Translations under genes and position numbers: made by a program | In this document: positions 1-64,000 of the stretch, one piece after another | Layout: each line of letters starts with the position of its first letter | How positions within the stretch are numbered: position 1 is the first letter of the stretch | From: Mycolicibacterium porcinum | GTDB lineage: Bacteria; Actinomycetota; Actinomycetes; Mycobacteriales; Mycobacteriaceae | Length of the DNA stretch: 64,000 nucleotides | Direction of reading: 5' to 3' | Assembly (NCBI GenBank): GCA_002086835.1 | Contig: MVIG01000011.1 | Coordinates: 161,935 to 225,934 of the forward strand | Notes under the pieces: model-generated | Databases searched by the model: none | What the model was told of the DNA's origin: nothing | The model's input: the letters and a program-made list of their open reading frames with translations, nothing else

Positions 1-495
1 CGGAAGCACATGGTTGACCGGAGTGGCCAACTGCGCGGGCCCGGTGACCATCGGGAAGCCGAGCCCGGCGTTGACCGTGTAATCCACGCCGGTGCCGCCG
101 TCCGCGCGCCCCGACACCTCGACGTGAATGAGGTCCGGACGCAGAGCGGACAGAACATCGTACGAATGCCATTGCCGTCCAGCTACATTGGTGATGAGAA
201 CCCCGGCTTCGGCGATCAACCGTTGCACCAGCTGCTGCCCGTCAGGCGAGCGCATGTCGGCGGCCAGTGAACGCTTGCCCTTGTTCAGCCCGGCCCAGTA
301 GATGCTGTCGCCGCCGTCGGTGAGCGGCCAGCGGTGATAGTCGGCAGCGCCGCCGATGGGGTCCACCCGCACCACCTCGGCACCCAGCTGAGCGAGCGTC
401 ATGCCGGCCAGCGGCACGGCGACGAAACTGGAGATCTCGACGATCCGCACCCCGGAAAGCGGGCGGGTCGGGTCCGGCGTTACAGAATCGGCCAT
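1..495 (-). CDS. CaiB/BaiF (family III) CoA-transferase, 3' part outside window
   Basis: The first 165 residues of a class III acyl-CoA transferase, which moves CoA from a thioester donor to a carboxylate. The visible part has the family's N-terminal pattern LSGVRIVEISSF, then LGAEVVRVDP and NKGKRSLAADM. The catalytic aspartate of the family normally lies near residue 170 and is therefore probably just outside the window. The ATG at 495 lies 10 bases after the stop of the upstream E1 gene, so the two are co-transcribed. In context it probably activates a dicarboxylic or other acid product of the catabolic island so that the neighbouring acyl-CoA dehydrogenase can act. Substrate not determinable from sequence. 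Confidence 0.88.
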   Translation of the reverse strand, partial: MADSVTPDPTRPLSGVRIVEISSFVAVPLAGMTLAQLGAEVVRVDPIGGAADYHRWPLTDGGDSIYWAGLNKGKRSLAADMRSPDGQQLVQRLIAEAGVLITNVAGRQWHSYDVLSALRPDLIHVEVSGRADGGTGVDYTVNAGLGFPMVTGPAQLATPVNHVLP

Positions 496-505
496 GCCAG
501 TCAAG

Positions 506-2668
506 CTATCGTGCGCCGACCAGTTTCACCGCGGCGGCCTCGATGGTGTCCTCGGACAGCAACACCTGCAGCGCGGCATCGCCCAGCGGGATGAAGCTGT
601 CGGCACTGGCGACGCGCTGCACGCTGCCGGTGAAGCCGTGATCGATGAGTTCGGCCAGCACGCCTTCCCCCACGCCTCCGGTGCGGCGGGTCTCGTCGAC
701 GATGAGCACCCGGCCGGTCGCGTCCGCCTCGCGCAGCATGTCCTCGACCGGCAACGGCGACAACCAGCGCAGGTCGACCACCCGCGCGGCGATCCCGGCC
801 TGCTCCAGGCGACGGGCCACCCGCAGGCTCATCCACAATCCGTTGCCGAACGTCAGGATGGTCAGGTCCGTACCGGCGCCGTAGGTGCGGGCCGCACCGA
901 TGCGCACCGGCTCGGCAGGGTAGGGCGCCAACCATTCTTGATCACCGTCGTCATACAGGTCCTTGGTGTGATAGAGGGCGATCGGTTCGAGGTAGATGCA
1001 CACGGCGCCTGCGGTTTTCGCCGCGGCGACGCAGGTGTGCAACATCGCGGCGGCATCGTCGGGCCGGGCCGGCGAGGCGATCACCACCCCGGGGATATCA
1101 CGGATCGCGGCGATCGAGTCGTCGTTGTGGAAGTGGCCGCCGAATCCCTTCTGGTAGCCGTAGCCCGCGATCCGCACCACCATCGGATTCCGGTACTGGC
1201 GGTTGGAAAAGAACTGCAGCGTGGCGCCCTCGCCGCGGATCTGGTCGGCGGCGTTGTGCAGATAGGCCAGGTACTGGATCTCCGGGATCGGCAGCAGACC
1301 CGATACGCCCGCTCCGAGCGCCAGTCCCAGGATGGTCTGTTCGTCGAGCAGCGTGTCGAATACGCGGGCGGGACCGGCGGTGTTCTGCAGGCCCCGGGTG
1401 ACGCCGTAGACACCGCCTTTGCGGGCGATGTCCTCGCCGAATGCGATCGCCTCCGGGTGCGTCTGCAGTACGTCCTTGAGGGCTCGGTTGATAGCCAGCG
1501 CCAGCGTCAGCGGCGCGCCGCCCGGTTCTGCCGGGCCGACCACCGAGACCGCCCGGGCCTCGTCGAAGGTGTCGCGCAGCGGTTTCATCACCGCCGGCGC
1601 ACTGTCGAGCTGGGGGCAGGCACTGAGCTCCCCCGCCAGCGCGATCACCTCGGTCCGTTTGGCCTCGTAGCGCTCGACGGCCTCGCCGGCCGTGAGTACG
1701 CCGTGTGCCACAAGGATTCTGGCGGTATTGAGCACGGGATCTCGGTCGTAGTCGGCGAGAATTTCATCGGGCCTGCGATAGGCCGGCTCGTAGTCGGAGC
1801 CGGCGTGGCCCATCAGCCGAACCGTGCCGAGATGCAGGAAGGCGGGTTTGCGATGGTTGCGCACCCACTGTGCGGCGGCCAGTGCGGTGTCGAACGCCGC
1901 GATCAGATCGCAGCCGTCGGCGGCGAAGTACTGGAGTCCGTCGCGGTCGGCATAGGTCCGGGCCACCCAGCCGCGCGGCGTCTTGGTGCTGATCCCGATG
2001 CCGTTGTCTTCGCAGACGAACAGCAGCGGCATGGGCAGCCCCTGATAGGAGGCGTGCAGTGCGGCATTGATGGCGCCTACGGCCGTCGAGTGGTTGGCCG
2101 AGGCATCGCCGAAACTGCACACCGTGACCGCATCGTCGGGCCACGGACAGGCGACATCGAGCTTGCGGGCCCGGGCGATCGAAAAGGCGACCCCCACTGC
2201 CCGCGGCAGGTGCGAGGCGATCGTCGACGTCTGCGGAATGATGTTCAGGTCATGGCGGCCGAACACCTTGTGCCGCCCGCCGGAAATCGGTTCGTCAGTG
2301 GCTGCGACCAGGCCCAGCAGCACATCGCGCACCGGATCGCTGCCGGCCACCTGAGCAGCACGGGCCAGGTAGAAACCGCCGGAACGGTAATGCAGCAGCG
2401 CCGGATCGTCTGCGCGCAGTGCCGCGGCGACCGCCGCATTGCCCTCGTGCCCGGATGATCCGATCGTGTAGAAGCCCTTGCCCTGTGCCCGCAACCAGCG
2501 CGCTGCCAGATCGAGGTGACGACTGCCCAGCTGTGCCTCGAAGAGGGCCAACGCATTCCGTTCGGTCAATGCCGATCCGTCGGGCCACGGCTGGACGCCG
2601 GGCCCGGTCAACTCCGAAACGCCTGTGCGGAAGTATTCGTCGATGGCTTCGTGGTGAGAACTGGCCAC
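506..2668 (-). CDS. Fused alpha/beta E1 component of a 2-oxoacid dehydrogenase (branched-chain type)
   Basis: A 720-residue thiamine-diphosphate enzyme joining what are usually separate E1 alpha (about residues 35-350) and E1 beta (about 385-720) subunits. The ThDP/Mg motif is visible as GDASAN (187-192, with A in place of the usual G of GDG) followed by EDNGIGIS (220-227). The beta half has AFGEDIARKGGVYGVT and the GHFHNDDS and VDLRWLSPL segments typical of the transketolase-type pyrimidine and C-terminal domains. It would decarboxylate a 2-oxoacid and pass the acyl group to a lipoyl E2. No E2 or E3 gene lies in the window, so it must borrow one from elsewhere or belong to a complex encoded beyond the left edge. 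GTG start with a clear AGGAGG 5 bases upstream. Confidence 0.88.
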   Translation of the reverse strand: MASSHHEAIDEYFRTGVSELTGPGVQPWPDGSALTERNALALFEAQLGSRHLDLAARWLRAQGKGFYTIGSSGHEGNAAVAAALRADDPALLHYRSGGFYLARAAQVAGSDPVRDVLLGLVAATDEPISGGRHKVFGRHDLNIIPQTSTIASHLPRAVGVAFSIARARKLDVACPWPDDAVTVCSFGDASANHSTAVGAINAALHASYQGLPMPLLFVCEDNGIGISTKTPRGWVARTYADRDGLQYFAADGCDLIAAFDTALAAAQWVRNHRKPAFLHLGTVRLMGHAGSDYEPAYRRPDEILADYDRDPVLNTARILVAHGVLTAGEAVERYEAKRTEVIALAGELSACPQLDSAPAVMKPLRDTFDEARAVSVVGPAEPGGAPLTLALAINRALKDVLQTHPEAIAFGEDIARKGGVYGVTRGLQNTAGPARVFDTLLDEQTILGLALGAGVSGLLPIPEIQYLAYLHNAADQIRGEGATLQFFSNRQYRNPMVVRIAGYGYQKGFGGHFHNDDSIAAIRDIPGVVIASPARPDDAAAMLHTCVAAAKTAGAVCIYLEPIALYHTKDLYDDGDQEWLAPYPAEPVRIGAARTYGAGTDLTILTFGNGLWMSLRVARRLEQAGIAARVVDLRWLSPLPVEDMLREADATGRVLIVDETRRTGGVGEGVLAELIDHGFTGSVQRVASADSFIPLGDAALQVLLSEDTIEAAAVKLVGAR

Positions 2669-2718
2669 CTGGCCTCCTGAGCTCGCGGTGGGCGGACGAT
2701 GGGCGCAACGCCGACTCG

Positions 2719-3918
2719 TCAGCGGAACGCCGGAATTCCGGTGAGCGCCTGCCCGATGATCAGACTATGCATTTCGCTGGTGCCTTCGTAGGTCAACACC
2801 GATTCCAGGTTGTTGGCGTGGCGCATCACCGGATATTCGGCGGTGATACCGCTGGCGCCCAGGATGGTGCGCGCGGTGCGGGCGATTTCCAAGGCTTCCC
2901 GGACATTGTTGAGCTTGCCGAGGCTGACCTGATCCGGAACCAGATCGCCGGTGTCCTTGCGCCTGCCGAGGTGCAGTGCGAGCAACAGGCCCTTTCCGTA
3001 CTCCAGTGTCATGTCGGCCAGCTTCTGCTGGGTGAGCTGGAAGCCGCCGATCGGCCGGCCGAACTGTTCACGTGACCGCGCATACTCCAGTGCGGTCTGT
3101 AGGCAGTCCCGTGCCGCACCCAAGGCACCGAACACGATGCCGAATCGCGCTTCGTTCAGGCAGCGCAGCGGAGCCCCGAGACTGGTCGCGCCGGGTAGCC
3201 GTGCGCTGTCGGGCAGCCGGACACCGTCGAGTACCAACTCACTGGTCACCGACGCGCGCAGCGACATCTTCGACTTGATCGTGTTGGCGGTGAAACCCGT
3301 TGTGTCCGTGGGCACGACGAAGCCGCGGACGCCCTCGTCGGTGCGCGCCCAGATGACGGCCAGATCGGCCACCGATCCGTTGGTGATCCACATCTTGGTG
3401 CCGGTCAACACCCAGTCACCGCCGGACCGGATGGCCCGAGTCCGCATCCCGGCCGGGTTTGACCCGTGGTCGGGTTCGGTGAGGCCGAAGCACCCGATGG
3501 TGCGGCCGGCGGCCATCTCCGGAAGCCAACGCTGCTTCTGCTCCTCGCTGCCGAATGCGTGGATGGCGAACATGGCCAGCGATCCCTGCACGCTGACCAG
3601 CGACCGGATCCCGGAGTCACCGGCTTCCAGCTCCAGACAGGCCAACCCGTAGGCCACCGCGCTGGTGCCCGCGCATCCGTAGCCCTGCAAGTGCATGCCG
3701 AGCAGCCCGAGTTCGCCGAGCTCACCGGCCAATTCCCGGGCCGGGAGTTCGCCGCTCTCATACCAACTCGCGATGTGCGGGCTGATACTCCGCTGGACGA
3801 CCGACCGCACGGTGTCGCGGATTTCGCGTTCTTCGGCCGAGAGCAGGGCATCGACGCCGAACATCGCGTCGGCGCCGACGATTCCGGAACTGTGTAGGGC
3901 CACAGCAGCTTCAACCAT
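2719..3918 (-). CDS. Acyl-CoA dehydrogenase, glutaryl-CoA dehydrogenase-like
   Basis: A 399-residue FAD flavoprotein. The C-terminal YEGTSEMHSLIIG (377-389) carries the catalytic base Glu378 in the position used by glutaryl-CoA and medium-chain acyl-CoA dehydrogenases, and the ending ALTGIPAF is the glutaryl-CoA dehydrogenase type. The segment IRSLVSVQGSL (104-114) matches the region of that family whose arginine binds the substrate's distal carboxylate. FLTEP-like CFGLTEPDHGSNP (143-155) lines the flavin. I infer oxidation, possibly with decarboxylation, of a glutaryl-CoA-like dicarboxylyl thioester. ATG at 3918 has an AGGAG about 10 bases upstream. It lies between the enamidase-like gene and the E1 gene in one operon. 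Confidence 0.87.
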   Translation of the reverse strand: MVEAAVALHSSGIVGADAMFGVDALLSAEEREIRDTVRSVVQRSISPHIASWYESGELPARELAGELGELGLLGMHLQGYGCAGTSAVAYGLACLELEAGDSGIRSLVSVQGSLAMFAIHAFGSEEQKQRWLPEMAAGRTIGCFGLTEPDHGSNPAGMRTRAIRSGGDWVLTGTKMWITNGSVADLAVIWARTDEGVRGFVVPTDTTGFTANTIKSKMSLRASVTSELVLDGVRLPDSARLPGATSLGAPLRCLNEARFGIVFGALGAARDCLQTALEYARSREQFGRPIGGFQLTQQKLADMTLEYGKGLLLALHLGRRKDTGDLVPDQVSLGKLNNVREALEIARTARTILGASGITAEYPVMRHANNLESVLTYEGTSEMHSLIIGQALTGIPAFR

Positions 3919-3945
3919 ATTTCTGGACTCCTGGTGGTTGTCGGT

Positions 3946-5166
3946 TCAGCAGCACCCGGTGCGGCGCGCCGTGGATTGTGCGGCCGGCGCGGGCTGGCCG
4001 CGCCACTTGACCGCGCGGCTGGGAGGCGGGGTCTGTTCACTGCGTGTCGTCACCAGCGGTACACCGTCGACCAGTACCGTCGCGATGCCCGGCAGGTCCC
4101 CGACGGCAAAGCACTCCAGGGCGTCGTCGGCGGTCGATCCGGTGACCGGTCCGAGGACCAGCAGGTCGGCGGGGCGCCCTTCCGCGAGCACCCCGGTGTG
4201 CAAGCCGTGCGCCCGCGCGGTCTGGCCGGTGGCCGCCGCAACCGCGCGAAGCGGGTCGACGCCGCAGATCGAGGCCAGAAAGCAGATGTTGCGCAGCATT
4301 CCCCGCGGGATCACGCCGGTGCCGCCGGGAGTGTCGGTGCCGAGTGTGAGCCTGCCGAGTTCATCGCGCGCGGACAGTTCGTCGACGACCAGTTTGGTCG
4401 CGCGGTAGTTCATGGAACTGCACACCTCGACGTGGGCCGAGGGCAGGTCGGCGATGATCGCCACGATGTCCTCGTCAGGTGGTGGGATCGGACCACCCGA
4501 GATATGACCGACGATGTCCGGTCTGACCGCCGCCACGACGTCACGCCCGGCGACCCGGCTCGACCCGGACCGCGACACCCCGCCTGAGTGCATCTTGACG
4601 GTCATGCCGCGTTCGTGAGCCCATCGGACGTAGCGCTGCGCTTCCCCGTCCCCCAGGCGGTTCCAGTCGTAGAAGATGAACTTGAGATGCTCGATGCCTT
4701 CGTGGCGCGCCCGGTCGAAGTGCTCCTCGGTCATGCCCGGAACGAGTAGCACCGTGCCCGCGTTGACCTTCACGCCCGAAGGGCGCGCACGCCCGGTGGT
4801 GTGCTTGGACGTGATCGCGATGCTCAGTACGAGTTCCGGGGTCAGCGCACCGAAATCCAAGCCGGGAATGTGCAGTTCGCCCGCAGACACCATCGAGGTG
4901 GTCCCGCCCTGCAGGTAGTTGCCGATCCAGCCGATCGAGTTCTGCGCGGGCGTCCACTCGCCGAACGTCGGATGCACGTGCCCGTCGACGAGTCCGGGCA
5001 TGACGGTCAAGCCGCCGGCGGACAGCACGTGGTCGGGATCGTGGTGGTCCACCCCGATGCCTGCGACGCATCCGTCCTCGATCAGCAGTGTGGTGTCACG
5101 CAGGGGTGGCGACGACGCATCGCCGGACACCAGCAGTCCGATGTCCTCCACGAGCAGTGTGGTCAC
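3946..5166 (-). CDS. Enamidase-like amidohydrolase
   Basis: A 406-residue metal-dependent amidohydrolase. The N-terminal metal motif is PGLVDGHVHP, later ligand regions are VKMHSGG, GHISGG and LGTDTPGGTG, and the C-terminal part reads GVLAEGRPADLLVLGP. From memory of the family the closest described enzyme is enamidase of anaerobic nicotinate fermentation: shared features run the whole length, including VSGD near the start, ARPSGVKVNAG, the GTGVIPRGMLRNIC block and GDLPGIATVLVDG. Enamidase opens 1,4,5,6-tetrahydro-6-oxonicotinate to 2-formylglutarate. I chose GTG at 5166 because GGGAGG lies 4 bases before it; GTG at 5178 is an alternative. A GntR-type operator lies about 22-40 bases upstream. 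First gene of the operon running to the left edge. Confidence 0.85.
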   Translation of the reverse strand: MTTLLVEDIGLLVSGDASSPPLRDTTLLIEDGCVAGIGVDHHDPDHVLSAGGLTVMPGLVDGHVHPTFGEWTPAQNSIGWIGNYLQGGTTSMVSAGELHIPGLDFGALTPELVLSIAITSKHTTGRARPSGVKVNAGTVLLVPGMTEEHFDRARHEGIEHLKFIFYDWNRLGDGEAQRYVRWAHERGMTVKMHSGGVSRSGSSRVAGRDVVAAVRPDIVGHISGGPIPPPDEDIVAIIADLPSAHVEVCSSMNYRATKLVVDELSARDELGRLTLGTDTPGGTGVIPRGMLRNICFLASICGVDPLRAVAAATGQTARAHGLHTGVLAEGRPADLLVLGPVTGSTADDALECFAVGDLPGIATVLVDGVPLVTTRSEQTPPPSRAVKWRGQPAPAAQSTARRTGCC

Positions 5167-5187
5167 AGATCCTCCCACCGTTGGATT

Positions 5188-5206
5188 TTGTATACACTAT
5201 CCGATG
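5188..5206 (-). promoter_or_regulatory. GntR-type operator a (enamidase operon)
   Basis: On the minus strand the site reads ATCGGATAGTGTATACA, matching the three other sites of this island (consensus TTGGATA-nnn-TATnCnA). It lies just upstream of the enamidase start and is flanked by outlying half-sites ATTGGA (about 5208-5214) and ATCCAA (5181-5186). GATAGT inside it could serve as a -10 element. Probable binding site of the GntR protein encoded at 15992-16717. Confidence 0.65.
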
Positions 5207-5276
5207 TTGTCCAATGGGCATAGCGCAACCGACGGCGACACGGTTGCGGCGCCCGCCGATGCAGCCCTGTAGGTAT

Positions 5277-6302
5277 TCACCGCTGCCGCAACCACATCGG
5301 TGCCGCCAACGGCGCGACGAACACGATCAGCACCACGATCAACGCCCCGGCGAAATTCATCGCCAGCCGCACGGCGCCCTCGTACCAGGGAAACAACCCC
5401 GGGTATTCACTGATCACCAGCAGCACGGGAGGTCCGGTGATCGCCCACCACGTGTAGTTGACGGGCCGCAGCGCCATCGCGAGCAGGAACAGCACCACGG
5501 TCAGTCCGATCACCACAGGCGCCGGTGGATGTGCCCCCAGCAGGGCCGCGGCGATCACCGCACCGACCGCGTTACCCGAAAGCCGCTGGGCCAAGCGCTG
5601 ACCGGTCCGGGACCGGGTCGGCTGAATGGTCAGCAGCACGCTGGTGACCAACCAATGGCCGCCCACCATGCCGGCGGGCAGCAGCGTCGCCGTCAGCACG
5701 GCCAGGCCTACAGCGACCCCTACCCGAACCGCATGAGCCGCCCCGGCCGGGGCACTCGACGAGGTCGGTTCATCCTCGCCACGGTGCCGCAGCCGGGATA
5801 CCGCGAACCACACCGCCCATCCCGCGAACACGATGAGGATGCCGACGAGGTACGGCCACAGCGCCGCCGGACCCGTGGTGCCGCGATCCAGGTCGATCGA
5901 TATCAGGACCACCGCCAGGCCCGCCGTCGCACCGACCGCCGGCACGAGTGCGCCCGCGATCGACGCCGCCACGGTGAGCGTCGCGAGTGCCACGGCGTTG
6001 TGCATGCCGGCAACGAGCGCTCCGGCGACCATCACCGTCACGGCCCGCACCGCCATGGTGTGCACGGCCGGGCGCCAGGCGGTGGGGATCTCGGGAACGG
6101 CGGTCAGCACGAAGCCCAGTCCGATCGCCGACCCCCATTCGGGTCGGCCCGACAACGCTGTGCCACACAGGATCACGCCCAGTCCGACGGCCAGCGCCGC
6201 ACCCATCCCCCACCTGCTGCGGCCGACGGGACGCAGCAGCTCCGGAGTGCGGACCCGGGCGCCGTTCACAGGGCTGTCGGCAGGCCCCGCGCGCGGCGAC
6301 AT
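5277..6302 (-). CDS. FUSC-family (fusaric-acid-resistance-like) membrane protein
   Basis: A 341-residue integral membrane protein with about ten hydrophobic segments in two halves separated by a charged loop near residues 175-190 (RLRHRGEDEPTSSS). The two-times-five arrangement and the second-half motif GGHWLVTSVLLTIQPTRSRTGQRLAQR resemble the FUSC/aromatic-acid exporter superfamily. I start it at ATG 6302, which overlaps the stop of the 2Fe-2S subunit gene as TGATG; the reading frame is open further upstream but only over the other gene. Coupling to a molybdenum hydroxylase operon suggests export of a toxic intermediate or import of the substrate. Role inferred only. Confidence 0.75.
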   Translation of the reverse strand: MSPRAGPADSPVNGARVRTPELLRPVGRSRWGMGAALAVGLGVILCGTALSGRPEWGSAIGLGFVLTAVPEIPTAWRPAVHTMAVRAVTVMVAGALVAGMHNAVALATLTVAASIAGALVPAVGATAGLAVVLISIDLDRGTTGPAALWPYLVGILIVFAGWAVWFAVSRLRHRGEDEPTSSSAPAGAAHAVRVGVAVGLAVLTATLLPAGMVGGHWLVTSVLLTIQPTRSRTGQRLAQRLSGNAVGAVIAAALLGAHPPAPVVIGLTVVLFLLAMALRPVNYTWWAITGPPVLLVISEYPGLFPWYEGAVRLAMNFAGALIVVLIVFVAPLAAPMWLRQR

Positions 6303-6823
6303 CACCCGGATTCGCCGGCGGCGTCCAGCACCGCCTGCACAATGCCCTGGTAGCCGGTGCACCGGCAGATATTGCCCGACAATGCCTCTCGCACCGAAGC
6401 CTCGGTCAGCGGCTTCTCGGTGTCGGGATCACGCAGCAGCTCGACGGCAGTGACGAGGAATCCCGGGGTGCAGAACCCGCACTGCAGACCCCCGCGCTCG
6501 GAAAACGCCTCACGCAGCCTTCTGGTCTCCTCGAACTCCTCGAGACCCTCGACCGTGGTCACCCGCATCCCGTCGATCTGCACCGCCAGCATGAGGCAGG
6601 TGCGCACGCTGCGACCATCGAGGAACACCGAACAAGCGCCACATACCCCGTGCTCGCAACCCAGATGTGTTCCGGTCAAGCCCAGTTCGTCCCGCAGAAA
6701 ATCGGCCAGCGTCAATCGCGGCGGCACCGTGCGCTGTATCAACCTGCCGTTGACGACGGCGGATATCGGCACACTCGCCGGCGGTTGCGCCACATCGGTA
6801 GCCGGCGCCTCAATCGCCCGCAT
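6302..6823 (-). CDS. Molybdenum hydroxylase, 2Fe-2S small subunit
   Basis: A 173-residue electron-transfer subunit of the xanthine oxidase/CO dehydrogenase family. All eight cluster ligands are present: the plant-ferredoxin-type set C56, C61, C64, C76 and the all-helical domain set C115, C118, C153, C155 (QCGFCTP and ICRCTGYQGI). It carries electrons from the molybdenum centre to the FAD subunit. The start overlaps the end of the FAD-subunit gene by 14 bases and its stop overlaps the next gene, so the cluster is translated as a chain. Roughly 10 residues longer at the N-terminus than usual. Confidence 0.93.
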   Translation of the reverse strand: MRAIEAPATDVAQPPASVPISAVVNGRLIQRTVPPRLTLADFLRDELGLTGTHLGCEHGVCGACSVFLDGRSVRTCLMLAVQIDGMRVTTVEGLEEFEETRRLREAFSERGGLQCGFCTPGFLVTAVELLRDPDTEKPLTEASVREALSGNICRCTGYQGIVQAVLDAAGESG

Positions 6824-7691
6824 GGACGGCCTCCTGCCCCTGTTCGATGCGTCGTTGCGCTTCGGTCAACGCTTGAGCCAAAGCCTCGGCGCACAACCGC
6901 CGCGAGTAGTCGGGATCGTCGGAGGATGGTTCGGCGGTGTCGGCCCAGTGCTGTGCCAGGCCTCGCCACAACTGCTCCGAGGGGCGTTCACCGACCACCT
7001 CGTCGCCGGTGAACAACAGTGGCCGGTCCGCGGCGCTGAGGGCGCCGGCCCGCAACGACGCGATCCGGCCGGCGCTGTCGACACTCAGCAGGCAACCGGC
7101 ACCGGCCAGCCCGTAATCACCATGCTGCCGGGCATATTCGACGAATCCCCAGCCCTGATCGCGTCCGATGGCGGGGATCGACACCCACGTGAGCATCTCG
7201 TCCGGTTCGAGCGCGTTCGTGTAGAACGACACGAACATGTCCTCGGCTGCGACATCGCGACGGCCGCCGCTCGCGGATTCGGTGTGAAATGTCGCGCCGA
7301 GTACCAAGGTGGCCAACGGCATTTCAGCCGCCGGATCGGCGTGAGCCACCGATCCCCCGAGAGTTCCTCGGTTACGAATCCCGATGTGTCCGATGTGGCC
7401 GGCCGCGGTGGCCAGCAGCGGCACGCGAGCGCCGATCAACGGATCGACCTCGACGGTGCGATGAGTCACCAAGGCGCCGAGGATCAGGTCGTCGGTGTCG
7501 TCGAAAACCCGCCGGAGTTCGTCGAGGCGGCCCATGTCGATGATCACGCTCGGTCGCGCCAACCGAAGGTTCATCAGCGCCATCAAGGACTGTCCGCCGG
7601 CCATCAGTTTGGCGTCTGGATAACGCGCCAACTGTTCGAGGGCCTCGCCGACCGAATCCGGGCGGAGGTAGTGAAAGGGCGCCGGCTTCAC
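6810..7691 (-). CDS. Molybdenum hydroxylase, FAD-binding medium subunit
   Basis: A 293-residue FAD subunit of the CoxM/XdhB type. The two diagnostic FAD-binding motifs are AGGQSLMALM (31-40) and IRNRGTLGGSVAHADP (105-120). It accepts electrons from the iron-sulfur subunit and delivers them to an acceptor. ATG at 7691 overlaps the stop of the large-subunit gene as ATGA, and the gene order large-medium-small is that of many bacterial aromatic or heterocycle hydroxylases. Confidence 0.93.
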   Translation of the reverse strand: MKPAPFHYLRPDSVGEALEQLARYPDAKLMAGGQSLMALMNLRLARPSVIIDMGRLDELRRVFDDTDDLILGALVTHRTVEVDPLIGARVPLLATAAGHIGHIGIRNRGTLGGSVAHADPAAEMPLATLVLGATFHTESASGGRRDVAAEDMFVSFYTNALEPDEMLTWVSIPAIGRDQGWGFVEYARQHGDYGLAGAGCLLSVDSAGRIASLRAGALSAADRPLLFTGDEVVGERPSEQLWRGLAQHWADTAEPSSDDPDYSRRLCAEALAQALTEAQRRIEQGQEAVHAGD

Positions 7692-10021
7692 GATGCCCGC
7701 CGGTCAAGCGCGCCAAGCACGTGCGCCGTGGAGATCGGGGTGCTGTCGACGTGGATCCGATGTCCGAGCGCGTCGTCGACGGCCCCGGCGAGCACGGCGT
7801 ACACGGCGATGGTTCCGCTCTCGCCCGCCCCGCGAACTCCGAGCGGGTTCGCCGGGGTGTCAGCATGCAGATGCCGTACTCGCACCATCGGCATGTCCGT
7901 TGTCAGCGGCAGGTGATAGGCGGCAAACGTGGTCGATTGCGGCTGACCGGTTTCCGAGTACTTCCATTGCTCGAAAAGCGCCCCGCCGACTCCCTGGGCA
8001 ACACCACCGATGATCTGTCCTTCGACGATTCTCGGATTGATCTCGCGACCGCCTTCGTGCGACACCGCATAACGCAGCACCTTGACGATTCCGGTTCGCC
8101 GATGCACCCCCACGATCGCAGCGTGCACACCCATCGTCCAGGTCACTGTCGAAACCCGATGTACCGCAGTGGCATCGAGCGCACCGCTGCTCTCCTGCTC
8201 GCCGCCCACCGCGGTGGCCCGGGCGAGTTCGGCCCAGTCGATCGACCAGTCTTCGGCGACGTGAAACCGCCCGCCGACGTATTGGACGTCGCCGCGTTGT
8301 GCGTTCGACAGGGCTGCCACCCGCTCGCCGGCCAGCTCGATCAGCGTGACTGCGGCTTTGTGCACAGCGGAGCCGGCCAAAATCGCCGACCGGCTGGCGA
8401 AGGTACCGACGCCGTCGGGCAGGCGCTCGGTGTCCGACGGCACATACCGGACCCGGTCGAACGGCACCGCCAACGCCTCGGCGGCAACCTGCGCGAACAC
8501 CGTCTCGTGCCCCTGACCGGCCGACGCCGCTCCAGCGGTGACCTCGAATTCACCGTTGGGCAGCAGGCGTATCCGGGCGGTCTCGTGCGGGCCACGGCCG
8601 GTGGCCTCCAGATAGGACGACACCCCATAACCGATGTGGTACTGCGGGAACTCGGCTGCGCAAGCGGCCAATTCGTCCCGCGGCAGCGCGTCGAGCACCG
8701 AATCGAGACAGGCCCGATAGTCGCGCCCGTCGTACTTGATCGGGACCCCGTCACGGTACGGAATCGGCCGGGGGTACGGCATGTCCGCATGGGTCAGGAG
8801 GTTGCGCCGCCGGATCTCGTCGGTGCTCAGACCGATCTCGCGGGCCGCGGCGTCGAGGCTGCGTTCCAGGGCGAACGTCGCCTCGGGCCGGCCGGCACCG
8901 CGATACTGGGCGACCAACGTCTTGTTGGTCAGCGCCGCGCGACCGGAGATCTGTGCGGCCGGTATCCGATACGGGCCGAGGAGGTGGATCGCCGTGTTGG
9001 CGATGATGCCGGCCACCCAGAGGCTTCCGGCCCCGACGTCGACGACGAAATCGTCCTCCCAGGCCAGGATGTGGCCGTCGCGGTCGACCGCGAGCCTGGT
9101 GCGGTGCACCTGATCGCGGCCCTGCGCGCTGGCCAGCAGATGTTCCTGGCGATCCTCGATCCAGATCACCCGATGGCCGGTGTGCCGGACCAGCAATGCC
9201 AGCAGGATCTCTTCGCCGTAAACGTTGGCCTTCGTACCGAAGCCACCGCCCACGTCGGGAACCGCGACCTTGACATCCTGGCGCGACCAGCCGGTCACCG
9301 CGCAGATCGCGTTGCGCACCATGTGCGGAACCTGAGTCGAGGTGGTCACCTCCACCCGCTGCCGCCGAGAGTCGAACTGCGCCAGCACGCCCCGGCATTC
9401 CAGTGGGACCGCCCCGTGCCGGTTCATCCGGTAGGTGCCACTGACCACCGTTGCGGCCGAGGCGAACTCGCGTTCGACGTCGCCGAACGAATAGCGCAAC
9501 CGCGCGGCCTCATTGCTGTCGAGGTGTTCGAACAGCGGCGGGCACCCCTCGTCGAGCGCACTGAACGGATCGGTCACCGCCGGCAGCGGCTCATAATCGA
9601 CCTCGATGGCCTCCAGCGCGTCCTCGGCCCGATAGCGATCTTCGGCGACCACCATCGCGACCGGCTGTCCGGCATAGTGCACGCGGTCATGGGCCAGGAT
9701 CGGCAGCCGCTGCTCGGCCAACACACATGACGTGGCTTCGGCGAAGCCCGGATCGGGAGTGGTCAGTGACGGGATCGGGACATCACACAGACCAAGGTCG
9801 CCGGCGACGTAGACACCGATCACGCCGGGCATCTGCTCGGCCGCCGACGCGTCGAACCGGATGATCCTCGCGTGCGGTTGAGCCGAGCGCAGGAACACGA
9901 CGTGGTGTGCACCCGCTGCGCAGTCGGCCACGAACTGACCGTGGCCGCCGAGCAGGCGCTCGTCTTCGCGACGCCGGACCGAGCTACCGATGTGACCCTG
10001 CGCCGATGAGTTCGCGGTCAA
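7688..10021 (-). CDS. Molybdenum hydroxylase, large (Mo-molybdopterin) subunit
   Basis: A 777-residue catalytic subunit. It begins with IGSSVRRREDERLLGGHGQF, the normal N-terminus of this family, and has GGGFGTK (258-264), YRGAGRPEA (373-381) and, near the C-terminus, GVRGAGESG with the catalytic glutamate. The 373-381 segment is not the Cys-containing AYRCSFR loop of true CO dehydrogenase, so the enzyme should hydroxylate a carbon (aldehyde or N-heteroaromatic) with water rather than oxidise CO. The reading frame is open far upstream over the permease genes; I place the start at TTG 10021, which forms TTGA with the permease stop and gives the normal family length. No maturation factor gene (XdhC/CoxF) is nearby. 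Confidence 0.9.
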   Translation of the reverse strand: MTANSSAQGHIGSSVRRREDERLLGGHGQFVADCAAGAHHVVFLRSAQPHARIIRFDASAAEQMPGVIGVYVAGDLGLCDVPIPSLTTPDPGFAEATSCVLAEQRLPILAHDRVHYAGQPVAMVVAEDRYRAEDALEAIEVDYEPLPAVTDPFSALDEGCPPLFEHLDSNEAARLRYSFGDVEREFASAATVVSGTYRMNRHGAVPLECRGVLAQFDSRRQRVEVTTSTQVPHMVRNAICAVTGWSRQDVKVAVPDVGGGFGTKANVYGEEILLALLVRHTGHRVIWIEDRQEHLLASAQGRDQVHRTRLAVDRDGHILAWEDDFVVDVGAGSLWVAGIIANTAIHLLGPYRIPAAQISGRAALTNKTLVAQYRGAGRPEATFALERSLDAAAREIGLSTDEIRRRNLLTHADMPYPRPIPYRDGVPIKYDGRDYRACLDSVLDALPRDELAACAAEFPQYHIGYGVSSYLEATGRGPHETARIRLLPNGEFEVTAGAASAGQGHETVFAQVAAEALAVPFDRVRYVPSDTERLPDGVGTFASRSAILAGSAVHKAAVTLIELAGERVAALSNAQRGDVQYVGGRFHVAEDWSIDWAELARATAVGGEQESSGALDATAVHRVSTVTWTMGVHAAIVGVHRRTGIVKVLRYAVSHEGGREINPRIVEGQIIGGVAQGVGGALFEQWKYSETGQPQSTTFAAYHLPLTTDMPMVRVRHLHADTPANPLGVRGAGESGTIAVYAVLAGAVDDALGHRIHVDSTPISTAHVLGALDRRAS

Positions 10022-10818
10022 TGAAGTCGTTTCTCCCACTGCCAGAGCGCAATCGAGATTCCGAACGAGATGGTGATCAGCAACATGATGGTGGCCACCA
10101 TGGACGGGTAGTCGCCGTGACTGTAGGCCTGCAGAACCACGCGGCCGAGACCCCGCCTGGTCGCGAAGAACTCCGACAGCACCACGCCGACAACCGCGAG
10201 GCTCACCGCCAGCCGGATTCCGGTCAACAGCGGCCGCCGGATGGCCGGAATGATGATGTGTACCAGGGTCTGCCAGGCGTTGGCGCGCACCGACCGGGCC
10301 AGCTTCCAGTACACCCGCGGGATTTCCTGTACCCCGGTGGTCACGTTGATCAACACCGGGAACAGCGCGAACAGCACCCCCATCACGATCTTGGAGCCAG
10401 ACAGACTGAAGATCGGCAGCAGTACCGGGTACAGCACGATCTTCGGAATTCCGTTCAGCACGATCAGCATCGGCTCGAACATCACGCGCAACCGCTGGGA
10501 CAAGCCGAGCACCAGCCCCAGCGCCCCACCGACTGCCGTGCCGATCACGAACGCCAGGAACACCGACTGTGCTGTGACCTGCAGATCGAACAGATACCCG
10601 GGATCGGCGAGGTTGTGGACGAGTACCCGGAAGGTCTCGACCGGCGACGGAATCACGAACGTCAGGGCCGAGAAGATCTCCCAGACGACGACCACCAGGA
10701 GTGCCAGCAGGGTGGCTCCGACGGCCTGGTTGCCGAGGATGGCGCGGAGGCGCTGCGGCGTGGTTCGCGGCGCGGGGGCCGCGGGGTGTCCGGCAGGTGG
10801 CTGCAGGGTCGAGGTCAT
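10018..10818 (-). CDS. ABC transporter permease (SsuC/TauC type), second copy
   Basis: A 266-residue inner-membrane permease with about six membrane segments. The coupling-loop region around residues 170-190 (ARSVRANAWQTLVHIIIPAIR) is the EAA motif that contacts the ATPase. Family members import sulfonates, nitrate, pyrimidine precursors or aromatic acids. The start forms ATGA with the stop of the other permease gene at 10815. The long upstream extension of the reading frame lies over that gene and is not coding. With the first permease it probably forms a heterodimeric channel. Confidence 0.88.
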   Translation of the reverse strand: MTSTLQPPAGHPAAPAPRTTPQRLRAILGNQAVGATLLALLVVVVWEIFSALTFVIPSPVETFRVLVHNLADPGYLFDLQVTAQSVFLAFVIGTAVGGALGLVLGLSQRLRVMFEPMLIVLNGIPKIVLYPVLLPIFSLSGSKIVMGVLFALFPVLINVTTGVQEIPRVYWKLARSVRANAWQTLVHIIIPAIRRPLLTGIRLAVSLAVVGVVLSEFFATRRGLGRVVLQAYSHGDYPSMVATIMLLITISFGISIALWQWEKRLH

Positions 10819-11666
10819 CGGTTCCTCCCGCGCAGCAGAATGCGTTCCACGCCTGCCAGCAACGCGGTGAGGATGCAGGACAGCACCAGCACAACCGCGA
10901 TGTAGGCGAACATCTCGTTGTTGTTGAAAATCTCGTAGAGGTACCGGATCCGGTAGCCCAGACCGGCCTGCGCAGTGGTGAACTCCATCGCGATGGTTCC
11001 GATCAGCGCGTAGACCACCGCCAGGCGCAGGCCCGCCACGATGTATGGTCCGGCCGCAGGGATGGCGATCGCGAAAAGGGTCTGCCGGGGCGAGGCCTTC
11101 AGCGAGCGGGCCAGTTTCATGTACACCGGCGGCATGGTGTTGAGCCCGACCGCCGTGTTCAGCGCCATCGGGATGGCCGCCATGATCGTGGCCAGGATGA
11201 TCACCGACGTCGCGTTGATCCCGACGATCACGATCATCACCGGATAGAACAGCACGAGCGGCACCGCGTAGAACGACACCAGATACGGCTCGAAGATGCG
11301 TCCGACGGCAGGCAGCTTCCAGAAGGTCAGGCCGGCCGCGAAACCCAGCAGACTGCCGAACAGGATCGAGAACGCCACCTCGATACCCGTGCGGGCCGCG
11401 TCGTTCCAGAACTGTCCTTCGCCGAGGAGGCGACCGAGCTCGGAGAGGATCACCGAGGGCGCGGGCAGAATGCGGTCGCTCCACAGCCCGGTCCGGGCGC
11501 CCAACTCGGCGAACAGCAAGAAGCCGATGATGAGCGCGAGCGTCGAGAGCATGCTGATCACCGAGTTGCCCACCCGCATCTTGCGCCGCTCCGGCTCCGG
11601 ACGTCCCGCGTGGGTACTCATGTCCTCGGTGGGCAGGTCATCCTGTGCGACATATGACGTCGTCAC
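10815..11666 (-). CDS. ABC transporter permease (SsuC/TauC type), first copy
   Basis: A 283-residue permease with a charged N-terminal tail of about 30 residues and about six membrane segments. The EAA loop reads [24 protein letters not shown] at 11666 overlaps the ATPase stop as GTGA, a start that removes the non-coding upstream extension. Only moderately similar to the second permease; both keep the KLARS-x-A EAA start. Part of the importer encoded by 10018-13491. Confidence 0.88.
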
Positions 11667-12472
11667 GTAGCCACCTTCTTCTGGGCTTCCTGCTGTCTGA
11701 ATCCGCGCATGGATTCGGCTTGCAGTGACGTCCAGATCCGGTTCTGGAGTTCGTTGAATCGCGGGGTGGAGACCATGCCCGCGTCGCGCTCGGCGGGCAG
11801 GTCGATGTCGACGACATCGATGATCGATCCGGGCCGGTACGACATCACCCAAACCTGTTGGGAGAGCAGAATCGCCTCGGAAATGTCATGGGTGACGAAC
11901 ACGATCGTCTGTTTGGTTCTCGCCCAGATCTGCCGAACCTCGGCACCGAGAAACAACCGGGTCTGCTGGTCGAGGGCGGCGAACGGCTCGTCCATCAGCA
12001 CCACTTCCGGCTGCACCGCCAAGGTCCGCGCGAGGGCGACCCGCTGCCGCATGCCACCGGAAAGCATGGAGGGATAAGATTTTTCGAAGCCGCCGAGCCC
12101 GACCAGTTCGATAGCCTCTTTCGCCCGCCGACGGCGCTCGGCCTTGTCGGTGCCGATCATCTCCATCGCGAACGCCACGTTTTCCTCGACCGTCCGCCAC
12201 GGCAGCGTCGAATCTTCCTGAAACACCACACCGATGGACGGGTCGGGGCCGGTGACGGGCCTTCCGCCGACGCGCACCAGCCCGGTTGACGACTCCTGCA
12301 GACCGGAGATCACGGCCAGCAGGGTCGACTTTCCGCATCCGCTCGGTCCGACGATGGACACGAAACTGGCATGCGGTACGTGCTGTTTGATGTCGGTTAC
12401 CGCTGTCACCTTGCCGGCCGGGGTGTCGAAGACCACGGAGACGTTGTCGATCCGGATACCGTCACGATCCAT
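11663..12472 (-). CDS. ABC transporter ATP-binding protein (SsuB/TauB type)
   Basis: A 269-residue ATPase that energises the importer. Walker A is GPSGCGKST (42-50), the Q-loop is in [11 protein letters not shown] (82-92), the signature is LSGGMRQR (137-144), Walker B is [12 protein letters not shown] (157-168), and the H-loop is FVTHD. This set, with the LPWRTVEEN stretch, is typical of the sulfonate/nitrate/taurine branch. It lies 35 bases downstream of the binding-protein gene and overlaps the first permease gene by 4 bases. Confidence 0.93.
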
Positions 12473-12507
12473 TGGTACGCCTTTCGGAGGTACTGACCCT
12501 GGTCAGC

Positions 12508-13491
12508 TCAGATGTCGGTCTGCGCGTCATCGGGCAGGTACTGCTGATCAAGCGTTGCGGCCCAATCGATCTGCTCCGGAATCTGCCCGGCGCCGACCAT
12601 CAGCTCGGAGAGGTTCTTCAGCCCGTCCGCATCGACTTTCAGCGAGTAACCCTTGGCCAGATCGGGATTGCTGGCGAACGCTGCCGTCATCACTTCGGGC
12701 GACACTCCGACCAGGGGGGCGATCTCTTTGGCCGCCTCACCGGGGTTGGCGACCAGCCAGTCGTTCAGTCGATCGGCGACGGTGAAGAACGCGCGCACAT
12801 TGTCGGGATTCTGTTGGGCGTATTCGGCATTCACCGCCACCAGATCGGCGGGCAGGTCGCCCACCACGTCCCTGGAATCGACCAGCACCTCGGCATGATC
12901 GGAAGCCTGCTTGTCGGCGATGAACGGCTGCATGGCCCAACCCGCGGTGATCTGACCGGCCTTGGCAGCGGTCCAGTTGTCGCCCATCGGTCCCACCGCC
13001 TGCGACTTGACCCCGAGCTTGCGTTCGAGGCCTTTGACGATCAGCTCGGTGGACGAGCCCGCCGAGCTGAACCCGAGGGTGGCGTTCTCCAGTTTCCGCC
13101 CCGGTGGCGCGATCCACGAGAAGTCGTTGACCTGGAACCAGGGCGCAACCACCTTGAGGTTCGAATTCGGTTGCCGCGCCGCGAGAATCACCGAACTGTT
13201 GCCGGCGATCGCCATGTCCGCGTCACCGCTGGTGACCACACGCAGAGTGTTGCCGCCACCGCCACCGGAATACAGATCGACGTTGACTCCCTGTTCCTTG
13301 AACCAGCCCTTGTCGATTCCGACCTGCAGTATCGCCATGAACGGCAGACTGTCGACGCCGGTCGCCGAGATGCTCAGCGTGTCCGCGCCGCCACTCTCCG
13401 GGCCTGTCGATTCGTCGGCACAAGCTGTTACTGCCGCGACGAGTGCCACCGCGGTACCCGCCGCGGCGAACACTTTACGAAACCAGGCCAT
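12508..13491 (-). CDS. ABC transporter substrate-binding lipoprotein (SsuA/THI5-like)
   Basis: A 327-residue exported lipoprotein. A signal peptide of about 23 residues ends in a lipobox VTAC with Cys24 as the lipidated residue. The mature protein starts the NMT1/SsuA fold with SISATGVDSLPFMAILQVG and has the GGGGGNTLRVVTSGDADMAI ligand-pocket region. The large neutral pocket of this family accepts sulfonates, pyrimidines and aromatic acids, so the ligand cannot be named. GGAGG lies before the ATG. It has its own promoter, with the GntR-type operator b over the -10 region. Confidence 0.9.
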   Translation of the reverse strand: MAWFRKVFAAAGTAVALVAAVTACADESTGPESGGADTLSISATGVDSLPFMAILQVGIDKGWFKEQGVNVDLYSGGGGGNTLRVVTSGDADMAIAGNSSVILAARQPNSNLKVVAPWFQVNDFSWIAPPGRKLENATLGFSSAGSSTELIVKGLERKLGVKSQAVGPMGDNWTAAKAGQITAGWAMQPFIADKQASDHAEVLVDSRDVVGDLPADLVAVNAEYAQQNPDNVRAFFTVADRLNDWLVANPGEAAKEIAPLVGVSPEVMTAAFASNPDLAKGYSLKVDADGLKNLSELMVGAGQIPEQIDWAATLDQQYLPDDAQTDI

Positions 13492-13520
13492 GGACGCAAA
13501 CCTCCGAGAGCGGGTTGAAT

Positions 13521-13540
13521 ATTGGATACACTATACGAAT
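13521..13540 (-). promoter_or_regulatory. GntR-type operator b (transporter/hydroxylase operon)
   Basis: The plus strand reads ATTGGATACACTATACGAAT, an imperfect palindrome. It is the second of four matching sites in the island and covers the -10 hexamer of the promoter reading toward the binding-protein gene, a layout expected for repression by occlusion. Confidence 0.7.
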
Positions 13541-13558
13541 TGGTGTGATCTAGGTCAA
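13530..13558 (-). promoter_or_regulatory. Promoter of the binding-protein/ABC/Mo-hydroxylase operon
   Basis: On the minus strand TTGACC (13553-13558) and TATAGT (13530-13535) are separated by 17 bases, a near-consensus SigA promoter. The -10 lies inside operator b. Three further GGTCAA-type direct repeats (13566, 13574, 13586 as GGTCCAA) lie upstream. The start would be about 30 bases before the binding-protein ATG. Confidence 0.65.
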
Positions 13559-13575
13559 CATTTTCGGTCAATAGG

Positions 13576-13854
13576 TCAACAGTTTGGTCCAATGCGGGAA
13601 GCACCGCCACCCGTCCACAGCCGGGACAGTTCCAGTCCTACCGCCACGCCGATCAGCGCCGCAGCCGTGGTGAACCGCGACCTCGGCGCAGCCGGTACTT
13701 GAACGGGTGGCGCGCAGGCGGCGGCCGACACCCCGGCTCCGACTGCCGTGATCGAAACGCCGTCAGCCGCAGTGAGATTCCGTTTCAGCGGTGGCGGGGC
13801 GCCCGGCCCCGCGCTACCCGGTGCCGGAAACCCCCCGACGGCACCCTCAGCCAC
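13576..13854 (-). CDS. Possible small membrane-anchored protein (92 aa)
   Basis: I do not recognise this frame. A GTG at 13854 overlaps the last codons of the flavoprotein gene and opens a 92-codon frame. It is rich in Ala, Pro and Gly and ends in one membrane segment, FTTAAALIGVAVGLELSRLW. That tail resembles the C-terminal anchor of the CoxG-like protein encoded 1 kb away (LLTTAAGIALGLAIGR), which hints at a related anchor or a remnant. No good ribosome-binding site is visible beyond translational coupling. It could also be non-coding. Confidence 0.4.
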   Translation of the reverse strand: MAEGAVGGFPAPGSAGPGAPPPLKRNLTAADGVSITAVGAGVSAAACAPPVQVPAAPRSRFTTAAALIGVAVGLELSRLWTGGGASRIGPNC

Positions 13855-14842
13855 GGCCGTCGACGATGCGCGCGAAGGTACGGATGGTGGGCGCCCGGCT
13901 CTCCCCCGGTCGCACGAACGGCACGATCGACACCTGGTCGACGCCGAGCGATTCGATCTCCTTGAGACGCTGCGCGCATTCATCGGGTGTCCCGGCGAGC
14001 GCAAACAGGTCCACCAGCTCGTCGGGCACCAGGTCGGCGTGCGAGGCCTCGGGATTCATGTGCTGGTAATAGTCGTAGGAGTCCCGGATCCGATCGATCA
14101 CCTTCTCCAAAGCGGGCTCGACCTTGGCCGGGAGCGGCCTGATCGCCACGCGGGACACGTGCGCGCGCACCAGATCCCGCGCCTTGGTCCGATCTTCGTC
14201 GATGGCCGTCGGAGTCCAGAGCACCACATGGATGTCGTCGAGCGAACGGCCGCTCTCGGCCGCGCCGGCTTCGATCGTCTGCAGCGCCGCCTCGATGAAG
14301 TGCGGTGCGGTGCCGACCAGCACGATGACACCATCGGCGATGCGTCCCGACATCCGCAGGATCTTCGGGGCGGAGGCGGCGATGTAGATCGGAATGTCCA
14401 TCGGGCCGTCGAGATAATTGAGGTGATACTCGGAGCCGCTGGTCGGCTCCGCCACCTTCTCGCCCCTGAACAGTGCTCTCAGTTCGCGTATCGACTCTTC
14501 GAGCTCAGCCAGCTTGAGCGGCTTGAGACCCATTGTCCGCAAAGACGAGTCGCCGGTGCCTATGCCGAGCGCCACCCGGCCACCGGTGTATTCGGCCAGG
14601 GTCGCCCAGGTGGACGCCAGCAGGGATTGATGCCGCGTCACCGCATTGGTGACGCCGGTGCCGAAGATGATGCGTTCGGTTCCGACGGCCGCGGCGCCCA
14701 TGACGGTGGAAGACTCCCGCCAGATGTTCTGCGAATCCCCGAACCAGACGTTGTCGTAACCGAGCGACTCGCTCAACCGCACGTATTCACACATCGTGCC
14801 CACCGGTTCGGTCGGAAACAGACCGACTCCCTTACTCAGCAC
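13847..14842 (-). CDS. LLM-class (luciferase-like) flavin- or F420-dependent oxidoreductase
   Basis: A 331-residue luciferase-fold protein. Visible family features are YDNVWFGDSQN near residue 30, TNAVTRHQSLLASTWATLAEYTGGRVALGIGTGDS around 67-100, and DIPIYIAASAPKILRMSGRIADGVIV around 150-175. The last region is typical of F420-dependent methylenetetrahydromethanopterin-reductase-like members, so an F420 cofactor is plausible in a mycobacterium. I start it at GTG 14842 because AGGAGG lies 7 bases upstream; the frame is open to 14920 but that covers the operator. It may reduce or oxygenate a ring intermediate of the pathway. Confidence 0.85.
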   Translation of the reverse strand: MLSKGVGLFPTEPVGTMCEYVRLSESLGYDNVWFGDSQNIWRESSTVMGAAAVGTERIIFGTGVTNAVTRHQSLLASTWATLAEYTGGRVALGIGTGDSSLRTMGLKPLKLAELEESIRELRALFRGEKVAEPTSGSEYHLNYLDGPMDIPIYIAASAPKILRMSGRIADGVIVLVGTAPHFIEAALQTIEAGAAESGRSLDDIHVVLWTPTAIDEDRTKARDLVRAHVSRVAIRPLPAKVEPALEKVIDRIRDSYDYYQHMNPEASHADLVPDELVDLFALAGTPDECAQRLKEIESLGVDQVSIVPFVRPGESRAPTIRTFARIVDGRG

Positions 14843-14862
14843 TATCGACCTCCTGGGCGACG

Positions 14863-14879
14863 TTGGATATCGTATCCAA
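14863..14879. promoter_or_regulatory. GntR-type operator c (divergent flavoprotein/CoxG-like promoters)
   Basis: TTGGATATCGTATCCAA is a perfect palindrome with 7-base arms and a 3-base centre, the best-formed of the four sites. It lies between two divergent genes, 21 bases from the flavoprotein start and 61 bases from the CoxG-like start, and contains possible -10 elements in both directions (TACGAT and TATCGT). Confidence 0.75.
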
Positions 14880-14940
14880 TCGTAGGGTGGGCCTTCGGGA
14901 CGCACAACCGCAGCACGCAATCGAGGAAACGGAAACCGCC

Positions 14941-15534
14941 ATGCAGTTAGTCAACGAGTTCTCCGTCGATGCCCCGCTTGACATCGCCTGGGCGGCACTG
15001 ACAGACGTGCCCCGTGTGGTCGAATGCATCCCTGGCGCAACGCTGGAAAGCCACGACGGCGACGACTACCGCGCCAACGTCGCCATCAAGGTCGGCCCGG
15101 TCGGTCTCACCCTCGCCGGCACGGCGACCGTGATCCGTCGCGACGACAGCACGCATGAGATGGTGGTCCGCGGCCAGGCCAGCGACAGGAAAGGGAACGG
15201 CTCAGCACAGGCCACCGTCACCATGTCGGCCTGCGAGCGCGGCACCCACACCGAGGTCACGGTGCGTACCGATCTCGAACTGGATGGCCGTATCGCCCAG
15301 TTCGGCAGCGGCGTCATCTCTCAGGTCAGCAACCGCATCATCGGGCAGTTCGTGCGCAGGCTCAACACGATGATCGTGGGGGCCGACGGCATTCAGAGCG
15401 CTGCTGTCGAGGTGATCCCGGCGCCACGACAGCCGGAGTTCACCGAAACCGACTGGTGGTCAGTCCTGTTGACCACCGCGGCCGGGATCGCGCTGGGGCT
15501 TGCGATCGGACGCACCGCCGCCCGACGGGTCTGA
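14941..15534 (+). CDS. CoxG-like SRPBCC-domain protein with C-terminal membrane anchor
   Basis: A 197-residue protein of the carbon monoxide dehydrogenase subunit G family. The SRPBCC fold covers about residues 1-150 (MQLVNEFSVDAPLDIAWAAL, then the CIPGATL motif at about 25-31), followed by a linker and a single membrane helix (SVLLTTAAGIALGLAIGR). In CO-oxidising bacteria CoxG tethers the molybdenum enzyme to the membrane; here it probably does the same for the hydroxylase of this island. I use ATG 14941, preceded by a GAGGAAACGG stretch; the open frame further upstream covers the operator. Divergent from the flavoprotein gene, with stop codon directly abutting that of the convergent RidA pseudogene. 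Confidence 0.85.
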   Translation: MQLVNEFSVDAPLDIAWAALTDVPRVVECIPGATLESHDGDDYRANVAIKVGPVGLTLAGTATVIRRDDSTHEMVVRGQASDRKGNGSAQATVTMSACERGTHTEVTVRTDLELDGRIAQFGSGVISQVSNRIIGQFVRRLNTMIVGADGIQSAAVEVIPAPRQPEFTETDWWSVLLTTAAGIALGLAIGRTAARRV

Positions 15535-15995
15535 TCAGTCGCGCACCGCTGCGACGAGTTCGAGTTCCACGCACGCCCCACCAGGCAATGACGCCACCCC
15601 GATCGCCGTGCGGGCATGAGCCCCGCACTCCTCGCCGAATACCTCGAGCAACAACTCGGACGCCCCGTCGATCACCCCGGGTGGGAGTCGAAATCGGAAG
15701 TGGCGCGGACGTACCCACGCAGATGCACCAGTGCGGTGACCGAATCCAAGCCGACGGCGGCATCCAACGCCGCCACGAGATTGAGGGCAGCCAGCCGCGC
15801 CTGGGCGGTTGCCTGCTCAGCGGTGACATCGGCGCCGACCACGCCCACTGCACTCGGATCGTCGGGACGACGCGCCGTGGTTCCCGAAACCCACAGCTGG
15901 TCGCCATGCCTGCGGCTCGGAAAGTAGGCTCCCTTCGGCCGCGCCGGCGCCGGCAGCTCGATTCCCAACGAAGCCAAGCGTTCTCCGACCGTCAC
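15535..15995 (-). pseudogene. RidA-family gene disrupted by a -1 frameshift
   Basis: The N-terminal 107 codons from GTG 15995 encode a RidA/YjgF-like protein (GAYFPSRRHGDQLWVSG, then QARLAALNLVAALDAAVG), ending in a premature TGA near 15672. The remaining C-terminal part continues in another frame to 15535 (GVIDGASELLLEVFGEECG, then HARTAIGVASLPGGACVELE). One extra G in the run CCCGGGG near 15671-15677 would restore a normal 153-residue protein. RidA proteins hydrolyse reactive enamines and imines, which fits a nitrogen-ring pathway. It is either a genuine loss or a homopolymer sequencing error. The start forms GTGA with the GntR stop. Confidence 0.85.
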
Positions 15996-16717
15996 GCTCC
16001 CGGTTCCTGGTTGCCGAAGACGGTGTGCAGGTGGTCGATGGCATGACTGCGGTGCTGGTGGTTCAACGCGACCACCCGATCGACATCGCGGGCCGCCATC
16101 GCATCGACCAGCAGCACGTGCTCACTGTTGACCTGGTCCAGATCCATCAGGTGGGCATACATCGGGCGGTAGGCGTCGGCGGTGTTCCACAGCTGGGTGA
16201 CGATCCGCTTGGTGCGCGCCATCCGACTGGCCTCGAAGGTCAGGAAGTGAAACTGCCTGTTCGCCAACCCCACCCCGATGAGATCAGCCTCGGCCGCGGC
16301 CCGGTCCATCGCGGCCATCTGCTCACGCATGGCATCGATGAGTTCGTCGGTGACCGCCGGCATCGCATCACGAATGAGTTCGGCCTCGAGGATGTCGCGA
16401 ATCCGGAACACCTCGACGAGCTCATCCAGCCCGAGTTGTGCGACGCGGTATCCGCTGTGCGGCACGTACGTGATGTATTCCTCGGCCTCAAGGGTTTTCA
16501 GCGCCTCGCGAACCGGAATCCGCGACATGCCGAACTGCTCGGCCAGGCTCTCCTGCACGATCCAGCTGCCGGGCGCGAGTTTGCCACTGGTGATGTCGCG
16601 TCGCAGCGCTTCGGCCACCGCCTGCTGGGCGGTTTTGGGCCGGACGAAATCCGACCGCGCTCCAGTTGCGGAGTCGGACGCGACGGCTGTACGTCGGGTG
16701 GCAGTTCGCGGTGGCAT
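15992..16717 (-). CDS. GntR-family transcriptional regulator (FadR/FCD subfamily)
   Basis: A 241-residue regulator. The winged helix-turn-helix spans about residues 28-95 (LRRDITSGKLAPGSWIVQESLAEQFGMSRIPVREALKTL in sequence order), and the C-terminal all-helical FCD domain has the putative metal/ligand histidines in NRQFHFLTFEAS and the NHQHRSHAIDH ending. An arginine- and threonine-rich N-terminal tail of about 25 residues precedes the DNA-binding domain. Operator d sits 20-40 bases before its start, suggesting autoregulation, and the same motif precedes the other operons of the island. The ligand is probably a pathway acid or its CoA ester. Confidence 0.9.
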   Translation of the reverse strand: MPPRTATRRTAVASDSATGARSDFVRPKTAQQAVAEALRRDITSGKLAPGSWIVQESLAEQFGMSRIPVREALKTLEAEEYITYVPHSGYRVAQLGLDELVEVFRIRDILEAELIRDAMPAVTDELIDAMREQMAAMDRAAAEADLIGVGLANRQFHFLTFEASRMARTKRIVTQLWNTADAYRPMYAHLMDLDQVNSEHVLLVDAMAARDVDRVVALNHQHRSHAIDHLHTVFGNQEPGA

Positions 16718-16737
16718 CAGGTCTCGCTTTCGCTAAT

Positions 16738-16756
16738 ATTGGATACTCTATGCGAT
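16738..16756 (-). promoter_or_regulatory. GntR-type operator d (regulator gene)
   Basis: The plus strand reads ATTGGATACTCTATGCGAT. It shares the TTGGATA half-site and TAT right half with the other three sites. It lies just upstream of the regulator's ATG and overlaps a possible -10 on the minus strand. Confidence 0.68.
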
Positions 16757-16825
16757 CACCAGGTCGCGATGCCAGATCGCCGCTCCATCGCGGCGCGTCA
16801 TAACAATCAGCCGTTGGGCACCGGC

Positions 16826-17599
16826 TCAGATCAGCTCGATCGCCTCGGCGATCGAAGGCAGCACCCGGCTGGGCCGGAACGGATAGCGTTCGATGTCCTC
16901 GACCGATGTCGAACCGGTGAGCACCAGGATGGTGTCCAGCCCCGCCTCGATCCCGGCCACCACATCGGTGTCCATCCGGTCCCCCACCATCACGGTGTTC
17001 TCGGAGTGCGCCTCGATCCGATTCAGGGCGCTGCGGAACATCATCGGGTTGGGCTTGCCGACGAAGTAGGGTTCGCGTCCGGTTGCCTTGGTGATCATCG
17101 CGGCCACCGACCCGGTCGCGGGCAGCGGTCCCTCCGCCGACGGACCGCTGACGTCAGGGTTGGTGGCGATGAACCGGGCACCGCCGAGGATCAGTCGGAC
17201 GGCCTTGGTGATCGCCTCGAACGAATACGTACGGGTCTCCCCCAGCACCACGTAGTCCGGGTCGATGTCGGTCAGGGTGTAGCCGGCCTCGTGCAGCGCG
17301 GTGGTCAGCCCGGCCTCACCGATCACGTAGGCCGAGCCACCCGGTTGCTGATCGTTGAGGAACGCCGCCGTGGCCAGGGCCGACGTCCAGATCGACAGCT
17401 CGGGCACGATCAGCCCGGAGCGCGCCAAGCGGGCGGCCAGGTCGCGCGGCGTGAAGATCGAATTATTGGTCAGGACCAGGAACGGCCGTTGCTTGTCGGC
17501 CAGGGTCTGCAGGAATTCGGCGGCGCCCGGCAGCGCGTGTTCTTCGCGTACCAGGACGCCGTCCATGTCGGTTAGCCAGCACTGGGCAGGTGAACGCAC
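16826..17599 (-). CDS. HAD-superfamily phosphatase, NagD-like
   Basis: A 257-residue HAD hydrolase of the NagD/PGP type (IIA subfamily). The four motifs are present: LTDMDGVLV with the nucleophilic aspartate, LTNNS, the lysine in FVGKPNP and the acidic GDRMDTD. Members dephosphorylate nucleotides, phosphoglycolate or sugar phosphates. GTG at 17599 matches the usual family length and places the DxDG motif near residue 10; the upstream 26 codons have no supporting signal. Substrate unknown, and not obviously part of the GntR island. Confidence 0.87.
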
Positions 17600-17663
17600 G
17601 GGTCCAGTGTCCCAATTTGCGCCGCGATCAGGGGCCAACCGGGTGATCGAGGTGTAAAACGCA

Positions 17664-17725
17664 CACCGAGACCGCACTCAGGGACAGATTTTTCGCGATT
17701 CTTGTCCCTGGGCGCAGTCTCGGTG
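17664..17725 (-). terminator. Long stem-loop after the aminotransferase gene
   Basis: Two 23-base arms (17664-17686 and 17703-17725) pair with three mismatched positions around a 16-base AT-rich loop. It lies 17 bases after the aminotransferase stop codon and before the NagD-like gene, so it can terminate the mmsA operon. The stem is unusually long for a simple terminator and has no T-run, so it may also be a dispersed repeat. Confidence 0.6.
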
Positions 17726-17741
17726 AAGAGCAGGCGCTAGA

Positions 17742-19127
17742 TCAGTTGGCGTGCTGATCGGCCACGTCGAGTGCGGAGTCCAGGATCGCCAGACCCTCGC
17801 GGGCCTCCTCCTCCGTGACGTTGCACGGCGGCACCACGTGGATGCGGTTGAAGTTGGCGAACGGGAGCAGGCCGTTGGCCTTGCACGCACCGACCACGGC
17901 GTTCATCGCCGGGCTGGAGCCACCGTAGGGCGCCAACGGTTCCCGGGTCTGCTGGTCGGCGACCAGTTCGACGGCCCAGAACACGCCCGCACCGCGAACC
18001 TCGCCGATGCTGCGGTGTTTGGCGGCCAACTCGGCCAGGCCCGGGGCCAGCACCTCGGCACCGATCTTGGCCGCGTTCTCGACCATGCCCTCGTCGGCCA
18101 TCGCGTTGATGGTCGCGACGGCGGCCGCGGTGGCCAGCGGATGGCCCGAGTACGTGAGCCCGCCCGGGTAGCTGCGATGCGCGAACGTCTCGTAGATGGC
18201 CGGGCTGATCGCCACGCCACCGAGCGGCACGTAACCGGAGTTGACCCCCTTGGCGAAGGTCATCAGGTCCGGCACCACGTCGAAATGCTCGATGGAGAAC
18301 CACTTTCCGCTGCGCCCGAATCCTGCCATCACCTCGTCGGCGATGAACACGATGCCGTAGCGGTCACAGATCTCCCGCACCCCGGCCATGTATCCGGGCG
18401 GGGGCACCATGATGCCCGCGGTACCCGGGATCGACTCCAGGATGATCGCGGCGATGGTGGTCGGGCCCTCCATCTGGATCAGCTTGTCGAGGTACTCCAG
18501 CGCGCGCTGGGATTCCTGTTCCTCGGTCTCGGCGTAGAACGACGAGCGATACAGGAACGGTCCGTTGAAGTGCACGATGCCTGCGTTGCCGCGGTCGTTG
18601 GGCCAGCGCCGCGGGTCACCGGTCAGGTTGATCGCGGTGTCGGTGCCACCGTGGTAGGCGCGGTACCGAGACAGCACCTTGTAGCGGCCGGTGTGCAGGC
18701 GGGCCATCCGGACCGCATGCTCGACCGCGTCGGCACCGCCGTTGGTGAAGAACACCTTGTTCAGCTCACCCGGGGTGCGCTCGGCGATCAGCCGGGCCGC
18801 CTCCGAGCGGGCCGCGTTGGCGTACTGCGGAGCCACCGTGCACAGCTTGGCGGCCTGCTCGGCAATGGCGGCAACAACTTTCGGGTGCTGGTGGCCGATG
18901 TTGGTGTTGACCAGCTGGCAGGAGAAGTCCAGCAGCCGATTGCCGTCGCCGTCCCACACATAGGAACCCTCGGCGGCGGTGATGGTCATCGGCGAGATCT
19001 CCTCCTGCGCCGACCAGGAGTGGAACACATGCGCACGGTCGAGTTCGTAGGCCCGGGCGGCCTCGGCCTTGGCCGCCTCGACGGTCAGCCCGTTGGGCAG
19101 CACGGAGGACTCTTGAGTCACAGTCAT
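17742..19127 (-). CDS. Class III aminotransferase (omega-amino acid type)
   Basis: A 461-residue PLP enzyme of fold type I, class III. The cofactor region is visible as FFTNGGADAVEHAVRMAR, the YHGGTD motif and IADEVMAGFGRSGKWF, with the Schiff-base lysine in TFAKGVNSGYVPLGG. Pairing with an MmsA-type semialdehyde dehydrogenase 13 bases upstream suggests beta-alanine, 3-aminoisobutyrate or a similar omega-amino acid as the donor, giving a malonate-type semialdehyde. ATG 19127 is used; the open frame before it covers the dehydrogenase gene. Confidence 0.87.
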   Translation of the reverse strand: MTVTQESSVLPNGLTVEAAKAEAARAYELDRAHVFHSWSAQEEISPMTITAAEGSYVWDGDGNRLLDFSCQLVNTNIGHQHPKVVAAIAEQAAKLCTVAPQYANAARSEAARLIAERTPGELNKVFFTNGGADAVEHAVRMARLHTGRYKVLSRYRAYHGGTDTAINLTGDPRRWPNDRGNAGIVHFNGPFLYRSSFYAETEEQESQRALEYLDKLIQMEGPTTIAAIILESIPGTAGIMVPPPGYMAGVREICDRYGIVFIADEVMAGFGRSGKWFSIEHFDVVPDLMTFAKGVNSGYVPLGGVAISPAIYETFAHRSYPGGLTYSGHPLATAAAVATINAMADEGMVENAAKIGAEVLAPGLAELAAKHRSIGEVRGAGVFWAVELVADQQTREPLAPYGGSSPAMNAVVGACKANGLLPFANFNRIHVVPPCNVTEEEAREGLAILDSALDVADQHAN

Positions 19128-19140
19128 GAGTGGAATTCTC

Positions 19141-20634
19141 TCACTTGTTCTCGGGGAACCCGAGGTTGATGCCCCCGTGGCTGGGGTCCAGCCAGCGGGT
19201 GGTGATGGCCTTGGTCCGGGTGAAGAAGTGGACGCCTTCGGCGCCGTGCGCGTGGCTGTCACCGAACAGCGATGCCTTCCAGCCGCCAAAGCTGAAGTAC
19301 GCCATCGGAACCGGGATCGGCACGTTGATGCCGACCATGCCGACCTCGACCTCGTTCTGGAACCGCCGCGCGGCGCCGCCGTCGTTGGTGAAGATCGCCG
19401 TGCCGTTGCCGTAGGGGTTGTTGTTGATCAACTCGAGCGCCTGCTCGTAGGTCTCGACCCGCAGCACCGACAGCACCGGGCCGAAGATCTCGTCGGTGTA
19501 GACGCTCATCTCCGGGGTGACGTTGTCGAGCAGGGTCGGGCCCAGCCAGAATCCGTCGGCCCCGCCGTTGGCGATCACGGTACGGCCGTCGAGCACCACC
19601 TTGGCGCCGTCGGATTCGCCGGCATCGATGTAGGACGCCACCTTGTCGCGATGGACCTTGGTGACCAGCGGACCCATGTCCGAATCCTTGGTTCCGTCAC
19701 CGGTTTTGATGGTGGCGGCGCGCTCGGCGATCTTGGCCACCAGCTCGTCGGCGATCGGGCCGACGGCGACGGCGGCCGAGATGGCCATGCAGCGCTCGCC
19801 GGCAGAACCGAAGCCGGCGTTGACCATGGCGTCGGCGGCCAGGTCGAGATCGGCGTCAGGCAGGATCACGGCGTGGTTCTTGGCCCCGCCGAGTGCCTGC
19901 ACGCGCTTGCCGGCCGCGGTCGCGGTGGCGTAGACGTACTGGGCGATCGGGGTGGAGCCGACGAAGGAGATCGCCTTGATCTTGGGGTTGGTCAGCAGCT
20001 CGTCGACCGCGGTCTTGTCGCCCTGCAGCACGTTGAACACGCCCTCGGGCAGGCCGGCCTCGGCCCACAGCCGGGCCATCCACAGCGATGCGCTCGGATC
20101 CTTCTCCGACGGCTTGATCACCACGGTGTTGCCCGCGGCGATGGCGATCGGGAAGAACCACATCGGCACCATGGCCGGGAAGTTGAACGGCGAGATGATG
20201 CCGACCGGGCCCAGCGGCTGCAGCACGGAGTGCACATCCACGTTGGTCGAGGCGTTCTCGGTGAAACCGCCCTTGAGCAGACTCGGGATGCCGCAGGCGA
20301 ATTCGACGACCTCGAGACCACGGCTCACTTCGCCGAGGGCGTCGGAGAGCACCTTGCCGTGCTCGGCGGTGATGAGCGCGGCGAGCTCGTCCTTGCGGGC
20401 GTTGAGCAACTCGCGGAAGGCGAACAGCACCGAGGTGCGCTTGGCCAGTGACGTGTCACGCCAGGCCGGGAAGGCGGCGACGGCGGCGTCGATCACCGCA
20501 CGGGCATCATCCACGCTGGCCAGTGCGACCTCGCCGGTGACCGCGCCCGTGGCCGGATTGGTCACCGGGGCAGTGGCGGTCGAGGTACCGGCAAATACCT
20601 TGCCGTCGCGCCAGTGCTGGATGACATTGCTCAT
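19141..20634 (-). CDS. mmsA: CoA-acylating methylmalonate-semialdehyde dehydrogenase
   Basis: A 497-residue aldehyde dehydrogenase of the MmsA branch. It carries the cofactor-binding SFVGSTPIAQYVY region, the NHAVILPDAD stretch, the catalytic cysteine in AGERCMAIS, and the branch-specific ending FFTRTKAITTRW. The enzyme converts methylmalonate or malonate semialdehyde plus CoA and NAD to propionyl-CoA or acetyl-CoA. ATG 20634 has AGGAAGG upstream. It forms an operon with the aminotransferase and is divergent from the PucR regulator, which probably controls it. Confidence 0.93.
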   Translation of the reverse strand: MSNVIQHWRDGKVFAGTSTATAPVTNPATGAVTGEVALASVDDARAVIDAAVAAFPAWRDTSLAKRTSVLFAFRELLNARKDELAALITAEHGKVLSDALGEVSRGLEVVEFACGIPSLLKGGFTENASTNVDVHSVLQPLGPVGIISPFNFPAMVPMWFFPIAIAAGNTVVIKPSEKDPSASLWMARLWAEAGLPEGVFNVLQGDKTAVDELLTNPKIKAISFVGSTPIAQYVYATATAAGKRVQALGGAKNHAVILPDADLDLAADAMVNAGFGSAGERCMAISAAVAVGPIADELVAKIAERAATIKTGDGTKDSDMGPLVTKVHRDKVASYIDAGESDGAKVVLDGRTVIANGGADGFWLGPTLLDNVTPEMSVYTDEIFGPVLSVLRVETYEQALELINNNPYGNGTAIFTNDGGAARRFQNEVEVGMVGINVPIPVPMAYFSFGGWKASLFGDSHAHGAEGVHFFTRTKAITTRWLDPSHGGINLGFPENK

Positions 20635-20734
20635 GGGTCCGAACCTTCCTGTGGCATTTGGGGTACGGCTATCACTCTGAGCCACCGTCAACACCTCAAG
20701 TGTCATCAACCTGTAAGTCTGATTGACTCGTTCA

Positions 20735-20747
20735 TTACACTTTGTAA
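20735..20747 (+). promoter_or_regulatory. Palindrome and -10 element directly before the PucR start
   Basis: TTACACTTTGTAA is a perfect palindrome (5-base arms, 3-base centre) that ends at the base before the ATG. TACACT at 20736-20741 is a good -10 with six bases to the ATG and no ribosome-binding site is visible, so the mRNA may be leaderless. The palindrome could be an autoregulatory operator. Confidence 0.5.
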
Positions 20748-22352
20748 ATGATCCCAAGCGTGCGCGACATCATCGAACTCCCGGTGGTGCGGGCCGGCGA
20801 ACCCGAGGTGCTCAGCGCGCAACAACTCGATCGCCCGGTGCGCTGGGTCCACGTCAGCGACATGCCCGACCTCGCCGGCCTCCTGCAAGGCGGCGAACTG
20901 GTACTCACCACCGGCGCCGCGCTGCGGGACGCACCCCGTGACTACCTGCGACGGATGCAGCGCGCAGGCGTCGTCGGGGTGGTGGTCGAACTGGGCACCC
21001 GCATCGAATCGCTTCCCGACAGCGTCGGCGAGACCGCTCAGACGCTCGGACTCGCGCTCGTGGTGCTGCATCGGGAGACCAAGTTCGTCGAGATCACCGA
21101 GGCGGTGCACCGGCTCATCGTGGCCGATCAGTACGAGGAACTCGAATTCGCCCACCGCACCCACAAAACCTTCACCGAGCTGAGCATGAAACGGCCCACG
21201 ATGGCCGACATCGTGCGCGCAGCGGCCGAGATGATCGACGAATCGGTGGTGCTCGAGGACCTGTCGCACCAGGTGCTGGCGATCTCACCCCGCCACGAGC
21301 CGGCCACCATCGTGCTCACCGACTGGCAGCGCCGGTCCCGGGCGATGACCGAACCGTGGGTCGCGACCGCTGTCGGCCCTCGCGCCGAGGAGTGGGGGCG
21401 GCTGATCGTTCCCCACGCCCCGTCGGCACCGGCCAAGACCACGATGGTCCTGGAACGCGCCGCCCAAGCGCTGGCCCTGCACCGGATGGCCGAACGCGGC
21501 CGGTCCGGACTCGAACATCAGGCCCAGAGCGGGTTGATCGACGACATCCTGGCCGGACGGATCGCCGACGACCGTGAGGCCGACGCCCGGGCCCTGGCAC
21601 TCGGCCTGCGCGCCGGCGGTCCCTATCTACCGACCATGGTGCGGGTCGGCACGCCACCGGACCGGCTCGACCCCGTCGGCACCCAGCGTCGCAACATCCG
21701 CATTCTCGACGCGATCACCCACAACGTGAAAGCCCAAGGGCACAGCGCGATCTGCTCGATCCGGCGGGACGGTGAGATCGGCCTGGTGCTGGCGCTGCAT
21801 CCGCGGCGCGGGCTCACCACCGACGCCGCGCTCAGCCGGCTGACCGAAGGCTGGCGCGAGGCCATCGCCCGCGGCGGCGACACCGACAAGGTCGTCGTCG
21901 CCGTCGGCGGTGAGGCCGGTGTGTTCGCCGACGCAGTCCACGGCTTGCGCGAGGCCGCCCACGTCGCAGAGGTCGCCGCGTCGATGTCGGATCAGGCCCG
22001 CCCGTTCGTGCGCGCCTCCGACGTCCGGCTGCGCGGGCTGATCACGCTGCTGCTCGACGATCCACGAGTCCAGATGTTCGCCGAGACCGAACTCAAGACC
22101 CTGCTGATCCACGACGCCGAGCAGGGCAGCGACGACGTGCAAGTGCTGCGCGGCTACCTCGAACTCGCCGGCAACAAGTCCGCGCTGGCCAAGCGCCTGC
22201 ACATGAGCCGCCCGGCGCTCTACAGCCGGCTGGCGTCGATCGAGCGCCGGCTCGGCGTCAACCTCGACGACGGTGAATCGATGACCTCGCTGCACGTGGC
22301 GTTGCTCGTACTCGACGCACAACGCAGCGCGGGCCCGCAGACAACGACCTGA
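20748..22352 (+). CDS. PucR-family transcriptional regulator
   Basis: A 534-residue regulator. The N-terminal PucR sensor domain covers about residues 1-125 (IPSVRDIIELPVVRAGEPEV, then LTTGAALRD), a variable middle follows, and the C-terminal helix-turn-helix is in LAGNKSALAKRLHMSRPALYSRL (about 475-500). The family activates or represses catabolism of purines, amino acids and related nitrogen compounds. It is divergent from mmsA with 113 bases between starts, so control of the mmsA-aminotransferase operon is likely. Confidence 0.9.
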   Translation: MIPSVRDIIELPVVRAGEPEVLSAQQLDRPVRWVHVSDMPDLAGLLQGGELVLTTGAALRDAPRDYLRRMQRAGVVGVVVELGTRIESLPDSVGETAQTLGLALVVLHRETKFVEITEAVHRLIVADQYEELEFAHRTHKTFTELSMKRPTMADIVRAAAEMIDESVVLEDLSHQVLAISPRHEPATIVLTDWQRRSRAMTEPWVATAVGPRAEEWGRLIVPHAPSAPAKTTMVLERAAQALALHRMAERGRSGLEHQAQSGLIDDILAGRIADDREADARALALGLRAGGPYLPTMVRVGTPPDRLDPVGTQRRNIRILDAITHNVKAQGHSAICSIRRDGEIGLVLALHPRRGLTTDAALSRLTEGWREAIARGGDTDKVVVAVGGEAGVFADAVHGLREAAHVAEVAASMSDQARPFVRASDVRLRGLITLLLDDPRVQMFAETELKTLLIHDAEQGSDDVQVLRGYLELAGNKSALAKRLHMSRPALYSRLASIERRLGVNLDDGESMTSLHVALLVLDAQRSAGPQTTT

Positions 22353-22362
22353 TGCGGGGCAT

Positions 22363-23775
22363 TCAATCGGTGAGCAGTTTCTTCTGCACCTTGCCCATCG
22401 CGTTTCTCGGCAGCTCGCCGACGAAGACGACTTCGCGCGGCCGCTTGTGCTGCGAAAGCGTCTGTGCCACAAACTCGATGAGACTGTCGGCGAGCCGAGG
22501 CCGGTTCCGGTCATCGGCCACCACGTATGCCACTACCCGCTGTCCCAGGTCGGCATCTGCGCGCCCCACAACTGCTGCCTCACGCACCGACGGATGAGCG
22601 AGAAGAGCGGTCTCGACCTCGCCCGCGCCGATTCGGTAGCCGCCCGACTTGATCAGATCCACTGATTCGCGCCCGACGATGCGGTGGAACCCGTCCGTGT
22701 CGCGGATGGCGACATCGCCGGTCATGAACCAGCCGTCGTCGGTCCATGCGGCCGCCGTGGCCTCGGGTCGATTGAGGTAGCCGTCGAACAGCATGGGGCC
22801 GCGGACCTGGAGCCGCCCGATGCTGGTGCCGTCGTCGGGAACCACCTGACCGTCGTCGGTGCGCAGCCTGGTGTCGACGCCGAGGACGGGTTGTCCGACC
22901 GAGCCGGGCCTGCGTTCGCCGTCGGCACGGGTGGACAGGGTGATCATCGTTTCACTCATGCCGTACCGCTCGATCGGTGTGCAGCCGGTGAGTTCGGCGA
23001 TGCGGTGAAAAACCGGGGTGACCAGCGGCGCGCTACCCGATACCAGCAGCCGGGCACCGCGCAGCGCCCGCGCCGACGCTTCGTCGGCGGCGATACGGGA
23101 CCACACCGTCGGCACGCCGAAGTACATCGTCCCCGCGGCGGCGGCGTAGCGCTCCGGTCGCGGTTTGACGGTGTGGATCACCCGGGAGCCGATGCGCAGT
23201 GAGGCCAGCACTCCCAGCATCAGTCCGTGCAGATGGAACAACGGCAGGCCGTGCACCACCGTGTCATCGCGTGTCCATTGCCACGCGTCGGCCACGGCAT
23301 CGATACCGGCCGCGAGCGCCCGATGGCTCAGGTTGACCCCCTTGGGCGCACCGGTGGTCCCCGACGTGTACAGAATCATCGCGACCGCCTCGGGCGACGG
23401 CGGCACCGGCACCTCGCCGCTCCCCCGTCCGCTGATGATCGCCGGTATCGCGGGGAGTCCCGAGTCGCGATGCGGCGGTCCGGCCCAGCACGTGACGCGG
23501 GCGTCGGTGAGCATGTGCCGCAGCTCGGCGGGGCCGGAGTCGGGGGGAATGGGGACCACCGGGACGCCGGCCAGCAGACAGCCCACCACGGCGACGACTG
23601 TCTCCAGAGTCGGTTGGGCACACACCGCAACCGGACCCGCGTCGGGCAATGTGCCCGCGAGCGCGCAGGCAGCGTCGAGCAACTGGGACCGCGACATGCT
23701 GCGCGAACCCACCGAGATCACGGCGGCAGTATCGGCCGATTCGCCCCCGGAAGGGTCAAGAGAGGTCAAAAGCAT
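22363..23775 (-). CDS. Malonyl-CoA-synthetase-like AMP-forming ligase (MatB/FadD36-like)
   Basis: A 470-residue adenylate-forming enzyme. The P-loop is ILYTSGTTGAPKG, followed by HGLPLFHLHGLMLG, the adenine site YGMSETM, and the C-terminal hinge-lysine region GRESVDLIKSGGYRIGAGEVE with the catalytic lysine in NAMGKVQKK. From memory it is closest to mycobacterial FadD36, a short MatB-like enzyme. With the MatC-like carrier just upstream it would activate malonate or a methyl-substituted malonate to its CoA ester. ATG 23775 matches the FadD36 N-terminus (MLLTSL); GTG 23811 is an alternative start. Confidence 0.85.
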   Translation of the reverse strand: MLLTSLDPSGGESADTAAVISVGSRSMSRSQLLDAACALAGTLPDAGPVAVCAQPTLETVVAVVGCLLAGVPVVPIPPDSGPAELRHMLTDARVTCWAGPPHRDSGLPAIPAIISGRGSGEVPVPPSPEAVAMILYTSGTTGAPKGVNLSHRALAAGIDAVADAWQWTRDDTVVHGLPLFHLHGLMLGVLASLRIGSRVIHTVKPRPERYAAAAGTMYFGVPTVWSRIAADEASARALRGARLLVSGSAPLVTPVFHRIAELTGCTPIERYGMSETMITLSTRADGERRPGSVGQPVLGVDTRLRTDDGQVVPDDGTSIGRLQVRGPMLFDGYLNRPEATAAAWTDDGWFMTGDVAIRDTDGFHRIVGRESVDLIKSGGYRIGAGEVETALLAHPSVREAAVVGRADADLGQRVVAYVVADDRNRPRLADSLIEFVAQTLSQHKRPREVVFVGELPRNAMGKVQKKLLTD

Positions 23776-23811
23776 TGGCGAACGAGTCCTTTCATCGCTG
23801 ATAACGGCCAC

Positions 23812-25161
23812 TTACAACACCGTGCCCGGCAGGACAAGGGCTCCGACCAGCAGAACCGGGCCGATCGCCACCATCGACAGACCCCAGCGCATCAGCAGCC
23901 TGGTCATGCGAGGCCGTTGTGCTTCGTCGACGGTGGTCGCCACGAGCGTCGCGCCCACGGTCGAGAACGGCGATACGTCAACGATGGACGCGCATACGCC
24001 GAGCGCACACATCAGTGCCCAGCCAGGGATGCCGCCCGCGGCGACCAGCGGCAGAGCGAGCGGAACCAGCGCCGCCAGCATGCCGGTGGTCGAGGCGAAC
24101 GCCGAAACAAGGCCTGCTACCAGGCAGATGAACAGCGCAGAGAGGAGCGGCACGCCGATGTGGCCGGCGAATTCACCGAGCAGATCAACCGAACCCAGTT
24201 TGTCGAGCACTCCGACGAAGGTGATGATGCCGCCCACCAGCAGAACTGTCGACCAGTCGATCCGGGGAATCGCCTTGTTGCCCGACTGCGGATCCACGAG
24301 GGTGAGCACCGCACCCAGGGCGAACGCCAACACGCCGATGTCGGGATCCATGCCCGCCAGCGACATTCCGATGACCGCACCGATCAGCCCGACCATCGCC
24401 ATCACGGTGACGATCTGATTGGGCGTGAAGGGGTTTCGTTCCGTCTCGGATGGCAGCTCCGGACTCGTCCCGCCGCCGCGAGGGACATTTCGCCCTCCCC
24501 CGACGGTAATCAGCCGATCCTCGGCGGACAGCGCCACCGCCCGTTCGGCGACCGCGTTGCGGTGCACCAGCTTCAGCCCTCCGAACAGGACGTATGCCGC
24601 CACCAGCAACACCAGGTTGACGACAAGGGCCACGACGAACAGCACGAACGGATTGAGCTCGATCCCGGCCTGGTGTGCAGTGCCGTACGTGACGATGCCG
24701 AACAGACTGGTCGGCGCGAACGCCCCGGCACTCAGGCCGGTGCCGATCGACAGTGCCATCAGCATCGGATCGATCGCGCGCCTGTCCGCGACCATCATGC
24801 CGATCGGCGCCATCACCAACCCGCCCAGCGGAGAGCCCATCGCCGAGATGACCGCGGTCAGCAGGAAGAAAACCAGCGGCAGCAGCACCGTCCGGTGCCC
24901 CACCTTGGCGAGAGTGACCTCGATGATCCGGTCGATGGTGCCGTTGGCATGGGCGATCCCGAAGAAGTAGGTCACCCCGACCAGCAGCACGAGGATGTCG
25001 ATCGGGAAGCCGTCGATGATGTCGTCGATCGGCATACCCGCCAGCCCGAGGCCCACCCCGCTCGCCGCGGCGAACATCAACACGCCGAGGTGAGCGTTAC
25101 GCCACGCCGAAACCGCGAAGACGCCGACAAAGATCGCCAGCGCCAGCAGCTGAATCGTCAT
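23812..25161 (-). CDS. matC: Dicarboxylate (malonate) carrier, MatC-like
   Basis: A 449-residue transporter with about 11-12 membrane segments. The N-terminal segment through GFPIDILVLLVGVTYFFGIAHANGTID is the MatC-specific signature recalled from the rhizobial malonate carrier. It belongs to the ion-transporter/DASS-like superfamily, and a charged cytoplasmic loop (about residues 205-245) separates the two halves. ATG 25161 has AAAGG upstream. It is the first gene of a two-gene operon with the malonyl-CoA-synthetase-like gene, divergent from an IclR regulator. Confidence 0.85.
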   Translation of the reverse strand: MTIQLLALAIFVGVFAVSAWRNAHLGVLMFAAASGVGLGLAGMPIDDIIDGFPIDILVLLVGVTYFFGIAHANGTIDRIIEVTLAKVGHRTVLLPLVFFLLTAVISAMGSPLGGLVMAPIGMMVADRRAIDPMLMALSIGTGLSAGAFAPTSLFGIVTYGTAHQAGIELNPFVLFVVALVVNLVLLVAAYVLFGGLKLVHRNAVAERAVALSAEDRLITVGGGRNVPRGGGTSPELPSETERNPFTPNQIVTVMAMVGLIGAVIGMSLAGMDPDIGVLAFALGAVLTLVDPQSGNKAIPRIDWSTVLLVGGIITFVGVLDKLGSVDLLGEFAGHIGVPLLSALFICLVAGLVSAFASTTGMLAALVPLALPLVAAGGIPGWALMCALGVCASIVDVSPFSTVGATLVATTVDEAQRPRMTRLLMRWGLSMVAIGPVLLVGALVLPGTVL

Positions 25162-25202
25162 TCCATCGCCTTTCGAAACATTGGACCCGCTTCCCAACTG
25201 GT

Positions 25203-25221
25203 CCACCGTGTGGCACAGTGG
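25203..25221. promoter_or_regulatory. Candidate IclR operator between matC and the IclR gene
   Basis: CCACCGTG-TGG-CACAGTGG is a palindrome with 7 of 8 arm bases matching. It lies 42 bases before the matC start and about 80 before the iclR-type gene, where a regulator of both divergent genes would bind. Inferred from position and symmetry only. Confidence 0.5.
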
Positions 25222-25300
25222 TCTACTGTATGAACCGGTGCCGGGGTAAGCTAGCTCACATCCGCGGCGCGGGTCAATGTGAGTCACCCAGGAGGGGCGC

Positions 25301-26041
25301 GTGTCGACGAACAGCGTGGTGTCCGCGTTTCAGGTGTTGGAGACAGTCGCGAGGCTGCAACCGGTGGGGCTGTCCGAGCTCACGCGCGCAGTCGGGCTAC
25401 CCAAGAGCACGGTTCAGCGGTGTTTGCTCACGCTGCACGAGATCGGCTGGCTGCGACCGACCTCCGCGCAGCCGACCCGATGGAACCTGACATACCGTGC
25501 GTTTTCCGTCGGCAGTCGGGCCGGCGATCATCAGCTGATGCGTGAGACCGCGCTTCCCTTCCTCAACGAACTGCAACTCGACACCACCGAGACCATCCAT
25601 CTCGCCGCACCCGACGGACCGGAGCTGGTACTCATCGAACGCCTGGACACCCCGCATCCCCTGCGGGCCTTCATGCCATTGGGATCACGAATTCCGTTGC
25701 ACGCCTCAGCAACCGGAATCGCCTTCCTCGCAGCAAGCACCGACGACTATGTTGCGCAGTATCTTTCACAACACCTCGCTCCGCAGACCGAACACACGAT
25801 CACCGATCCGGACCGACTGCGCGAGACCATCGCGTTGGTGCGGACCCGTGGGTACTCGGTGAACGAGCAAGGCCTGAATGCCGGCATCACGGCACTGGGC
25901 GCCAGTATCGTCAACGCACAACGTGAACCGATCGGATCGGTCTCGATATCGGGACCGAGTAGCAGGATCACGGCCGACAAGTTCGCCAGGTTCGGATGCG
26001 CAGTCCGCGAGACCGCGCAGCGAATCTCCGCGGCATTGTGA
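25301..26041 (+). CDS. IclR-family transcriptional regulator
   Basis: A 246-residue regulator. The N-terminal winged helix includes FQVLETVARLQPVGLSELTRAVGLPKSTVQRCL (read in order, about residues 9-42), and the C-terminal GAF-like effector domain has the HASATGIAFLAAS and RTRGYSVNEQGLNAGITALGA regions of the family. GTG 25301 has AGGAGG 7 bases upstream. It is divergent from the MatC/MatB-like operon and most likely responds to malonate or its CoA ester. Confidence 0.9.
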   Translation: MSTNSVVSAFQVLETVARLQPVGLSELTRAVGLPKSTVQRCLLTLHEIGWLRPTSAQPTRWNLTYRAFSVGSRAGDHQLMRETALPFLNELQLDTTETIHLAAPDGPELVLIERLDTPHPLRAFMPLGSRIPLHASATGIAFLAASTDDYVAQYLSQHLAPQTEHTITDPDRLRETIALVRTRGYSVNEQGLNAGITALGASIVNAQREPIGSVSISGPSSRITADKFARFGCAVRETAQRISAAL

Positions 26042-26069
26042 ACTCGCGCAGGACTCAGGAGATACCGAG

Positions 26070-26456
26070 ATGGCTGATCGCAACGTGTTGGGTGGCCCGC
26101 TGGAGGAATGCGGCACCGACCCGCTCACCGGCTTCTACCGCGACGGGTGCTGCTCGACCGGCGACGCCGACGCGGGCCGGCACACCATCTGCGCGGTGGT
26201 GACCTCCGAGTTCCTCGAGCATCAGCGATCGATCGGCAACGACCTGTCGACACCGGCACCGCAGTACCGGTTCCCCGGCCTGACACCCGGAGACCGCTGG
26301 TGCGTCACCGCGGTCAACTGGCTGCGTGCGCACCATGACGGCAAGGCTGCCCCGGTGGTGCTGGCCGCCACCCATGAACGCACCCTGGACCTGGTGCCCC
26401 TCGACGTTCTCCAGCAGTACGCCGTCGATGTGCCGGACGACCTGGGCAGCCTCTGA
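26070..26456 (+). CDS. DUF2237 family protein
   Basis: A 128-residue protein of unknown function. Features of the family are NVLGGPLEECGTDPLTGFYRDG at the start, CCSTGDADAGRHTICAVVT, and GDRWCVTAVNWLRAH; four conserved cysteines (about residues 14, 27, 28 and 41) could bind metal or form disulfides. ATG 26070 has AGGAGA just upstream. It sits between the IclR gene and selO on the same strand and may be co-transcribed with selO, which starts 19 bases after its stop. Confidence 0.85.
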   Translation: MADRNVLGGPLEECGTDPLTGFYRDGCCSTGDADAGRHTICAVVTSEFLEHQRSIGNDLSTPAPQYRFPGLTPGDRWCVTAVNWLRAHHDGKAAPVVLAATHERTLDLVPLDVLQQYAVDVPDDLGSL

Positions 26457-26475
26457 GGCTCCGTAGGCTCCAGGC

Positions 26476-27930
26476 GTGACCGTCACCTCCGATCCGGGCG
26501 TTGCCCTGGACAACCGCTTCGCCCGCGCACTGCCCGAGATGGCGGTCGCGTGGCGGGCCGAGGCGACTCCGACGCCCCGGTTGCTCGTGCTCAACGAGCC
26601 ACTGGCGGCCGAGCTCGGCCTCGACGCCTCCTGGCTGCGCACCCCCGATGGGCTGGGCCTGCTGTCGGGCACCACCGTCCCCGACGGCGCCACCCCGGTC
26701 GCGCAGGCCTATGCCGGGCACCAGTTCGGCGGGTACGTCCCCCGCCTGGGCGACGGCCGCGCCCTGCTCCTCGGCGAGTTCGTCGACGCCGACGACCGTC
26801 CGCGCGACCTGCACCTCAAGGGATCGGGACGCACCCCGTTCGCCCGTGGCGGCGACGGCCTGGCCGTCGTCGGCCCCATGCTGCGTGAGTACATCGTGAG
26901 CGAGGCCATGCACGCCATGGGCATTCCCACCACCCGGGCACTGGCCGTCGTCGCCACCGGACGGGACGTCCGCCGCGAAACCATGCAACCGGGCGCGGTG
27001 CTGGCCAGGATCGCCAGCAGTCATCTCCGGGTCGGCAGCTTCCAGTACGCCTCGGCCCAGGCCCAGGCCTCCGGAGACCTCGGGTTGCTACGCCGGCTCG
27101 CCGACCACGCCATCGCCCGTCACCATCCCGGCGCGGCCCATACCGCCAATCCGTACCTGGCGCTGTACGAGGCGGTCATCTCGGCACAGGCCGCGCTGCT
27201 GGCGCAGTGGATGCTGATCGGATTCGTGCACGGCGTGATGAACACCGACAACATGACCATCTCCGGCGAGACCATCGACTACGGGCCGTGCGCGTTCATG
27301 GAGAGTTTCGATCCCGCCACGGTGTTCAGCTCGATCGACCATGGCGGCCGCTACGCCTACGGCAACCAGCCCACCGTGGCCGCCTGGAACCTGGCCCGCT
27401 TCGCCGAATCCCTGCTCCCCCTGCTCGCCGACGAGGGTGAGCACGCCGTCGAATTGGCCACCCAGGCTCTGCACGGCTTCGGACCGCAGTTCGACGCGGC
27501 ATGGTCGGCCGGCATGCGCGCCAAGCTCGGATTGCCCGCCGATACCGACGACGAAATGGCGCGCGCTCTGGTCAACGACCTGCTTGCGCCGTTGCAGCAG
27601 AACCGAACTGACTACACCTCGTTCTTTCGCGATCTCAGCCGTACCGCGCGCGGAGAAGGCAACCTTCCCGCCGGATTCGACGAGTGGCTGGCACGATGGC
27701 ATGCCCTCGGCCCCGACGCGGTGGCGATGGACCGGATGAATCCCCTGTACATCCCCCGCAATCATCTGGTCGAAGAGGCGCTGGACGCGGCGATGAACGA
27801 CGACCTGGAACCCGTGCGGCGCCTCATGCACGCGGTCGCCGCACCGTACGACGAGCGGCCCGGCCTCGAACGATATGCCGCGCCCGCGCCCCCGGACTTC
27901 GGCGCCTATCGCACGTTCTGCGGAACCTGA
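26476..27930 (+). CDS. selO: Protein adenylyltransferase SelO (YdiU family)
   Basis: A 484-residue pseudokinase-fold enzyme that transfers AMP to Ser, Thr or Tyr of target proteins. Family blocks are [18 protein letters not shown] (about 76-93), [17 protein letters not shown] (about 114-130) and [20 protein letters not shown] (about 252-272) with the catalytic metal-binding residues. The C-terminus ends in FCGT; the cysteine is in the place of the redox-active C-terminal selenocysteine or cysteine of the family. GTG start. Involved in redox-stress responses in characterised members. Confidence 0.92.
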
Positions 27931-27954
27931 CGTTCCCCCGCTACCCTCGGTGAG

Positions 27955-28659
27955 GTGACGACGATCACCGTGGACACCCCGGCCGGCTCGATCGACGCGC
28001 TACTCAGCCTCCCCAGTGGGGCAGGACCGTGGCCCGGCGTCGTGATCATCCACGACGCCATCGGCTACGGCCCGGACAACGAGGCGATCTCGGAACGCGT
28101 CGCCGCTGCCGGCTATCTCGCACTCACGCCGAATCTGTACGCCCGCGGCGGCCGCGCCCGGTGCATCACCCGGGTGATGCGCGAACTGCTGACCCAGCGC
28201 GGCCGGGCACTCGACGACATTCTGGCTGCCCGCGATCACCTGCTCGCCCATCCGCAGTGCACCGGGGCGGTCGGCATCGCCGGGTTCTGTATGGGCGGGC
28301 AATTCGCTCTCGTCTTGGGCCCCAAAGGGTTTGGCGCATCAGCCCCGTTCTACGGCACTCCGCTGCCCCGGCGGCTCGACCAGACACTGGACGCCTCGTG
28401 CCCGGTGGTGGCCAGCTTCGGCCGCCGCGACCCGATGGGCATCGGTGCGGGCGATCGCCTGCAGCGCATCGTCGACGACAAGAACATCCCGGCCGACATC
28501 AAGGTCTACCCGGACGCCGGGCACAGCTTCGCCAATCAGCTTCCCGGGCAATCATTTCTGCGCATCACCGGGTTCGGCTACAACGAGGCCGCAACCGCCG
28601 ATGCCTGGTCGCGGGTGTTCGCCTTCTTCGACCGGCACCTGGCCGCTAAAGCCAGCTGA
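27955..28659 (+). CDS. Dienelactone hydrolase family protein
   Basis: A 234-residue alpha/beta hydrolase. The nucleophile is the cysteine in GFCMGGQFAL (about residue 108), the acid is in FGRRDPMG and the histidine in DAGHSF, the Cys-Asp-His triad of dienelactone hydrolases. WPGVVIIHDAIGYGPDN forms the family's oxyanion region. The natural substrate is unknown; most such proteins outside aromatic operons have undefined roles. Starts with GTG 24 bases after selO. Its last 14 bases overlap the end of the convergent M20 gene. Confidence 0.88.
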   Translation: MTTITVDTPAGSIDALLSLPSGAGPWPGVVIIHDAIGYGPDNEAISERVAAAGYLALTPNLYARGGRARCITRVMRELLTQRGRALDDILAARDHLLAHPQCTGAVGIAGFCMGGQFALVLGPKGFGASAPFYGTPLPRRLDQTLDASCPVVASFGRRDPMGIGAGDRLQRIVDDKNIPADIKVYPDAGHSFANQLPGQSFLRITGFGYNEAATADAWSRVFAFFDRHLAAKAS

Positions 28660-29902
28660 GGCCGGCGACCACCAGCGCCTGGGTACCGGTGTCCAAGGTC
28701 GGCTGGATCACCGGGGCGAACCGCGGCGAGTGGTTCACCGGAATGTCAGAGCTGAGCCGGCCCGCATCGACTGCGGTCCGGTACACCTGTTCGTCGATGC
28801 CGCCGACGCCCCAGTAGGTGTAAGGCGCGCCGAGTGCGTTGGGGATGTCGCTGAAATCCTCACTCGCGGCCTGCGCACCCATGGTGGCGACCCGCGAACC
28901 GAAGAACTCGGCGAACCCCGAATGCACCCGATCCGTCACCGCGTCATCGTTGATGGTCGGCGGAAAACCGTCGTACAACTCGAACTCCGGCTCACGCGGC
29001 GAACCCGAAGCCTGACATTCCGCCACCACGACCCGACGGATCGCATCGAGCACCGCCGTCCGCACCGCACCGTCGTATGTGCGCAAATTGAGTTGGAGCA
29101 CAGCATGATCGCCGATGACGTTGCTCTTCTCACCGCTGTGAATGCTGCCGACGGTCAACACCACCGTCTCCGTCGCGGCCACCTCACGGGACACGATCAT
29201 CTGCAGCCGAATCACGATCATCGCCGCCAGCACCACCGGATCCACGGTCGCCTGCGGCATCGACCCGTGCCCGCCTCGGCCGTAGACGGTGATGCGCATG
29301 CTGTCCGCTGCGGCCAGCACCGGACCGTTGCACACCGCGACATGTCCGGCAGGCGCGGGCCCCACATGCTGAGCCAGCGCCACATCGACAGGGCCGATCA
29401 GGTCGGCCAGCCCATCGTCGACCATCGTCCTGGCGCCGTCACCGACTTCCTCGGCCGGCTGGAAGAGGGCAATCACGGTGCCCTGCCAGTGATCTGTGGC
29501 CCCGGCGAGCAAATCCGCTGCGCCCAGCAGACAGGTCACATGAACGTCATGTCCACAGGCGTGCATGACGCCCTCTTGAGAGCTCGCATACGGCAAGCCG
29601 GTCGCCTCGGTCACCGGCAGGGCGTCGATATCCGCGCGCAACAGCACCCGGGGGCCGTCGCCGTTACCCAGCACGCCGACCACGCCGGTACCACCCACAC
29701 CTTCGTGGACCGTCAGGCCGGACTCCCGCAGACGAGCGGCGATCACGCCGGCGGTACGGCGTTCCTGATGAGAGAGTTCGGGATGCTGATGCAGGTCCCG
29801 GTACAGCGGCTCCTGCCACGCCCGGACCTCGGGCAGACGTGCCAGCACGGCATCGGCGCGGCGACGAATATCGTTCTCTCGGTCACCGACAGTCGCCGTC
29901 AC
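28646..29902 (-). CDS. M20-family amidohydrolase (N-acyl amino acid hydrolase type)
   Basis: A 418-residue metallohydrolase. The zinc-site motifs are HQHPELSHQE, MHACGHDVH (about 104-112) and FQPAEEVGDGA, with a dimerisation domain around GRGGHGSMPQATVDP. It hydrolyses N-acyl or N-carbamoyl amides, such as hippurate-like or indoleacetyl-amino acids in relatives. GTG start at 29902. It stands alone between convergent and co-directional neighbours. Confidence 0.87.
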   Translation of the reverse strand: MTATVGDRENDIRRRADAVLARLPEVRAWQEPLYRDLHQHPELSHQERRTAGVIAARLRESGLTVHEGVGGTGVVGVLGNGDGPRVLLRADIDALPVTEATGLPYASSQEGVMHACGHDVHVTCLLGAADLLAGATDHWQGTVIALFQPAEEVGDGARTMVDDGLADLIGPVDVALAQHVGPAPAGHVAVCNGPVLAAADSMRITVYGRGGHGSMPQATVDPVVLAAMIVIRLQMIVSREVAATETVVLTVGSIHSGEKSNVIGDHAVLQLNLRTYDGAVRTAVLDAIRRVVVAECQASGSPREPEFELYDGFPPTINDDAVTDRVHSGFAEFFGSRVATMGAQAASEDFSDIPNALGAPYTYWGVGGIDEQVYRTAVDAGRLSSDIPVNHSPRFAPVIQPTLDTGTQALVVAGLSWL

Positions 29903-29921
29903 ATCGCCCCCTTGTCCGCGG

Positions 29922-30227
29922 CTACTCCGGCAACCGCAGTTCTGGCTTCTCGACCTCTTCGATGTTCACGTCCTTGAACGTGATGACCCGCACCTGCTTG
30001 ACGAACCGCGCCGGGCGGTACATGTCCCACACCCAGGCGTCGGCCAGCCTCAGCTCGAAGTAGACCTCGCCCTCGGAGTTGCGCGGAATCAGCTCAACGC
30101 TGTTGGCCAGGTAGAACCGACGCTCGGTCTCGACGACGTAGCTGAACTGCCCGACGATGTCCTTGTATTCGCGGTAAAGCGAGAGCTCCATCTCGGTTTC
30201 ATACTTCTCGAGATCCTCGGCGCTCAT
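29922..30227 (-). CDS. DUF2469 family protein (Rv2901c-like)
   Basis: A 101-residue acidic protein conserved across Actinobacteria next to rnhB. It begins [20 protein letters not shown], followed by [20 protein letters not shown] and [21 protein letters not shown]. No catalytic motif is visible and its function is unknown. ATG 30227 overlaps the rnhB stop as ATGA. Confidence 0.9.
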
Positions 30228-31048
30228 CTGGTGTGCTGTCCTTCTCGTTGTGCTGGTGCCCTATCGACCATCTTTGCGTACCCCGCCTCAGCATGCCGCA
30301 TTGGTGCCATATCCCGTCGCACGTCTGTCATCTCTGCGGCCCGCCGCACATCTGCCGTCTCTGCGGCCCGCCGCACATCTGCCGTCTCTGCGGCCCGCCG
30401 CACGTTCACATACGAGTGGCGGTGCTCCGCACACGGCCCCAACTCCGCCAACGCCGCGGAATGCGCCGGCGTGCTGTACCCCTTGTGCTCAGCGAATCCG
30501 TAGCCCGGATGGTGCTGTTCCATCTCGACCATCAACCGGTCCCGGCTCACCTTGGCCAGCACGCTGGCCGCGGCGATACATGCAGCCGCGGCATCTCCCC
30601 CGATCACCGGCAGTGAAGGCACCGCCAGGCCCGGTACCCGGAAGCCGTCGGACAGTACGTACCCCGGGCGCAGGGACAATCCGGCCACCGCACGCCGCAT
30701 GCCCTCGATATTGGCCACGTGCACGCCGAGGCGGTCCACTTCGGCAGAGGGAATGAACACCACGTGGTACGCCAAGGCGTAGCGGCGGATCAGGGGAAAC
30801 AGCCGCTCGCGCTCCCTCTCACCCAGCTTCTTCGAGTCGTCCAGGGAAGCCAGGCTGTCCATCCGATTGGGGCCGAGCACACAGGCAGCCACCACCAACG
30901 GTCCCGCGCAGGCTCCGCGACCCACCTCGTCCACCCCGGCGACCGGGCCCAGGCCGTTGCGATACAACGCGGATTCCAGCGTGCGCAGGCCCGACGACCG
31001 CCGGATCACGGTCCGAGGCGGCCACGACGTCTTCACCACTGGAGGCAC
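30224..31048 (-). CDS. rnhB: Ribonuclease HII
   Basis: A 274-residue RNase HII that removes ribonucleotides from DNA and RNA of RNA:DNA hybrids. The catalytic acidic residues are in [16 protein letters not shown], the conserved DDSKKL follows, and later acidic sites are in LSDGFRVPG and [14 protein letters not shown]. The C-terminal ~55 residues are not part of the fold and contain three tandem copies of a nine-residue unit VRRAAETAD encoded by a 27-base DNA repeat. GTG 31048 has AGGAG 7 bases upstream. Confidence 0.95.
30330..30410. repeat. 27-base tandem repeat inside the rnhB tail
   Basis: Three almost identical 27-base units start at 30330, 30357 and 30384, and a more degenerate fourth precedes them (30303-30329). 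The repeat is in frame and encodes [18 protein letters not shown] and VRRAAEMTD, so copy-number change would alter only tail length. Typical of a mycobacterial variable-number tandem repeat. Confidence 0.85.
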
Positions 31049-31058
31049 CAGGCAGCTC

Positions 31059-31940
31059 CTAGGAGTCGGTCTGCGGGTTCCCGCCAGTGATACCGCCCCA
31101 ACGCGACGGCGGCCAGGCGATGAACCGTGCCTTACCGATCACATTCTCCACCGGAACGGTGCCTGCCATCGGATCACCGGTACACATCACGCGTTCCCGC
31201 ACGGGGGCTTCTCCCGGCTGCGTCACCGGACTGTCACAGTGGATTCGTGAATCCGCCGAGTGAGTCCGGTTGTCCCCCATCACCCACAGACGGTCGGGCG
31301 GCACGGTGACCGGTCCGAACTCAGGACCCAGACACGGATAGATACTCGGGTCGGCCATCATGGTCGCCGGATCCAGGTACGGCTCGTTCAGCTTCTTGCC
31401 GTCGACCGTCAGACCGGTGTCGGCGCGGCACTGCACCGTCTGACCGCCGACCGCGATCACCCGCTTCACCAGGTCGTTCTCGTCCGGAGGTACAAATCCC
31501 ACGAAGGAAAGCGCGTTCTGCACCCAGCGAATGGCGGTGTTGTCCGAGCGGATCGACTTGTAGCCGATGTTCCACGACGGCGGTCCCTTGAAGACCACCA
31601 CGTCGCCGGGCTCGGGCTTCGAGAACCGGTAGGTGACCTTGTCGACCATGATGCGGTCACCCACGCAGCCGGCACAGCCGTGCAGCGTGGGCTCCATCGA
31701 TTCCGAAGGAATCAGATACGGCCGGGCGATGAACGTCAGCGTCACGTAGTACAGCACCAGCGCGATAGCCGCCAGAATGGCGAATTCCCGGGCCGTCGAG
31801 TGCTTGCGCTTCGGTGACTCATCCGGCTTTTCACCGCCGGCGGATTCCGACGAGGGTGAAGGTGAAGCGGAATCTGAGTCCGGGTCGGCGTCGAGGTCGC
31901 CCTCCGAGCGCGCGTCGGCAGAGTCGGTGGGTCCGGTCAC
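31059..31940 (-). CDS. lepB: Signal peptidase I
   Basis: A 293-residue membrane-bound serine peptidase that removes Sec/Tat signal peptides. An acidic, serine-rich N-terminal tail of about 45 residues precedes one membrane helix ([20 protein letters not shown]); the catalytic serine is in [11 protein letters not shown] and the catalytic lysine in [12 protein letters not shown], with the box [11 protein letters not shown]. No ATG exists; GTG 31940 gives the same length as the tuberculosis protein (294 aa). GTG 31946 and 31949 are alternatives. It lies between rplS and rnhB, as in other mycobacteria. Confidence 0.92.
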
Positions 31941-32007
31941 AGGCACCACAGTAGCGAGCGTCGTGACCGGTCCCGCGACGAGAGCTTCGTCAGGCGGAGC
32001 AGCGCGC

Positions 32008-32349
32008 TCAGCGCTTTTCCTTGATCTTCGCCTTCTTGCCACGCAGTTCGCGCAGGTAGTAGAGCTTGGCGCGACGCACGTCACCGCGGGTCACGACATC
32101 GATGTGATCGATGTTGGGCGAATGCACCGGGAAGGTTCGCTCGACGCCGACGCCGTAGCTCTCCTTGCGCACGGTGAAGGTCTCGCGGATGCCGCCGCCG
32201 GAACGGCGGATGACGACACCCTTGAAGACCTGGATGCGCTCCTTCGAGCCCTCGATCACCTTCACATGCACGTTGACGGTGTCGCCGGGGCTGAAGGTCG
32301 GGATGTCGTCGCGCAGCGACGCCTGATCGACGAAGTCCAGCGTGTTCAT
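32008..32349 (-). CDS. rplS: 50S ribosomal protein L19
   Basis: A 113-residue L19 at the interface of the ribosomal subunits. Family features are [37 protein letters not shown] and [23 protein letters not shown] 32349 has GGAAG upstream. A promoter motif shared with the rpsP operon lies about 140 bases upstream, giving a long untranslated leader. Confidence 0.97.
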
Positions 32350-32487
32350 CGGTGACACTTCCTTGTTGTTCGCTGCTCCGGGCAGGCGCGCAAAGATCGC
32401 GCAGCCGAAGCTATTTTCGGGTGTATCGGGTTGCATCTCGCAGCGGAACGCGGACAAGCCGGGCCCAGCCCTGCGCAGACAACTGCT

Positions 32488-32500
32488 CAATTGTGCCAGA
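32488..32500 (-). promoter_or_regulatory. Probable rplS promoter (-10 region)
   Basis: The minus strand reads TCTGGCACAATTG, identical over 13 bases to the element before rpsP at 35715-35727. Both are followed by a TGTCTGC element within about 10 bases. CACAAT with the upstream TGG resembles a -10. This is the main feature of the 324-base gap 32350-32673, which otherwise holds the rplS leader and the lppW ribosome-binding site. Confidence 0.55.
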
Positions 32501-32673
32501 TGGGTCCCCATACCGTGAAATCCGGCGAGTTTCGGCGCACATCCGCACCGGCTCCTGCAGCATACTTCGAGCACGGCTGAGCACGCGTGGCACAAGGCGA
32601 ACAGCTAGGCTTCACCCACCGATGTGCCGGTCCTGCAGCGCGCGTCGGTTTTGTTGACGGTTCAAGGAGGACC

Positions 32674-33630
32674 ATGCGACGGCGGCCGTCGAAGCTGATG
32701 ATCGCGAACGCGGCCGGCATGACGGCAGTGGTCGCGATGGCCACCGTGACAGTCGGCTGCGAAGCGCGGGTTTACGGGACCACGCCGCCTCCCCGCGGCG
32801 TGCCGCAGCTGACCGTCGTCGCCCCTCAGGGCAGCATGGCTCCGCTGCCGGAGGCGCCGCCCGGCGAGCCCGCCGCCGCCTTCATGGGGCTCGGAGACCG
32901 CGCGCAACAGGCCACGGAGGACGCCGCCGATGCCGGCGCGGAGATCTCGCTGCTGGTCCTCGACCGCAACTCCGGCCAGCTGGTGTCCAACGGAAACGGG
33001 GCGCCCATCGCCATCGCGTCGGTGGTCAAGCTGTTCATCGCCGATGATCTGCTGCTGCAGGAAGCCAAGCGCCAAACGGTGCTCAGTGCCGAGGACCGCG
33101 AGAACCTCGACGTGATGCTGCGGTCCTCCGACGACAGCGCGGCCGAGGTGTTCTGGAACCGCAGTGGCGGCAGCGCGATCGTCAACCGGGTGGCTGCCCG
33201 CTACGGCCTGGCCTCGACCCGGCCGCCGAGCGACGGGCGGTGGTGGAACACCATCAGCACCGCGGCCGATCTCGTGCGCTACTACGACATGTTGATGAAC
33301 GGCAGCGGCGGCCTTCCCGCCGAACAGGCCAACGTCATCCTGTCCAACCTGGCTCAATCCACCCCCGACGCCATCGACGGCACACAACCGGACGGCGTCT
33401 ACCCCCAGCGTTTCGGCATTCCCGACGGCCTCTACGCCGAGCCGGTCGCGGTCAAGCAGGGTTGGATGTGCTGTATCGGTTCGGATTGGATGCACCTGTC
33501 GACCGGAGTCGTCGGTGCCGACCGCCGTTTCATCATGGTGATCAGCTCGCTGCAGCCCACCAACGCCGCCACCGCTCGCGACACCATCACCGACGCCGTG
33601 AAGACGATATTCCCCGGCGGCCGGATCTAG
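32674..33630 (+). CDS. lppW: LppW-like lipoprotein with beta-lactamase fold
   Basis: A 318-residue exported lipoprotein. The signal peptide ends in VTVGC, with Cys29 as the lipid site. A serine-hydrolase active site is visible: ASVVKLF gives the SxxK motif and [12 protein letters not shown] resembles an SDN-type loop, so the fold is that of class A beta-lactamases or penicillin-interacting enzymes. Located between rplS and trmD, the position of lppW in M. tuberculosis. ATG 32674 has AAGGAGG upstream. Enzymatic activity not shown. Its stop shares the CTAG at 33627-33630 with the convergent trmD stop. Confidence 0.88.
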
Positions 33631-34310
33631 GACTCGTCGAGTAGATCCGGCCTGCGCTCGCGGGTGCGTTGCAGCGATTGCTCATGGCGCCACGCGGCGA
33701 CCTTGGCATGATCCCCCGACAGCAACACATCGGGCACATCGAGCCCACGCCAGCTCTGCGGCCGGGTGTAACTCGGCCCCTCAAGCAGCCCGTCGGAATG
33801 CGAATCCTGTTGGTGTGATGCGGGATTGCCCAACACGTCGGGCATCAGCCGGACGACCGCCTCGATCATGACCAACGCCGCCGACTCACCGCCGTTCAGC
33901 ACGTAGTCGCCGATCGAAACCTCTTCGACCCGCATCCGGCGAGCCGCGTCGTCGGCCACCCGCTGGTCGATCCCCTCGTATCGCCCGCAGGCGAAGACCA
34001 GGTGCGACTCGGCGCTCCACCGTTCGGCCACGGCCTGGGTGAAGAGCCGGCCCGCGGGGGTCGGTACGACCAGAAGTGTTTCCTCAGAACAAATTTCGTC
34101 GAGCGCCGCACCCCACACCGGCGCTTTCATGACCATGCCCGGGCCCCCGCCGTAGGGTGAGTCATCCACCGACCGGTGTACATCGTGGGTCCAGTCGCGC
34201 AGGTCGTGCACGGCCACGCTGAGGATCCCGGCGTCTATCGCCTTGCCCGGCAACGACTGCCGGATGGGATCGAGGTAGGCCGGGAAGATCGTGACGACAT
34301 CAATACGCAC
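33627..34310 (-). CDS. trmD: tRNA (guanine37-N1)-methyltransferase
   Basis: A 227-residue SPOUT methyltransferase that methylates G37 next to the anticodon to prevent frameshifting. Visible family motifs are [41 protein letters not shown] and the SAM-binding knot [21 protein letters not shown], with the C-terminal [23 protein letters not shown] start 11 bases after rimM. Confidence 0.97.
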
Positions 34311-34321
34311 TGCGCGGCCCG

Positions 34322-34849
34322 TCAGATCTGGTCCAGGTTCAGCAGACCGTCCGGAGGATCGATGACGACAGTTCCGGCGTCCCGGGACACCGACGTGACG
34401 ATGGCGGTGACGAACGGCACCAGCACTTCGCGACCATCCGGCTCGGCCTTGATCGACAGCAGCTCCCCCGCAGCGGTGTGCAGCACCTCGCGCACCACGC
34501 CCACCGGGGTGTCGTCGATCGTGACGACCCGTAGGCCCTCGAGTTCGTGGTCATAGAACTCGTCGGGATCATCGATCGCGGGCAGGTCGGCGGTGTCGAC
34601 GACGAACACCGTGCCACGCAACTCATCGGCCGCATTGCGGTCGGTGACACCGGCCAGGCGAATCAGCAGCCGGCCGGCATGATCGCGCACGGACTCGACG
34701 GAGAAATTCCGCTCGGCGCCGCCCTTGGCGCGGCCCCGCAGGGCCACGCCAGGGGCGAACCGGGCGTCAGGGTCGTCGGTACGGACCTCGACGACGACCT
34801 CACCGGAAATGCCGTGAGCTTTGACAACCCGCCCGACAACCAGGTCCAT
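34322..34849 (-). CDS. rimM: Ribosome maturation factor RimM
   Basis: A 175-residue factor for late assembly of the 30S head. The N-terminal RimM barrel starts [20 protein letters not shown] and the C-terminal PRC-barrel includes [14 protein letters not shown] and the ending [13 protein letters not shown] 34849 is used; upstream codons cover the khpA gene. Central gene of the rpsP-khpA-rimM-trmD operon. Confidence 0.96.
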
Positions 34850-34859
34850 GGATCCGACG

Positions 34860-35102
34860 CTACTGGTCGGTGTCCACCACGTCGACGCGGATACCGCGCC
34901 CACCGATACCTGCGACCAGTGTCCGCAGCGCGGTGGCCGTGCGGCCGCCACGACCGATGACCTTGCCCAGGTCATCGGGGTGCACGTGCACCTCCACGGT
35001 CCGGCCGCGGCGGCTGGTGACCATGTCGACGCGTACGTCGTCGGGATTGTCCACGATGCCGCGGACCAGGTGCTCGACGGCGTCGACCACGACAGAACTC
35101 AC
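34860..35102 (-). CDS. khpA: KH-domain RNA-binding protein KhpA (Rv2908c-like)
   Basis: An 80-residue single KH domain. The nucleic-acid-binding loop GRGG lies in [19 protein letters not shown]. KhpA forms dimers or pairs with KhpB to bind many RNAs. GTG start. Located between rpsP and rimM as in most Actinobacteria and Firmicutes. Confidence 0.94.
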
Positions 35103-35110
35103 TGCGATGC

Positions 35111-35587
35111 TCAGCTCTCGCTTGCGGCTTCGTCTGCGGCGGCCTCGGCAGCCGGGGCCTCAGCCTCAGCGGTCTCGGCAGCAGCTTCGTCCTTCTTCGG
35201 AGCCTTCTTCTTCTTCGGCGTGACAGCCGCAGCACCGGTGCCGCTTTCGGCCTCGGCCAGCGCCGCGTTGAACAGCTCCAGCTTGGACGGCTTGGGCTCC
35301 TTGACCTTCAGCGTGCCCTCGGCACCCGGCAGGCCCTTGAACTTCTGCCAGTCACCGGTGATCTTCAGCAGGGCCAGCACCGGCTCGGTGGGCTGGGCGC
35401 CGACACCCAGCCAGTACTGCGCGCGCTCCGAATCGATCTCGATCAGGCTCGGCTCTTCCTTCGGGTGGTAACGGCCGATGACCTCGATGGCGCGGCCTTC
35501 GCGACGGGTGCGCGCGTCGGCGACAGCGATGCGGTACTGGGGGTTGCGGATCTTGCCAAGCCGGGTGAGCTTGATCTTGACAGCCAT
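35111..35587 (-). CDS. rpsP: 30S ribosomal protein S16
   Basis: A 158-residue S16. The conserved core ([20 protein letters not shown] through residue 80) is followed by a mycobacterial extension rich in Ala, Glu and Lys (about 110-158) with [22 protein letters not shown] 35587, first gene of the operon to trmD; leader and promoter lie upstream. Confidence 0.97.
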
Positions 35588-35714
35588 GGTTAAGACTTCT
35601 CCTTGAGTGTCACGCTGCAATTCGGCGATGCGGGCGGAATTGCCCGATCCGGTTTTGCCTTACGTGTGTGACCGCCGCGCAGCGCATTGAACGAGTCGCG
35701 CGGCAGACAGCCGC

Positions 35715-35727
35715 CAATTGTGCCAGA
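35715..35727 (-). promoter_or_regulatory. Probable rpsP operon promoter (-10 region)
   Basis: The minus strand carries TCTGGCACAATTG, with TTGGCC 17 bases before the CACAAT -10-like hexamer, and a TGTCTGC element follows as before rplS. The resulting leader of about 120 bases ends in an AAGGAGAAG ribosome-binding site. Confidence 0.6.
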
Positions 35728-35854
35728 GCAGGCAGTACCGGCCAAAATCGCGGCGGGTCCGCGCAGGCGACCTGCGGCACGCCACATTTTGGTGCATCGC
35801 GGTAGCCGGTCACGCCGATAGGGTTCTGACAGCACTGCAGCAAGAGGAGTCTTC

Positions 35855-36466
35855 GTGACATTTCCGCCGGGACCGCAGGACCCGTGGTCATCAGCGCCGC
35901 CGCAGCCATACGGCGTGCCGCAGCAGCCGGGAACCCCGCACCCGTCGGCGGTTCCCGGGCAGCCCTACGGAGGTCCTCCGCCGTACCAGGCGTCTGCGCC
36001 GTACGGCTACGGCTACGGCACGCCCCCGCCGGGTCGGAACAACAACAAGCGCACCGCCTTGATCGTCGGCGGCATCGGCGGGGCGGTCATCCTGCTCGTC
36101 GTCATCGTCATGGTGTTCGCGATGGGCACCGGGTCCTCCAGCGACGAGCGCGCCATCAAGCAGGTCTTCGGAGATATCGGCAAGACCGGGTCAGCGTCAG
36201 CGTCGATGAAGTACTTCTGCGCAGAAGACCAGCAGATGATGAAGAAGTACGAATCGAGCATGCCCGAAGACTTCGACGCCGACTTCCCCGAAGCCACGGG
36301 GCGGCCGGACTCGGTCGAGCTCACCGATGTGAAAGTCGACGGTGACCGGGCCGCAGCCACCGTCATAACAGACGGAGAACCCGACGGCTCCGCCTACTTC
36401 CGCAAGGAAGATGGCGATTGGAAACTCTGCATGGCCGAAGACCCGAAGCTGGCCCCACGGCCCTGA
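35855..36466 (+). CDS. Proline-rich membrane protein with extracellular Cys-pair domain
   Basis: A 203-residue protein of unknown function. A Pro/Tyr/Gln-rich cytoplasmic tail (residues 1-62) is followed by one membrane helix (ALIVGGIGGAVILLVVIVMVFAMG, in order) and an exported domain of about 115 residues with two cysteines in MKYFCAED and WKLCMAED that could form a disulfide. The domain layout resembles the DUF4878/NTF2-like lipoprotein fold. A longer paralogue is at 58217-59044. GTG start with AGAGGAG upstream. Confidence 0.75.
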   Translation: MTFPPGPQDPWSSAPPQPYGVPQQPGTPHPSAVPGQPYGGPPPYQASAPYGYGYGTPPPGRNNNKRTALIVGGIGGAVILLVVIVMVFAMGTGSSSDERAIKQVFGDIGKTGSASASMKYFCAEDQQMMKKYESSMPEDFDADFPEATGRPDSVELTDVKVDGDRAAATVITDGEPDGSAYFRKEDGDWKLCMAEDPKLAPRP

Positions 36467-36497
36467 CCGGGCCTCACCGCGGCCGGCGGAGCACCGC

Positions 36498-36929
36498 CTA
36501 AACCACCTTGTCGAAACACTTGGTCTCGACGCGGCGACTCATCCGCCATCCGTCGTCGGTCCGCACGAACTCGTCCTCGTACCACAGCCCGCAGAACAAC
36601 ACCTGTTGCTCCAGCCCAGGCAGCACCATCGGGTTGAAGCAGATCGTGCGGGAAAACGCGGTGTCACCCGCCGGGTCGTATTTGATCGTCACATCGAAGT
36701 TGCCGAGCATGTGAGCGTAGGCCGGAAAGTTCGGCAACACCTCGGCCAGCCACGCCTTGACCTCCGGGTAGTGGCCGTCGATACCGCCCATCGCCCGGTA
36801 GTCGATGTAGGCGTCGGGAGTGAACACCACATCGAGGTCATCGAACAGTCGACGATCTATCGCCGTGGAGTAATCGATCAACAACTGCTGGATCTCCAGG
36901 CGATCCGAAATCTCGGCCAGGCTCAACAT
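36498..36929 (-). CDS. NTF2/SnoaL-like protein (Rv2910c-like)
   Basis: A 143-residue cone-shaped NTF2-fold protein. It has EISDRLEIQQLLIDYSTAID, a core typical of SnoaL_4, and VLFCGLWYEDEFVRTDDGWRMSRR at the end. The position between rpsP and dacB2 matches Rv2910c. Function unknown. ATG 36929 chosen; GTG 36944 is possible. Confidence 0.85.
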   Translation of the reverse strand: MLSLAEISDRLEIQQLLIDYSTAIDRRLFDDLDVVFTPDAYIDYRAMGGIDGHYPEVKAWLAEVLPNFPAYAHMLGNFDVTIKYDPAGDTAFSRTICFNPMVLPGLEQQVLFCGLWYEDEFVRTDDGWRMSRRVETKCFDKVV

Positions 36930-36948
36930 GTCTCGATTCAACACCAGG

Positions 36949-38184
36949 TCAGGATTGAGGACCCTCCGACGGCGGCCAATGGGTCCCTGGAGAGGCGTCC
37001 CCCGGCTCGGTGAAGTCGCCGCGGGACAGCGGCACCCACTGCTCACTGGGAGCCGGCTGCTTCGAGGACGGGAAGTCACGCAACGCGCCGGTCGGGCTGG
37101 AATCCCATGCCTCGAACGTCAACGGTGTCTGCAGCCAAGCGTTGAGCAACAGATAGGTGGCCTCCAGCGAGTCCAGGTGAGTCCGTTCCCAGCCGTGGCT
37201 CCCGTCGAGGCCGAACCCCAGCAGAGCCGCGCGGGTGCCCGCGCCGGCCTCGATGGCGGCTGCCGCGTCGGACCGGTAGTAGCGGAACACGTCGCGCGCG
37301 AACGGGATGCCCTGCCCCTCGGCCAGCCGGCAGAGCTTGCGGGTCAGGTGATAGTCGAACGGGCCGTGCAGGTCGGCCATCGGGATCGTCACGCCGTGTT
37401 CGATCGAGTGCTGTCCGGGGGCGCAGACCGCGTTGTCCACCGAGACCAGCTCGGCCACGTCGGGCGGAAGCCCGTGACTGGCGCCGTGCCCCACTTCCTC
37501 AGTGATGGTCACCATGAGAGTGGCGCGGTGGGGCAGCACGATCTTCTGCTCCGAGATGGTCTTGGCCAGAGCCAGCGCGACTGCCACCCCGGCCTTCCCG
37601 TCGAGGTGCCGCGACACCACGAAGCCGTCCTGGGTGAGTTCGGGGCTGGCGATCAGCGCGACGAAGTCACCCACGTTCAGACCCAGTCGTTGCAGATCCG
37701 CACGTGTCGACACATTTCGGTCCACCCGCACCTCGACGTGATCCCAGTCGGTGGGCTGGGTGTCGATCTCGTCGCCGTAGGCATGCCCGCTGGCCTTGAG
37801 CGGCATGATCGTGCCCGTGAAGAACTCGTCGGGGTCGTCGGAGAAGATCCGCACCCGCGCGCCCGCAGCGAACCGGGCGGAGAACGTGCCGACCGGGACG
37901 AGTTCGAGGCGGCCGTTGTCCTTCAGATTGCGGACCATGCAGCCGATGGTGTCTGCGTGCACCACCAGCGCTCGGTCGATCGTGGCCGACTCACCGGGCA
38001 GTTCGGCGGTCAACGCGCCGCGCCGGGTCAACGTGAACGGCACGCCGAGATCGTTGAGAATGTCGCCGATCAACTGCATCACGGCGTCGGTGCGCCCCGA
38101 CGGACTCGGGGTCTGCAGCAACGACAGCAGCGTGTCGACCATCCACTTACTTTCGGCCTCCGGCATGACGGCGGTCTCGGCCAC
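36949..38184 (-). CDS. M42-like metallopeptidase (osmoprotectant NAGGN-type)
   Basis: A 411-residue cocatalytic metallopeptidase. Metal-site motifs are VVHADTIGCMV, RHLDGKAGVAVALALA, TITEEVGHGASHG and SVDNAVCAP, with a late GSHGWERTH. The family occurs with genes for N-acetylglutaminylglutamine amide (NAGGN) synthesis in other bacteria, but no such gene is in this window. The last ~60 residues (SSKQPAPSEQWV onward) are an uncommon Pro/Ser-rich tail. Confidence 0.85.
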   Translation of the reverse strand: MAETAVMPEAESKWMVDTLLSLLQTPSPSGRTDAVMQLIGDILNDLGVPFTLTRRGALTAELPGESATIDRALVVHADTIGCMVRNLKDNGRLELVPVGTFSARFAAGARVRIFSDDPDEFFTGTIMPLKASGHAYGDEIDTQPTDWDHVEVRVDRNVSTRADLQRLGLNVGDFVALIASPELTQDGFVVSRHLDGKAGVAVALALAKTISEQKIVLPHRATLMVTITEEVGHGASHGLPPDVAELVSVDNAVCAPGQHSIEHGVTIPMADLHGPFDYHLTRKLCRLAEGQGIPFARDVFRYYRSDAAAAIEAGAGTRAALLGFGLDGSHGWERTHLDSLEATYLLLNAWLQTPLTFEAWDSSPTGALRDFPSSKQPAPSEQWVPLSRGDFTEPGDASPGTHWPPSEGPQS

Positions 38185-38259
38185 GTTCTCTCACCTCGAA
38201 TTCGTCGGATCTTCCTCACACACCGATGCCCGCGGATTGTGCCACTAGGGTCAGTGGAC

Positions 38260-39144
38260 ATGGTCAGGCTCGTCGGCGCGATCTCGCTCTGTCTCGCAGT
38301 ACTTCTCCCAACAGCTCTACCAGGCTCGCCCTCGGCGTCCGCCGACAGCAGCGTGCAGCAGGTCGGTGCGATGCCCATCCCGGACGGCCCCGCCCCGGCC
38401 TGGATCGTCGCCGACATGGATACCGGCCAGATCCTGGCCGGCCGGGATCAGAACGTTCCACACGCACCTGCCAGCACCATCAAGACTCTGCTGGCGCTGG
38501 TGGCCCTCGACGAGATTCCGCTGGATGCAACGGTCGTCGCCGACGAGGCCGATGCCAGGGTCGAGTGCACCTGCGTCGGGGTCAAGGCCGGACGCACCTA
38601 CACGATGCGGCAGCTTCTGGATGCGACACTACTGGTGTCCGGCAACGACGCCGCCAACACATTGGCACACATGCTCGGCGGAACCGACTCCGCGGTGACC
38701 AAGATGAACGCCAAGGCCGCCGCGCTCGGCGCGAACGCCACCCATGCCGGATCGCCATCGGGTCTCAACGGCCCCGGCATCGACGGTGCCACCACGCCAC
38801 GGGACCTGGCCGTGATCTTCCGCGCCGCGCTGGCGAATCCGGTGTTCGCGGCGATCACGTCAGCCCCATCGGCGTCCTTCCCCGGTGCCACGGGACCGAT
38901 CACGTTGGTCAACCAGGACGAGATGCTGGGCCGCTATCCGGGCATGCTCGGCGGCAAGACCGGTTTCACCGATGTGGCTCGCAAGACCTTCGTCGGCGCG
39001 GCACAGCGCGACGGCCGCCGATTGGTGATCGCGATGATGTACGGATTGGTCAAGGAAGGCGGCCCGACCTACTGGGACCAGGCCACCAGCCTGTTGGACT
39101 GGGGTTTCGCGCAGGACCGCTCAGTCGGCATCGGCCAGCTGTAG
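38260..39144 (+). CDS. dacB2: D-alanyl-D-alanine carboxypeptidase (DacB2-like), first copy
   Basis: A 294-residue exported penicillin-binding protein that trims peptidoglycan stem peptides. A signal peptide of about 28 residues is followed by the catalytic SxxK (ASTIKTLLAL), the SGN motif (LVSGNDAAN) and KTG (GKTGFTD). It closely matches M. tuberculosis DacB2 from memory, in the same genomic place. ATG 38260 chosen over GTG 38254 because an AGGG lies 9 bases before it. Confidence 0.93.
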   Translation: MVRLVGAISLCLAVLLPTALPGSPSASADSSVQQVGAMPIPDGPAPAWIVADMDTGQILAGRDQNVPHAPASTIKTLLALVALDEIPLDATVVADEADARVECTCVGVKAGRTYTMRQLLDATLLVSGNDAANTLAHMLGGTDSAVTKMNAKAAALGANATHAGSPSGLNGPGIDGATTPRDLAVIFRAALANPVFAAITSAPSASFPGATGPITLVNQDEMLGRYPGMLGGKTGFTDVARKTFVGAAQRDGRRLVIAMMYGLVKEGGPTYWDQATSLLDWGFAQDRSVGIGQL

Positions 39145-39231
39145 CGGGGCCGATCGGCGCTCCGGCGCCGCAACCATAAGGAGACCTGATCGCGCGCTGA
39201 GCGAGTTCTGTGATCCGTAGCGTCAGGCTCC

Positions 39232-40047
39232 GTGCGACGACGTTTCGCGGCGACCGTGCTCGCCCTCGGCGCGGTGCTCGCGGTCGCACCCGCCGCGAAC
39301 GCGCAGCCCGGTGTCCAGCCGGCAGGCGCCCAGCTTCCCGACGGACCGGCCAAGGCCTGGCTGGTCGCCGACATGGACACCGGCCAAGTGCTGGCGGCCA
39401 AAGATCCCAATGGCACCTACGCCCCGGCCAGCACCATCAAGCCGCTGCTGGCGATGGTCGTGCTCGACCACCTCCGGCCCGACAATTTCGCCCGGGCCAA
39501 CGAGTCCCACACCAAGGTCGAATGCTCGTGCGTGGGCCTCAAGCCGGGCCAGCCGTACACCACCCGCCAGCTGCTCGAAGCGCTGCTGATGGTGTCGGGA
39601 AACGACGCCGCGAACATGCTCGCCGACATGCTCGGCGGCAGGCCCGCCACGGTGGCGGCGATGACGCGCAAGGCGGCCAGTGTCGGCGCCCGCAACACCC
39701 GGGCCGGCTCACCGTCGGGCCTCGACGGCCCCGGATGGGAAACCGTCACCACCCCGCACGATCTCGCGGTGATCCTGCGCGCGGCGCTGCGGTATCCGCT
39801 GATCGCACAGATCATGCAGCAGCCGACGGCACAGTTCCCCGGCAAGACGCTGACCAACCAGAACGAACTGCTCCAGCGCTATCCAGGGGACCTCGCCGGC
39901 AAGACCGGATACACCGATCTCGCCCGTAAGACATACGTGGGTGCCGCCCAGCGCGGTAACCGGCGCCTGATCGTGGTCCAGATGTACGGCACCGGCGATC
40001 TCTACGGACAGGCGATCGAGTTGTTCGACTACGGCTTCTCCCACTGA
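39232..40047 (+). CDS. D-alanyl-D-alanine carboxypeptidase (DacB2-like), second copy
   Basis: A 271-residue tandem paralogue of the preceding gene. It has a signal peptide ending near ANA, then ASTIKPLLAM, LMVSGNDAAN and AGKTGYTDLARKT. The copy is shorter than the first and carries proline after the catalytic SxxK. GTG start 87 bases after the first gene. The duplication suggests dosage or substrate divergence. Confidence 0.9.
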   Translation: MRRRFAATVLALGAVLAVAPAANAQPGVQPAGAQLPDGPAKAWLVADMDTGQVLAAKDPNGTYAPASTIKPLLAMVVLDHLRPDNFARANESHTKVECSCVGLKPGQPYTTRQLLEALLMVSGNDAANMLADMLGGRPATVAAMTRKAASVGARNTRAGSPSGLDGPGWETVTTPHDLAVILRAALRYPLIAQIMQQPTAQFPGKTLTNQNELLQRYPGDLAGKTGYTDLARKTYVGAAQRGNRRLIVVQMYGTGDLYGQAIELFDYGFSH

Positions 40048-40098
40048 GCCTGGCGGCCTGCGGTAAAAGGTAGGGCCCCACCGGGACTCACCCCAAAC

Positions 40099-40117
40099 TA
40101 AGGTGACCCTAAATTCG
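40099..40117 (+). promoter_or_regulatory. Candidate IdeR iron box upstream of the diflavin reductase
   Basis: TAAGGTGACCCTAAATTCG aligns to the IdeR consensus (TWAGGTWAGSCTWACCTWA) at 13 of 19 positions, with the left half TAAGGT-A intact and the right half weak. It lies 36-54 bases before the probable start. It suggests iron-dependent control but the match is imperfect. Confidence 0.4.
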
Positions 40118-40152
40118 CGTGGAGTACCCCGCGCGCGATGAGGGGAGCCGAT

Positions 40153-41697
40153 GTGTCCGACCGTGAGTTCTCGTTGGTGGTCGCCTACGGCACCGACATG
40201 GGTAACGCGGAGGACGCCGCCATGTCGTTCGCCGAGGCGTCCACCGCGGCCGGAATCCCCGCCGAAGCCGTGGAACTCAACCAGGTGGAGCTCGACCAGC
40301 TCAGTACCACAACGCATTTCATCGTCGTGACGTCTACCTTCGGCGACGGCGAATTCCCTGACACCGCCACCTTGTTCTGGGAGGCGATCAGCACCTCCAC
40401 CACGCGGCTGGAGCATTTGAGCTTCGCAGTGCTCGCCCTCGGCGACACGTCCTACGAATTGTTCTGCAACGCAGGAAAACTCCTCGACGCGCGGCTCGAA
40501 GAGCTGGGTGCCGCCCGACTGGCCGAGCGAGTCGACGTCGACGGGTACTACGAAGAACCCGCCGCGGCCTGGACCACCGACCTCGTCAAGCAACTGACCG
40601 CCGCTCAGTCCGGACCTGGCGCGCCGCCCGTCGTCGCCGCGGAGAATCCCGATGCCCCGCATCGCAGCCAGGAGCGCCACCATCCCTTCACGGCTCCCCT
40701 GCCGGTCAATCGACTGCTCACCTCGAGCGAATCCGACAAGGAGGTCCGCCACTACGAGCTCGACCTCGCCGGGTCCGGAATCACCTATCAGGCCGGCGAT
40801 TCGATTGCCGTCCATCCTGTCAACGATCCTGACCTGGTGGCGGCGATTCTGGCCGAGCTCAAGGTGGACGCCACGCACCGGGTCGCGGGGTCCGAAGAGA
40901 CCTTGGGGCTGCTGCTCACCGAGCAACTCGAGATCCGCACACCCTCACGCGCCCTGCAGGAGCTGGCGGGCCCCGCCGCCTACGGCGAAGACGTCCTCGA
41001 TCTGATCCGCCGCGCCGACCTCACCGTCGACGACGTCATCGATGCCTTGCGCCCGTTGCAGTTCCGCGACTACTCGATCGCCTCGAGTCCACTGGTGCAC
41101 CCAGACCGCGTGCACCTCACCGTGGCGACCGTGCGCTATCCCGGCGCAGGCCGCCGACACGGCGGTGTGGCCTCCACGTATCTGGCCGAGCGTTCGCAGA
41201 CGGTGCGGATTCACCTGCGCCCCAACCATCATTTCCGGCTTCCGGCCGGCGACGTGCCGATCATCATGATCGGACCCGGTACCGGCATCGCCCCGTTCCG
41301 CGCCTTCCTGCAGGAACGGCAGGCCGCCGCCGCACCGGGCCGGTCCTGGCTGTTCTTCGGCGACCGGCGCCGGGCCACCGACTTCCTCTACGGGGAGGAG
41401 CTGACCGGATTCGCCCAGTCGGGCACCCTGACTCGGCTCGATGTGGCGTTCTCCCGCGATCAGGAAACGAAAGTCTATGTACAGCACCGGATGCGGGAGA
41501 ACTCGGCAGAGCTGTTCAGCTGGCTCCAGGACGGCGCGCACCTCTACGTGTGCGGTGACGCCGACCGCATGGCCAAGGATGTCGATGCCGCCCTGCACGA
41601 GATCGTCGCCGAGAGCGGCGGCATGGACGCCGATGCTGCCCATGCCTACGTCAACGACCTGATCAAGACGCATCGCTACCTGCGCGACGTGTACTAG
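40153..41697 (+). CDS. NADPH-dependent diflavin reductase (CysJ/CPR-like)
   Basis: A 514-residue flavoprotein with an N-terminal flavodoxin (FMN) domain (about 1-150; VAYGTDMGNAEDAAMSFA, VTSTFGDGEFPDTA) and a ferredoxin-NADP reductase module (about 180-514; FRDYSIASSPLVHPD for FAD, GPGTGIAPFRAFLQER and YVCGDADRMAKDVD for NADPH). Such proteins hand electrons to sulfite reductase or a P450-type partner. No sulfite reductase hemoprotein is nearby. GTG 40153 has GGGGAG 6 bases upstream; ATG 40138 is an alternative that overlaps that site. Confidence 0.88.
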   Translation: MSDREFSLVVAYGTDMGNAEDAAMSFAEASTAAGIPAEAVELNQVELDQLSTTTHFIVVTSTFGDGEFPDTATLFWEAISTSTTRLEHLSFAVLALGDTSYELFCNAGKLLDARLEELGAARLAERVDVDGYYEEPAAAWTTDLVKQLTAAQSGPGAPPVVAAENPDAPHRSQERHHPFTAPLPVNRLLTSSESDKEVRHYELDLAGSGITYQAGDSIAVHPVNDPDLVAAILAELKVDATHRVAGSEETLGLLLTEQLEIRTPSRALQELAGPAAYGEDVLDLIRRADLTVDDVIDALRPLQFRDYSIASSPLVHPDRVHLTVATVRYPGAGRRHGGVASTYLAERSQTVRIHLRPNHHFRLPAGDVPIIMIGPGTGIAPFRAFLQERQAAAAPGRSWLFFGDRRRATDFLYGEELTGFAQSGTLTRLDVAFSRDQETKVYVQHRMRENSAELFSWLQDGAHLYVCGDADRMAKDVDAALHEIVAESGGMDADAAHAYVNDLIKTHRYLRDVY

Positions 41698-41705
41698 GTC
41701 GGCCG

Positions 41706-41764
41706 TTGAGACTGCGGCGACGGCGCTCCCTACTCGCACTTCTGCGCCATCAGCGCAGGCTCAA
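41706..41764. terminator. Candidate stem-loop between convergent genes
   Basis: TTGAGACTGCG (41706-41716) pairs with CGCAGGCTCAA (41754-41764) with one mismatch across a 37-base GC-rich loop that can fold further. It lies between convergent genes and includes the amidohydrolase stop codon. No T-run, so only a tentative terminator. Confidence 0.35.
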
Positions 41765-42822
41765 CGCCAGACGCGCCCGCGCAGGACCACCAGATCTGGG
41801 TGGCTGACCCCGCCCCGACGCGGGTCATCGGTGTAGCAGACCAGGTCCGCGGACGCACCGTGCTCCAGCGCGGGCCGACCCAGCCAGGCCCGAGCATCCC
41901 AACTGGCCGCGCCAAGAGCCGCGGTGGGACTCATCCCGATGCCTTTGAGTGCCTCGATCTCGTCGGCGATCCGACCGTGGGCGATCATCCCGCCGGCATC
42001 GGTACCCGCGAAGATCGGCACTCCCGCCTCATGGGCCGCGCCGACCCGGCCGCGGCAGGAGGCGTACAGGTCCCGCATGTGTTTGGCGTACACCGGATAC
42101 TTGCCCGCCGCATCGGCGATACCCGGGAAATTGTCGATGTTGATCAGGGTGGGCACCAACGCCGTGCCGTGTTCGAGCATCAATTCGATGGTGTCGTCGG
42201 TGATTCCGGTGCCGTGCTCGATGCAGTCGATTCCGGCGTTGATGAGCCCCGGCAACGCGTCCTCGCCGAACACGTGCGCGGTGACCCGGGCTCCCTCGGC
42301 GTGGGCGGCGTCGATCGCGGCCTTGAGGATCTCGTCGGACCACAGCGGCGCCAGGTCCCCGACGCCGCGGTCGATCCAGTCGCCGACCAGCTTCACCCAG
42401 CCGTCGCCCCACCGGGCCTGCTCGGCCACGGCCTCGGGCAGCTGCGATTCGTCCTCGATGTCGATCGGCAGCCCTGGCGAATACCTCTTGGGGCGCGCGA
42501 GGTGGCGTCCGGCCCGGATGATGCGCGGCAGGTCGTCGCGCTCGTCGAAGCTGCGGGTGTCCACCGGCGATCCGGCGTCACGCAGTAGCAGCGCACCAGC
42601 ATCACGCTCGGTCTCGGCCTGTGCCACCGACTCGTCCAGCGACACCGCCCCGCCGGGTCCCAACCCCACGTGGCAGTGCGCGTCGACCAACCCCGGAATG
42701 ATCCAGCCGCCGTCAAAGACGGTGGTGGCGTTGGCGATCGGTTCCGCCGACAGCACCCCGTGGGCCACCCACCACTCGACGGGTTCGCCGTCGGGCAGCC
42801 CGCGCCCCCGGAGGTGGAGCAC
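41761..42822 (-). CDS. Amidohydrolase family protein (Rv2915c-like)
   Basis: A 353-residue metal-dependent amidohydrolase. Metal motifs are IIPGLVDAHCHVG, VTAHVFGED, CIEHGTG and FAGTDAGG, the imidazolonepropionase-like set. Substrate unknown. It lies just after ffh, as Rv2915c does in M. tuberculosis, and its GTG start is 4 bases after the ffh stop, so the two may be co-transcribed. Confidence 0.9.
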   Translation of the reverse strand: MLHLRGRGLPDGEPVEWWVAHGVLSAEPIANATTVFDGGWIIPGLVDAHCHVGLGPGGAVSLDESVAQAETERDAGALLLRDAGSPVDTRSFDERDDLPRIIRAGRHLARPKRYSPGLPIDIEDESQLPEAVAEQARWGDGWVKLVGDWIDRGVGDLAPLWSDEILKAAIDAAHAEGARVTAHVFGEDALPGLINAGIDCIEHGTGITDDTIELMLEHGTALVPTLINIDNFPGIADAAGKYPVYAKHMRDLYASCRGRVGAAHEAGVPIFAGTDAGGMIAHGRIADEIEALKGIGMSPTAALGAASWDARAWLGRPALEHGASADLVCYTDDPRRGGVSHPDLVVLRGRVWR

Positions 42823-42826
42823 CGAA

Positions 42827-44392
42827 CTACTTCTGGCCCGGGAACTTCAGTTTGGACAAATCGAAATCGGCCAGGCCGGGCGGCAATTCGTCCAGGCCCT
42901 TCGGCATGTTCGACAGGTCGGGGAAGCCGGCAGGCATCCCGGCACCCAACGGGTTCCTCGGCGGGGTCGGGCCCTTCCCTGACTGACGGCCCTTCTTCTT
43001 GCCGGCCTGCTTGTTCTTGCCCTTGGCTGCCTTGCGCGGGGAATTCTTGCGCCCGAACGGCATGCCCATCTGGCCGGCCATCGACGACATCATCTTGCGG
43101 GCGTCGAAGAATCGGTCGACAAGCTGGTTCACCTCGGACACCGTGACACCGGAGCCGTTGGCGATGCGGAGCCGCCGCGAGGCGTTGATGATCTTCGGGT
43201 CGGCCCGTTCGGCCGGGGTCATACCGCGGATGATCGCCTGCACGCGATCCAGCTGTTTGTCGTCGACCGCGGCCAACGCGTCCTTCATCTGCCCCGCCCC
43301 GGGCAGCATGCCCAGCAGGTTGCCGATCGGGCCCATCTTGCGGATCGCCAGCATCTGCTCGAGGAAGTCCTCCAGCGTCAGCTCGCCTGAGCCGATCTTG
43401 GCGGCGGCCTCCTCGGCCTTCTGCTGATCGAAGACCTGCTCGGCCTGCTCGATGAGGGTGAGCACGTCGCCCATGCCCAGGATGCGGCTGGCCATCCGGT
43501 CGGGGTGGAAGACGTCGAAGTCTTCGAGCTTCTCCCCCGCCGAGGCGAACAGGATCGGCACGCCGGTGATCTCGCGCACCGACAGCGCCGCACCGCCGCG
43601 GGCGTCGCCGTCGAGCTTGGTCAGCACGACACCGGTGAAGCCGACGCCCTCACGGAACGCCTCTGCGGTGGCGACGGCGTCCTGACCGATCATCGCGTCG
43701 AGCACGAACAGGGTCTCGTCGGGCTTCACGGCGTCCCGGATGGCCGCGGCCTGCCCCATCAGCTCCTCGTCGATACCGAGCCGGCCGGCGGTGTCGACGA
43801 TGACCACGTCGAAATGCTTGGCGCGGGCCTCGGCCATGCCGGCCGTTGCGACCGCCACCGGATCACCGTGACCACCGATCTCCAGACCGTCGGGCGAGGT
43901 GCCAGGATTCGGGGCGAAGACGCCCACACCGGCGCGCTCGGCGACGATCTGCAGCTGGTTGACCGCGCCGGGCCGCTGCAGGTCACACGCCACCAGCAAC
44001 GGGGTGTGACCCAGCCCCTTGAGCCATTTCGCCAGCTTGCCCGCCAGCGTGGTCTTACCGGCACCCTGCAGACCGGCCAGCATGATCACCGTCGGCGGGT
44101 TCTTGGCGAAGTTCAGTTGGCGCGTTTCGCCACCGAGGATGCCGATGAGCTCCTCGTTGACGATCTTGACCACCTGCTGCGCGGGATTCAGCGCGGCCGA
44201 GACCTCGGCGCCCTTGGCGCGATCCTTGATGCGCGCCACGAAGGCCCGCACCACCGGCAGCGAGACGTCGGCCTCCAGCAGGGCCAACCGGATCTCGCGC
44301 GCTGTGGCGTCGATATCGGCGTCGGTCAACCGCCCCTTGCCGCGTAGGCCCTGCAGGGCTCCGGTCAACCGGTCAGACAGGCTCTCAAACAC
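42827..44392 (-). CDS. ffh: Signal recognition particle GTPase Ffh
   Basis: A 521-residue SRP54 protein. The N and G domains have GLQGAGKTTLAGKLAKWL (P-loop), DTAGRLG and TKLDGDARGGAALS; the methionine-rich M domain binds SRP RNA and signal peptides (FLEQMLAIRKMG, MSSMAGQMGMPF). The C-terminus is Lys- and Pro-rich. GTG start. Its partner ftsY is in the same window at 49610. Confidence 0.97.
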   Translation of the reverse strand: MFESLSDRLTGALQGLRGKGRLTDADIDATAREIRLALLEADVSLPVVRAFVARIKDRAKGAEVSAALNPAQQVVKIVNEELIGILGGETRQLNFAKNPPTVIMLAGLQGAGKTTLAGKLAKWLKGLGHTPLLVACDLQRPGAVNQLQIVAERAGVGVFAPNPGTSPDGLEIGGHGDPVAVATAGMAEARAKHFDVVIVDTAGRLGIDEELMGQAAAIRDAVKPDETLFVLDAMIGQDAVATAEAFREGVGFTGVVLTKLDGDARGGAALSVREITGVPILFASAGEKLEDFDVFHPDRMASRILGMGDVLTLIEQAEQVFDQQKAEEAAAKIGSGELTLEDFLEQMLAIRKMGPIGNLLGMLPGAGQMKDALAAVDDKQLDRVQAIIRGMTPAERADPKIINASRRLRIANGSGVTVSEVNQLVDRFFDARKMMSSMAGQMGMPFGRKNSPRKAAKGKNKQAGKKKGRQSGKGPTPPRNPLGAGMPAGFPDLSNMPKGLDELPPGLADFDLSKLKFPGQK

Positions 44393-44401
44393 GTGGTAAG
44401 C

Positions 44402-45127
44402 CTAGCGGCCCGGGATTTGTGGCGTGGTTGGCCGCCGCGAGGCGGCAGCTATCGCGTCGACCGCCCAGCAGATCAGGCAGGACAGTACGAAGGCGCCGAC
44501 CTCAACCGCCCAAGCGTTGATCCAACTGGAGGAGGCCTTGAAGACGTCGACGGCCTCTGTGCGGTGGATCCACTGCACAACAACAGCGGACACCACTGCA
44601 CCCACGAGCCCGACCGCCCAGATCATATTGCTCCTGCGCGCGATGCCCCACGCGGCGACGTAACCCACCAAGATGAGTACGTGGGCTACGTCATAGAACC
44701 AACCAGGCAGGAGTACCGAAGGCCGCGCCGACAGGTCTAACTCGCCGCCACCGAGAAGTTGGTGCGATATGCCGGATTGCAGCGTGTCCAACAAAGCCAC
44801 CACGACAGCGATCGCCAGTGCGGGGAGCCTTCGACCTGGCCGAGCCCAGCATGCGACGACGACCACGAGATACAGCGCGAGGACAACCCCCGGTAGCCAC
44901 ATCGTCACGCCTAGCGGCCACTCGTTCAACCATGCTCTCCGGAACGGTCGCGAGCCCACGTAGAAGATCGGAATCGTCGGGAGTATCAGCAGAGTGCTGA
45001 TGAGGATCTGACCGACGGGAGGGGTTCGCTCGGCCGTGGGTGGTGAAGTCGGGATCGGCGCGGGCACGCCGTATCCGTACTGAGGCGGCGCGCCAAACCC
45101 GTAGCCCTGACCCCCGAAATTCGTCAT
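44402..45127 (-). CDS. Hypothetical membrane protein with Tyr/Gly/Pro-rich N-terminus
   Basis: I do not recognise it. It is a 241-residue protein with a 40-residue N-terminal tail rich in Gly, Tyr and Pro (FGGQGYGFGAPPQYGYG) and about six membrane segments (starting ILISTLLILPTIPIF, MWLPGVVLALYLVVVVACW, and ending EVGAFVLSCLICWAV). Codon use is slightly less GC-biased than its neighbours. It lies between glnD and ffh, 9 bases from ffh. Possibly a mycobacterial membrane protein of unknown role. Confidence 0.7.
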   Translation of the reverse strand: MTNFGGQGYGFGAPPQYGYGVPAPIPTSPPTAERTPPVGQILISTLLILPTIPIFYVGSRPFRRAWLNEWPLGVTMWLPGVVLALYLVVVVACWARPGRRLPALAIAVVVALLDTLQSGISHQLLGGGELDLSARPSVLLPGWFYDVAHVLILVGYVAAWGIARRSNMIWAVGLVGAVVSAVVVQWIHRTEAVDVFKASSSWINAWAVEVGAFVLSCLICWAVDAIAAASRRPTTPQIPGR

Positions 45128-45149
45128 GCGGCCAATCTTCGCCTACCGG

Positions 45150-47645
45150 TCAGCCTGCTTGCTCCACCGGTTTGGTGGGCTTGGCCGGCGGCGGCGCCGG
45201 CAGGATCGCGAACATGTCGCGTTCCAGCTCCTCGCGGAACGCCGCCCGTCCCGCCTCATCGGAAGCCGGCGCCGGGGCGGTGATGCAGAAGACGTCGACG
45301 ACCGAGGCGCCCAAGGTGGTCACCTTGGCCCATGCGACATCGACGCCGTCACGTTCGAAGACAGCGGTCAGCCGGGCCAACAGCCCGGCCCGGTCGATCG
45401 TGCGGATCTGGACGATCAGGTCGTCCGGGGCGGTCCCGGGCGACCACAGGATGCGCGGCGGTGCGGGCACGTGGTTTGCCGGTACCGAGGCCAGGATCTC
45501 GCCTGCGCGGGTGGACGGCTGCTGGGCCGCCTCCTGGTCGCGCCGTTCCAGCGCACCGATGACATCCAGCTCACCCTCCAGCGCCAGGATGAATTGCTGG
45601 CGCAGCAGTTCGACCGGTGGCGGCGCGCCGAAGTGCGGCGACACCGCGAAGGTGTTGATCGCCGAGCCCTCGTGACTGTTGACCGACGCCGAATGGACCC
45701 GTAGAGAGTTCAACGCCAGCACCCCGGCAGCCTTTGACAGCAGGCCGCGCCGGTCCGCGGCGATCATCGTCACGTTGTAGATGTGCGGGCCGTCGCCTGG
45801 CGTGAGCTCGACGTGGACGCCGCCGTCCGATGCCAGTTCCACGAACCGCGGCTCGATGGGATCGGGCTGTGGCAGCGGTTCGCCCGCCATCACCAGCCGG
45901 CACCGCCTGACCAGGTCACCGATCAGCGATGCCTTCCAGTCCCCCCATACCCCCGGTCCCGTGGCCAGCGAGTCGGCCTCGGCCAGGACGTGGAGCAGCT
46001 CCAGCAGCACCGTGTCCCCACCGAGAGCGTCGACTACCGCGTCAATGGTCTTGGGGTCCTGCAGGTCTCGCCGTGTCGCGGTGTCGGGGAGCAGCAGGTG
46101 ATAGCGGACGATCTTCGACAGCACGTCGATGTCTGATGGCCACAGGCCCAGCCGGGTACCGATCTGAGTGGCCAGCTCAGCGCCGATCACGCTGTGGTCA
46201 CCGCCGCGACCCTTGCCGATGTCGTGACACAGCGCGCCCAGCAGCAGCAGGTCCGGACGTGACACCCGCGTGGTGAAAGCGCCTGCCCGAGAGACGGTTT
46301 CGACCAGGTGACGATCGACGGTCCAGGTATGCACGACGTCACGCGGAGGCAGGTCACGCACCGCGCCCCACTCCGGGAACAGCCGGCCCCACAGACCGGT
46401 ACGGTCCAGGGCCTCGATGGTGGCGACCGCCGCGGGACCCGACGCAAGCAGCACCAGTAGGTCCTTGAGCGCCTGACGCGGCCACGGCGTGCGCAGTTCC
46501 GGCGCGGTTTCGGCCAGTCGGCTCAACGTGGAGACCGCCATCGGCAACCCGGCACTGGCCGATGCGGCCGCAACCCGCAGGATCAGACCCGGATCACGTT
46601 CCGGCCTGGCGTCGCGGGCCAGGATCACCTCGCCGGCGTATTCGATCACCCCTTCGTCGAGCGGGCGGCGCACCGGGCGGCGCAACGCGGCGAAGCCACG
46701 GCGCGGCAGGGCATTGGCGGCGGTCCGGATGCCGGAGTCGACGTAGTAGCTGACCGTGCGCGCCGCATCGGAGAGCGTGCGGGCCAGGTCGAATCGGTCC
46801 CCGATTCGCAACGCCGCGCCGATCTCGTCTGCGTGTTGCGCCAACAGCAGTTCCCGGCCTCGACCGGAAGCCCGGTGCAGTTCGGTGCGGACATTCAGCA
46901 GCGCCAGGTGGGCATCGCCCAGGGTCCCCGTCGGTGAGGCGAGCGCCCGGCTCGGATACACGTCGGCCAGTTGCGCGATCGCCAGCGCGTTGAGCAGTTG
47001 AACGTCGCGCAGACCGCCCCGTCCCGACTTCAAATCCGGCTCGGCGCGGTGCGCGATCTGACCGCTGCGCTCCCACCGTGCCTGTGCATGCTCGACGAGT
47101 TCATCGAAGCGCGAAGCGATCCCGATCCGCCACTGCCGGCGCGCCCCGCCGACCAGTAGCGCCGACAGGTCGGCATCACCGGCGATGTGGCGCGCGTCGA
47201 GCATCGCCAGCCCCACCGAGATGTCCTCCCCGGCCACCTTGAGCGCCTCGGGCACGGTACGCACACTGTGATCGATCCGAATATTGGCGTCCCACAAGGG
47301 ATACCAGAGCTTCTCCGCGACCTCGGAGACGAGTTCGACCGGCATGTTGTCATGCAGCAAGGTGAGATCGAGATCGGAGTACGGCAACATCTCGCCGCGG
47401 CCAAGGCCACCGGTGGCCACGATCGAGAATCCGCTGGTGGCCGTGATGCCGATCTCGGTGGCCTTTGTGGCGAGCCAGAATTCGTGCAGATCGAGTAGCG
47501 CGCGCCGCAGGGCGGCCGCATCGAGCTGGCGCGATCCCCCGCTGAGCAGCTGCTGGGTGGCCGCCGTCAGATCATTGGCGGGCCGGGATGAAACCGCCGG
47601 AGCCTCCTGAGAGGCCCCGGCGGTTTCTGGGTTGTTCTCTGTCAT
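45150..47645 (-). CDS. glnD: [Protein-PII] uridylyl- or adenylyltransferase/removing enzyme
   Basis: An 831-residue nitrogen sensor. The nucleotidyltransferase domain has [18 protein letters not shown] near residue 85, the HD phosphohydrolase domain has [14 protein letters not shown] near 465, and two C-terminal ACT domains bind glutamine. In actinobacteria the PII protein is adenylylated rather than uridylylated. ATG 47645 has GAGGAGGAG just upstream, which excludes the longer frame. Last gene of the amt-glnB-glnD operon. Confidence 0.95.
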
Positions 47646-47726
47646 TTCGACTCCTCCTCGGCCGATCACCGGGTAGTGCTCACGCGATTGCTGGCCAGGG
47701 AGAAGACGTCTCGATGGACGCCCCGG

Positions 47727-48071
<345 letters not shown>

Positions 48072-49427
48072 TTATTCCTCCCCGCCGTGACGACCAAGAA
48101 CAGAACCGGTTCCGACAGCGACGAAGTCGTAAGCGCTCTCAGCGTGCTCGGACTCGTCGATACCGGATGCTTCCTCTTCTTTGTCCAGGCGCAGGCCCAC
48201 GGTGTATTTGACAATCAACGCCAAGATAGCGGTACCCACCGCCGAATAGAGCAGAACAGCACCCGCCCCGACCGCCTGTCGCCACAGCTGATCGAACCCG
48301 CCGCCGTAGAACAGGCCCGCAACCGCGGCAGGCGCCTCCTTGGTCGCGACCAGGCCGACCAGCAACGTGCCGACGATGCCGCCGACCAGGTGCACGCCGA
48401 CGACGTCGAGCGAATCGTCGAAGCCGAACTTGAACTTCAGGCCCACCGCGAGCGCGCACAGCACGCCGGCCGACGCACCGATCACCAGTGCGCCCACCAC
48501 ATTCACCGACGAGCAGGACGGCGTGATGGCCACCAGTCCGGCAACGATGCCCGAAGCCGCACCCAGTGAAGTCGCGTGTCCGTCGCGGATACGCTCGGTG
48601 AGCAGCCAGGCCAGCATCGCCGTCGCGGTTGCCACCGTAGTCGTGACAAAGGTCGAACCGGCAACTCCGTTGGCCGACACCGCAGATCCGGCGTTGAACC
48701 CGTACCAGCCGAACCACAGCAGGCCGGCTCCGAGCATCACGAACGGCAGGTTGTGCGGGCGCATCGGCGTACTGGGCCAACCCAGCCGCTTGCCGAGGAT
48801 GATGGCCAGGACCAGGCCCGCCGTGCCTGCGTTGATGTGCACCGCGGTGCCACCGGCGAAGTCAATTGCCTTGAGCTGGTTGGCGATCCAACCGCCGTGG
48901 TGAATCACGGTCTCACCGTCGGACCCCTTGACGTCGAAGTCGAAGACCCAGTGCGCGACCGGGAAGTAGACAACAGTCGCCCACAGCGCGGCGAACAACA
49001 GCCAGCCGCCGAACTTGATGCGGTCGGCGACGGCACCCGAGATCAGTGCGACGGTGATGATCGCGAACATCAGCTGGAAGCCCACGAACACGGTGGCCGG
49101 GATGGTCCCGAACAGCGCGATGGGCGCGTCGGCCGAACCGTTCGCCCCGATGAGGCCTTTGAGACCGAAGAACTGTGCCGGATTGCCGATCACCCCGGCC
49201 GTGTTGTCGCCGAACGCGACCGAGTAGCCGTACAGCGCCCACAGCACCGTCACAACGCCCATCGCACTGATGCTCATCATGATCATGTTGAGCACGCCCT
49301 TGGCACGCACCATGCCGCCGTAGAAGAAGGCCAGACCCGGCGTCATCAACAGCACAAGTGCGGCGCTGGCCAGCATCCATGCCGTGTCACCGGTGTCCGG
49401 CGCACCCAATATCGGGAATTGCTCCAC
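48072..49427 (-). CDS. amt: Ammonium transporter
   Basis: A 451-residue Amt/Mep channel with about 11 membrane segments. Visible family blocks are TPGLAFFYGGMVRAKGVLNM and VHINAGTAGLVLAIILGKRLG, with later VGVHLVGGIVGTLLVG. It imports ammonium under nitrogen limitation. The C-terminal tail contacts PII. GTG start with GAGGAAACTG before it. GlnR-type sites lie 100-160 bases upstream. Confidence 0.96.
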   Translation of the reverse strand: MEQFPILGAPDTGDTAWMLASAALVLLMTPGLAFFYGGMVRAKGVLNMIMMSISAMGVVTVLWALYGYSVAFGDNTAGVIGNPAQFFGLKGLIGANGSADAPIALFGTIPATVFVGFQLMFAIITVALISGAVADRIKFGGWLLFAALWATVVYFPVAHWVFDFDVKGSDGETVIHHGGWIANQLKAIDFAGGTAVHINAGTAGLVLAIILGKRLGWPSTPMRPHNLPFVMLGAGLLWFGWYGFNAGSAVSANGVAGSTFVTTTVATATAMLAWLLTERIRDGHATSLGAASGIVAGLVAITPSCSSVNVVGALVIGASAGVLCALAVGLKFKFGFDDSLDVVGVHLVGGIVGTLLVGLVATKEAPAAVAGLFYGGGFDQLWRQAVGAGAVLLYSAVGTAILALIVKYTVGLRLDKEEEASGIDESEHAESAYDFVAVGTGSVLGRHGGEE

Positions 49428-49528
49428 TCGCAGTTTCCTCCTTCACCACGCCACGGCCGCAAGGATTTACGACCATTGACCTGGTCCAAGACAATGCTGA
49501 GTGGATGTTTCAGCCACGGCGCCGTTGC

Positions 49529-49588
49529 GTTTCGCTCGTGTGAACGGATAGCCAGGCTGCGTTTCGCCGGTGTTACACCGTGCGTTTC
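49529..49588 (-). promoter_or_regulatory. GlnR-type boxes upstream of amt
   Basis: On the minus strand GTAAC-n6-GAAAC (49561-49576) matches the GlnR half-site pair exactly, with an additional GAAAC 7 bases further upstream. A second weaker pair TTCAC-n6-GAAAC lies at 49529-49544. These are the GTnAC-n6-GaAAC elements of mycobacterial nitrogen control, and the gap 49428-49609 holds them together with the amt promoter. Confidence 0.65.
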
Positions 49589-49609
49589 GCCCCAGTTTTC
49601 GGGCCGATT

Positions 49610-51001
49610 TCAGCCAAGAAGGGCGTCGACGAAGGCCCCCGGCTCGAACGGCGCGAGGTCGTCGGGCCCTTCTCCGAGACCGACGAGTTTGACGGGAACA
49701 CCGAGTTCCTGCTGGACCCGGAACACGATCCCGCCCTTGGCGGTGCCGTCAAGCTTGGTCAGCGCCACCCCGGTGATGTCGACGACCTCGGCGAACACCT
49801 TGGCCTGCGGCAGGCTGTTCTGGCCGATGGTGGCATCCAGAACCAACAGCACCTCGTCCACGGCGGCGCGCTTCTCCACCACCCGCTTGACCTTGCCGAG
49901 TTCGTCCATCAGTCCGGTCTTGGTGTGCAGGCGACCGGCGGTGTCGATCACGACGACGTCGGCTCCGGTCTTGATCCCGTCGTCGACGGCATCGAAGGCC
50001 ACCGACGCCGGATCGGCACCCTCGGGCCCGCGCACCACGTCGGCGCCCACCCGCGAGCCCCAGGTCTGCAGCTGGTCGGCGGCCGCGGCACGGAAGGTGT
50101 CGGCGGCGCCGAGGACCACGCGGCGGCCATCGGCCACCAGCACGCGCGCCAGCTTGCCCACCGTCGTGGTCTTGCCGGTGCCGTTCACGCCGACCACCAA
50201 CAGCACCGACGGCTTGTCGGCATGCGGCAGGGCCTTGATCGAACGGTCCAGGTCGGGCCTCAGCTCCGACATCAGTACCTCACGCAGCACCGCACGGGCG
50301 TCCGCTTCGCTGCGGACGTTCTTGCTTGCCATCCGTTCCCGCAAGGCCGCGACGACGGACTCCGTGACGACCGGGCCGAGATCGGCGATCAGCAGGGTGT
50401 CCTCGATCTCCTCCCACGAGTCCTCGTCGAGGTCGCCGCCACCGAGCAGCCCGAGCATGCTGCGGCCCAAGGCGTTCTGGGATTTGGCGAGCCGGCCCCG
50501 CAACCGGTCCATCCGCCCTTCGGCCGGGGCGATGTCCTCAACTGCGGCGGCAATGGGATCGGGCGCCTCGGTCGGCTCGGCGACCGGCTCCGGCTCGGCG
50601 GCCGGCTCCGGCTCGGTGGCCGGTTCCGGCTCGGTGACCACTTCCGGTTCCACCGGCTCGGCCGGTTTCTGCGGCGCGGCCGGCTCGGCCGGCGGCTCGG
50701 GCAGCTGAACATCGGAGATGGTGCGCTTGGGCGCATCCCGCGGAATCGTGGCGTCATCGCCTACCGCGGGCAGCCCGCTGGTGTCGATGCGCTCGACCGT
50801 CGGAGTGCCCGACTGGCTGAACGTGATCCCCGAGGACGCCGTATAGCCACCGGATCGGTCGAGCTGCTTCGTGGCGTCACGCTCGGACAGGCTGATCCGG
50901 CGCCGCCGGTACCGCACCAACCCAACCGCGAGGGCGACGACGACGAGAACGGCGACGACCGCGATAGCGATCCACAGACCCAACAACGCACCTTCTGTCA
51001 C
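49610..51001 (-). CDS. ftsY: Signal recognition particle receptor FtsY
   Basis: A 463-residue SRP receptor. An N-terminal membrane helix (ALLGLWIAIAVVAVLVVVALAVGL, in order) is followed by an acidic linker of about 70 residues with tandem EPEPA/EPEPV repeats, then the NG domain: VGVNGTGKTTTVGKLA, DTAGRLH and TKLDGTAKGG. It docks SRP-ribosome complexes at the membrane. GTG start. Confidence 0.96.
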   Translation of the reverse strand: MTEGALLGLWIAIAVVAVLVVVALAVGLVRYRRRRISLSERDATKQLDRSGGYTASSGITFSQSGTPTVERIDTSGLPAVGDDATIPRDAPKRTISDVQLPEPPAEPAAPQKPAEPVEPEVVTEPEPATEPEPAAEPEPVAEPTEAPDPIAAAVEDIAPAEGRMDRLRGRLAKSQNALGRSMLGLLGGGDLDEDSWEEIEDTLLIADLGPVVTESVVAALRERMASKNVRSEADARAVLREVLMSELRPDLDRSIKALPHADKPSVLLVVGVNGTGKTTTVGKLARVLVADGRRVVLGAADTFRAAAADQLQTWGSRVGADVVRGPEGADPASVAFDAVDDGIKTGADVVVIDTAGRLHTKTGLMDELGKVKRVVEKRAAVDEVLLVLDATIGQNSLPQAKVFAEVVDITGVALTKLDGTAKGGIVFRVQQELGVPVKLVGLGEGPDDLAPFEPGAFVDALLG

Positions 51002-51405
51002 GCCGCCATTGTCTCAGGGCGGCGGTCTGGGAACGATCGGCCCCGTTTTTCCGCCCCGGCCGCCGGATCCGCGCGTGCCGAAGTCGGCCGGAAAAATCGG
51101 TATACCGGACCGTCCCAAACCACGGTACACTCACGTACCACAGCGATATTTCCTCGCCTTTATGTACACGATCCAACGCTCTGCCGGCCGCCGTAGATTT
51201 CCTCTACGGCTTAGCTGTATTTCCCCAACAAATGAGACAGACGCGGTTTTCAACTGCGGTTTTCGTTTTTTGTTCGCAATTCTGCCAATTCGCTGACAAA
51301 TAGAGCGCGTCCGGTCCACTATTCAAAATGGGTCGGGAATGACTTCAGCGTTCGGTCGGCATGTGGTCCTTCCCTTGGGATTTCTGAGGTAAAGGGAGGG
51401 CAAGG
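51002..51405 (+). promoter_or_regulatory. 404-base AT-rich intergenic region
   Basis: The gap between divergent ftsY and the PE-PPE gene. About 51080-51320 is clearly richer in A and T than its surroundings. It holds the palindromes CGGTATACCG (about 51097) and GGTAC-n6-GTACC (about 51123), a hairpin with 8-base arms GCCGTAGA / TCTACGGC at 51190-51210, and a direct repeat of the ACTGCGGTTTTC type near 51250. AAGGGAGGG lies before the ATG at 51406. Probable regulatory leader; no coding frame seen. Confidence 0.55.
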
Positions 51406-52896
51406 ATGCTCATTCGCATACTTCGGGGAGCAGCACTGACGCTGGTCGCCCTGGTCGGCACGGTCGGGCTCGTGCTGACGGCGAGCATGACCACGCTGGT
51501 TCAGCTGGCGGCAACGGCACTCATCATGGGCGGAACCGGGATGAAGGTCCTGGGAGCCCCGCACCAATGGGGTACCGGCAGCTACGTGGACCAGGTGAAC
51601 AACACCTATCTGGCCGACCGGCACCTCGACGAGGACGACCTGAAGTGGGTGTCGACACCGGAGCAGTTCTGGCCCGCGACCAGTCTGACGGACATCAGCT
51701 TCGACACCTCGGTCGCCCGCGGGCTGCTCAGCCTCAACAACGCGGTGCTGAACACCTCGGGAGAAAAGATCGTCGTCGGCTATTCGCAGAGTGCCAACAT
51801 CGCCACCCGGGAGAAGCGGAACCTGGCCGAACTCCGCGCGCAGGGCGCCGCGGTGCCCTCGCCCGACGAGCTGTCATTCGTGTTCGTGGCCAACCCCAAC
51901 CGGCCCAACGGCGGAATCCTGGCCCGGTTCGAGGGGCTCTACATCCCGATCCTCGGGGTCAGCTTCGACGGCGCCACCCCCGACGACGAATACAAGACGA
52001 TCGACGTCGCCCGCCAGTACGACCTGATCGCCGACTTTCCCAAATATCCACTCAACCTGCTGGCCGATCTCAACGCCCTGATGGGCTACTTCTACCTCCA
52101 TCCGAACTACGGGTCATCGGTGGTCAACCTGAACGACCCGAGCACATACGACTCGTACACGTCCGGCAACACCACCTACTACCTGGTCCACACCGAGCAC
52201 CTTCCACTGCTGCAGCCGTTGCGCGACGTGGGAATCCCCGCGCCCGTGATCGACCTGGCCGAGCCCACCCTGCGGGTGCTGATCGAGCTCGCCTACGACC
52301 GCACGCCCGCCAACATGGGTGTCCCGACCCGTGCCGGGCTGCTACCCCACATCGACCTCGACAAGTTGGCGTCCGACCTGAAAGCCGCGGCCAAGGAGGG
52401 TGTGCGCAACGCCCTTGCCGACCTGGGCATCAACATCGACGGCACCACCGGTCGCCGCACGGAAGACGTTGCGGCACCGGACAACCCGACGCCCGAGACG
52501 GTGACACCTCAGATTTCGACGCCGGAGAATCCGCAGCCCGGACGCACCCGGCTGCGGGCGCCAGACCCGCAACCGGCAACGGAGGCCGAGGTCGACGTGC
52601 CCCTCAAAGCCGAGACCGAGGCCAAGCCCGACGTCACGATCGCAGCGCCCCCGAAGCCGAGAACGACGGCCGAGCGTATCCGGCAGTCGGTGCGCCAGGC
52701 GCTCTCACCCAAGACGCCCGACAGCGCCAAAACCGATGGGTCAGGCACGGACCCCCGCCCGACCCGCAAGATGGCTCGCCCGGACGAGAGCGGTTCGGCC
52801 CAACCCAAATCCGCCGCTGCGACGACGACGAAAGACAGTGCTACGCAGGATAAGCCGCGCCGCAAATCCCGCGTCGCACACTCCGACGCGGCATAG
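51406..52896 (+). CDS. Secreted PE-PPE-domain alpha/beta hydrolase with Lys/Thr/Pro-rich tail
   Basis: A 496-residue protein with an N-terminal hydrophobic segment (about 8-45) and a PE-PPE domain of about 250 residues. The serine-hydrolase nucleophile is in VGYSQSAN (GxSxS), with acidic FPKYPLNLLADLNALMGYFY characteristic of the domain and a late LVHTEHLPLL with the likely histidine. There is no PE or PPE N-terminal domain. The last ~150 residues are low-complexity, rich in Pro, Thr, Lys and Ala. Probable exported esterase or cutinase-like lipase acting on envelope lipids. A strong terminator follows. Confidence 0.85.
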   Translation: MLIRILRGAALTLVALVGTVGLVLTASMTTLVQLAATALIMGGTGMKVLGAPHQWGTGSYVDQVNNTYLADRHLDEDDLKWVSTPEQFWPATSLTDISFDTSVARGLLSLNNAVLNTSGEKIVVGYSQSANIATREKRNLAELRAQGAAVPSPDELSFVFVANPNRPNGGILARFEGLYIPILGVSFDGATPDDEYKTIDVARQYDLIADFPKYPLNLLADLNALMGYFYLHPNYGSSVVNLNDPSTYDSYTSGNTTYYLVHTEHLPLLQPLRDVGIPAPVIDLAEPTLRVLIELAYDRTPANMGVPTRAGLLPHIDLDKLASDLKAAAKEGVRNALADLGINIDGTTGRRTEDVAAPDNPTPETVTPQISTPENPQPGRTRLRAPDPQPATEAEVDVPLKAETEAKPDVTIAAPPKPRTTAERIRQSVRQALSPKTPDSAKTDGSGTDPRPTRKMARPDESGSAQPKSAAATTTKDSATQDKPRRKSRVAHSDAA

Positions 52897-52922
52897 GGAC
52901 GGCGCCACGGTCGAGGGCTACC

Positions 52923-52962
52923 GAACAGGACCCGGGTCCACGGGGGAATCCGGGTCCTGTTC
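52923..52962 (+). terminator. Strong hairpin terminator after the PE-PPE gene
   Basis: GAACAGGACCCGG (52923-52935) and CCGGGTCCTGTTC (52950-52962) are perfect 13-base arms around a 14-base loop, 27 bases after the stop codon. Typical mycobacterial terminator without a strong T-run. Confidence 0.75.
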
Positions 52963-53117
52963 GCGCGCTCGGCATATTTTTTGGCCTCCGACCGCCCGCG
53001 ACGGGCGAATTCGAGTAGTCCACTACGCATGCGTTGCTCGTGATCATGGCGTGATCATTTCCCTACCGCACCGGCAACCGTCGGCGGACAGTTCAACAAC
53101 GAACAAGGCACACGGCC

Positions 53118-53744
53118 ATGACCACCAACTCACCAGCCGTCGGCACCACGACGCAGTCGCGCCCGAAACGCCGCCGCACACGCACCATCAAGAAGCCGAC
53201 AGCGGGGAACGCGGCCGTCATCGGCCTGATCGGCACTCTCGGCGGCGCGCTGATCGCCGCCACGCCTGCCATCCTGGACAAGCTCCATTCCCCCGACAGC
53301 GCGCCGTCGACGCCCATCACCGAAGTCCAGCGCTCTGAGAGCGTTTCCATCGACGATGCCAAACTCAGTGACTCGCACAAGGCGCTTGCGCTCTGGGGTA
53401 CCGCGAGTCCCTTCGTGGAGGCCGTACGAGTAGAGGTCGGCGCGCCGAACGCCACAGCACCTGTCGTGACCGCCGAAACCGATGTCACCGACGGCAAATG
53501 GAACGTGGTGGCCACCAGCGACACGCAGATCCCGAAGCCATTCGAGGTCAAGGCGTTCTACCGGGCACGGCCCGTCACCTCCAGCGGAATCATGAGGTCG
53601 GCGCGCATCACCTTCAAGCTCGACCCGCCGTCGCCGGCACCGACGCCACAACCGGGCCAAGGCAGCGGTTGCCCCGCGAATTCCGTCCCGGGTTGCGCCA
53701 CCGAGCCCGGCTGGGGACCGCCCGCGGTCTACCGATCGGAGTAG
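53118..53744 (+). CDS. Hypothetical protein with basic N-terminus and one membrane segment
   Basis: I do not recognise this 208-residue protein. A strongly basic start (SRPKRRRTRTIKKPT) is followed by one hydrophobic segment (AAVIGLIGTLGGALIAATPAI) and a domain of about 120 residues with no cysteines until a C-terminal GSGCPANSVPGCATEP. Membrane orientation and function are unknown. ATG at 53118 lacks a clear ribosome-binding site. It lies next to the PE-PPE gene and convergent with smc. Confidence 0.65.
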   Translation: MTTNSPAVGTTTQSRPKRRRTRTIKKPTAGNAAVIGLIGTLGGALIAATPAILDKLHSPDSAPSTPITEVQRSESVSIDDAKLSDSHKALALWGTASPFVEAVRVEVGAPNATAPVVTAETDVTDGKWNVVATSDTQIPKPFEVKAFYRARPVTSSGIMRSARITFKLDPPSPAPTPQPGQGSGCPANSVPGCATEPGWGPPAVYRSE

Positions 53745-53750
53745 CCCAAA

Positions 53751-56700
53751 TCAGCCTGAGCTGGTCGCCAGCTCCTGCCCCCGCATCCGCTGCGAGATCA
53801 CGGTGGTGATCCCGTCACCGCGCATGGTGACACCGTAGAGCGCATCGGCGACTTCCATCGTGGGCTTCTGGTGGGTGATCACGATCAGCTGAGACTTCTC
53901 CCTCAGCTGCTCGAACAGGCTGATCAGCCGGCGCAGGTTCACATCGTCGAGGGCGGCCTCGACCTCGTCCATCACATAGAACGGGGATGGCCGCGCCCGG
54001 AAGATCGCCACCAGCATCGCCACCGCGGTCAGCGACTTCTCACCACCGGACAGCAGCGAGAGCCGTTTGATCTTCTTGCCCGGCGGCCTGGCCTCCACCT
54101 CGATACCGGTGGTGAGCATGTCGGCGGGGTTGGTCAACAGCAGCCGGCCCTCGCCACCGGGGAACAGCGTCGAGAACACCTGCTCGAATTCGCGTTCCAC
54201 GTCGACGTAGGCCTCGGTGAACACCTGCAGGATGCGGGTGTCCACGTCGGCGATGACATCGAGCAGATCGGTGCGCGCGGCCTTGACGTCCTCAAGTTGC
54301 GTCGACAGGAAGTTGTAGCGCTCCTCCAGGGCGGCAAACTCTTCCAGCGCAAGCGGATTCACGCGGCCCAACTCCGAGAGCTCGCGTTCGGCCTTCTTTG
54401 CCCGGCGCTCCTGGGTGGGCCGGTCGAACGGCATGGGCGCAGGCGCCATGACCTGCTCGCCGCGCTCCCGCGCCTGCTCGTACTCCGCCATCTCGAGCTC
54501 GCTGGGCGGCAACGCCACCTGCGGGCCGTACTCGGCGATCAGGTCGGCGGCGGGCATCCCGAACTGCTCGAGCACCTGGGCCTCAAGCTGCTCGATGCGA
54601 AGCGACGCTTGCGCTTTGGCCATCTCGTCGCGGTGCAGGGCATCGGTGAGCGCCGTGATCCTCGCGTTGAGTTCGGTGACCGCCTCGCGCGCTGTGGACA
54701 GTGCGGTGGCCCGCAACTGGCGCTCGGTGGCCAGCTCGTCGCGCATCCGTGAGGCCACCGACACGACGGCGCTCAACCGCTGGGCCACAACACGTCCCGA
54801 CTCCGACACGGCAGCCGCCACCCGCGCTGCGTGTTCGCGGGCCTCACGGGCCCGTTGCGCGCGCACCCGCGCCTCGCGCTCGGCAGCGGCGGCCCGGCGC
54901 AGTGAATCAGCCCGTCCGCGAACCGCATTCGCGCGTTCCTCGGCCGTACGGACCGCGAGTCTGGCCTCTACTTCGACCGAGCGTGCCGCCTCGGCAGCGG
55001 CCACCGAGGCCTGGCGGTCCACCGGCTCGGCTTCGAACATCGGCAGCTGTTCGGCGTTGTGCAAGCGCGATTCGAGTTCGTTGAGCTCCTCGACCGTCTT
55101 GGTGCGCCCGGCCTCGAGCTCGTCGCGTTGGCGGATCAGCCGCTGCCACTCGTCGTCGGCCCCACGGGCATCCTGTCCCAGGCGGCCCAGCTGCTCGTAG
55201 ATGGCCGAGATCGCGGCATCGGACTCGTTCAGCGCGGCCATCGCCTCTTCGGCCGATTCCCGCCGGGCGGCCTGCTCGGCCAAGGCACCCGACAATGCCG
55301 CCGCAAGCTCACCGGTCTGCCGCTCGGCGACCTCCAGTTCCGCGCGGGCCTTGTCGATCTCGGCACTGATCTCGAGGGTCGACGGCTTGCGGTCGGAGCC
55401 ACCGCTGATCCAGCCCGCACCGACCAGGTCGCCGTCCGCCGTCACCGCGCGCAGATCGGGCCGCGACGACACCAGTTGCACCCCGGCGGGCAGATCGGTC
55501 ACCACCGCGACCCCGGCCAGCATCGCGGTGATCGCGCCGCGCAGCCGCTCCGGGACGGACACCACGTCGTTGGCCCAGATCGCCCCGTCGGGCAACGGTC
55601 CCGAAGGCGCCGAGCCGTTGGACTTCCAGTCCCCCAGCAGCAGAGCCGCCCGACCACCGTCGGATTGCTTGAGCGCGGCCACAGCGGCCGCGGCGACGCC
55701 GAAATCTTCGGCGGCCAACGCGTCGGCGGCCGCACCGAGAACCGTGGCAACGGCCACCTCATGCCCAGGCTGTACCTTCAGATATTCGCCTATGGTGCCG
55801 AAAAGACCTGCGCCACTGTGGTTCTTCTGCAACCAGGCGGCACCGTCGCGCCGGTCCAGGCTGACCGACAGGGCTTCGATACGGGCCCGTAACGAGGCCA
55901 CCTGGCGTTCGGCGGCGCGCTCGGCGGCCTGCAGTTCGGCCACCCGCTCGTCGGCGAGGCGCAGCGCCGCCACCGAGCGGTCGTGCTGCTCATCCAAGCC
56001 CACTTCTCCGGCGTCGAGTTCGCTGACGCGGTTCTGCACGGTCTCGAACTCCGCCTGGGTCTGCTGGGCCTTGGCGGCAGCTTCCTCGATGTTGACCGAG
56101 ATGCGCATCACGCCGTCGTCGATCGACTCGACCCTGGTGCGCATCGTGTCGACCTGACCGGCCAACCGGGCCAGTCCTTCACGTCGGTCGGCCTCGGCCC
56201 GCGCCGCGGCCAGATGCGCCCGCTCGGCCTCGGCGGCGATCTGCTCACGTTCGGCGAGCTCGGCACGCGCGGTCTCCAGGACGATGCGCGACTCTTCCAG
56301 TTCGCCGAGCAACTCCATCTCGAGCTCGGCGACCTCGTCGGCCTCGGCCTCGAGCGCTTCGGGATCCTGCCCGGTGGAGACCTCTGCCTCGGACTCGAAC
56401 AACTGAGCCCGGTCGGTCGCGATACGCACGGTGGCGCTCACGCGCTCGGCCAGGGCCGACGCCCGGAACCAGGTCTGCTGGGCAGCCTCGGCGCGGCGGG
56501 TCAGCTCGGCCACCGCGGCCTCGTGCGCCTGCAGTTCGACGGTCGAGGTTTCCAGCCGGACCGTGGCCTCGTCATGTTCGCGGCGCAGCGTGGTCTCGGC
56601 CTGGTTGGTGTTGTGGAACTCGACCTGCCGTCGCACCAGGTCATCGGCGGCCAGCCGCAACCGCGCGTCGCGCAGATCGGCCTGGATCGTCGCTGCGCGC

Positions 56701-57338
56701 CGCGCCATCTCGGCCTGGCGGCCCAGCGGCTTGAGCTGGCGGCGCAGCTCGGTGGTCAGGTCGGTCAGGCGCGCCAGGTTGGCCGCCATCGACTCGAGCT
56801 TGCGGACCGCTTTTTCCTTGCGTTTGCGGTGCTTGAGGACGCCGGCAGCCTCCTCGATGAACGCGCGGCGATCCTCGGGACGCGACTCCAGGATTTCGGC
56901 GAGCTTGCCCTGGCCGACGATGACGTGCATCTCCCGGCCGATGCCGGAGTCGCTCAGCAACTCCTGGACGTCCATCAATCGGCAGCTGCTGCCATTGATC
57001 TCGTATTCGCCTGCGCCATCCCGGAATACGCGGCGGGTGATAGACACCTCGGAGTACTCGATGGGCAGTGCGTTGTCCGAGTTGTCGATGGTCAGCGTCA
57101 CCTCGGCGCGCCCCAGCGGCGCGCGCGACGACGTGCCGGCGAAGATGACGTCTTCCATCTTGCCGCCGCGCAGGGTCTTGGCGCCCTGCTCGCCCATCAC
57201 CCAGGTGAGGGCATCGACGACGTTCGACTTGCCCGATCCGTTGGGGCCGACGACGCAGGTGATGCCGGGTTCGAAACGCAGAGTCGTCGGCGAAGCGAAG
57301 GACTTGAAGCCCTTCAGCGTCAGACTCTTGAGGTGCAC
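53751..57338 (-). CDS. smc: Chromosome segregation protein SMC
   Basis: A 1195-residue SMC ATPase that organises and segregates chromosomes. The N-terminal Walker A is GPNGSGKSN (32-40), long coiled coils flank a hinge at roughly 505-665, and the C-terminal signature is LLSGGEKSL with Walker B in [13 protein letters not shown]. Length normal for the family. GTG start 26 bases after acyP. No scpA or scpB in the window. Confidence 0.96.
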
Positions 57339-57364
57339 GGCGATTTACCCTACCGCCGACTCGG

Positions 57365-57673
57365 CTACCGTTCGGTGAACCCCGCTATCGGGGCGTCGGC
57401 ATCCGCCCAATCTGCGACGACGTTGTCCACCGACCCCGGGGTCTGTCCGCTCTGCAAGAGCTCAAGCAATCGCTGACATTTCTCCCGCGGGCCCTGCGCC
57501 ACGACATGGACCCGGCCGTCCGGACGATTCGAAGCAAACCCGGTCAGACCCAGCTCCAGCGCCCGCGATCGGGTCCACCAGCGGAACCCCACGCCCTGCA
57601 CGTGACCGTGCACCCAGGCGCTCAGCCGCACCTCGGCTTCGGGCCCGGCGGCGGGGAGCTCCGGCCCGGTCAT
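57365..57673 (-). CDS. acyP: Acylphosphatase
   Basis: A 102-residue acylphosphatase. The catalytic Arg and the phosphate cradle are in GHVQGVGFRWWTRSRA, the conserved Asn in GFASNRPDGRVHVVAQG. Catalyses hydrolysis of carboxyl phosphates. ATG 57673 forms ATGA with the OsmC gene stop. Located as Rv2922A between smc and the OsmC gene. Confidence 0.94.
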   Translation of the reverse strand: MTGPELPAAGPEAEVRLSAWVHGHVQGVGFRWWTRSRALELGLTGFASNRPDGRVHVVAQGPREKCQRLLELLQSGQTPGSVDNVVADWADADAPIAGFTER

Positions 57674-58077
57674 CGAGTGGCGACCTCGAACTTCACCTCG
57701 GTACCCGATTTCAGGGTGCGGCCCACCGTGCAGACCTGGTCGATCGCACGCTCGACCACGGTCAGCAGCCTGGCCACCTCGGATTCGGAGAGTCCCGACA
57801 CGTCGATCTCCAGTTTCTCCTCCAGCAGCGGGTAGCGCTCCTGCTCCCGGTCCGCCGGCCCCGACACCCGGATCGTCGCCGGATAGTCGTCGCCGAGGCG
57901 ACGGCGCAGCGGCTCATCGCTGGACATCCCACTGCACGCCGCGAGGGCGATCTTCATCAATTCGCCCGGGGTGAACACGCCTTCGACGTCCTCACTGCCG
58001 ACGAGTACCTCTGCGCCGCGCGAACTGCGCCCGACATACCTGCGCACGCCGGTGCGGTCAACCCAAAGTTCGGTCAT
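57670..58077 (-). CDS. OsmC-family peroxide-reductase-like protein (Rv2923c-like)
   Basis: A 135-residue OsmC/Ohr-fold protein. One conserved cysteine is in LAACSGMSSDEPL; the second resolving cysteine is in IDQVCTVGRTL, as in OsmC peroxidases. Such proteins reduce organic hydroperoxides, but this subgroup is uncharacterised. Divergent from the proline-rich protein gene. Confidence 0.9.
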   Translation of the reverse strand: MTELWVDRTGVRRYVGRSSRGAEVLVGSEDVEGVFTPGELMKIALAACSGMSSDEPLRRRLGDDYPATIRVSGPADREQERYPLLEEKLEIDVSGLSESEVARLLTVVERAIDQVCTVGRTLKSGTEVKFEVATR

Positions 58078-58216
58078 GCGGTATTTCTACACGTCGCGAC
58101 ACCCGGTTATTCCAGGGGTGATGGTCGCCGGTCCACCGCGAAGGCTGTCGTTCACCACGGCGGTGAACCACCCAGCGACGATAGACTCGGCAGACCGACT
58201 TTCGCCGAGGAGCACC

Positions 58217-59044
58217 GTGACCTACCCGCCGAGCAATCCGCCCACCCCACCGTCGGGTTCGCCCGATCCGTGGCAGCAGCCGTACCAGCAAGGCGGGCCT
58301 CAGGGATATCCGAACACCGGCGCCAACCCTGCGCAGCCTTACGCGTCGCCCTACGGAGCACCTCAGGAGCCGCAACAGCCTTACGGGTCGCCCTACGGGG
58401 CACCACAGCAGCCGCAACAGCCTCAGCCGCCGTACGGAGCACCGTATGGAGGGCCCCAGCAGCCGCAGCAGCCCTACGGGAATCCGTACGGAGCGCCCCA
58501 GCAGCCCTACGGAGCTCCTTACGGGGCCCAGCAGCCTTACGGTGCGCCGCCGCCATACGGCTACCCCACTCCGCAGCCGCCCAAAGGTGGCAACGGCAAA
58601 TGGCTGGCGATCGGCGGGGCCATCCTCGCGGTGCTCGTGGTGGTCGGCGGTGTCATCGCGTTCGCGTTGTCCGGTGATTCGAAATCGAACGGCGACCGCA
58701 CCAGCGCGGGCTCGTCGCAGACGAGCGATGCCGAGCAGGAAGTCCGGGATTTTCTCGATGAGGTGATGGCCAGCTCCAGCGACCTGAGTGAAGCCCTGCC
58801 CTATTTCTGCCAGGCGGACCAGGACCTGTTGGACAAGATCGGTGGCATCGGCGCCATCGACGTCCCCAAGACCACGGACAGCGGCGGTTCGCAGGCCGAG
58901 ATCAGCAAGATCACGGTGACTGGCGACAAGGCCGTCGTCGACATCTCGACCAGCAAGGGCCCGGCCAAGCTGTACCTGCGCAAGGAAAGCGGGTCGTGGA
59001 AGATCTGCATGAGTGATTCGCCGCAGCTGTCCGGCTTGCGGTGA
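58217..59044 (+). CDS. Proline/glutamine-rich membrane protein with tandem QPYG repeats
   Basis: A 275-residue protein. The first ~130 residues are low-complexity with many copies of a PYGAPQQ-type unit (at least eight), followed by a membrane helix (WLAIGGAILAVLVVVGGVIAFAL, in order) and an exported domain of about 125 residues. The cysteines in ALPYFCQAD and SWKICMSD match those of the smaller paralogue at 35855. GTG 58217 has CGAGGAG upstream. The repeats occur in many mycobacterial membrane proteins; a scaffold role is possible but unproved. Confidence 0.75.
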   Translation: MTYPPSNPPTPPSGSPDPWQQPYQQGGPQGYPNTGANPAQPYASPYGAPQEPQQPYGSPYGAPQQPQQPQPPYGAPYGGPQQPQQPYGNPYGAPQQPYGAPYGAQQPYGAPPPYGYPTPQPPKGGNGKWLAIGGAILAVLVVVGGVIAFALSGDSKSNGDRTSAGSSQTSDAEQEVRDFLDEVMASSSDLSEALPYFCQADQDLLDKIGGIGAIDVPKTTDSGGSQAEISKITVTGDKAVVDISTSKGPAKLYLRKESGSWKICMSDSPQLSGLR

Positions 59045-59057
59045 TCATCGGCACGTC

Positions 59058-59099
59058 GTCCGAAATGTCAGGCCCGCGGACGGGGCTGACATTTCGGAC
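59058..59099. terminator. Hairpin between convergent genes, inside the mutM 3' end
   Basis: GTCCGAAATGTCAG (59058-59071) and CTGACATTTCGGAC (59086-59099) are perfect 14-base arms. One arm contains the last Zn-finger codons of mutM on the minus strand and the other begins right after its stop. It can terminate both convergent genes. Confidence 0.7.
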
Positions 59100-59937
59100 A
59101 ATAGAACGATGACCGGTTCATGAACTTGTCGCGGCGCATCACCGCGCCGCACCGCCGGCATGGCTCCCCTTCGCGGCCATAGGCGTCCAAAGACCGTTCG
59201 AAGTAACCGGATTCGCCGTTGACATTCACATACAGCGAATCGAATGACGTCCCACCCTGGCTCAGCGCATCGGTCATCACCTCAGCGGCGGCATCGAGCA
59301 CCTCGGCCAACCTGCGACGCGGTAGCAGCGCGGCGGTTCGGGCACCATTGATCTTGGTCCGCCACAGCGCCTCGTCGGCGTAGATGTTGCCGATGCCGGA
59401 CACCACGGTCTGATCGAGCAGCTGGCGCTTGATCTCGGAATGCTTGCGCCGCAGCACGGTAACCACACGGTCGCGGTCGAAGAGGGGGTCGAGCGGATCG
59501 CGGGCGACGTGTGCCACCGGTTGCGGCACAGCGGTGCCGTCCACCGTCACCAGCTCGGCCAGCTGCCAGCCTCCGAACGTACGTTGGTCGACGAAGCTCA
59601 GGGCCGTACCGTCGTCGAGCAGCGCCGCGATCCGCAGGTGCCGGTCGTCGCGAAGCGGCCCCAACAGCATCTGACCGCTCATCCCGAGATGCACCACCAG
59701 GGCGTCGGTCTCGTCCTCGGCGCCGTCATGGTCCGACAGCGTCAGCCACAGGTACTTGCCGCGTCGGCCAGTGCCGGTGATACGCGCACCGAGCAGCCGC
59801 GCGGTCAGGTCGGCGGGGCCTGCCTCATGCCGTCGCACGGCACGCGGATGATGCACCCGTACCGCCGAAATCGACTTGCCCGCAACATGTTCCTGCAACC
59901 CGCGGCGGACTACCTCTACCTCGGGCAGTTCAGGCAT
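59068..59937 (-). CDS. mutM: Formamidopyrimidine-DNA glycosylase
   Basis: A 289-residue bifunctional glycosylase/AP lyase for oxidised purines such as 8-oxoguanine. The N-terminal catalytic proline and glutamate are in [22 protein letters not shown], the H2TH region ([14 protein letters not shown]) and the C-terminal zinc finger [10 protein letters not shown]...CPKC are present. ATG 59937. Located 6 bases after rnc, as in other mycobacteria. Confidence 0.97.
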
Positions 59938-59943
59938 CGGTGC

Positions 59944-60636
59944 TCACGCATTGTCGAGTGCATTCCAGGCCGCGGCCGCCGCCTTGAGTTCGGCCTCTTT
60001 CTTGTTGCGCCCCACGCCCCTGCCGTATTCGACGTCGGCCACCACCACGACCGCGGAGAATTCCTTGTCGTGATCGGGCCCGGTGGACGTCACCACATAA
60101 CTGGGGGCGCCGAGCCCGCGGGACGCGGTCAACTCCTGCAGGCTGCTCTTCCAGTCCAGCCCGGCTCCCAGCGTCGGCGCGGTGTCGAGCAGCTCGCCGA
60201 ACAACCGCAGGATCACCTCGCGAGAGGTGGTCAGGCCGTGTTGCAAATAGATTGCGCCCAAAAGGGATTCGACACCGTCGGCGAGAATGCTGGACTTGTC
60301 GGCACCGCCGGAATTCTCCTCGCCCTTGCCCAGTAGCAGATGACTACCCAGGCCGCCTTCAGTGAGCCCACGGCCGACATCGGCCAGTGCCTGGGTGTTG
60401 ACGATGCTGGCCCGCAGCTTCGCCAGGTCACCCTCGGAGCGTTCGGGGTGGCGGTGGTAGAGCTCCTCGGTGATGGTCAATCCGAGCACCGCGTCCCCGA
60501 GAAACTCGAGCCGCTCGTTGGTCGGCAGGCCACCGTTCTCGTAGGAATAGCTGCGATGCGTCAACGCGATGGTGAGCAGTTCAGCGGGAAGTTCGACGCC
60601 CAGTGCCTCAAGCAGCGCCGCACGCGGGTCGGTCAC
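59944..60636 (-). CDS. rnc: Ribonuclease III
   Basis: A 230-residue RNase III. The catalytic signature [14 protein letters not shown] (about 43-56) and the [27 protein letters not shown] block supply the acidic metal ligands; the C-terminal dsRNA-binding domain starts [13 protein letters not shown] 60636 forms GTGA with the DUF177 gene stop; upstream codons are not coding. Confidence 0.96.
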
Positions 60637-61250
60637 TCGTCGCCCCTGGACTGCTCGTCGTCGGGCATCATCGCTGCCAGCTTGGCCCAGCGTGGGTCGA
60701 TCTTGTCGTGGTGGTGGCCCGGCTCGGCGGTGGCCAGCGCGACGCCGCAGTCCGGGCACAGGCCCGGGCAATCCGGACGGCACAGCGGGGAGAACGGCAG
60801 TGCCAATCCGACCGCGTCGATGATCGGCTGTTCCAGGTCGACGGTGTCGTCCTGCCCGGAGGCCCCCACCCGGCCCATCTCGTCGGCCTCGGTCGTCTCG
60901 TCGGTAGTGCTGTCCGGGTATGCGTACAGCTCGGTGAGATCGATTTCGACGTCGCCGGTCAGTGCCGTCAGGCAACGCGCGCATTCGCCGACCGTGGGGG
61001 CAGATACGGTCCCACTGACCAGCACGCCCTCCGACACCGACTGCAACTGCAGGTCGAGTTCGAGTGGCGCGCCCTTCTCGATGGCGACCAGCTCGGCCCC
61101 GATCCGCACCGGGCTGGGCACCGTCTCCTGGTACGGCAGGAACGACCCCGGTCGCCGGCCCAGTCGGGAGACATCGATCACCAACGGCGATCGGCGGTTA
61201 CTACGCTTGTCAGGCCGCTCCCGCCCGCCGGATTTCGCATGCGTCGCCAT
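60633..61250 (-). CDS. DUF177 (YceD) family protein
   Basis: A 205-residue protein conserved in bacteria before rnc or rpmF. A basic start ([15 protein letters not shown]), [19 protein letters not shown] and a possible zinc ribbon [13 protein letters not shown] (about 158-170) are visible. It is linked to 23S rRNA or ribosome biogenesis in other organisms. No rpmF follows here. Confidence 0.92.
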
Positions 61251-61314
61251 GCATCGATCCTACGGCGGCGTCAGAGCGCGCCACGCGGCAGTGCGCGCCG
61301 ACGCCGCATCGTCG

Positions 61315-62052
61315 TCAGCGGGTGGCGTAGTCGTGCGTGCCCGCGGTCGTGCGCAGCTGATGACGTCCACGGCCGACGGAGCGCAACGTGCCGTTGAGGA
61401 AGTCCTCGAACTCGGCGAGTTTGCTGTCGACGTAGATGTCGCATTCACCGCGCAGCCGGTCGGCTTCGGCGTGTGCCGCGTCGACGAGCCGGGTCGCCTC
61501 GGCCGTGGCCGTCGAGACGATCTCGGTCTGCGACACCAGGCGCTGCTGCTCCTTGATGCCCTCTTGCACAGCCTTCTCGTAGGACAGGTTGCCGTTCTCG
61601 ATCAGGCGATCGGCTTCGGCCTTGGCCCGGCCCGTGCTCGCGTCGTACTCGCGCTTCGCCACGGCCGCCAGTCGCGCCGCCTCTTCGCGCGCCTCGCCGA
61701 CCATGCGCTCGCTGTGCTGGCGCGCCTCGGCAACCATCCGGTCCGCCTGAGCCTTGGCGTCGGCGAGAAGCCGGTCGGCCTCGCTCCTGGCATGGTTGAG
61801 CATGCCGTCGGCATCGGCGTTGGACTTGGACATCACGGACTCGCAATGCTCCTTGGCCTCCCGCAGCAGCGAGTCGCGTGCGTCGAGGACATCCTGCGCG
61901 TCGTCCAGCTCGCCGGGGATGGCGTCCTTGATGTCGTCGATCAACTCGAGGACGTCCCCGCGAGGCACGACGCAGCCGGCAGTCATCGGGACACCGCGCG
62001 CTTCTTCGACGATCGCGCCGAGCTCGTCGAGCGCTTCAAAAACTCGGTACAC
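61315..62052 (-). CDS. sepIVA: Septation protein SepIVA (DivIVA-like)
   Basis: A 245-residue, almost entirely coiled-coil protein of the DivIVA family required for cell division in mycobacteria. N-terminal YRVFEALDELGAIVEEARG is followed by heptad-rich helices (residues 30-230), with Glu/Ala/Arg runs. GTG 62052 has GGAGGG 8 bases upstream and gives the same length as Rv2927c. Confidence 0.93.
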   Translation of the reverse strand: MYRVFEALDELGAIVEEARGVPMTAGCVVPRGDVLELIDDIKDAIPGELDDAQDVLDARDSLLREAKEHCESVMSKSNADADGMLNHARSEADRLLADAKAQADRMVAEARQHSERMVGEAREEAARLAAVAKREYDASTGRAKAEADRLIENGNLSYEKAVQEGIKEQQRLVSQTEIVSTATAEATRLVDAAHAEADRLRGECDIYVDSKLAEFEDFLNGTLRSVGRGRHQLRTTAGTHDYATR

Positions 62053-62201
62053 GGCAAAACCCTCCAGGTCGTCGTTGTTAGTGACTAGTGTGCCTGGTGT
62101 TACGCCTGTGACTTGGGAGCACAATCGGTGTGTCGCCCGGGCCATTGCCCGCTGTGAGCGCCGTCATGGGCCGCCCAGCGATGCCGACTCGACCGGCGAC
62201 G

Positions 62202-62768
62202 TCACCGCAGCGCCGCGCCGATCAGGTCTCGAGCCCGGTCGAGCATCGATGCGAAGGGCCCAACAGCGAAGTTCAGCCCGGCCGATTCCACCCCGGGGTG
62301 CGGGCGGGTCGGGGCGATCGCCTCGGCGGCTTGCACAGCCTTGACCATCCGTTCCAGGTCGTCGGCGTCCAGTTTGCGATGCAATTTGTCGAACTCTTCA
62401 TGCTCTTCGCGTTCGGCGTGGTCGACCACGGCCTCGCGGAACTTTGCCAGCTCGGTGATGAACTCGTCCGACCCGACATCCATGCTCTCCAGCTTGGACA
62501 GCTGCTCCTTGGCAGCGTGTTCCTCGTGCAGCCGGGCGTCGACGATCTCATCGCCCTCGGCGACCTCACGACGAGCCCGTGGATGCACGACCATCTCCTC
62601 GGCGGTCTCGTGCACCGCCAGAAGTTGCCGCAGTTCGACGAACGCCTTTTCCCGCGCCTTGGCGGTGGAGGCCGAGAACACCTCTTCGAACAGGTCCTTG
62701 ATCAGGTTGTGCTGGTCTTTGAGGAACTTGACGACGTCATCGGTGGATTGAACGAATGTATCGGGCAC
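62202..62768 (-). CDS. Hemerythrin HHE-domain protein
   Basis: A 188-residue four-helix protein. Likely di-iron ligands are in KDQHNLIKDLFEE, AVHETAEEMVVHP, LHEEHAAKEQL and VVDHAEREEHEEF. Related mycobacterial proteins affect peroxide response. GTG 62768 has GGAGG 8 bases upstream. The C-terminal ~45 residues are Pro- and Ala-rich. It lies between sepIVA and coaD. Confidence 0.9.
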   Translation of the reverse strand: MPDTFVQSTDDVVKFLKDQHNLIKDLFEEVFSASTAKAREKAFVELRQLLAVHETAEEMVVHPRARREVAEGDEIVDARLHEEHAAKEQLSKLESMDVGSDEFITELAKFREAVVDHAEREEHEEFDKLHRKLDADDLERMVKAVQAAEAIAPTRPHPGVESAGLNFAVGPFASMLDRARDLIGAALR

Positions 62769-62852
62769 GGCACGCACCTCCGCGTGATCGGGTGTGGAAG
62801 TAGGGCGCATGGGCTGAACGCCACCCGAACCAATACCCGTCGCCGCGTCCGG

Positions 62853-63329
62853 CTAACCGCGCAGCTTTTCCTGCAACCTGCGGTTCACGGGCTCCGGCAG
62901 CAGCGCGGAAACGTCGCCGCCCAGCGAGGCGACCTCCTTGGCCAACGACGACGACACGAACGAGTACTGCGGCGTGGTGGCGACGAAGAACGTGTCGACG
63001 CCGGCAACGTGCTTGTTCATCTGTGCCATCTGCAGTTCGTACTCGAAGTCGGTACCGGTACGAAGGCCCTTGACGATCGCGGTCAGCCCACGCGCCTTGA
63101 CGAAGTCGACCACCAGGCCCTGACCGGACTCGACCCGCAGGTTCGGCAGGTGGGCGGTCGACTCGGCGATCATCGCCATGCGCTCGTCGAGGTCGAACAT
63201 GCCCTTCTTGTTCGGGTTCACCAGAACCGCCACCACGACCTCGTCGAACTGTGCGGCCGCACGCTCGAAGATGTCGACATGGCCAAGGGTGACCGGGTCG
63301 AAGGAGCCGGGACATACCGCGCCACTCAT
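62853..63329 (-). CDS. coaD: Phosphopantetheine adenylyltransferase
   Basis: A 158-residue nucleotidyltransferase of coenzyme A synthesis, forming dephospho-CoA from phosphopantetheine and ATP. The motif [17 protein letters not shown] (HIGH-like GHVD), [20 protein letters not shown] and [13 protein letters not shown] are present. ATG 63329. Confidence 0.97.
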
Positions 63330-63367
63330 GGGTGACGACGCTACAGGCCGACGGATCACGGGATCCG

Positions 63368-63922
63368 CTAGCCCACTTCGGCGAGTTCCACCCTGGTGTC
63401 GCCATAGCGCCGGGTACTCAATTCATCCCAGCCCGCCGGCCATTTCACCGGCCCACTCGACGCGCGCCGCTCCACCAGCACGAAACTGCCACTGGTTACC
63501 CACCCGGCAGTGGCCAGCAGTGTCAGCATCGCGTCGACCGCAGCGTCGTCGAGGTCGTATGGCGGATCAGCGAAAACCAGATCCACCGGCCGCGTGGCGC
63601 CCCCGGCCAACACCGCCTCGACACTGCCGCGACGCACCGAAGCGGCCCGGACACCGAGGGTGGCGATGTTCTCGGCGATGACGCCTGCCGCGCGAGCATC
63701 GGCCTCGACAAAGGTCGCCGAGGTCGCACCACGCGAAAGCGCTTCCAGGCCAAGGGCTCCCGAACCGGCGTACAGATCCAGCACCGACAGTCCGGCGAAG
63801 TCCAGCCGCGCCGTCAACGCATTGAACACGGCTTCGCGGACGCGGTCGGAAGTCGGCCGGGTTCCCTTGCTGGGCACCGCGATACGACGCCCGCCCAGAC
63901 TGCCGGCGACGATGCGGGTCAG
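63368..63922 (-). CDS. rsmD: 16S rRNA (guanine966-N2)-methyltransferase RsmD
   Basis: A 184-residue SAM methyltransferase. The N-terminus [20 protein letters not shown] matches RsmD, then [21 protein letters not shown] (SAM site) and the catalytic FADPPYD. There is no ATG, GTG or TTG in the right place: translation most likely starts at CTG 63922, which overlaps the upstream stop as CTGA and has GGGGA 6 bases before it. GTG 63877 would remove the first 15 residues of the fold. Confidence 0.9.
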
Positions 63923-64000
63923 ATCGATTCCCCGGTGGTGTCGGTTTTGGTCGGCGAGCCGACCACCACGAGCAGGTCGCCGCCTTCGACCTGTGCGGTG
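63919..64000 (-). CDS. C-terminal end of a biotinyl-domain protein, probably pyruvate carboxylase
   Basis: Only the last 26 codons are inside the window. [14 protein letters not shown] is the ending of a biotinyl/lipoyl domain, followed by a short tail. In mycobacteria pyruvate carboxylase (pca) lies upstream of rsmD, which supports the identification. The stop overlaps the putative rsmD CTG start. Confidence 0.5.

Follow-up and report, generated by a model that had tools for sequence, protein, structure and literature searches.

A conserved actinobacterial gene island and its proposed reductive route from picolinate to 2-oxoadipate

Our analysis of a 64,000-nucleotide stretch of DNA (the window) from a mycobacterium of the peregrinum group suggests that the gene island at its start likely serves to break down picolinate (pyridine-2-carboxylate) aerobically, along a reductive route via 2-oxoadipate. 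More generally, and with a little less assurance, we lean towards the view that Actinobacteria possess an aerobic dearomatising picolinate pathway in which an F420H2-dependent LLM-class protein reduces the ring, enamidase-type opening leads to 2-oxoadipate, and three exchangeable endings follow. The substrate, the cofactor, the regulation and every reaction are what we infer from the observed gene content, conservation, module exchange and family membership.

How could such a route run? Picolinate would be taken up by an ABC importer and converted to 6-hydroxypicolinate by a three-subunit Mo hydroxylase, with a CoxG-like protein perhaps helping the hydroxylase to pass electrons on. The LLM protein would then transfer hydride, with F420H2 as its probable donor, yielding 1,4,5,6-tetrahydro-6-oxopicolinate; an enamidase-like hydrolase would open this cyclic enamide to 2-aminohex-2-enedioate or 2-iminoadipate; and release of ammonia, by a Rid protein, the hydrolase itself or water, would leave 2-oxoadipate. 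In mycobacteria a fused E1, with E2 and E3 from elsewhere, would turn 2-oxoadipate into glutaryl-CoA, and a glutaryl-CoA dehydrogenase (GCDH) would take this to crotonyl-CoA. Other actinobacteria may use either HglS with a D-2-hydroxyglutarate dehydrogenase, or a ThDP decarboxylase with an aldehyde dehydrogenase and a CoA-transferase. The sequence-only reading had proposed an N-heterocycle island with uptake, hydroxylation, reduction, enamidase-type opening and glutaryl-CoA oxidation, and this outline stands; its nicotinate-like or lactam substrate is less supported, since the modules fit 2-oxoadipate.

All the genes named in that reading are present according to Pfam, NCBIfam and comparison with solved structures, and the set co-occurs in other genomes as a conserved unit, so that the reading was not refuted on this point. 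Of 38 actinobacterial clusters (23 of them mycobacterial), 31 bring together the hydrolase, the LLM protein and the complete three-subunit Mo hydroxylase. They recur in Mycolicibacterium and Mycobacterium and, jointly, in nine further named genera, which argues that the island is more than chance; E1 and the CoA-transferase lie outside the portion common to other genera. Several clusters depart from this pattern, which counts against our reading: L051 and L053 have other Mo hydroxylases (28-40% and 35-54%), L046 and L054 have no Mo hydroxylase within the stretch examined, and the LLM protein, binding protein and ATPase are all absent from L056.

The hydrolase (3946..5178, minus strand) is placed by structural comparison, conserved residues and a tree. 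Against solved structures it matches enamidase 2vun with E=1.5e-82 over residues 8-391, the runner-up reaching only 2e-4, and by this wide margin its grouping with enamidases survived the check. Aligned to 2vun it keeps H67, H69, H197, H225 and D282, while Lys166 replaces Glu164 of 2vun; we take the 2vun residues compared to be those of the metal site. Lysine also occupies the equivalent position in six of seven distant homologues (33-38%). In stretches of about 20 kb, Mo-hydroxylase subunits lie near three of these seven (L127, L128 and L131; 36-37%), and an LLM protein of the island family was found near none of them (E 1e-6). Enamidases that neighbour a Mo hydroxylase without the LLM protein slightly lower our confidence in the picolinate and F420H2/LLM readings. 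We propose that the island enzyme is a tetrahydro-6-oxopicolinate hydrolase, an activity predicted from its sequence.

A reductase was missing from the earlier nicotinate-like scheme, and the LLM-class hydride transferase (13847..14842, minus strand, start set by alignment with relatives) probably fills this place. It had been labelled an LLM flavoprotein; the gene is there, and the label needs correcting in that its nearest kin are Mer-type F420 enzymes. The best six solved structures are all F420-dependent Mer (115-147 bits), with luciferase-type FMN enzymes far lower, and nine NCBIfam models, all of F420 or Mer families, score over the limit; no curated NCBIfam family cut-off is passed, the best score being 187.3 bits against a cut-off of 276. 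We rejected alkanesulfonate use, which the names SsuABC and LLM together suggest, because the LLM protein is Mer-like. Moreover, cofD (TIGR01819) is over its cut-off in all 18 cluster genomes, as against 3 of 14 well-known control genomes; TIGR01819 was used because PF01933 gives two matches in 17 of the 18, so that CofD and its paralogue are not separable. The LLM orthologue is found in 17 of the 18 cluster genomes, and among 394 genomes of the class it occurs only in the three that have the hydrolase orthologue, all of one genus. We propose that the protein is an F420H2-dependent 6-hydroxypicolinate reductase.

The Mo hydroxylase is encoded on the minus strand by a 2Fe-2S subunit (6302..6823; PF01799, PF00111), an FAD subunit (6810..7691; PF00941) and a large subunit (7688 to about 9991, start approximate; PF01315, PF02738, PF20256). 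The solved structures nearest to the large subunit, 7dqx and 1t3q, are pyridine and quinoline hydroxylases. CO oxidation, to which CoxG and CODH-like matches might point, was rejected since the score reaches 599 bits where the cut-off is 950, and the pyridine and quinoline hydroxylases are nearer. The importer, also on the minus strand, comprises one permease (10018..11034, start approximate, open frame to 11484; PF00528), a second permease (open frame 10815..11852; PF00528) whose real start is probably further in, given the overlap with the ATPase, the ATPase itself (11663..12472; PF00005) and an NMT1/SsuA-type substrate-binding protein (12508..13491; PF09084), which scores 71.4 bits for TIGR01728, below the cut-off of 163.5.

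The CoxG-like gene (14941..15534; PF06240) lies on the plus strand. Between it and the LLM gene is the palindrome TTGGATATCGTATCCAA (14863..14879), whose exact sequence has this sole match in the genome and occurs in relatives too. It is probably a site of the GntR/FCD regulator (15992..16717, minus strand; PF00392, PF07729), which would act in the LLM/CoxG promoter. The RidA gene had been described as broken, and indeed a Rid-family gene is read over two frames at about 15535..15995 (minus strand): its two pieces, searched separately, match genes of relatives that are continuous in one frame, and the copy of one relative matches Rid proteins of known structure. The island's own gene was missed when the genome was searched with the PF01042 profile, and Rid was not found in 6 of the 15 clusters with a visible GntR gene.

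The substrate is deduced from the product, and the product from what lies downstream. In the window the fused E1 (506..2668, minus strand; PF00676, PF02779, PF02780) joins alpha and beta parts in one chain and has the ThDP motif GDA..EDN; it scores below NCBIfam cut-offs, and E2 and E3 do not adjoin it. The acyl-CoA dehydrogenase beside it (2719..3918, minus strand) has glutaryl-CoA dehydrogenase 3sf6 as its top solved structure (770 bits). The fused E1, usually with GCDH, occurs in 21 of the 23 mycobacterial clusters and in Knoellia; GCDH beside E1 is lost in two clusters (L023 and L024), and beyond the mycobacterial clusters it occurs only in Knoellia, Planosporangium and Nocardioides. HglS occurs in four clusters (L035, L040, L048 and L050), all keeping the specificity-arginine motif RHGAIR: the family model gives 719 bits for L040 and 715.3 for L050 against a cut-off of 600, and PF07063 is over its cut-off in the genomes of L048 and L035. 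Among the oxoacids assayed, HglS is described as active only on 2-oxoadipate (PMC7286885). In M. bacteremicum HglS adjoins the hydrolase and E1 is absent from the genome. A ThDP decarboxylase with an aldehyde dehydrogenase and a CoA-transferase accompanies two clusters. Three unrelated, exchangeable modules point to one shared compound, 2-oxoadipate, and from gene context we propose the fused E1 as a 2-oxoadipate dehydrogenase E1: in three other stretches E1 adjoins PCD, a lysine-to-aminoadipate enzyme, and PCD is present in all 43 genomes with E1 as against 36 of 108 without it. Most other E1 stretches examined have neither PCD nor GCDH beside E1, which counts against the proposal. Since enamidase chemistry yields 2-oxoadipate if the carboxylate adjoins the ring nitrogen, picolinate fits better than nicotinate. 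Against the route, ten of the 38 clusters have no downstream module in the stretch examined, four of them at least partly because stretches or contigs end, and a search of 24 genomes found four in which E1, HglS and the ThDP set are all missing.

The window also opens with the start of a family III CoA-transferase gene (1..504, minus strand; PF02515), the remainder of which lies beyond the window edge; the whole gene (L009:266-1504, minus strand) encodes 412 aa, and its nearest NCBIfam family is 2-methylfumaryl-CoA isomerase (398.8 bits, below the cut-off of 725). This CoA-transferase is unexplained by the proposed route, and we count it against that route. A HAD protein, a class III aminotransferase and a CoA-acylating aldehyde dehydrogenase at 16.8-20.8 kb were considered as pathway parts and rejected, since genome G099 has the HAD and aminotransferase genes without the core.

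Could the same chemistry act on a substituted picolinate, for example an alkylated or 6-halogenated one? Fusaric acid is 5-butylpicolinic acid, and a membrane protein of the FUSC or aromatic acid exporter-like kind (ORF 5277..6362, minus strand, real start probably further in; PF13515, PF06081) lies inside the island in 24 of the 38 clusters; in L046, moreover, the hydrolase and LLM protein are accompanied by amidohydrolases, with no Mo hydroxylase in the stretch. However, FUSC-type proteins are broad, this one is seen beyond mycobacteria only once (Georgenia, 39%), and HglS is reported as specific for unsubstituted 2-oxoadipate among the acids tried (PMC7286885), so we regard such a substrate as unlikely.

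The reductive nicotinate pathway of Eubacterium barkeri and Azorhizobium, through 6-hydroxynicotinate, tetrahydro-6-oxonicotinate, 2-formylglutarate and glutarate to glutaryl-CoA, has in its favour that the hydrolase resembles its enamidase, and that GCDH, together with the aldehyde dehydrogenase and CoA-transferase of L043 and L051, could handle glutarate semialdehyde. On the other hand, HglS, E1 and the ThDP decarboxylase use alpha-keto acids, which 2-formylglutarate is not; its later enzymes were not seen among the downstream genes of the clusters, where alpha-keto-acid enzymes stand instead. A nicotinate route would more plausibly use the distant enamidases of L127, L128 and L131, which have no island-family LLM protein nearby, and for the island we consider it improbable.

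A non-aromatic cyclic imine or lactam, such as a piperideine- or oxopiperidine-carboxylate, would require the LLM protein to oxidise instead of reduce. In its favour, Mo hydroxylases are able to turn cyclic imines into lactams, 2-oxoadipate is an intermediate of the lysine route, and E1 adjoins PCD elsewhere. This alternative is nevertheless quite improbable, as heteroaromatic hydroxylases are the nearest relatives of the Mo large subunit and PCD, which the source genome has elsewhere (G000:C1), gives aminoadipate more simply.

It seems very improbable that chance alone has placed the E1/GCDH/CoA-transferase part next to the core and that the two serve separate pathways: in G099 E1 and the CoA-transferase do adjoin the same HAD and aminotransferase genes with the rest of the island missing, and just 11 of 22 E1 clusters have the CoA-transferase, but in Knoellia GCDH and E1 adjoin the core, and both M. 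bacteremicum and other genera have unrelated 2-oxoadipate modules in their place. We also rejected a citrazinate-type route from isonicotinate, because it would leave HglS and GCDH unexplained.

Picolinate, a metal chelator, is a breakdown product of tryptophan and of aminophenol. Arthrobacter, Streptomyces and Rhodococcus are named as picolinate users in the introduction of PMC10142695, and for such a Gram-positive route the gene set offers concrete candidates. Among the matches listed from titles and abstracts of openly licensed PMC papers, we recognised neither a reductive picolinate route nor a paper on this gene set. If our reading is correct, Gram-positive bacteria would gain a first set of genes for using picolinate, and F420 would have a natural, non-xenobiotic role in the breakdown of an aromatic N-heterocycle. 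Testable substrates can now be named for an orphan LLM family and for an enamidase-like family, and one upper pathway would be joined to three different 2-oxoadipate endings.

Compared with the nicotinate pathway of E. barkeri and Azorhizobium caulinodans, the island shares partial saturation followed by an enamidase, its hydrolase being related to 2vun. The E. barkeri reductase is ferredoxin-dependent, whereas the island's would be the LLM protein, the later genes differ, and the product is deduced to be 2-oxoadipate. In the nicotinate pathway, as described in PMC9304392, enamidase opening of the partly saturated ring and loss of ammonia give 2-formylglutarate. With the pic genes of the Gram-negatives Alcaligenes faecalis and Bordetella the island probably shares substrate and first step. 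In the account of PMC10142695 that oxidative pathway begins by turning picolinate into 6-hydroxypicolinate, which then undergoes a second hydroxylation, loss of the carboxyl group and dioxygenase cleavage, leading to fumarate; the families of 6-hydroxypicolinate monooxygenase, 3,6-dihydroxypicolinate decarboxylase and 2,5-dihydroxypyridine dioxygenase are absent among the island's Pfam matches. Lysine degradation through 2-aminoadipate and 2-oxoadipate has the later enzymes, E1/GCDH or HglS, in common; the island, however, would enter 2-oxoadipate from a pyridine ring, and no aminoadipate enzyme is among its genes. Finally, there is a known case of an aromatic ring accepting hydride from F420H2, that of picrate, on which the luciferase-like hydride transferase Fht acts (PMC8498797); we liken the two by description rather than by sequence, the acceptor being a nitroaromatic for Fht and, as we propose, a hydroxypyridine carboxylate for the island.

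Our analysis suggests that the gene set at window positions 1-16717 is most likely a reductive picolinate pathway that runs via 2-oxoadipate. This island encodes on the minus strand a CoA-transferase III (truncated by the window edge), a fused 2-oxoacid dehydrogenase E1 (506-2668), a glutaryl-CoA-dehydrogenase-like enzyme (GCDH, 2719-3918), an enamidase-like amidohydrolase (the hydrolase, 3946-5178), a FUSC protein, three Mo-hydroxylase subunits, two permeases, an ATPase, a binding protein and a Mer-like LLM-class protein (LLM, 13847-14842); CoxG follows on the plus strand, and then a Rid gene and a GntR/FCD gene, both on minus. The window is C6:161935-225934 in a draft genome of 6.96 Mb and 102 contigs, for which hydrolase identity points to Mycolicibacterium peregrinum (97%) as the closest named relative. 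All genes listed in the sequence-only reading were found in 1-16717. Its view of a catabolic island for an N-heterocycle or cyclic amide, akin to nicotinate degradation, is partly supported: it holds for the conserved set and the enamidase-like hydrolase, while the product and substrate now proposed are 2-oxoadipate and picolinate.

To the right of the island, an aminotransferase III, a CoA-acylating methylmalonate-semialdehyde-type dehydrogenase, a PucR regulator, an AMP-binding enzyme and a MatC-like carrier (17742-25287) resemble an amine or malonate-semialdehyde unit of their own. Further on, 46555-46648 carries a probably false tRNA-Arg call that sits within a long GlnD/HD-domain gene (45150-47669).

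Scanning genome contigs located the hydrolase gene at 36 loci (L027, one of them, is also genome G279), which with the window and genome G260 give 38 clusters. This set may include duplicate species, and the stretches read were longer for nine clusters than for the rest. That the gene set is conserved as a unit, a check proposed earlier, is borne out by its recurrence across these clusters: 31 of the 38 have the hydrolase, LLM and the complete set of three Mo subunits, and 29 have these five together with the ABC ATPase and both permeases. The full five are lacking in L033, L035, L036 and L042, where the stretch or contig ends, and in L046, L054 and L056, where genes are missing. Gene by gene, the counts out of 38 are 33 for LLM and for each Mo subunit, 31 for each permease, 30 for the ATPase, 29 for the binding protein and for CoxG, 24 for FUSC, 23 for GCDH (including L023, with a C-terminal remnant only), 22 for E1 and 11 for the CoA-transferase; GntR (15) and Rid (9) are limited by the many stretches that end before both genes, and Rid is present in 9 of the 15 clusters where GntR was seen. 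Identity limits were 55% for hydrolase and LLM and a loose 27-38% for Mo subunits, permeases and CoxG, which is why L051 and L053 count as passing.

Several clusters depart from this arrangement. In Nocardioides (L051:11254-20552 and L057) the same hydrolase stands with a Mo hydroxylase of another kind (28-40%) and another importer, LLM and GCDH lying about 19 kb off. In an actinobacterial MAG (L053:10001-20329) the hydrolase-LLM pair occurs twice, once as orthologues (64%, 60%) and once in distant form (42%, 40%) with an intervening aldehyde dehydrogenase, as if the pair were a unit that had been reused for another ring. In Amycolatopsis (L046:2300-12200) the hydrolase adjoins LLM in a stretch without a Mo hydroxylase, beside two other amidohydrolases, an isochorismatase-family protein and an aldehyde dehydrogenase; there 6-hydroxypicolinate might derive from another precursor. 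Mycobacterium sp. PO1 (L056:3044-3543) lacks LLM, binding protein and ATPase between CoxG and a permease, with no N run. A MAG contig titled Klebsiella pneumoniae (L054:10001-11032) holds a 58% hydrolase and none of the other island genes; its label may be wrong, since the genome has no LLM match yet has cofD, an F420 synthesis gene, over the cut-off.

In genome samples the hydrolase has three matches at 83-100% and two at 34-38% among 301 genomes of the family, and three at 83-100% and five at 37-39% among 394 of the class. At E 1e-70, LLM in the class sample is confined to the three genomes, of one genus, with the 83-100% hydrolase, and 17 of 18 cluster genomes searched have an LLM orthologue. 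In a tree the cluster hydrolases, some on long branches, form one group separate from the solved enamidase structure 2vun and seven distant homologues.

What does the pathway produce? Of 23 mycobacterial clusters, 21 carry E1 (the exceptions are L035 and L028, the latter with its stretch cut short), as does Knoellia, and 20 of the 22 clusters with E1 carry a whole GCDH; in L023 (11248-11325) GCDH is reduced to residues 374-399 between hydrolase and E1, with the same loss in L024. HglS, a 2-oxoadipate-converting enzyme, adjoins the hydrolase or lies within about 1.2 kb in Sphaerisporangium (L040), Nonomuraea (L048), Georgenia (L050) and M. bacteremicum (L035). A D-2-hydroxyglutarate dehydrogenase homologue stands beside it in L040 and L048 (YdiJ model 482 bits, below the cut-off of 1350) and about 12 kb away in Georgenia (L067). 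PMC7286885 reports that HglS converts 2-oxoadipate to D-2-hydroxyglutarate, is inactive on every other oxoacid tested, and has in Arg74 a residue important for this specificity; the arginine motif is retained in all four cluster copies. The M. bacteremicum genome contains HglS but lacks E1, an intrageneric exchange. Planosporangium (L043) and Nocardioides (L051) carry GCDH with a ThDP decarboxylase, an aldehyde dehydrogenase closest to alpha-ketoglutaric-semialdehyde dehydrogenase and a CoA-transferase closest to succinate-glutarate CoA-transferase, all three below NCBIfam cut-offs.

One of these three modules is present in 28 of 38 clusters. Of the other ten, L028, L042 and L054 are short or end early, and L038, L039, L044, L046, L047, L052 and L053 have none in the stretch read. 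Among 24 cluster genomes of our choosing, E1 is in 17, HglS in 8 and at least one module in 20, with all three absent from G308, G312, G317 and G318; this lends weak support, because 43 of 151 family genomes carry E1 anyway.

The genomic company of E1 bears on the same product. L-piperidine-6-carboxylate dehydrogenase (PCD) is present in 43/43 genomes with E1 and 36/108 without (Fisher p=4.9e-16, for related, not independent, genomes), which places E1 on an aminoadipate/2-oxoadipate route independently of the island. Among 20 stretches read around E1, PCD stands beside it, over its cut-off, in three already spotted as candidates, one also with GCDH, and was not found within about 8 kb in the other 17. 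The ThDP motif of E1 is GDA..EDN instead of GDG..NN. In genome G099 (L118:4332-10473) E1 and the CoA-transferase adjoin the aminotransferase and HAD genes also present in the window, the remaining island being missing, which may be a loss or a forerunner of the island.

Picolinate is then deduced backwards, by chemistry, from the product. An enamidase hydrolyses a tetrahydro-2-pyridone, and if ammonia loss is to leave 2-oxoadipate the carboxylate has to be placed on the carbon adjacent to nitrogen; the ring would therefore be 1,4,5,6-tetrahydro-6-oxopyridine-2-carboxylate. Picolinate would be hydroxylated to 6-hydroxypicolinate, which would be reduced to this ring, and enamidase-type hydrolysis and ammonia loss would give 2-oxoadipate. 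An alpha-imino acid would be a suitable substrate for a Rid protein. Against picolinate we count that Rid is missing or broken in several clusters, that no E2/E3 adjoins E1, and that the CoA-transferase, closest to 2-methylfumaryl-CoA isomerase, is not accounted for by the pathway. In the draft sequence as it stands, Rid of the window falls into two frames, through either a true break or a draft error; relatives have single-frame copies.

Of the 2vun site, the alignment shows four His and one Asp retained in the hydrolase and Lys166 replacing Glu164 of 2vun, as Lys does in six of seven distant homologues. Arg203, Arg208 and Arg292 occur in 36/36 aligned rows (34 distinct, not counting L040, L047 and L054) at positions occupied in 2vun by Ile, Thr and Leu, and could reflect a differently placed carboxylate. 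The Mo large subunit is closest to 6-hydroxypseudooxynicotine dehydrogenase (460 bits), then quinoline 2-oxidoreductase (400), with 298-329 bits against CO dehydrogenases and 124 and 97 against two separate nicotinate dehydrogenase chains. LLM is closest to F420 enzymes, scoring under all family cut-offs, and cofD is over its cut-off in 18/18 hosts checked versus 3/14 well-known control genomes. For picrate, PMC8498797 describes a luciferase-like hydride transferase that moves hydride from F420H2 to the aromatic ring.

Distant enamidase homologues (36-37%) also lie near Mo-hydroxylase subunits in L127:9114-12997, L128:6155-10110 and L131:9127-13109, where LLM of the island family was not found; Mo hydroxylase and enamidase can thus pair without LLM, which also counts against the picolinate reading. 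These loci may be nicotinate-type clusters of actinobacteria that use another reductase.

The gap between LLM and CoxG holds a palindrome, TTGGATATCGTATCCAA (14863-14879), as the sole zero-mismatch match in the genome; two mismatches add one other place, and a reversed control gives 0 matches. The form TGGATAYNRTATCCA is exact in 11 of 17 mycobacterial relatives with a located LLM start and altered in six, and other genera show loose resemblance only. The palindrome is a putative binding site for the GntR/FCD protein.

Our search of openly licensed papers brought up none that we recognised as covering the island gene set. The Gram-negative picolinate route, described in PMC10142695, passes through 6-hydroxypicolinate, 3,6-dihydroxypicolinate and 2,5-dihydroxypyridine to fumarate, and a reductive nicotinate route is described in PMC9304392. 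The island seems to share the logic of the reductive nicotinate route while acting on the substrate of the Gram-negative picolinate route.
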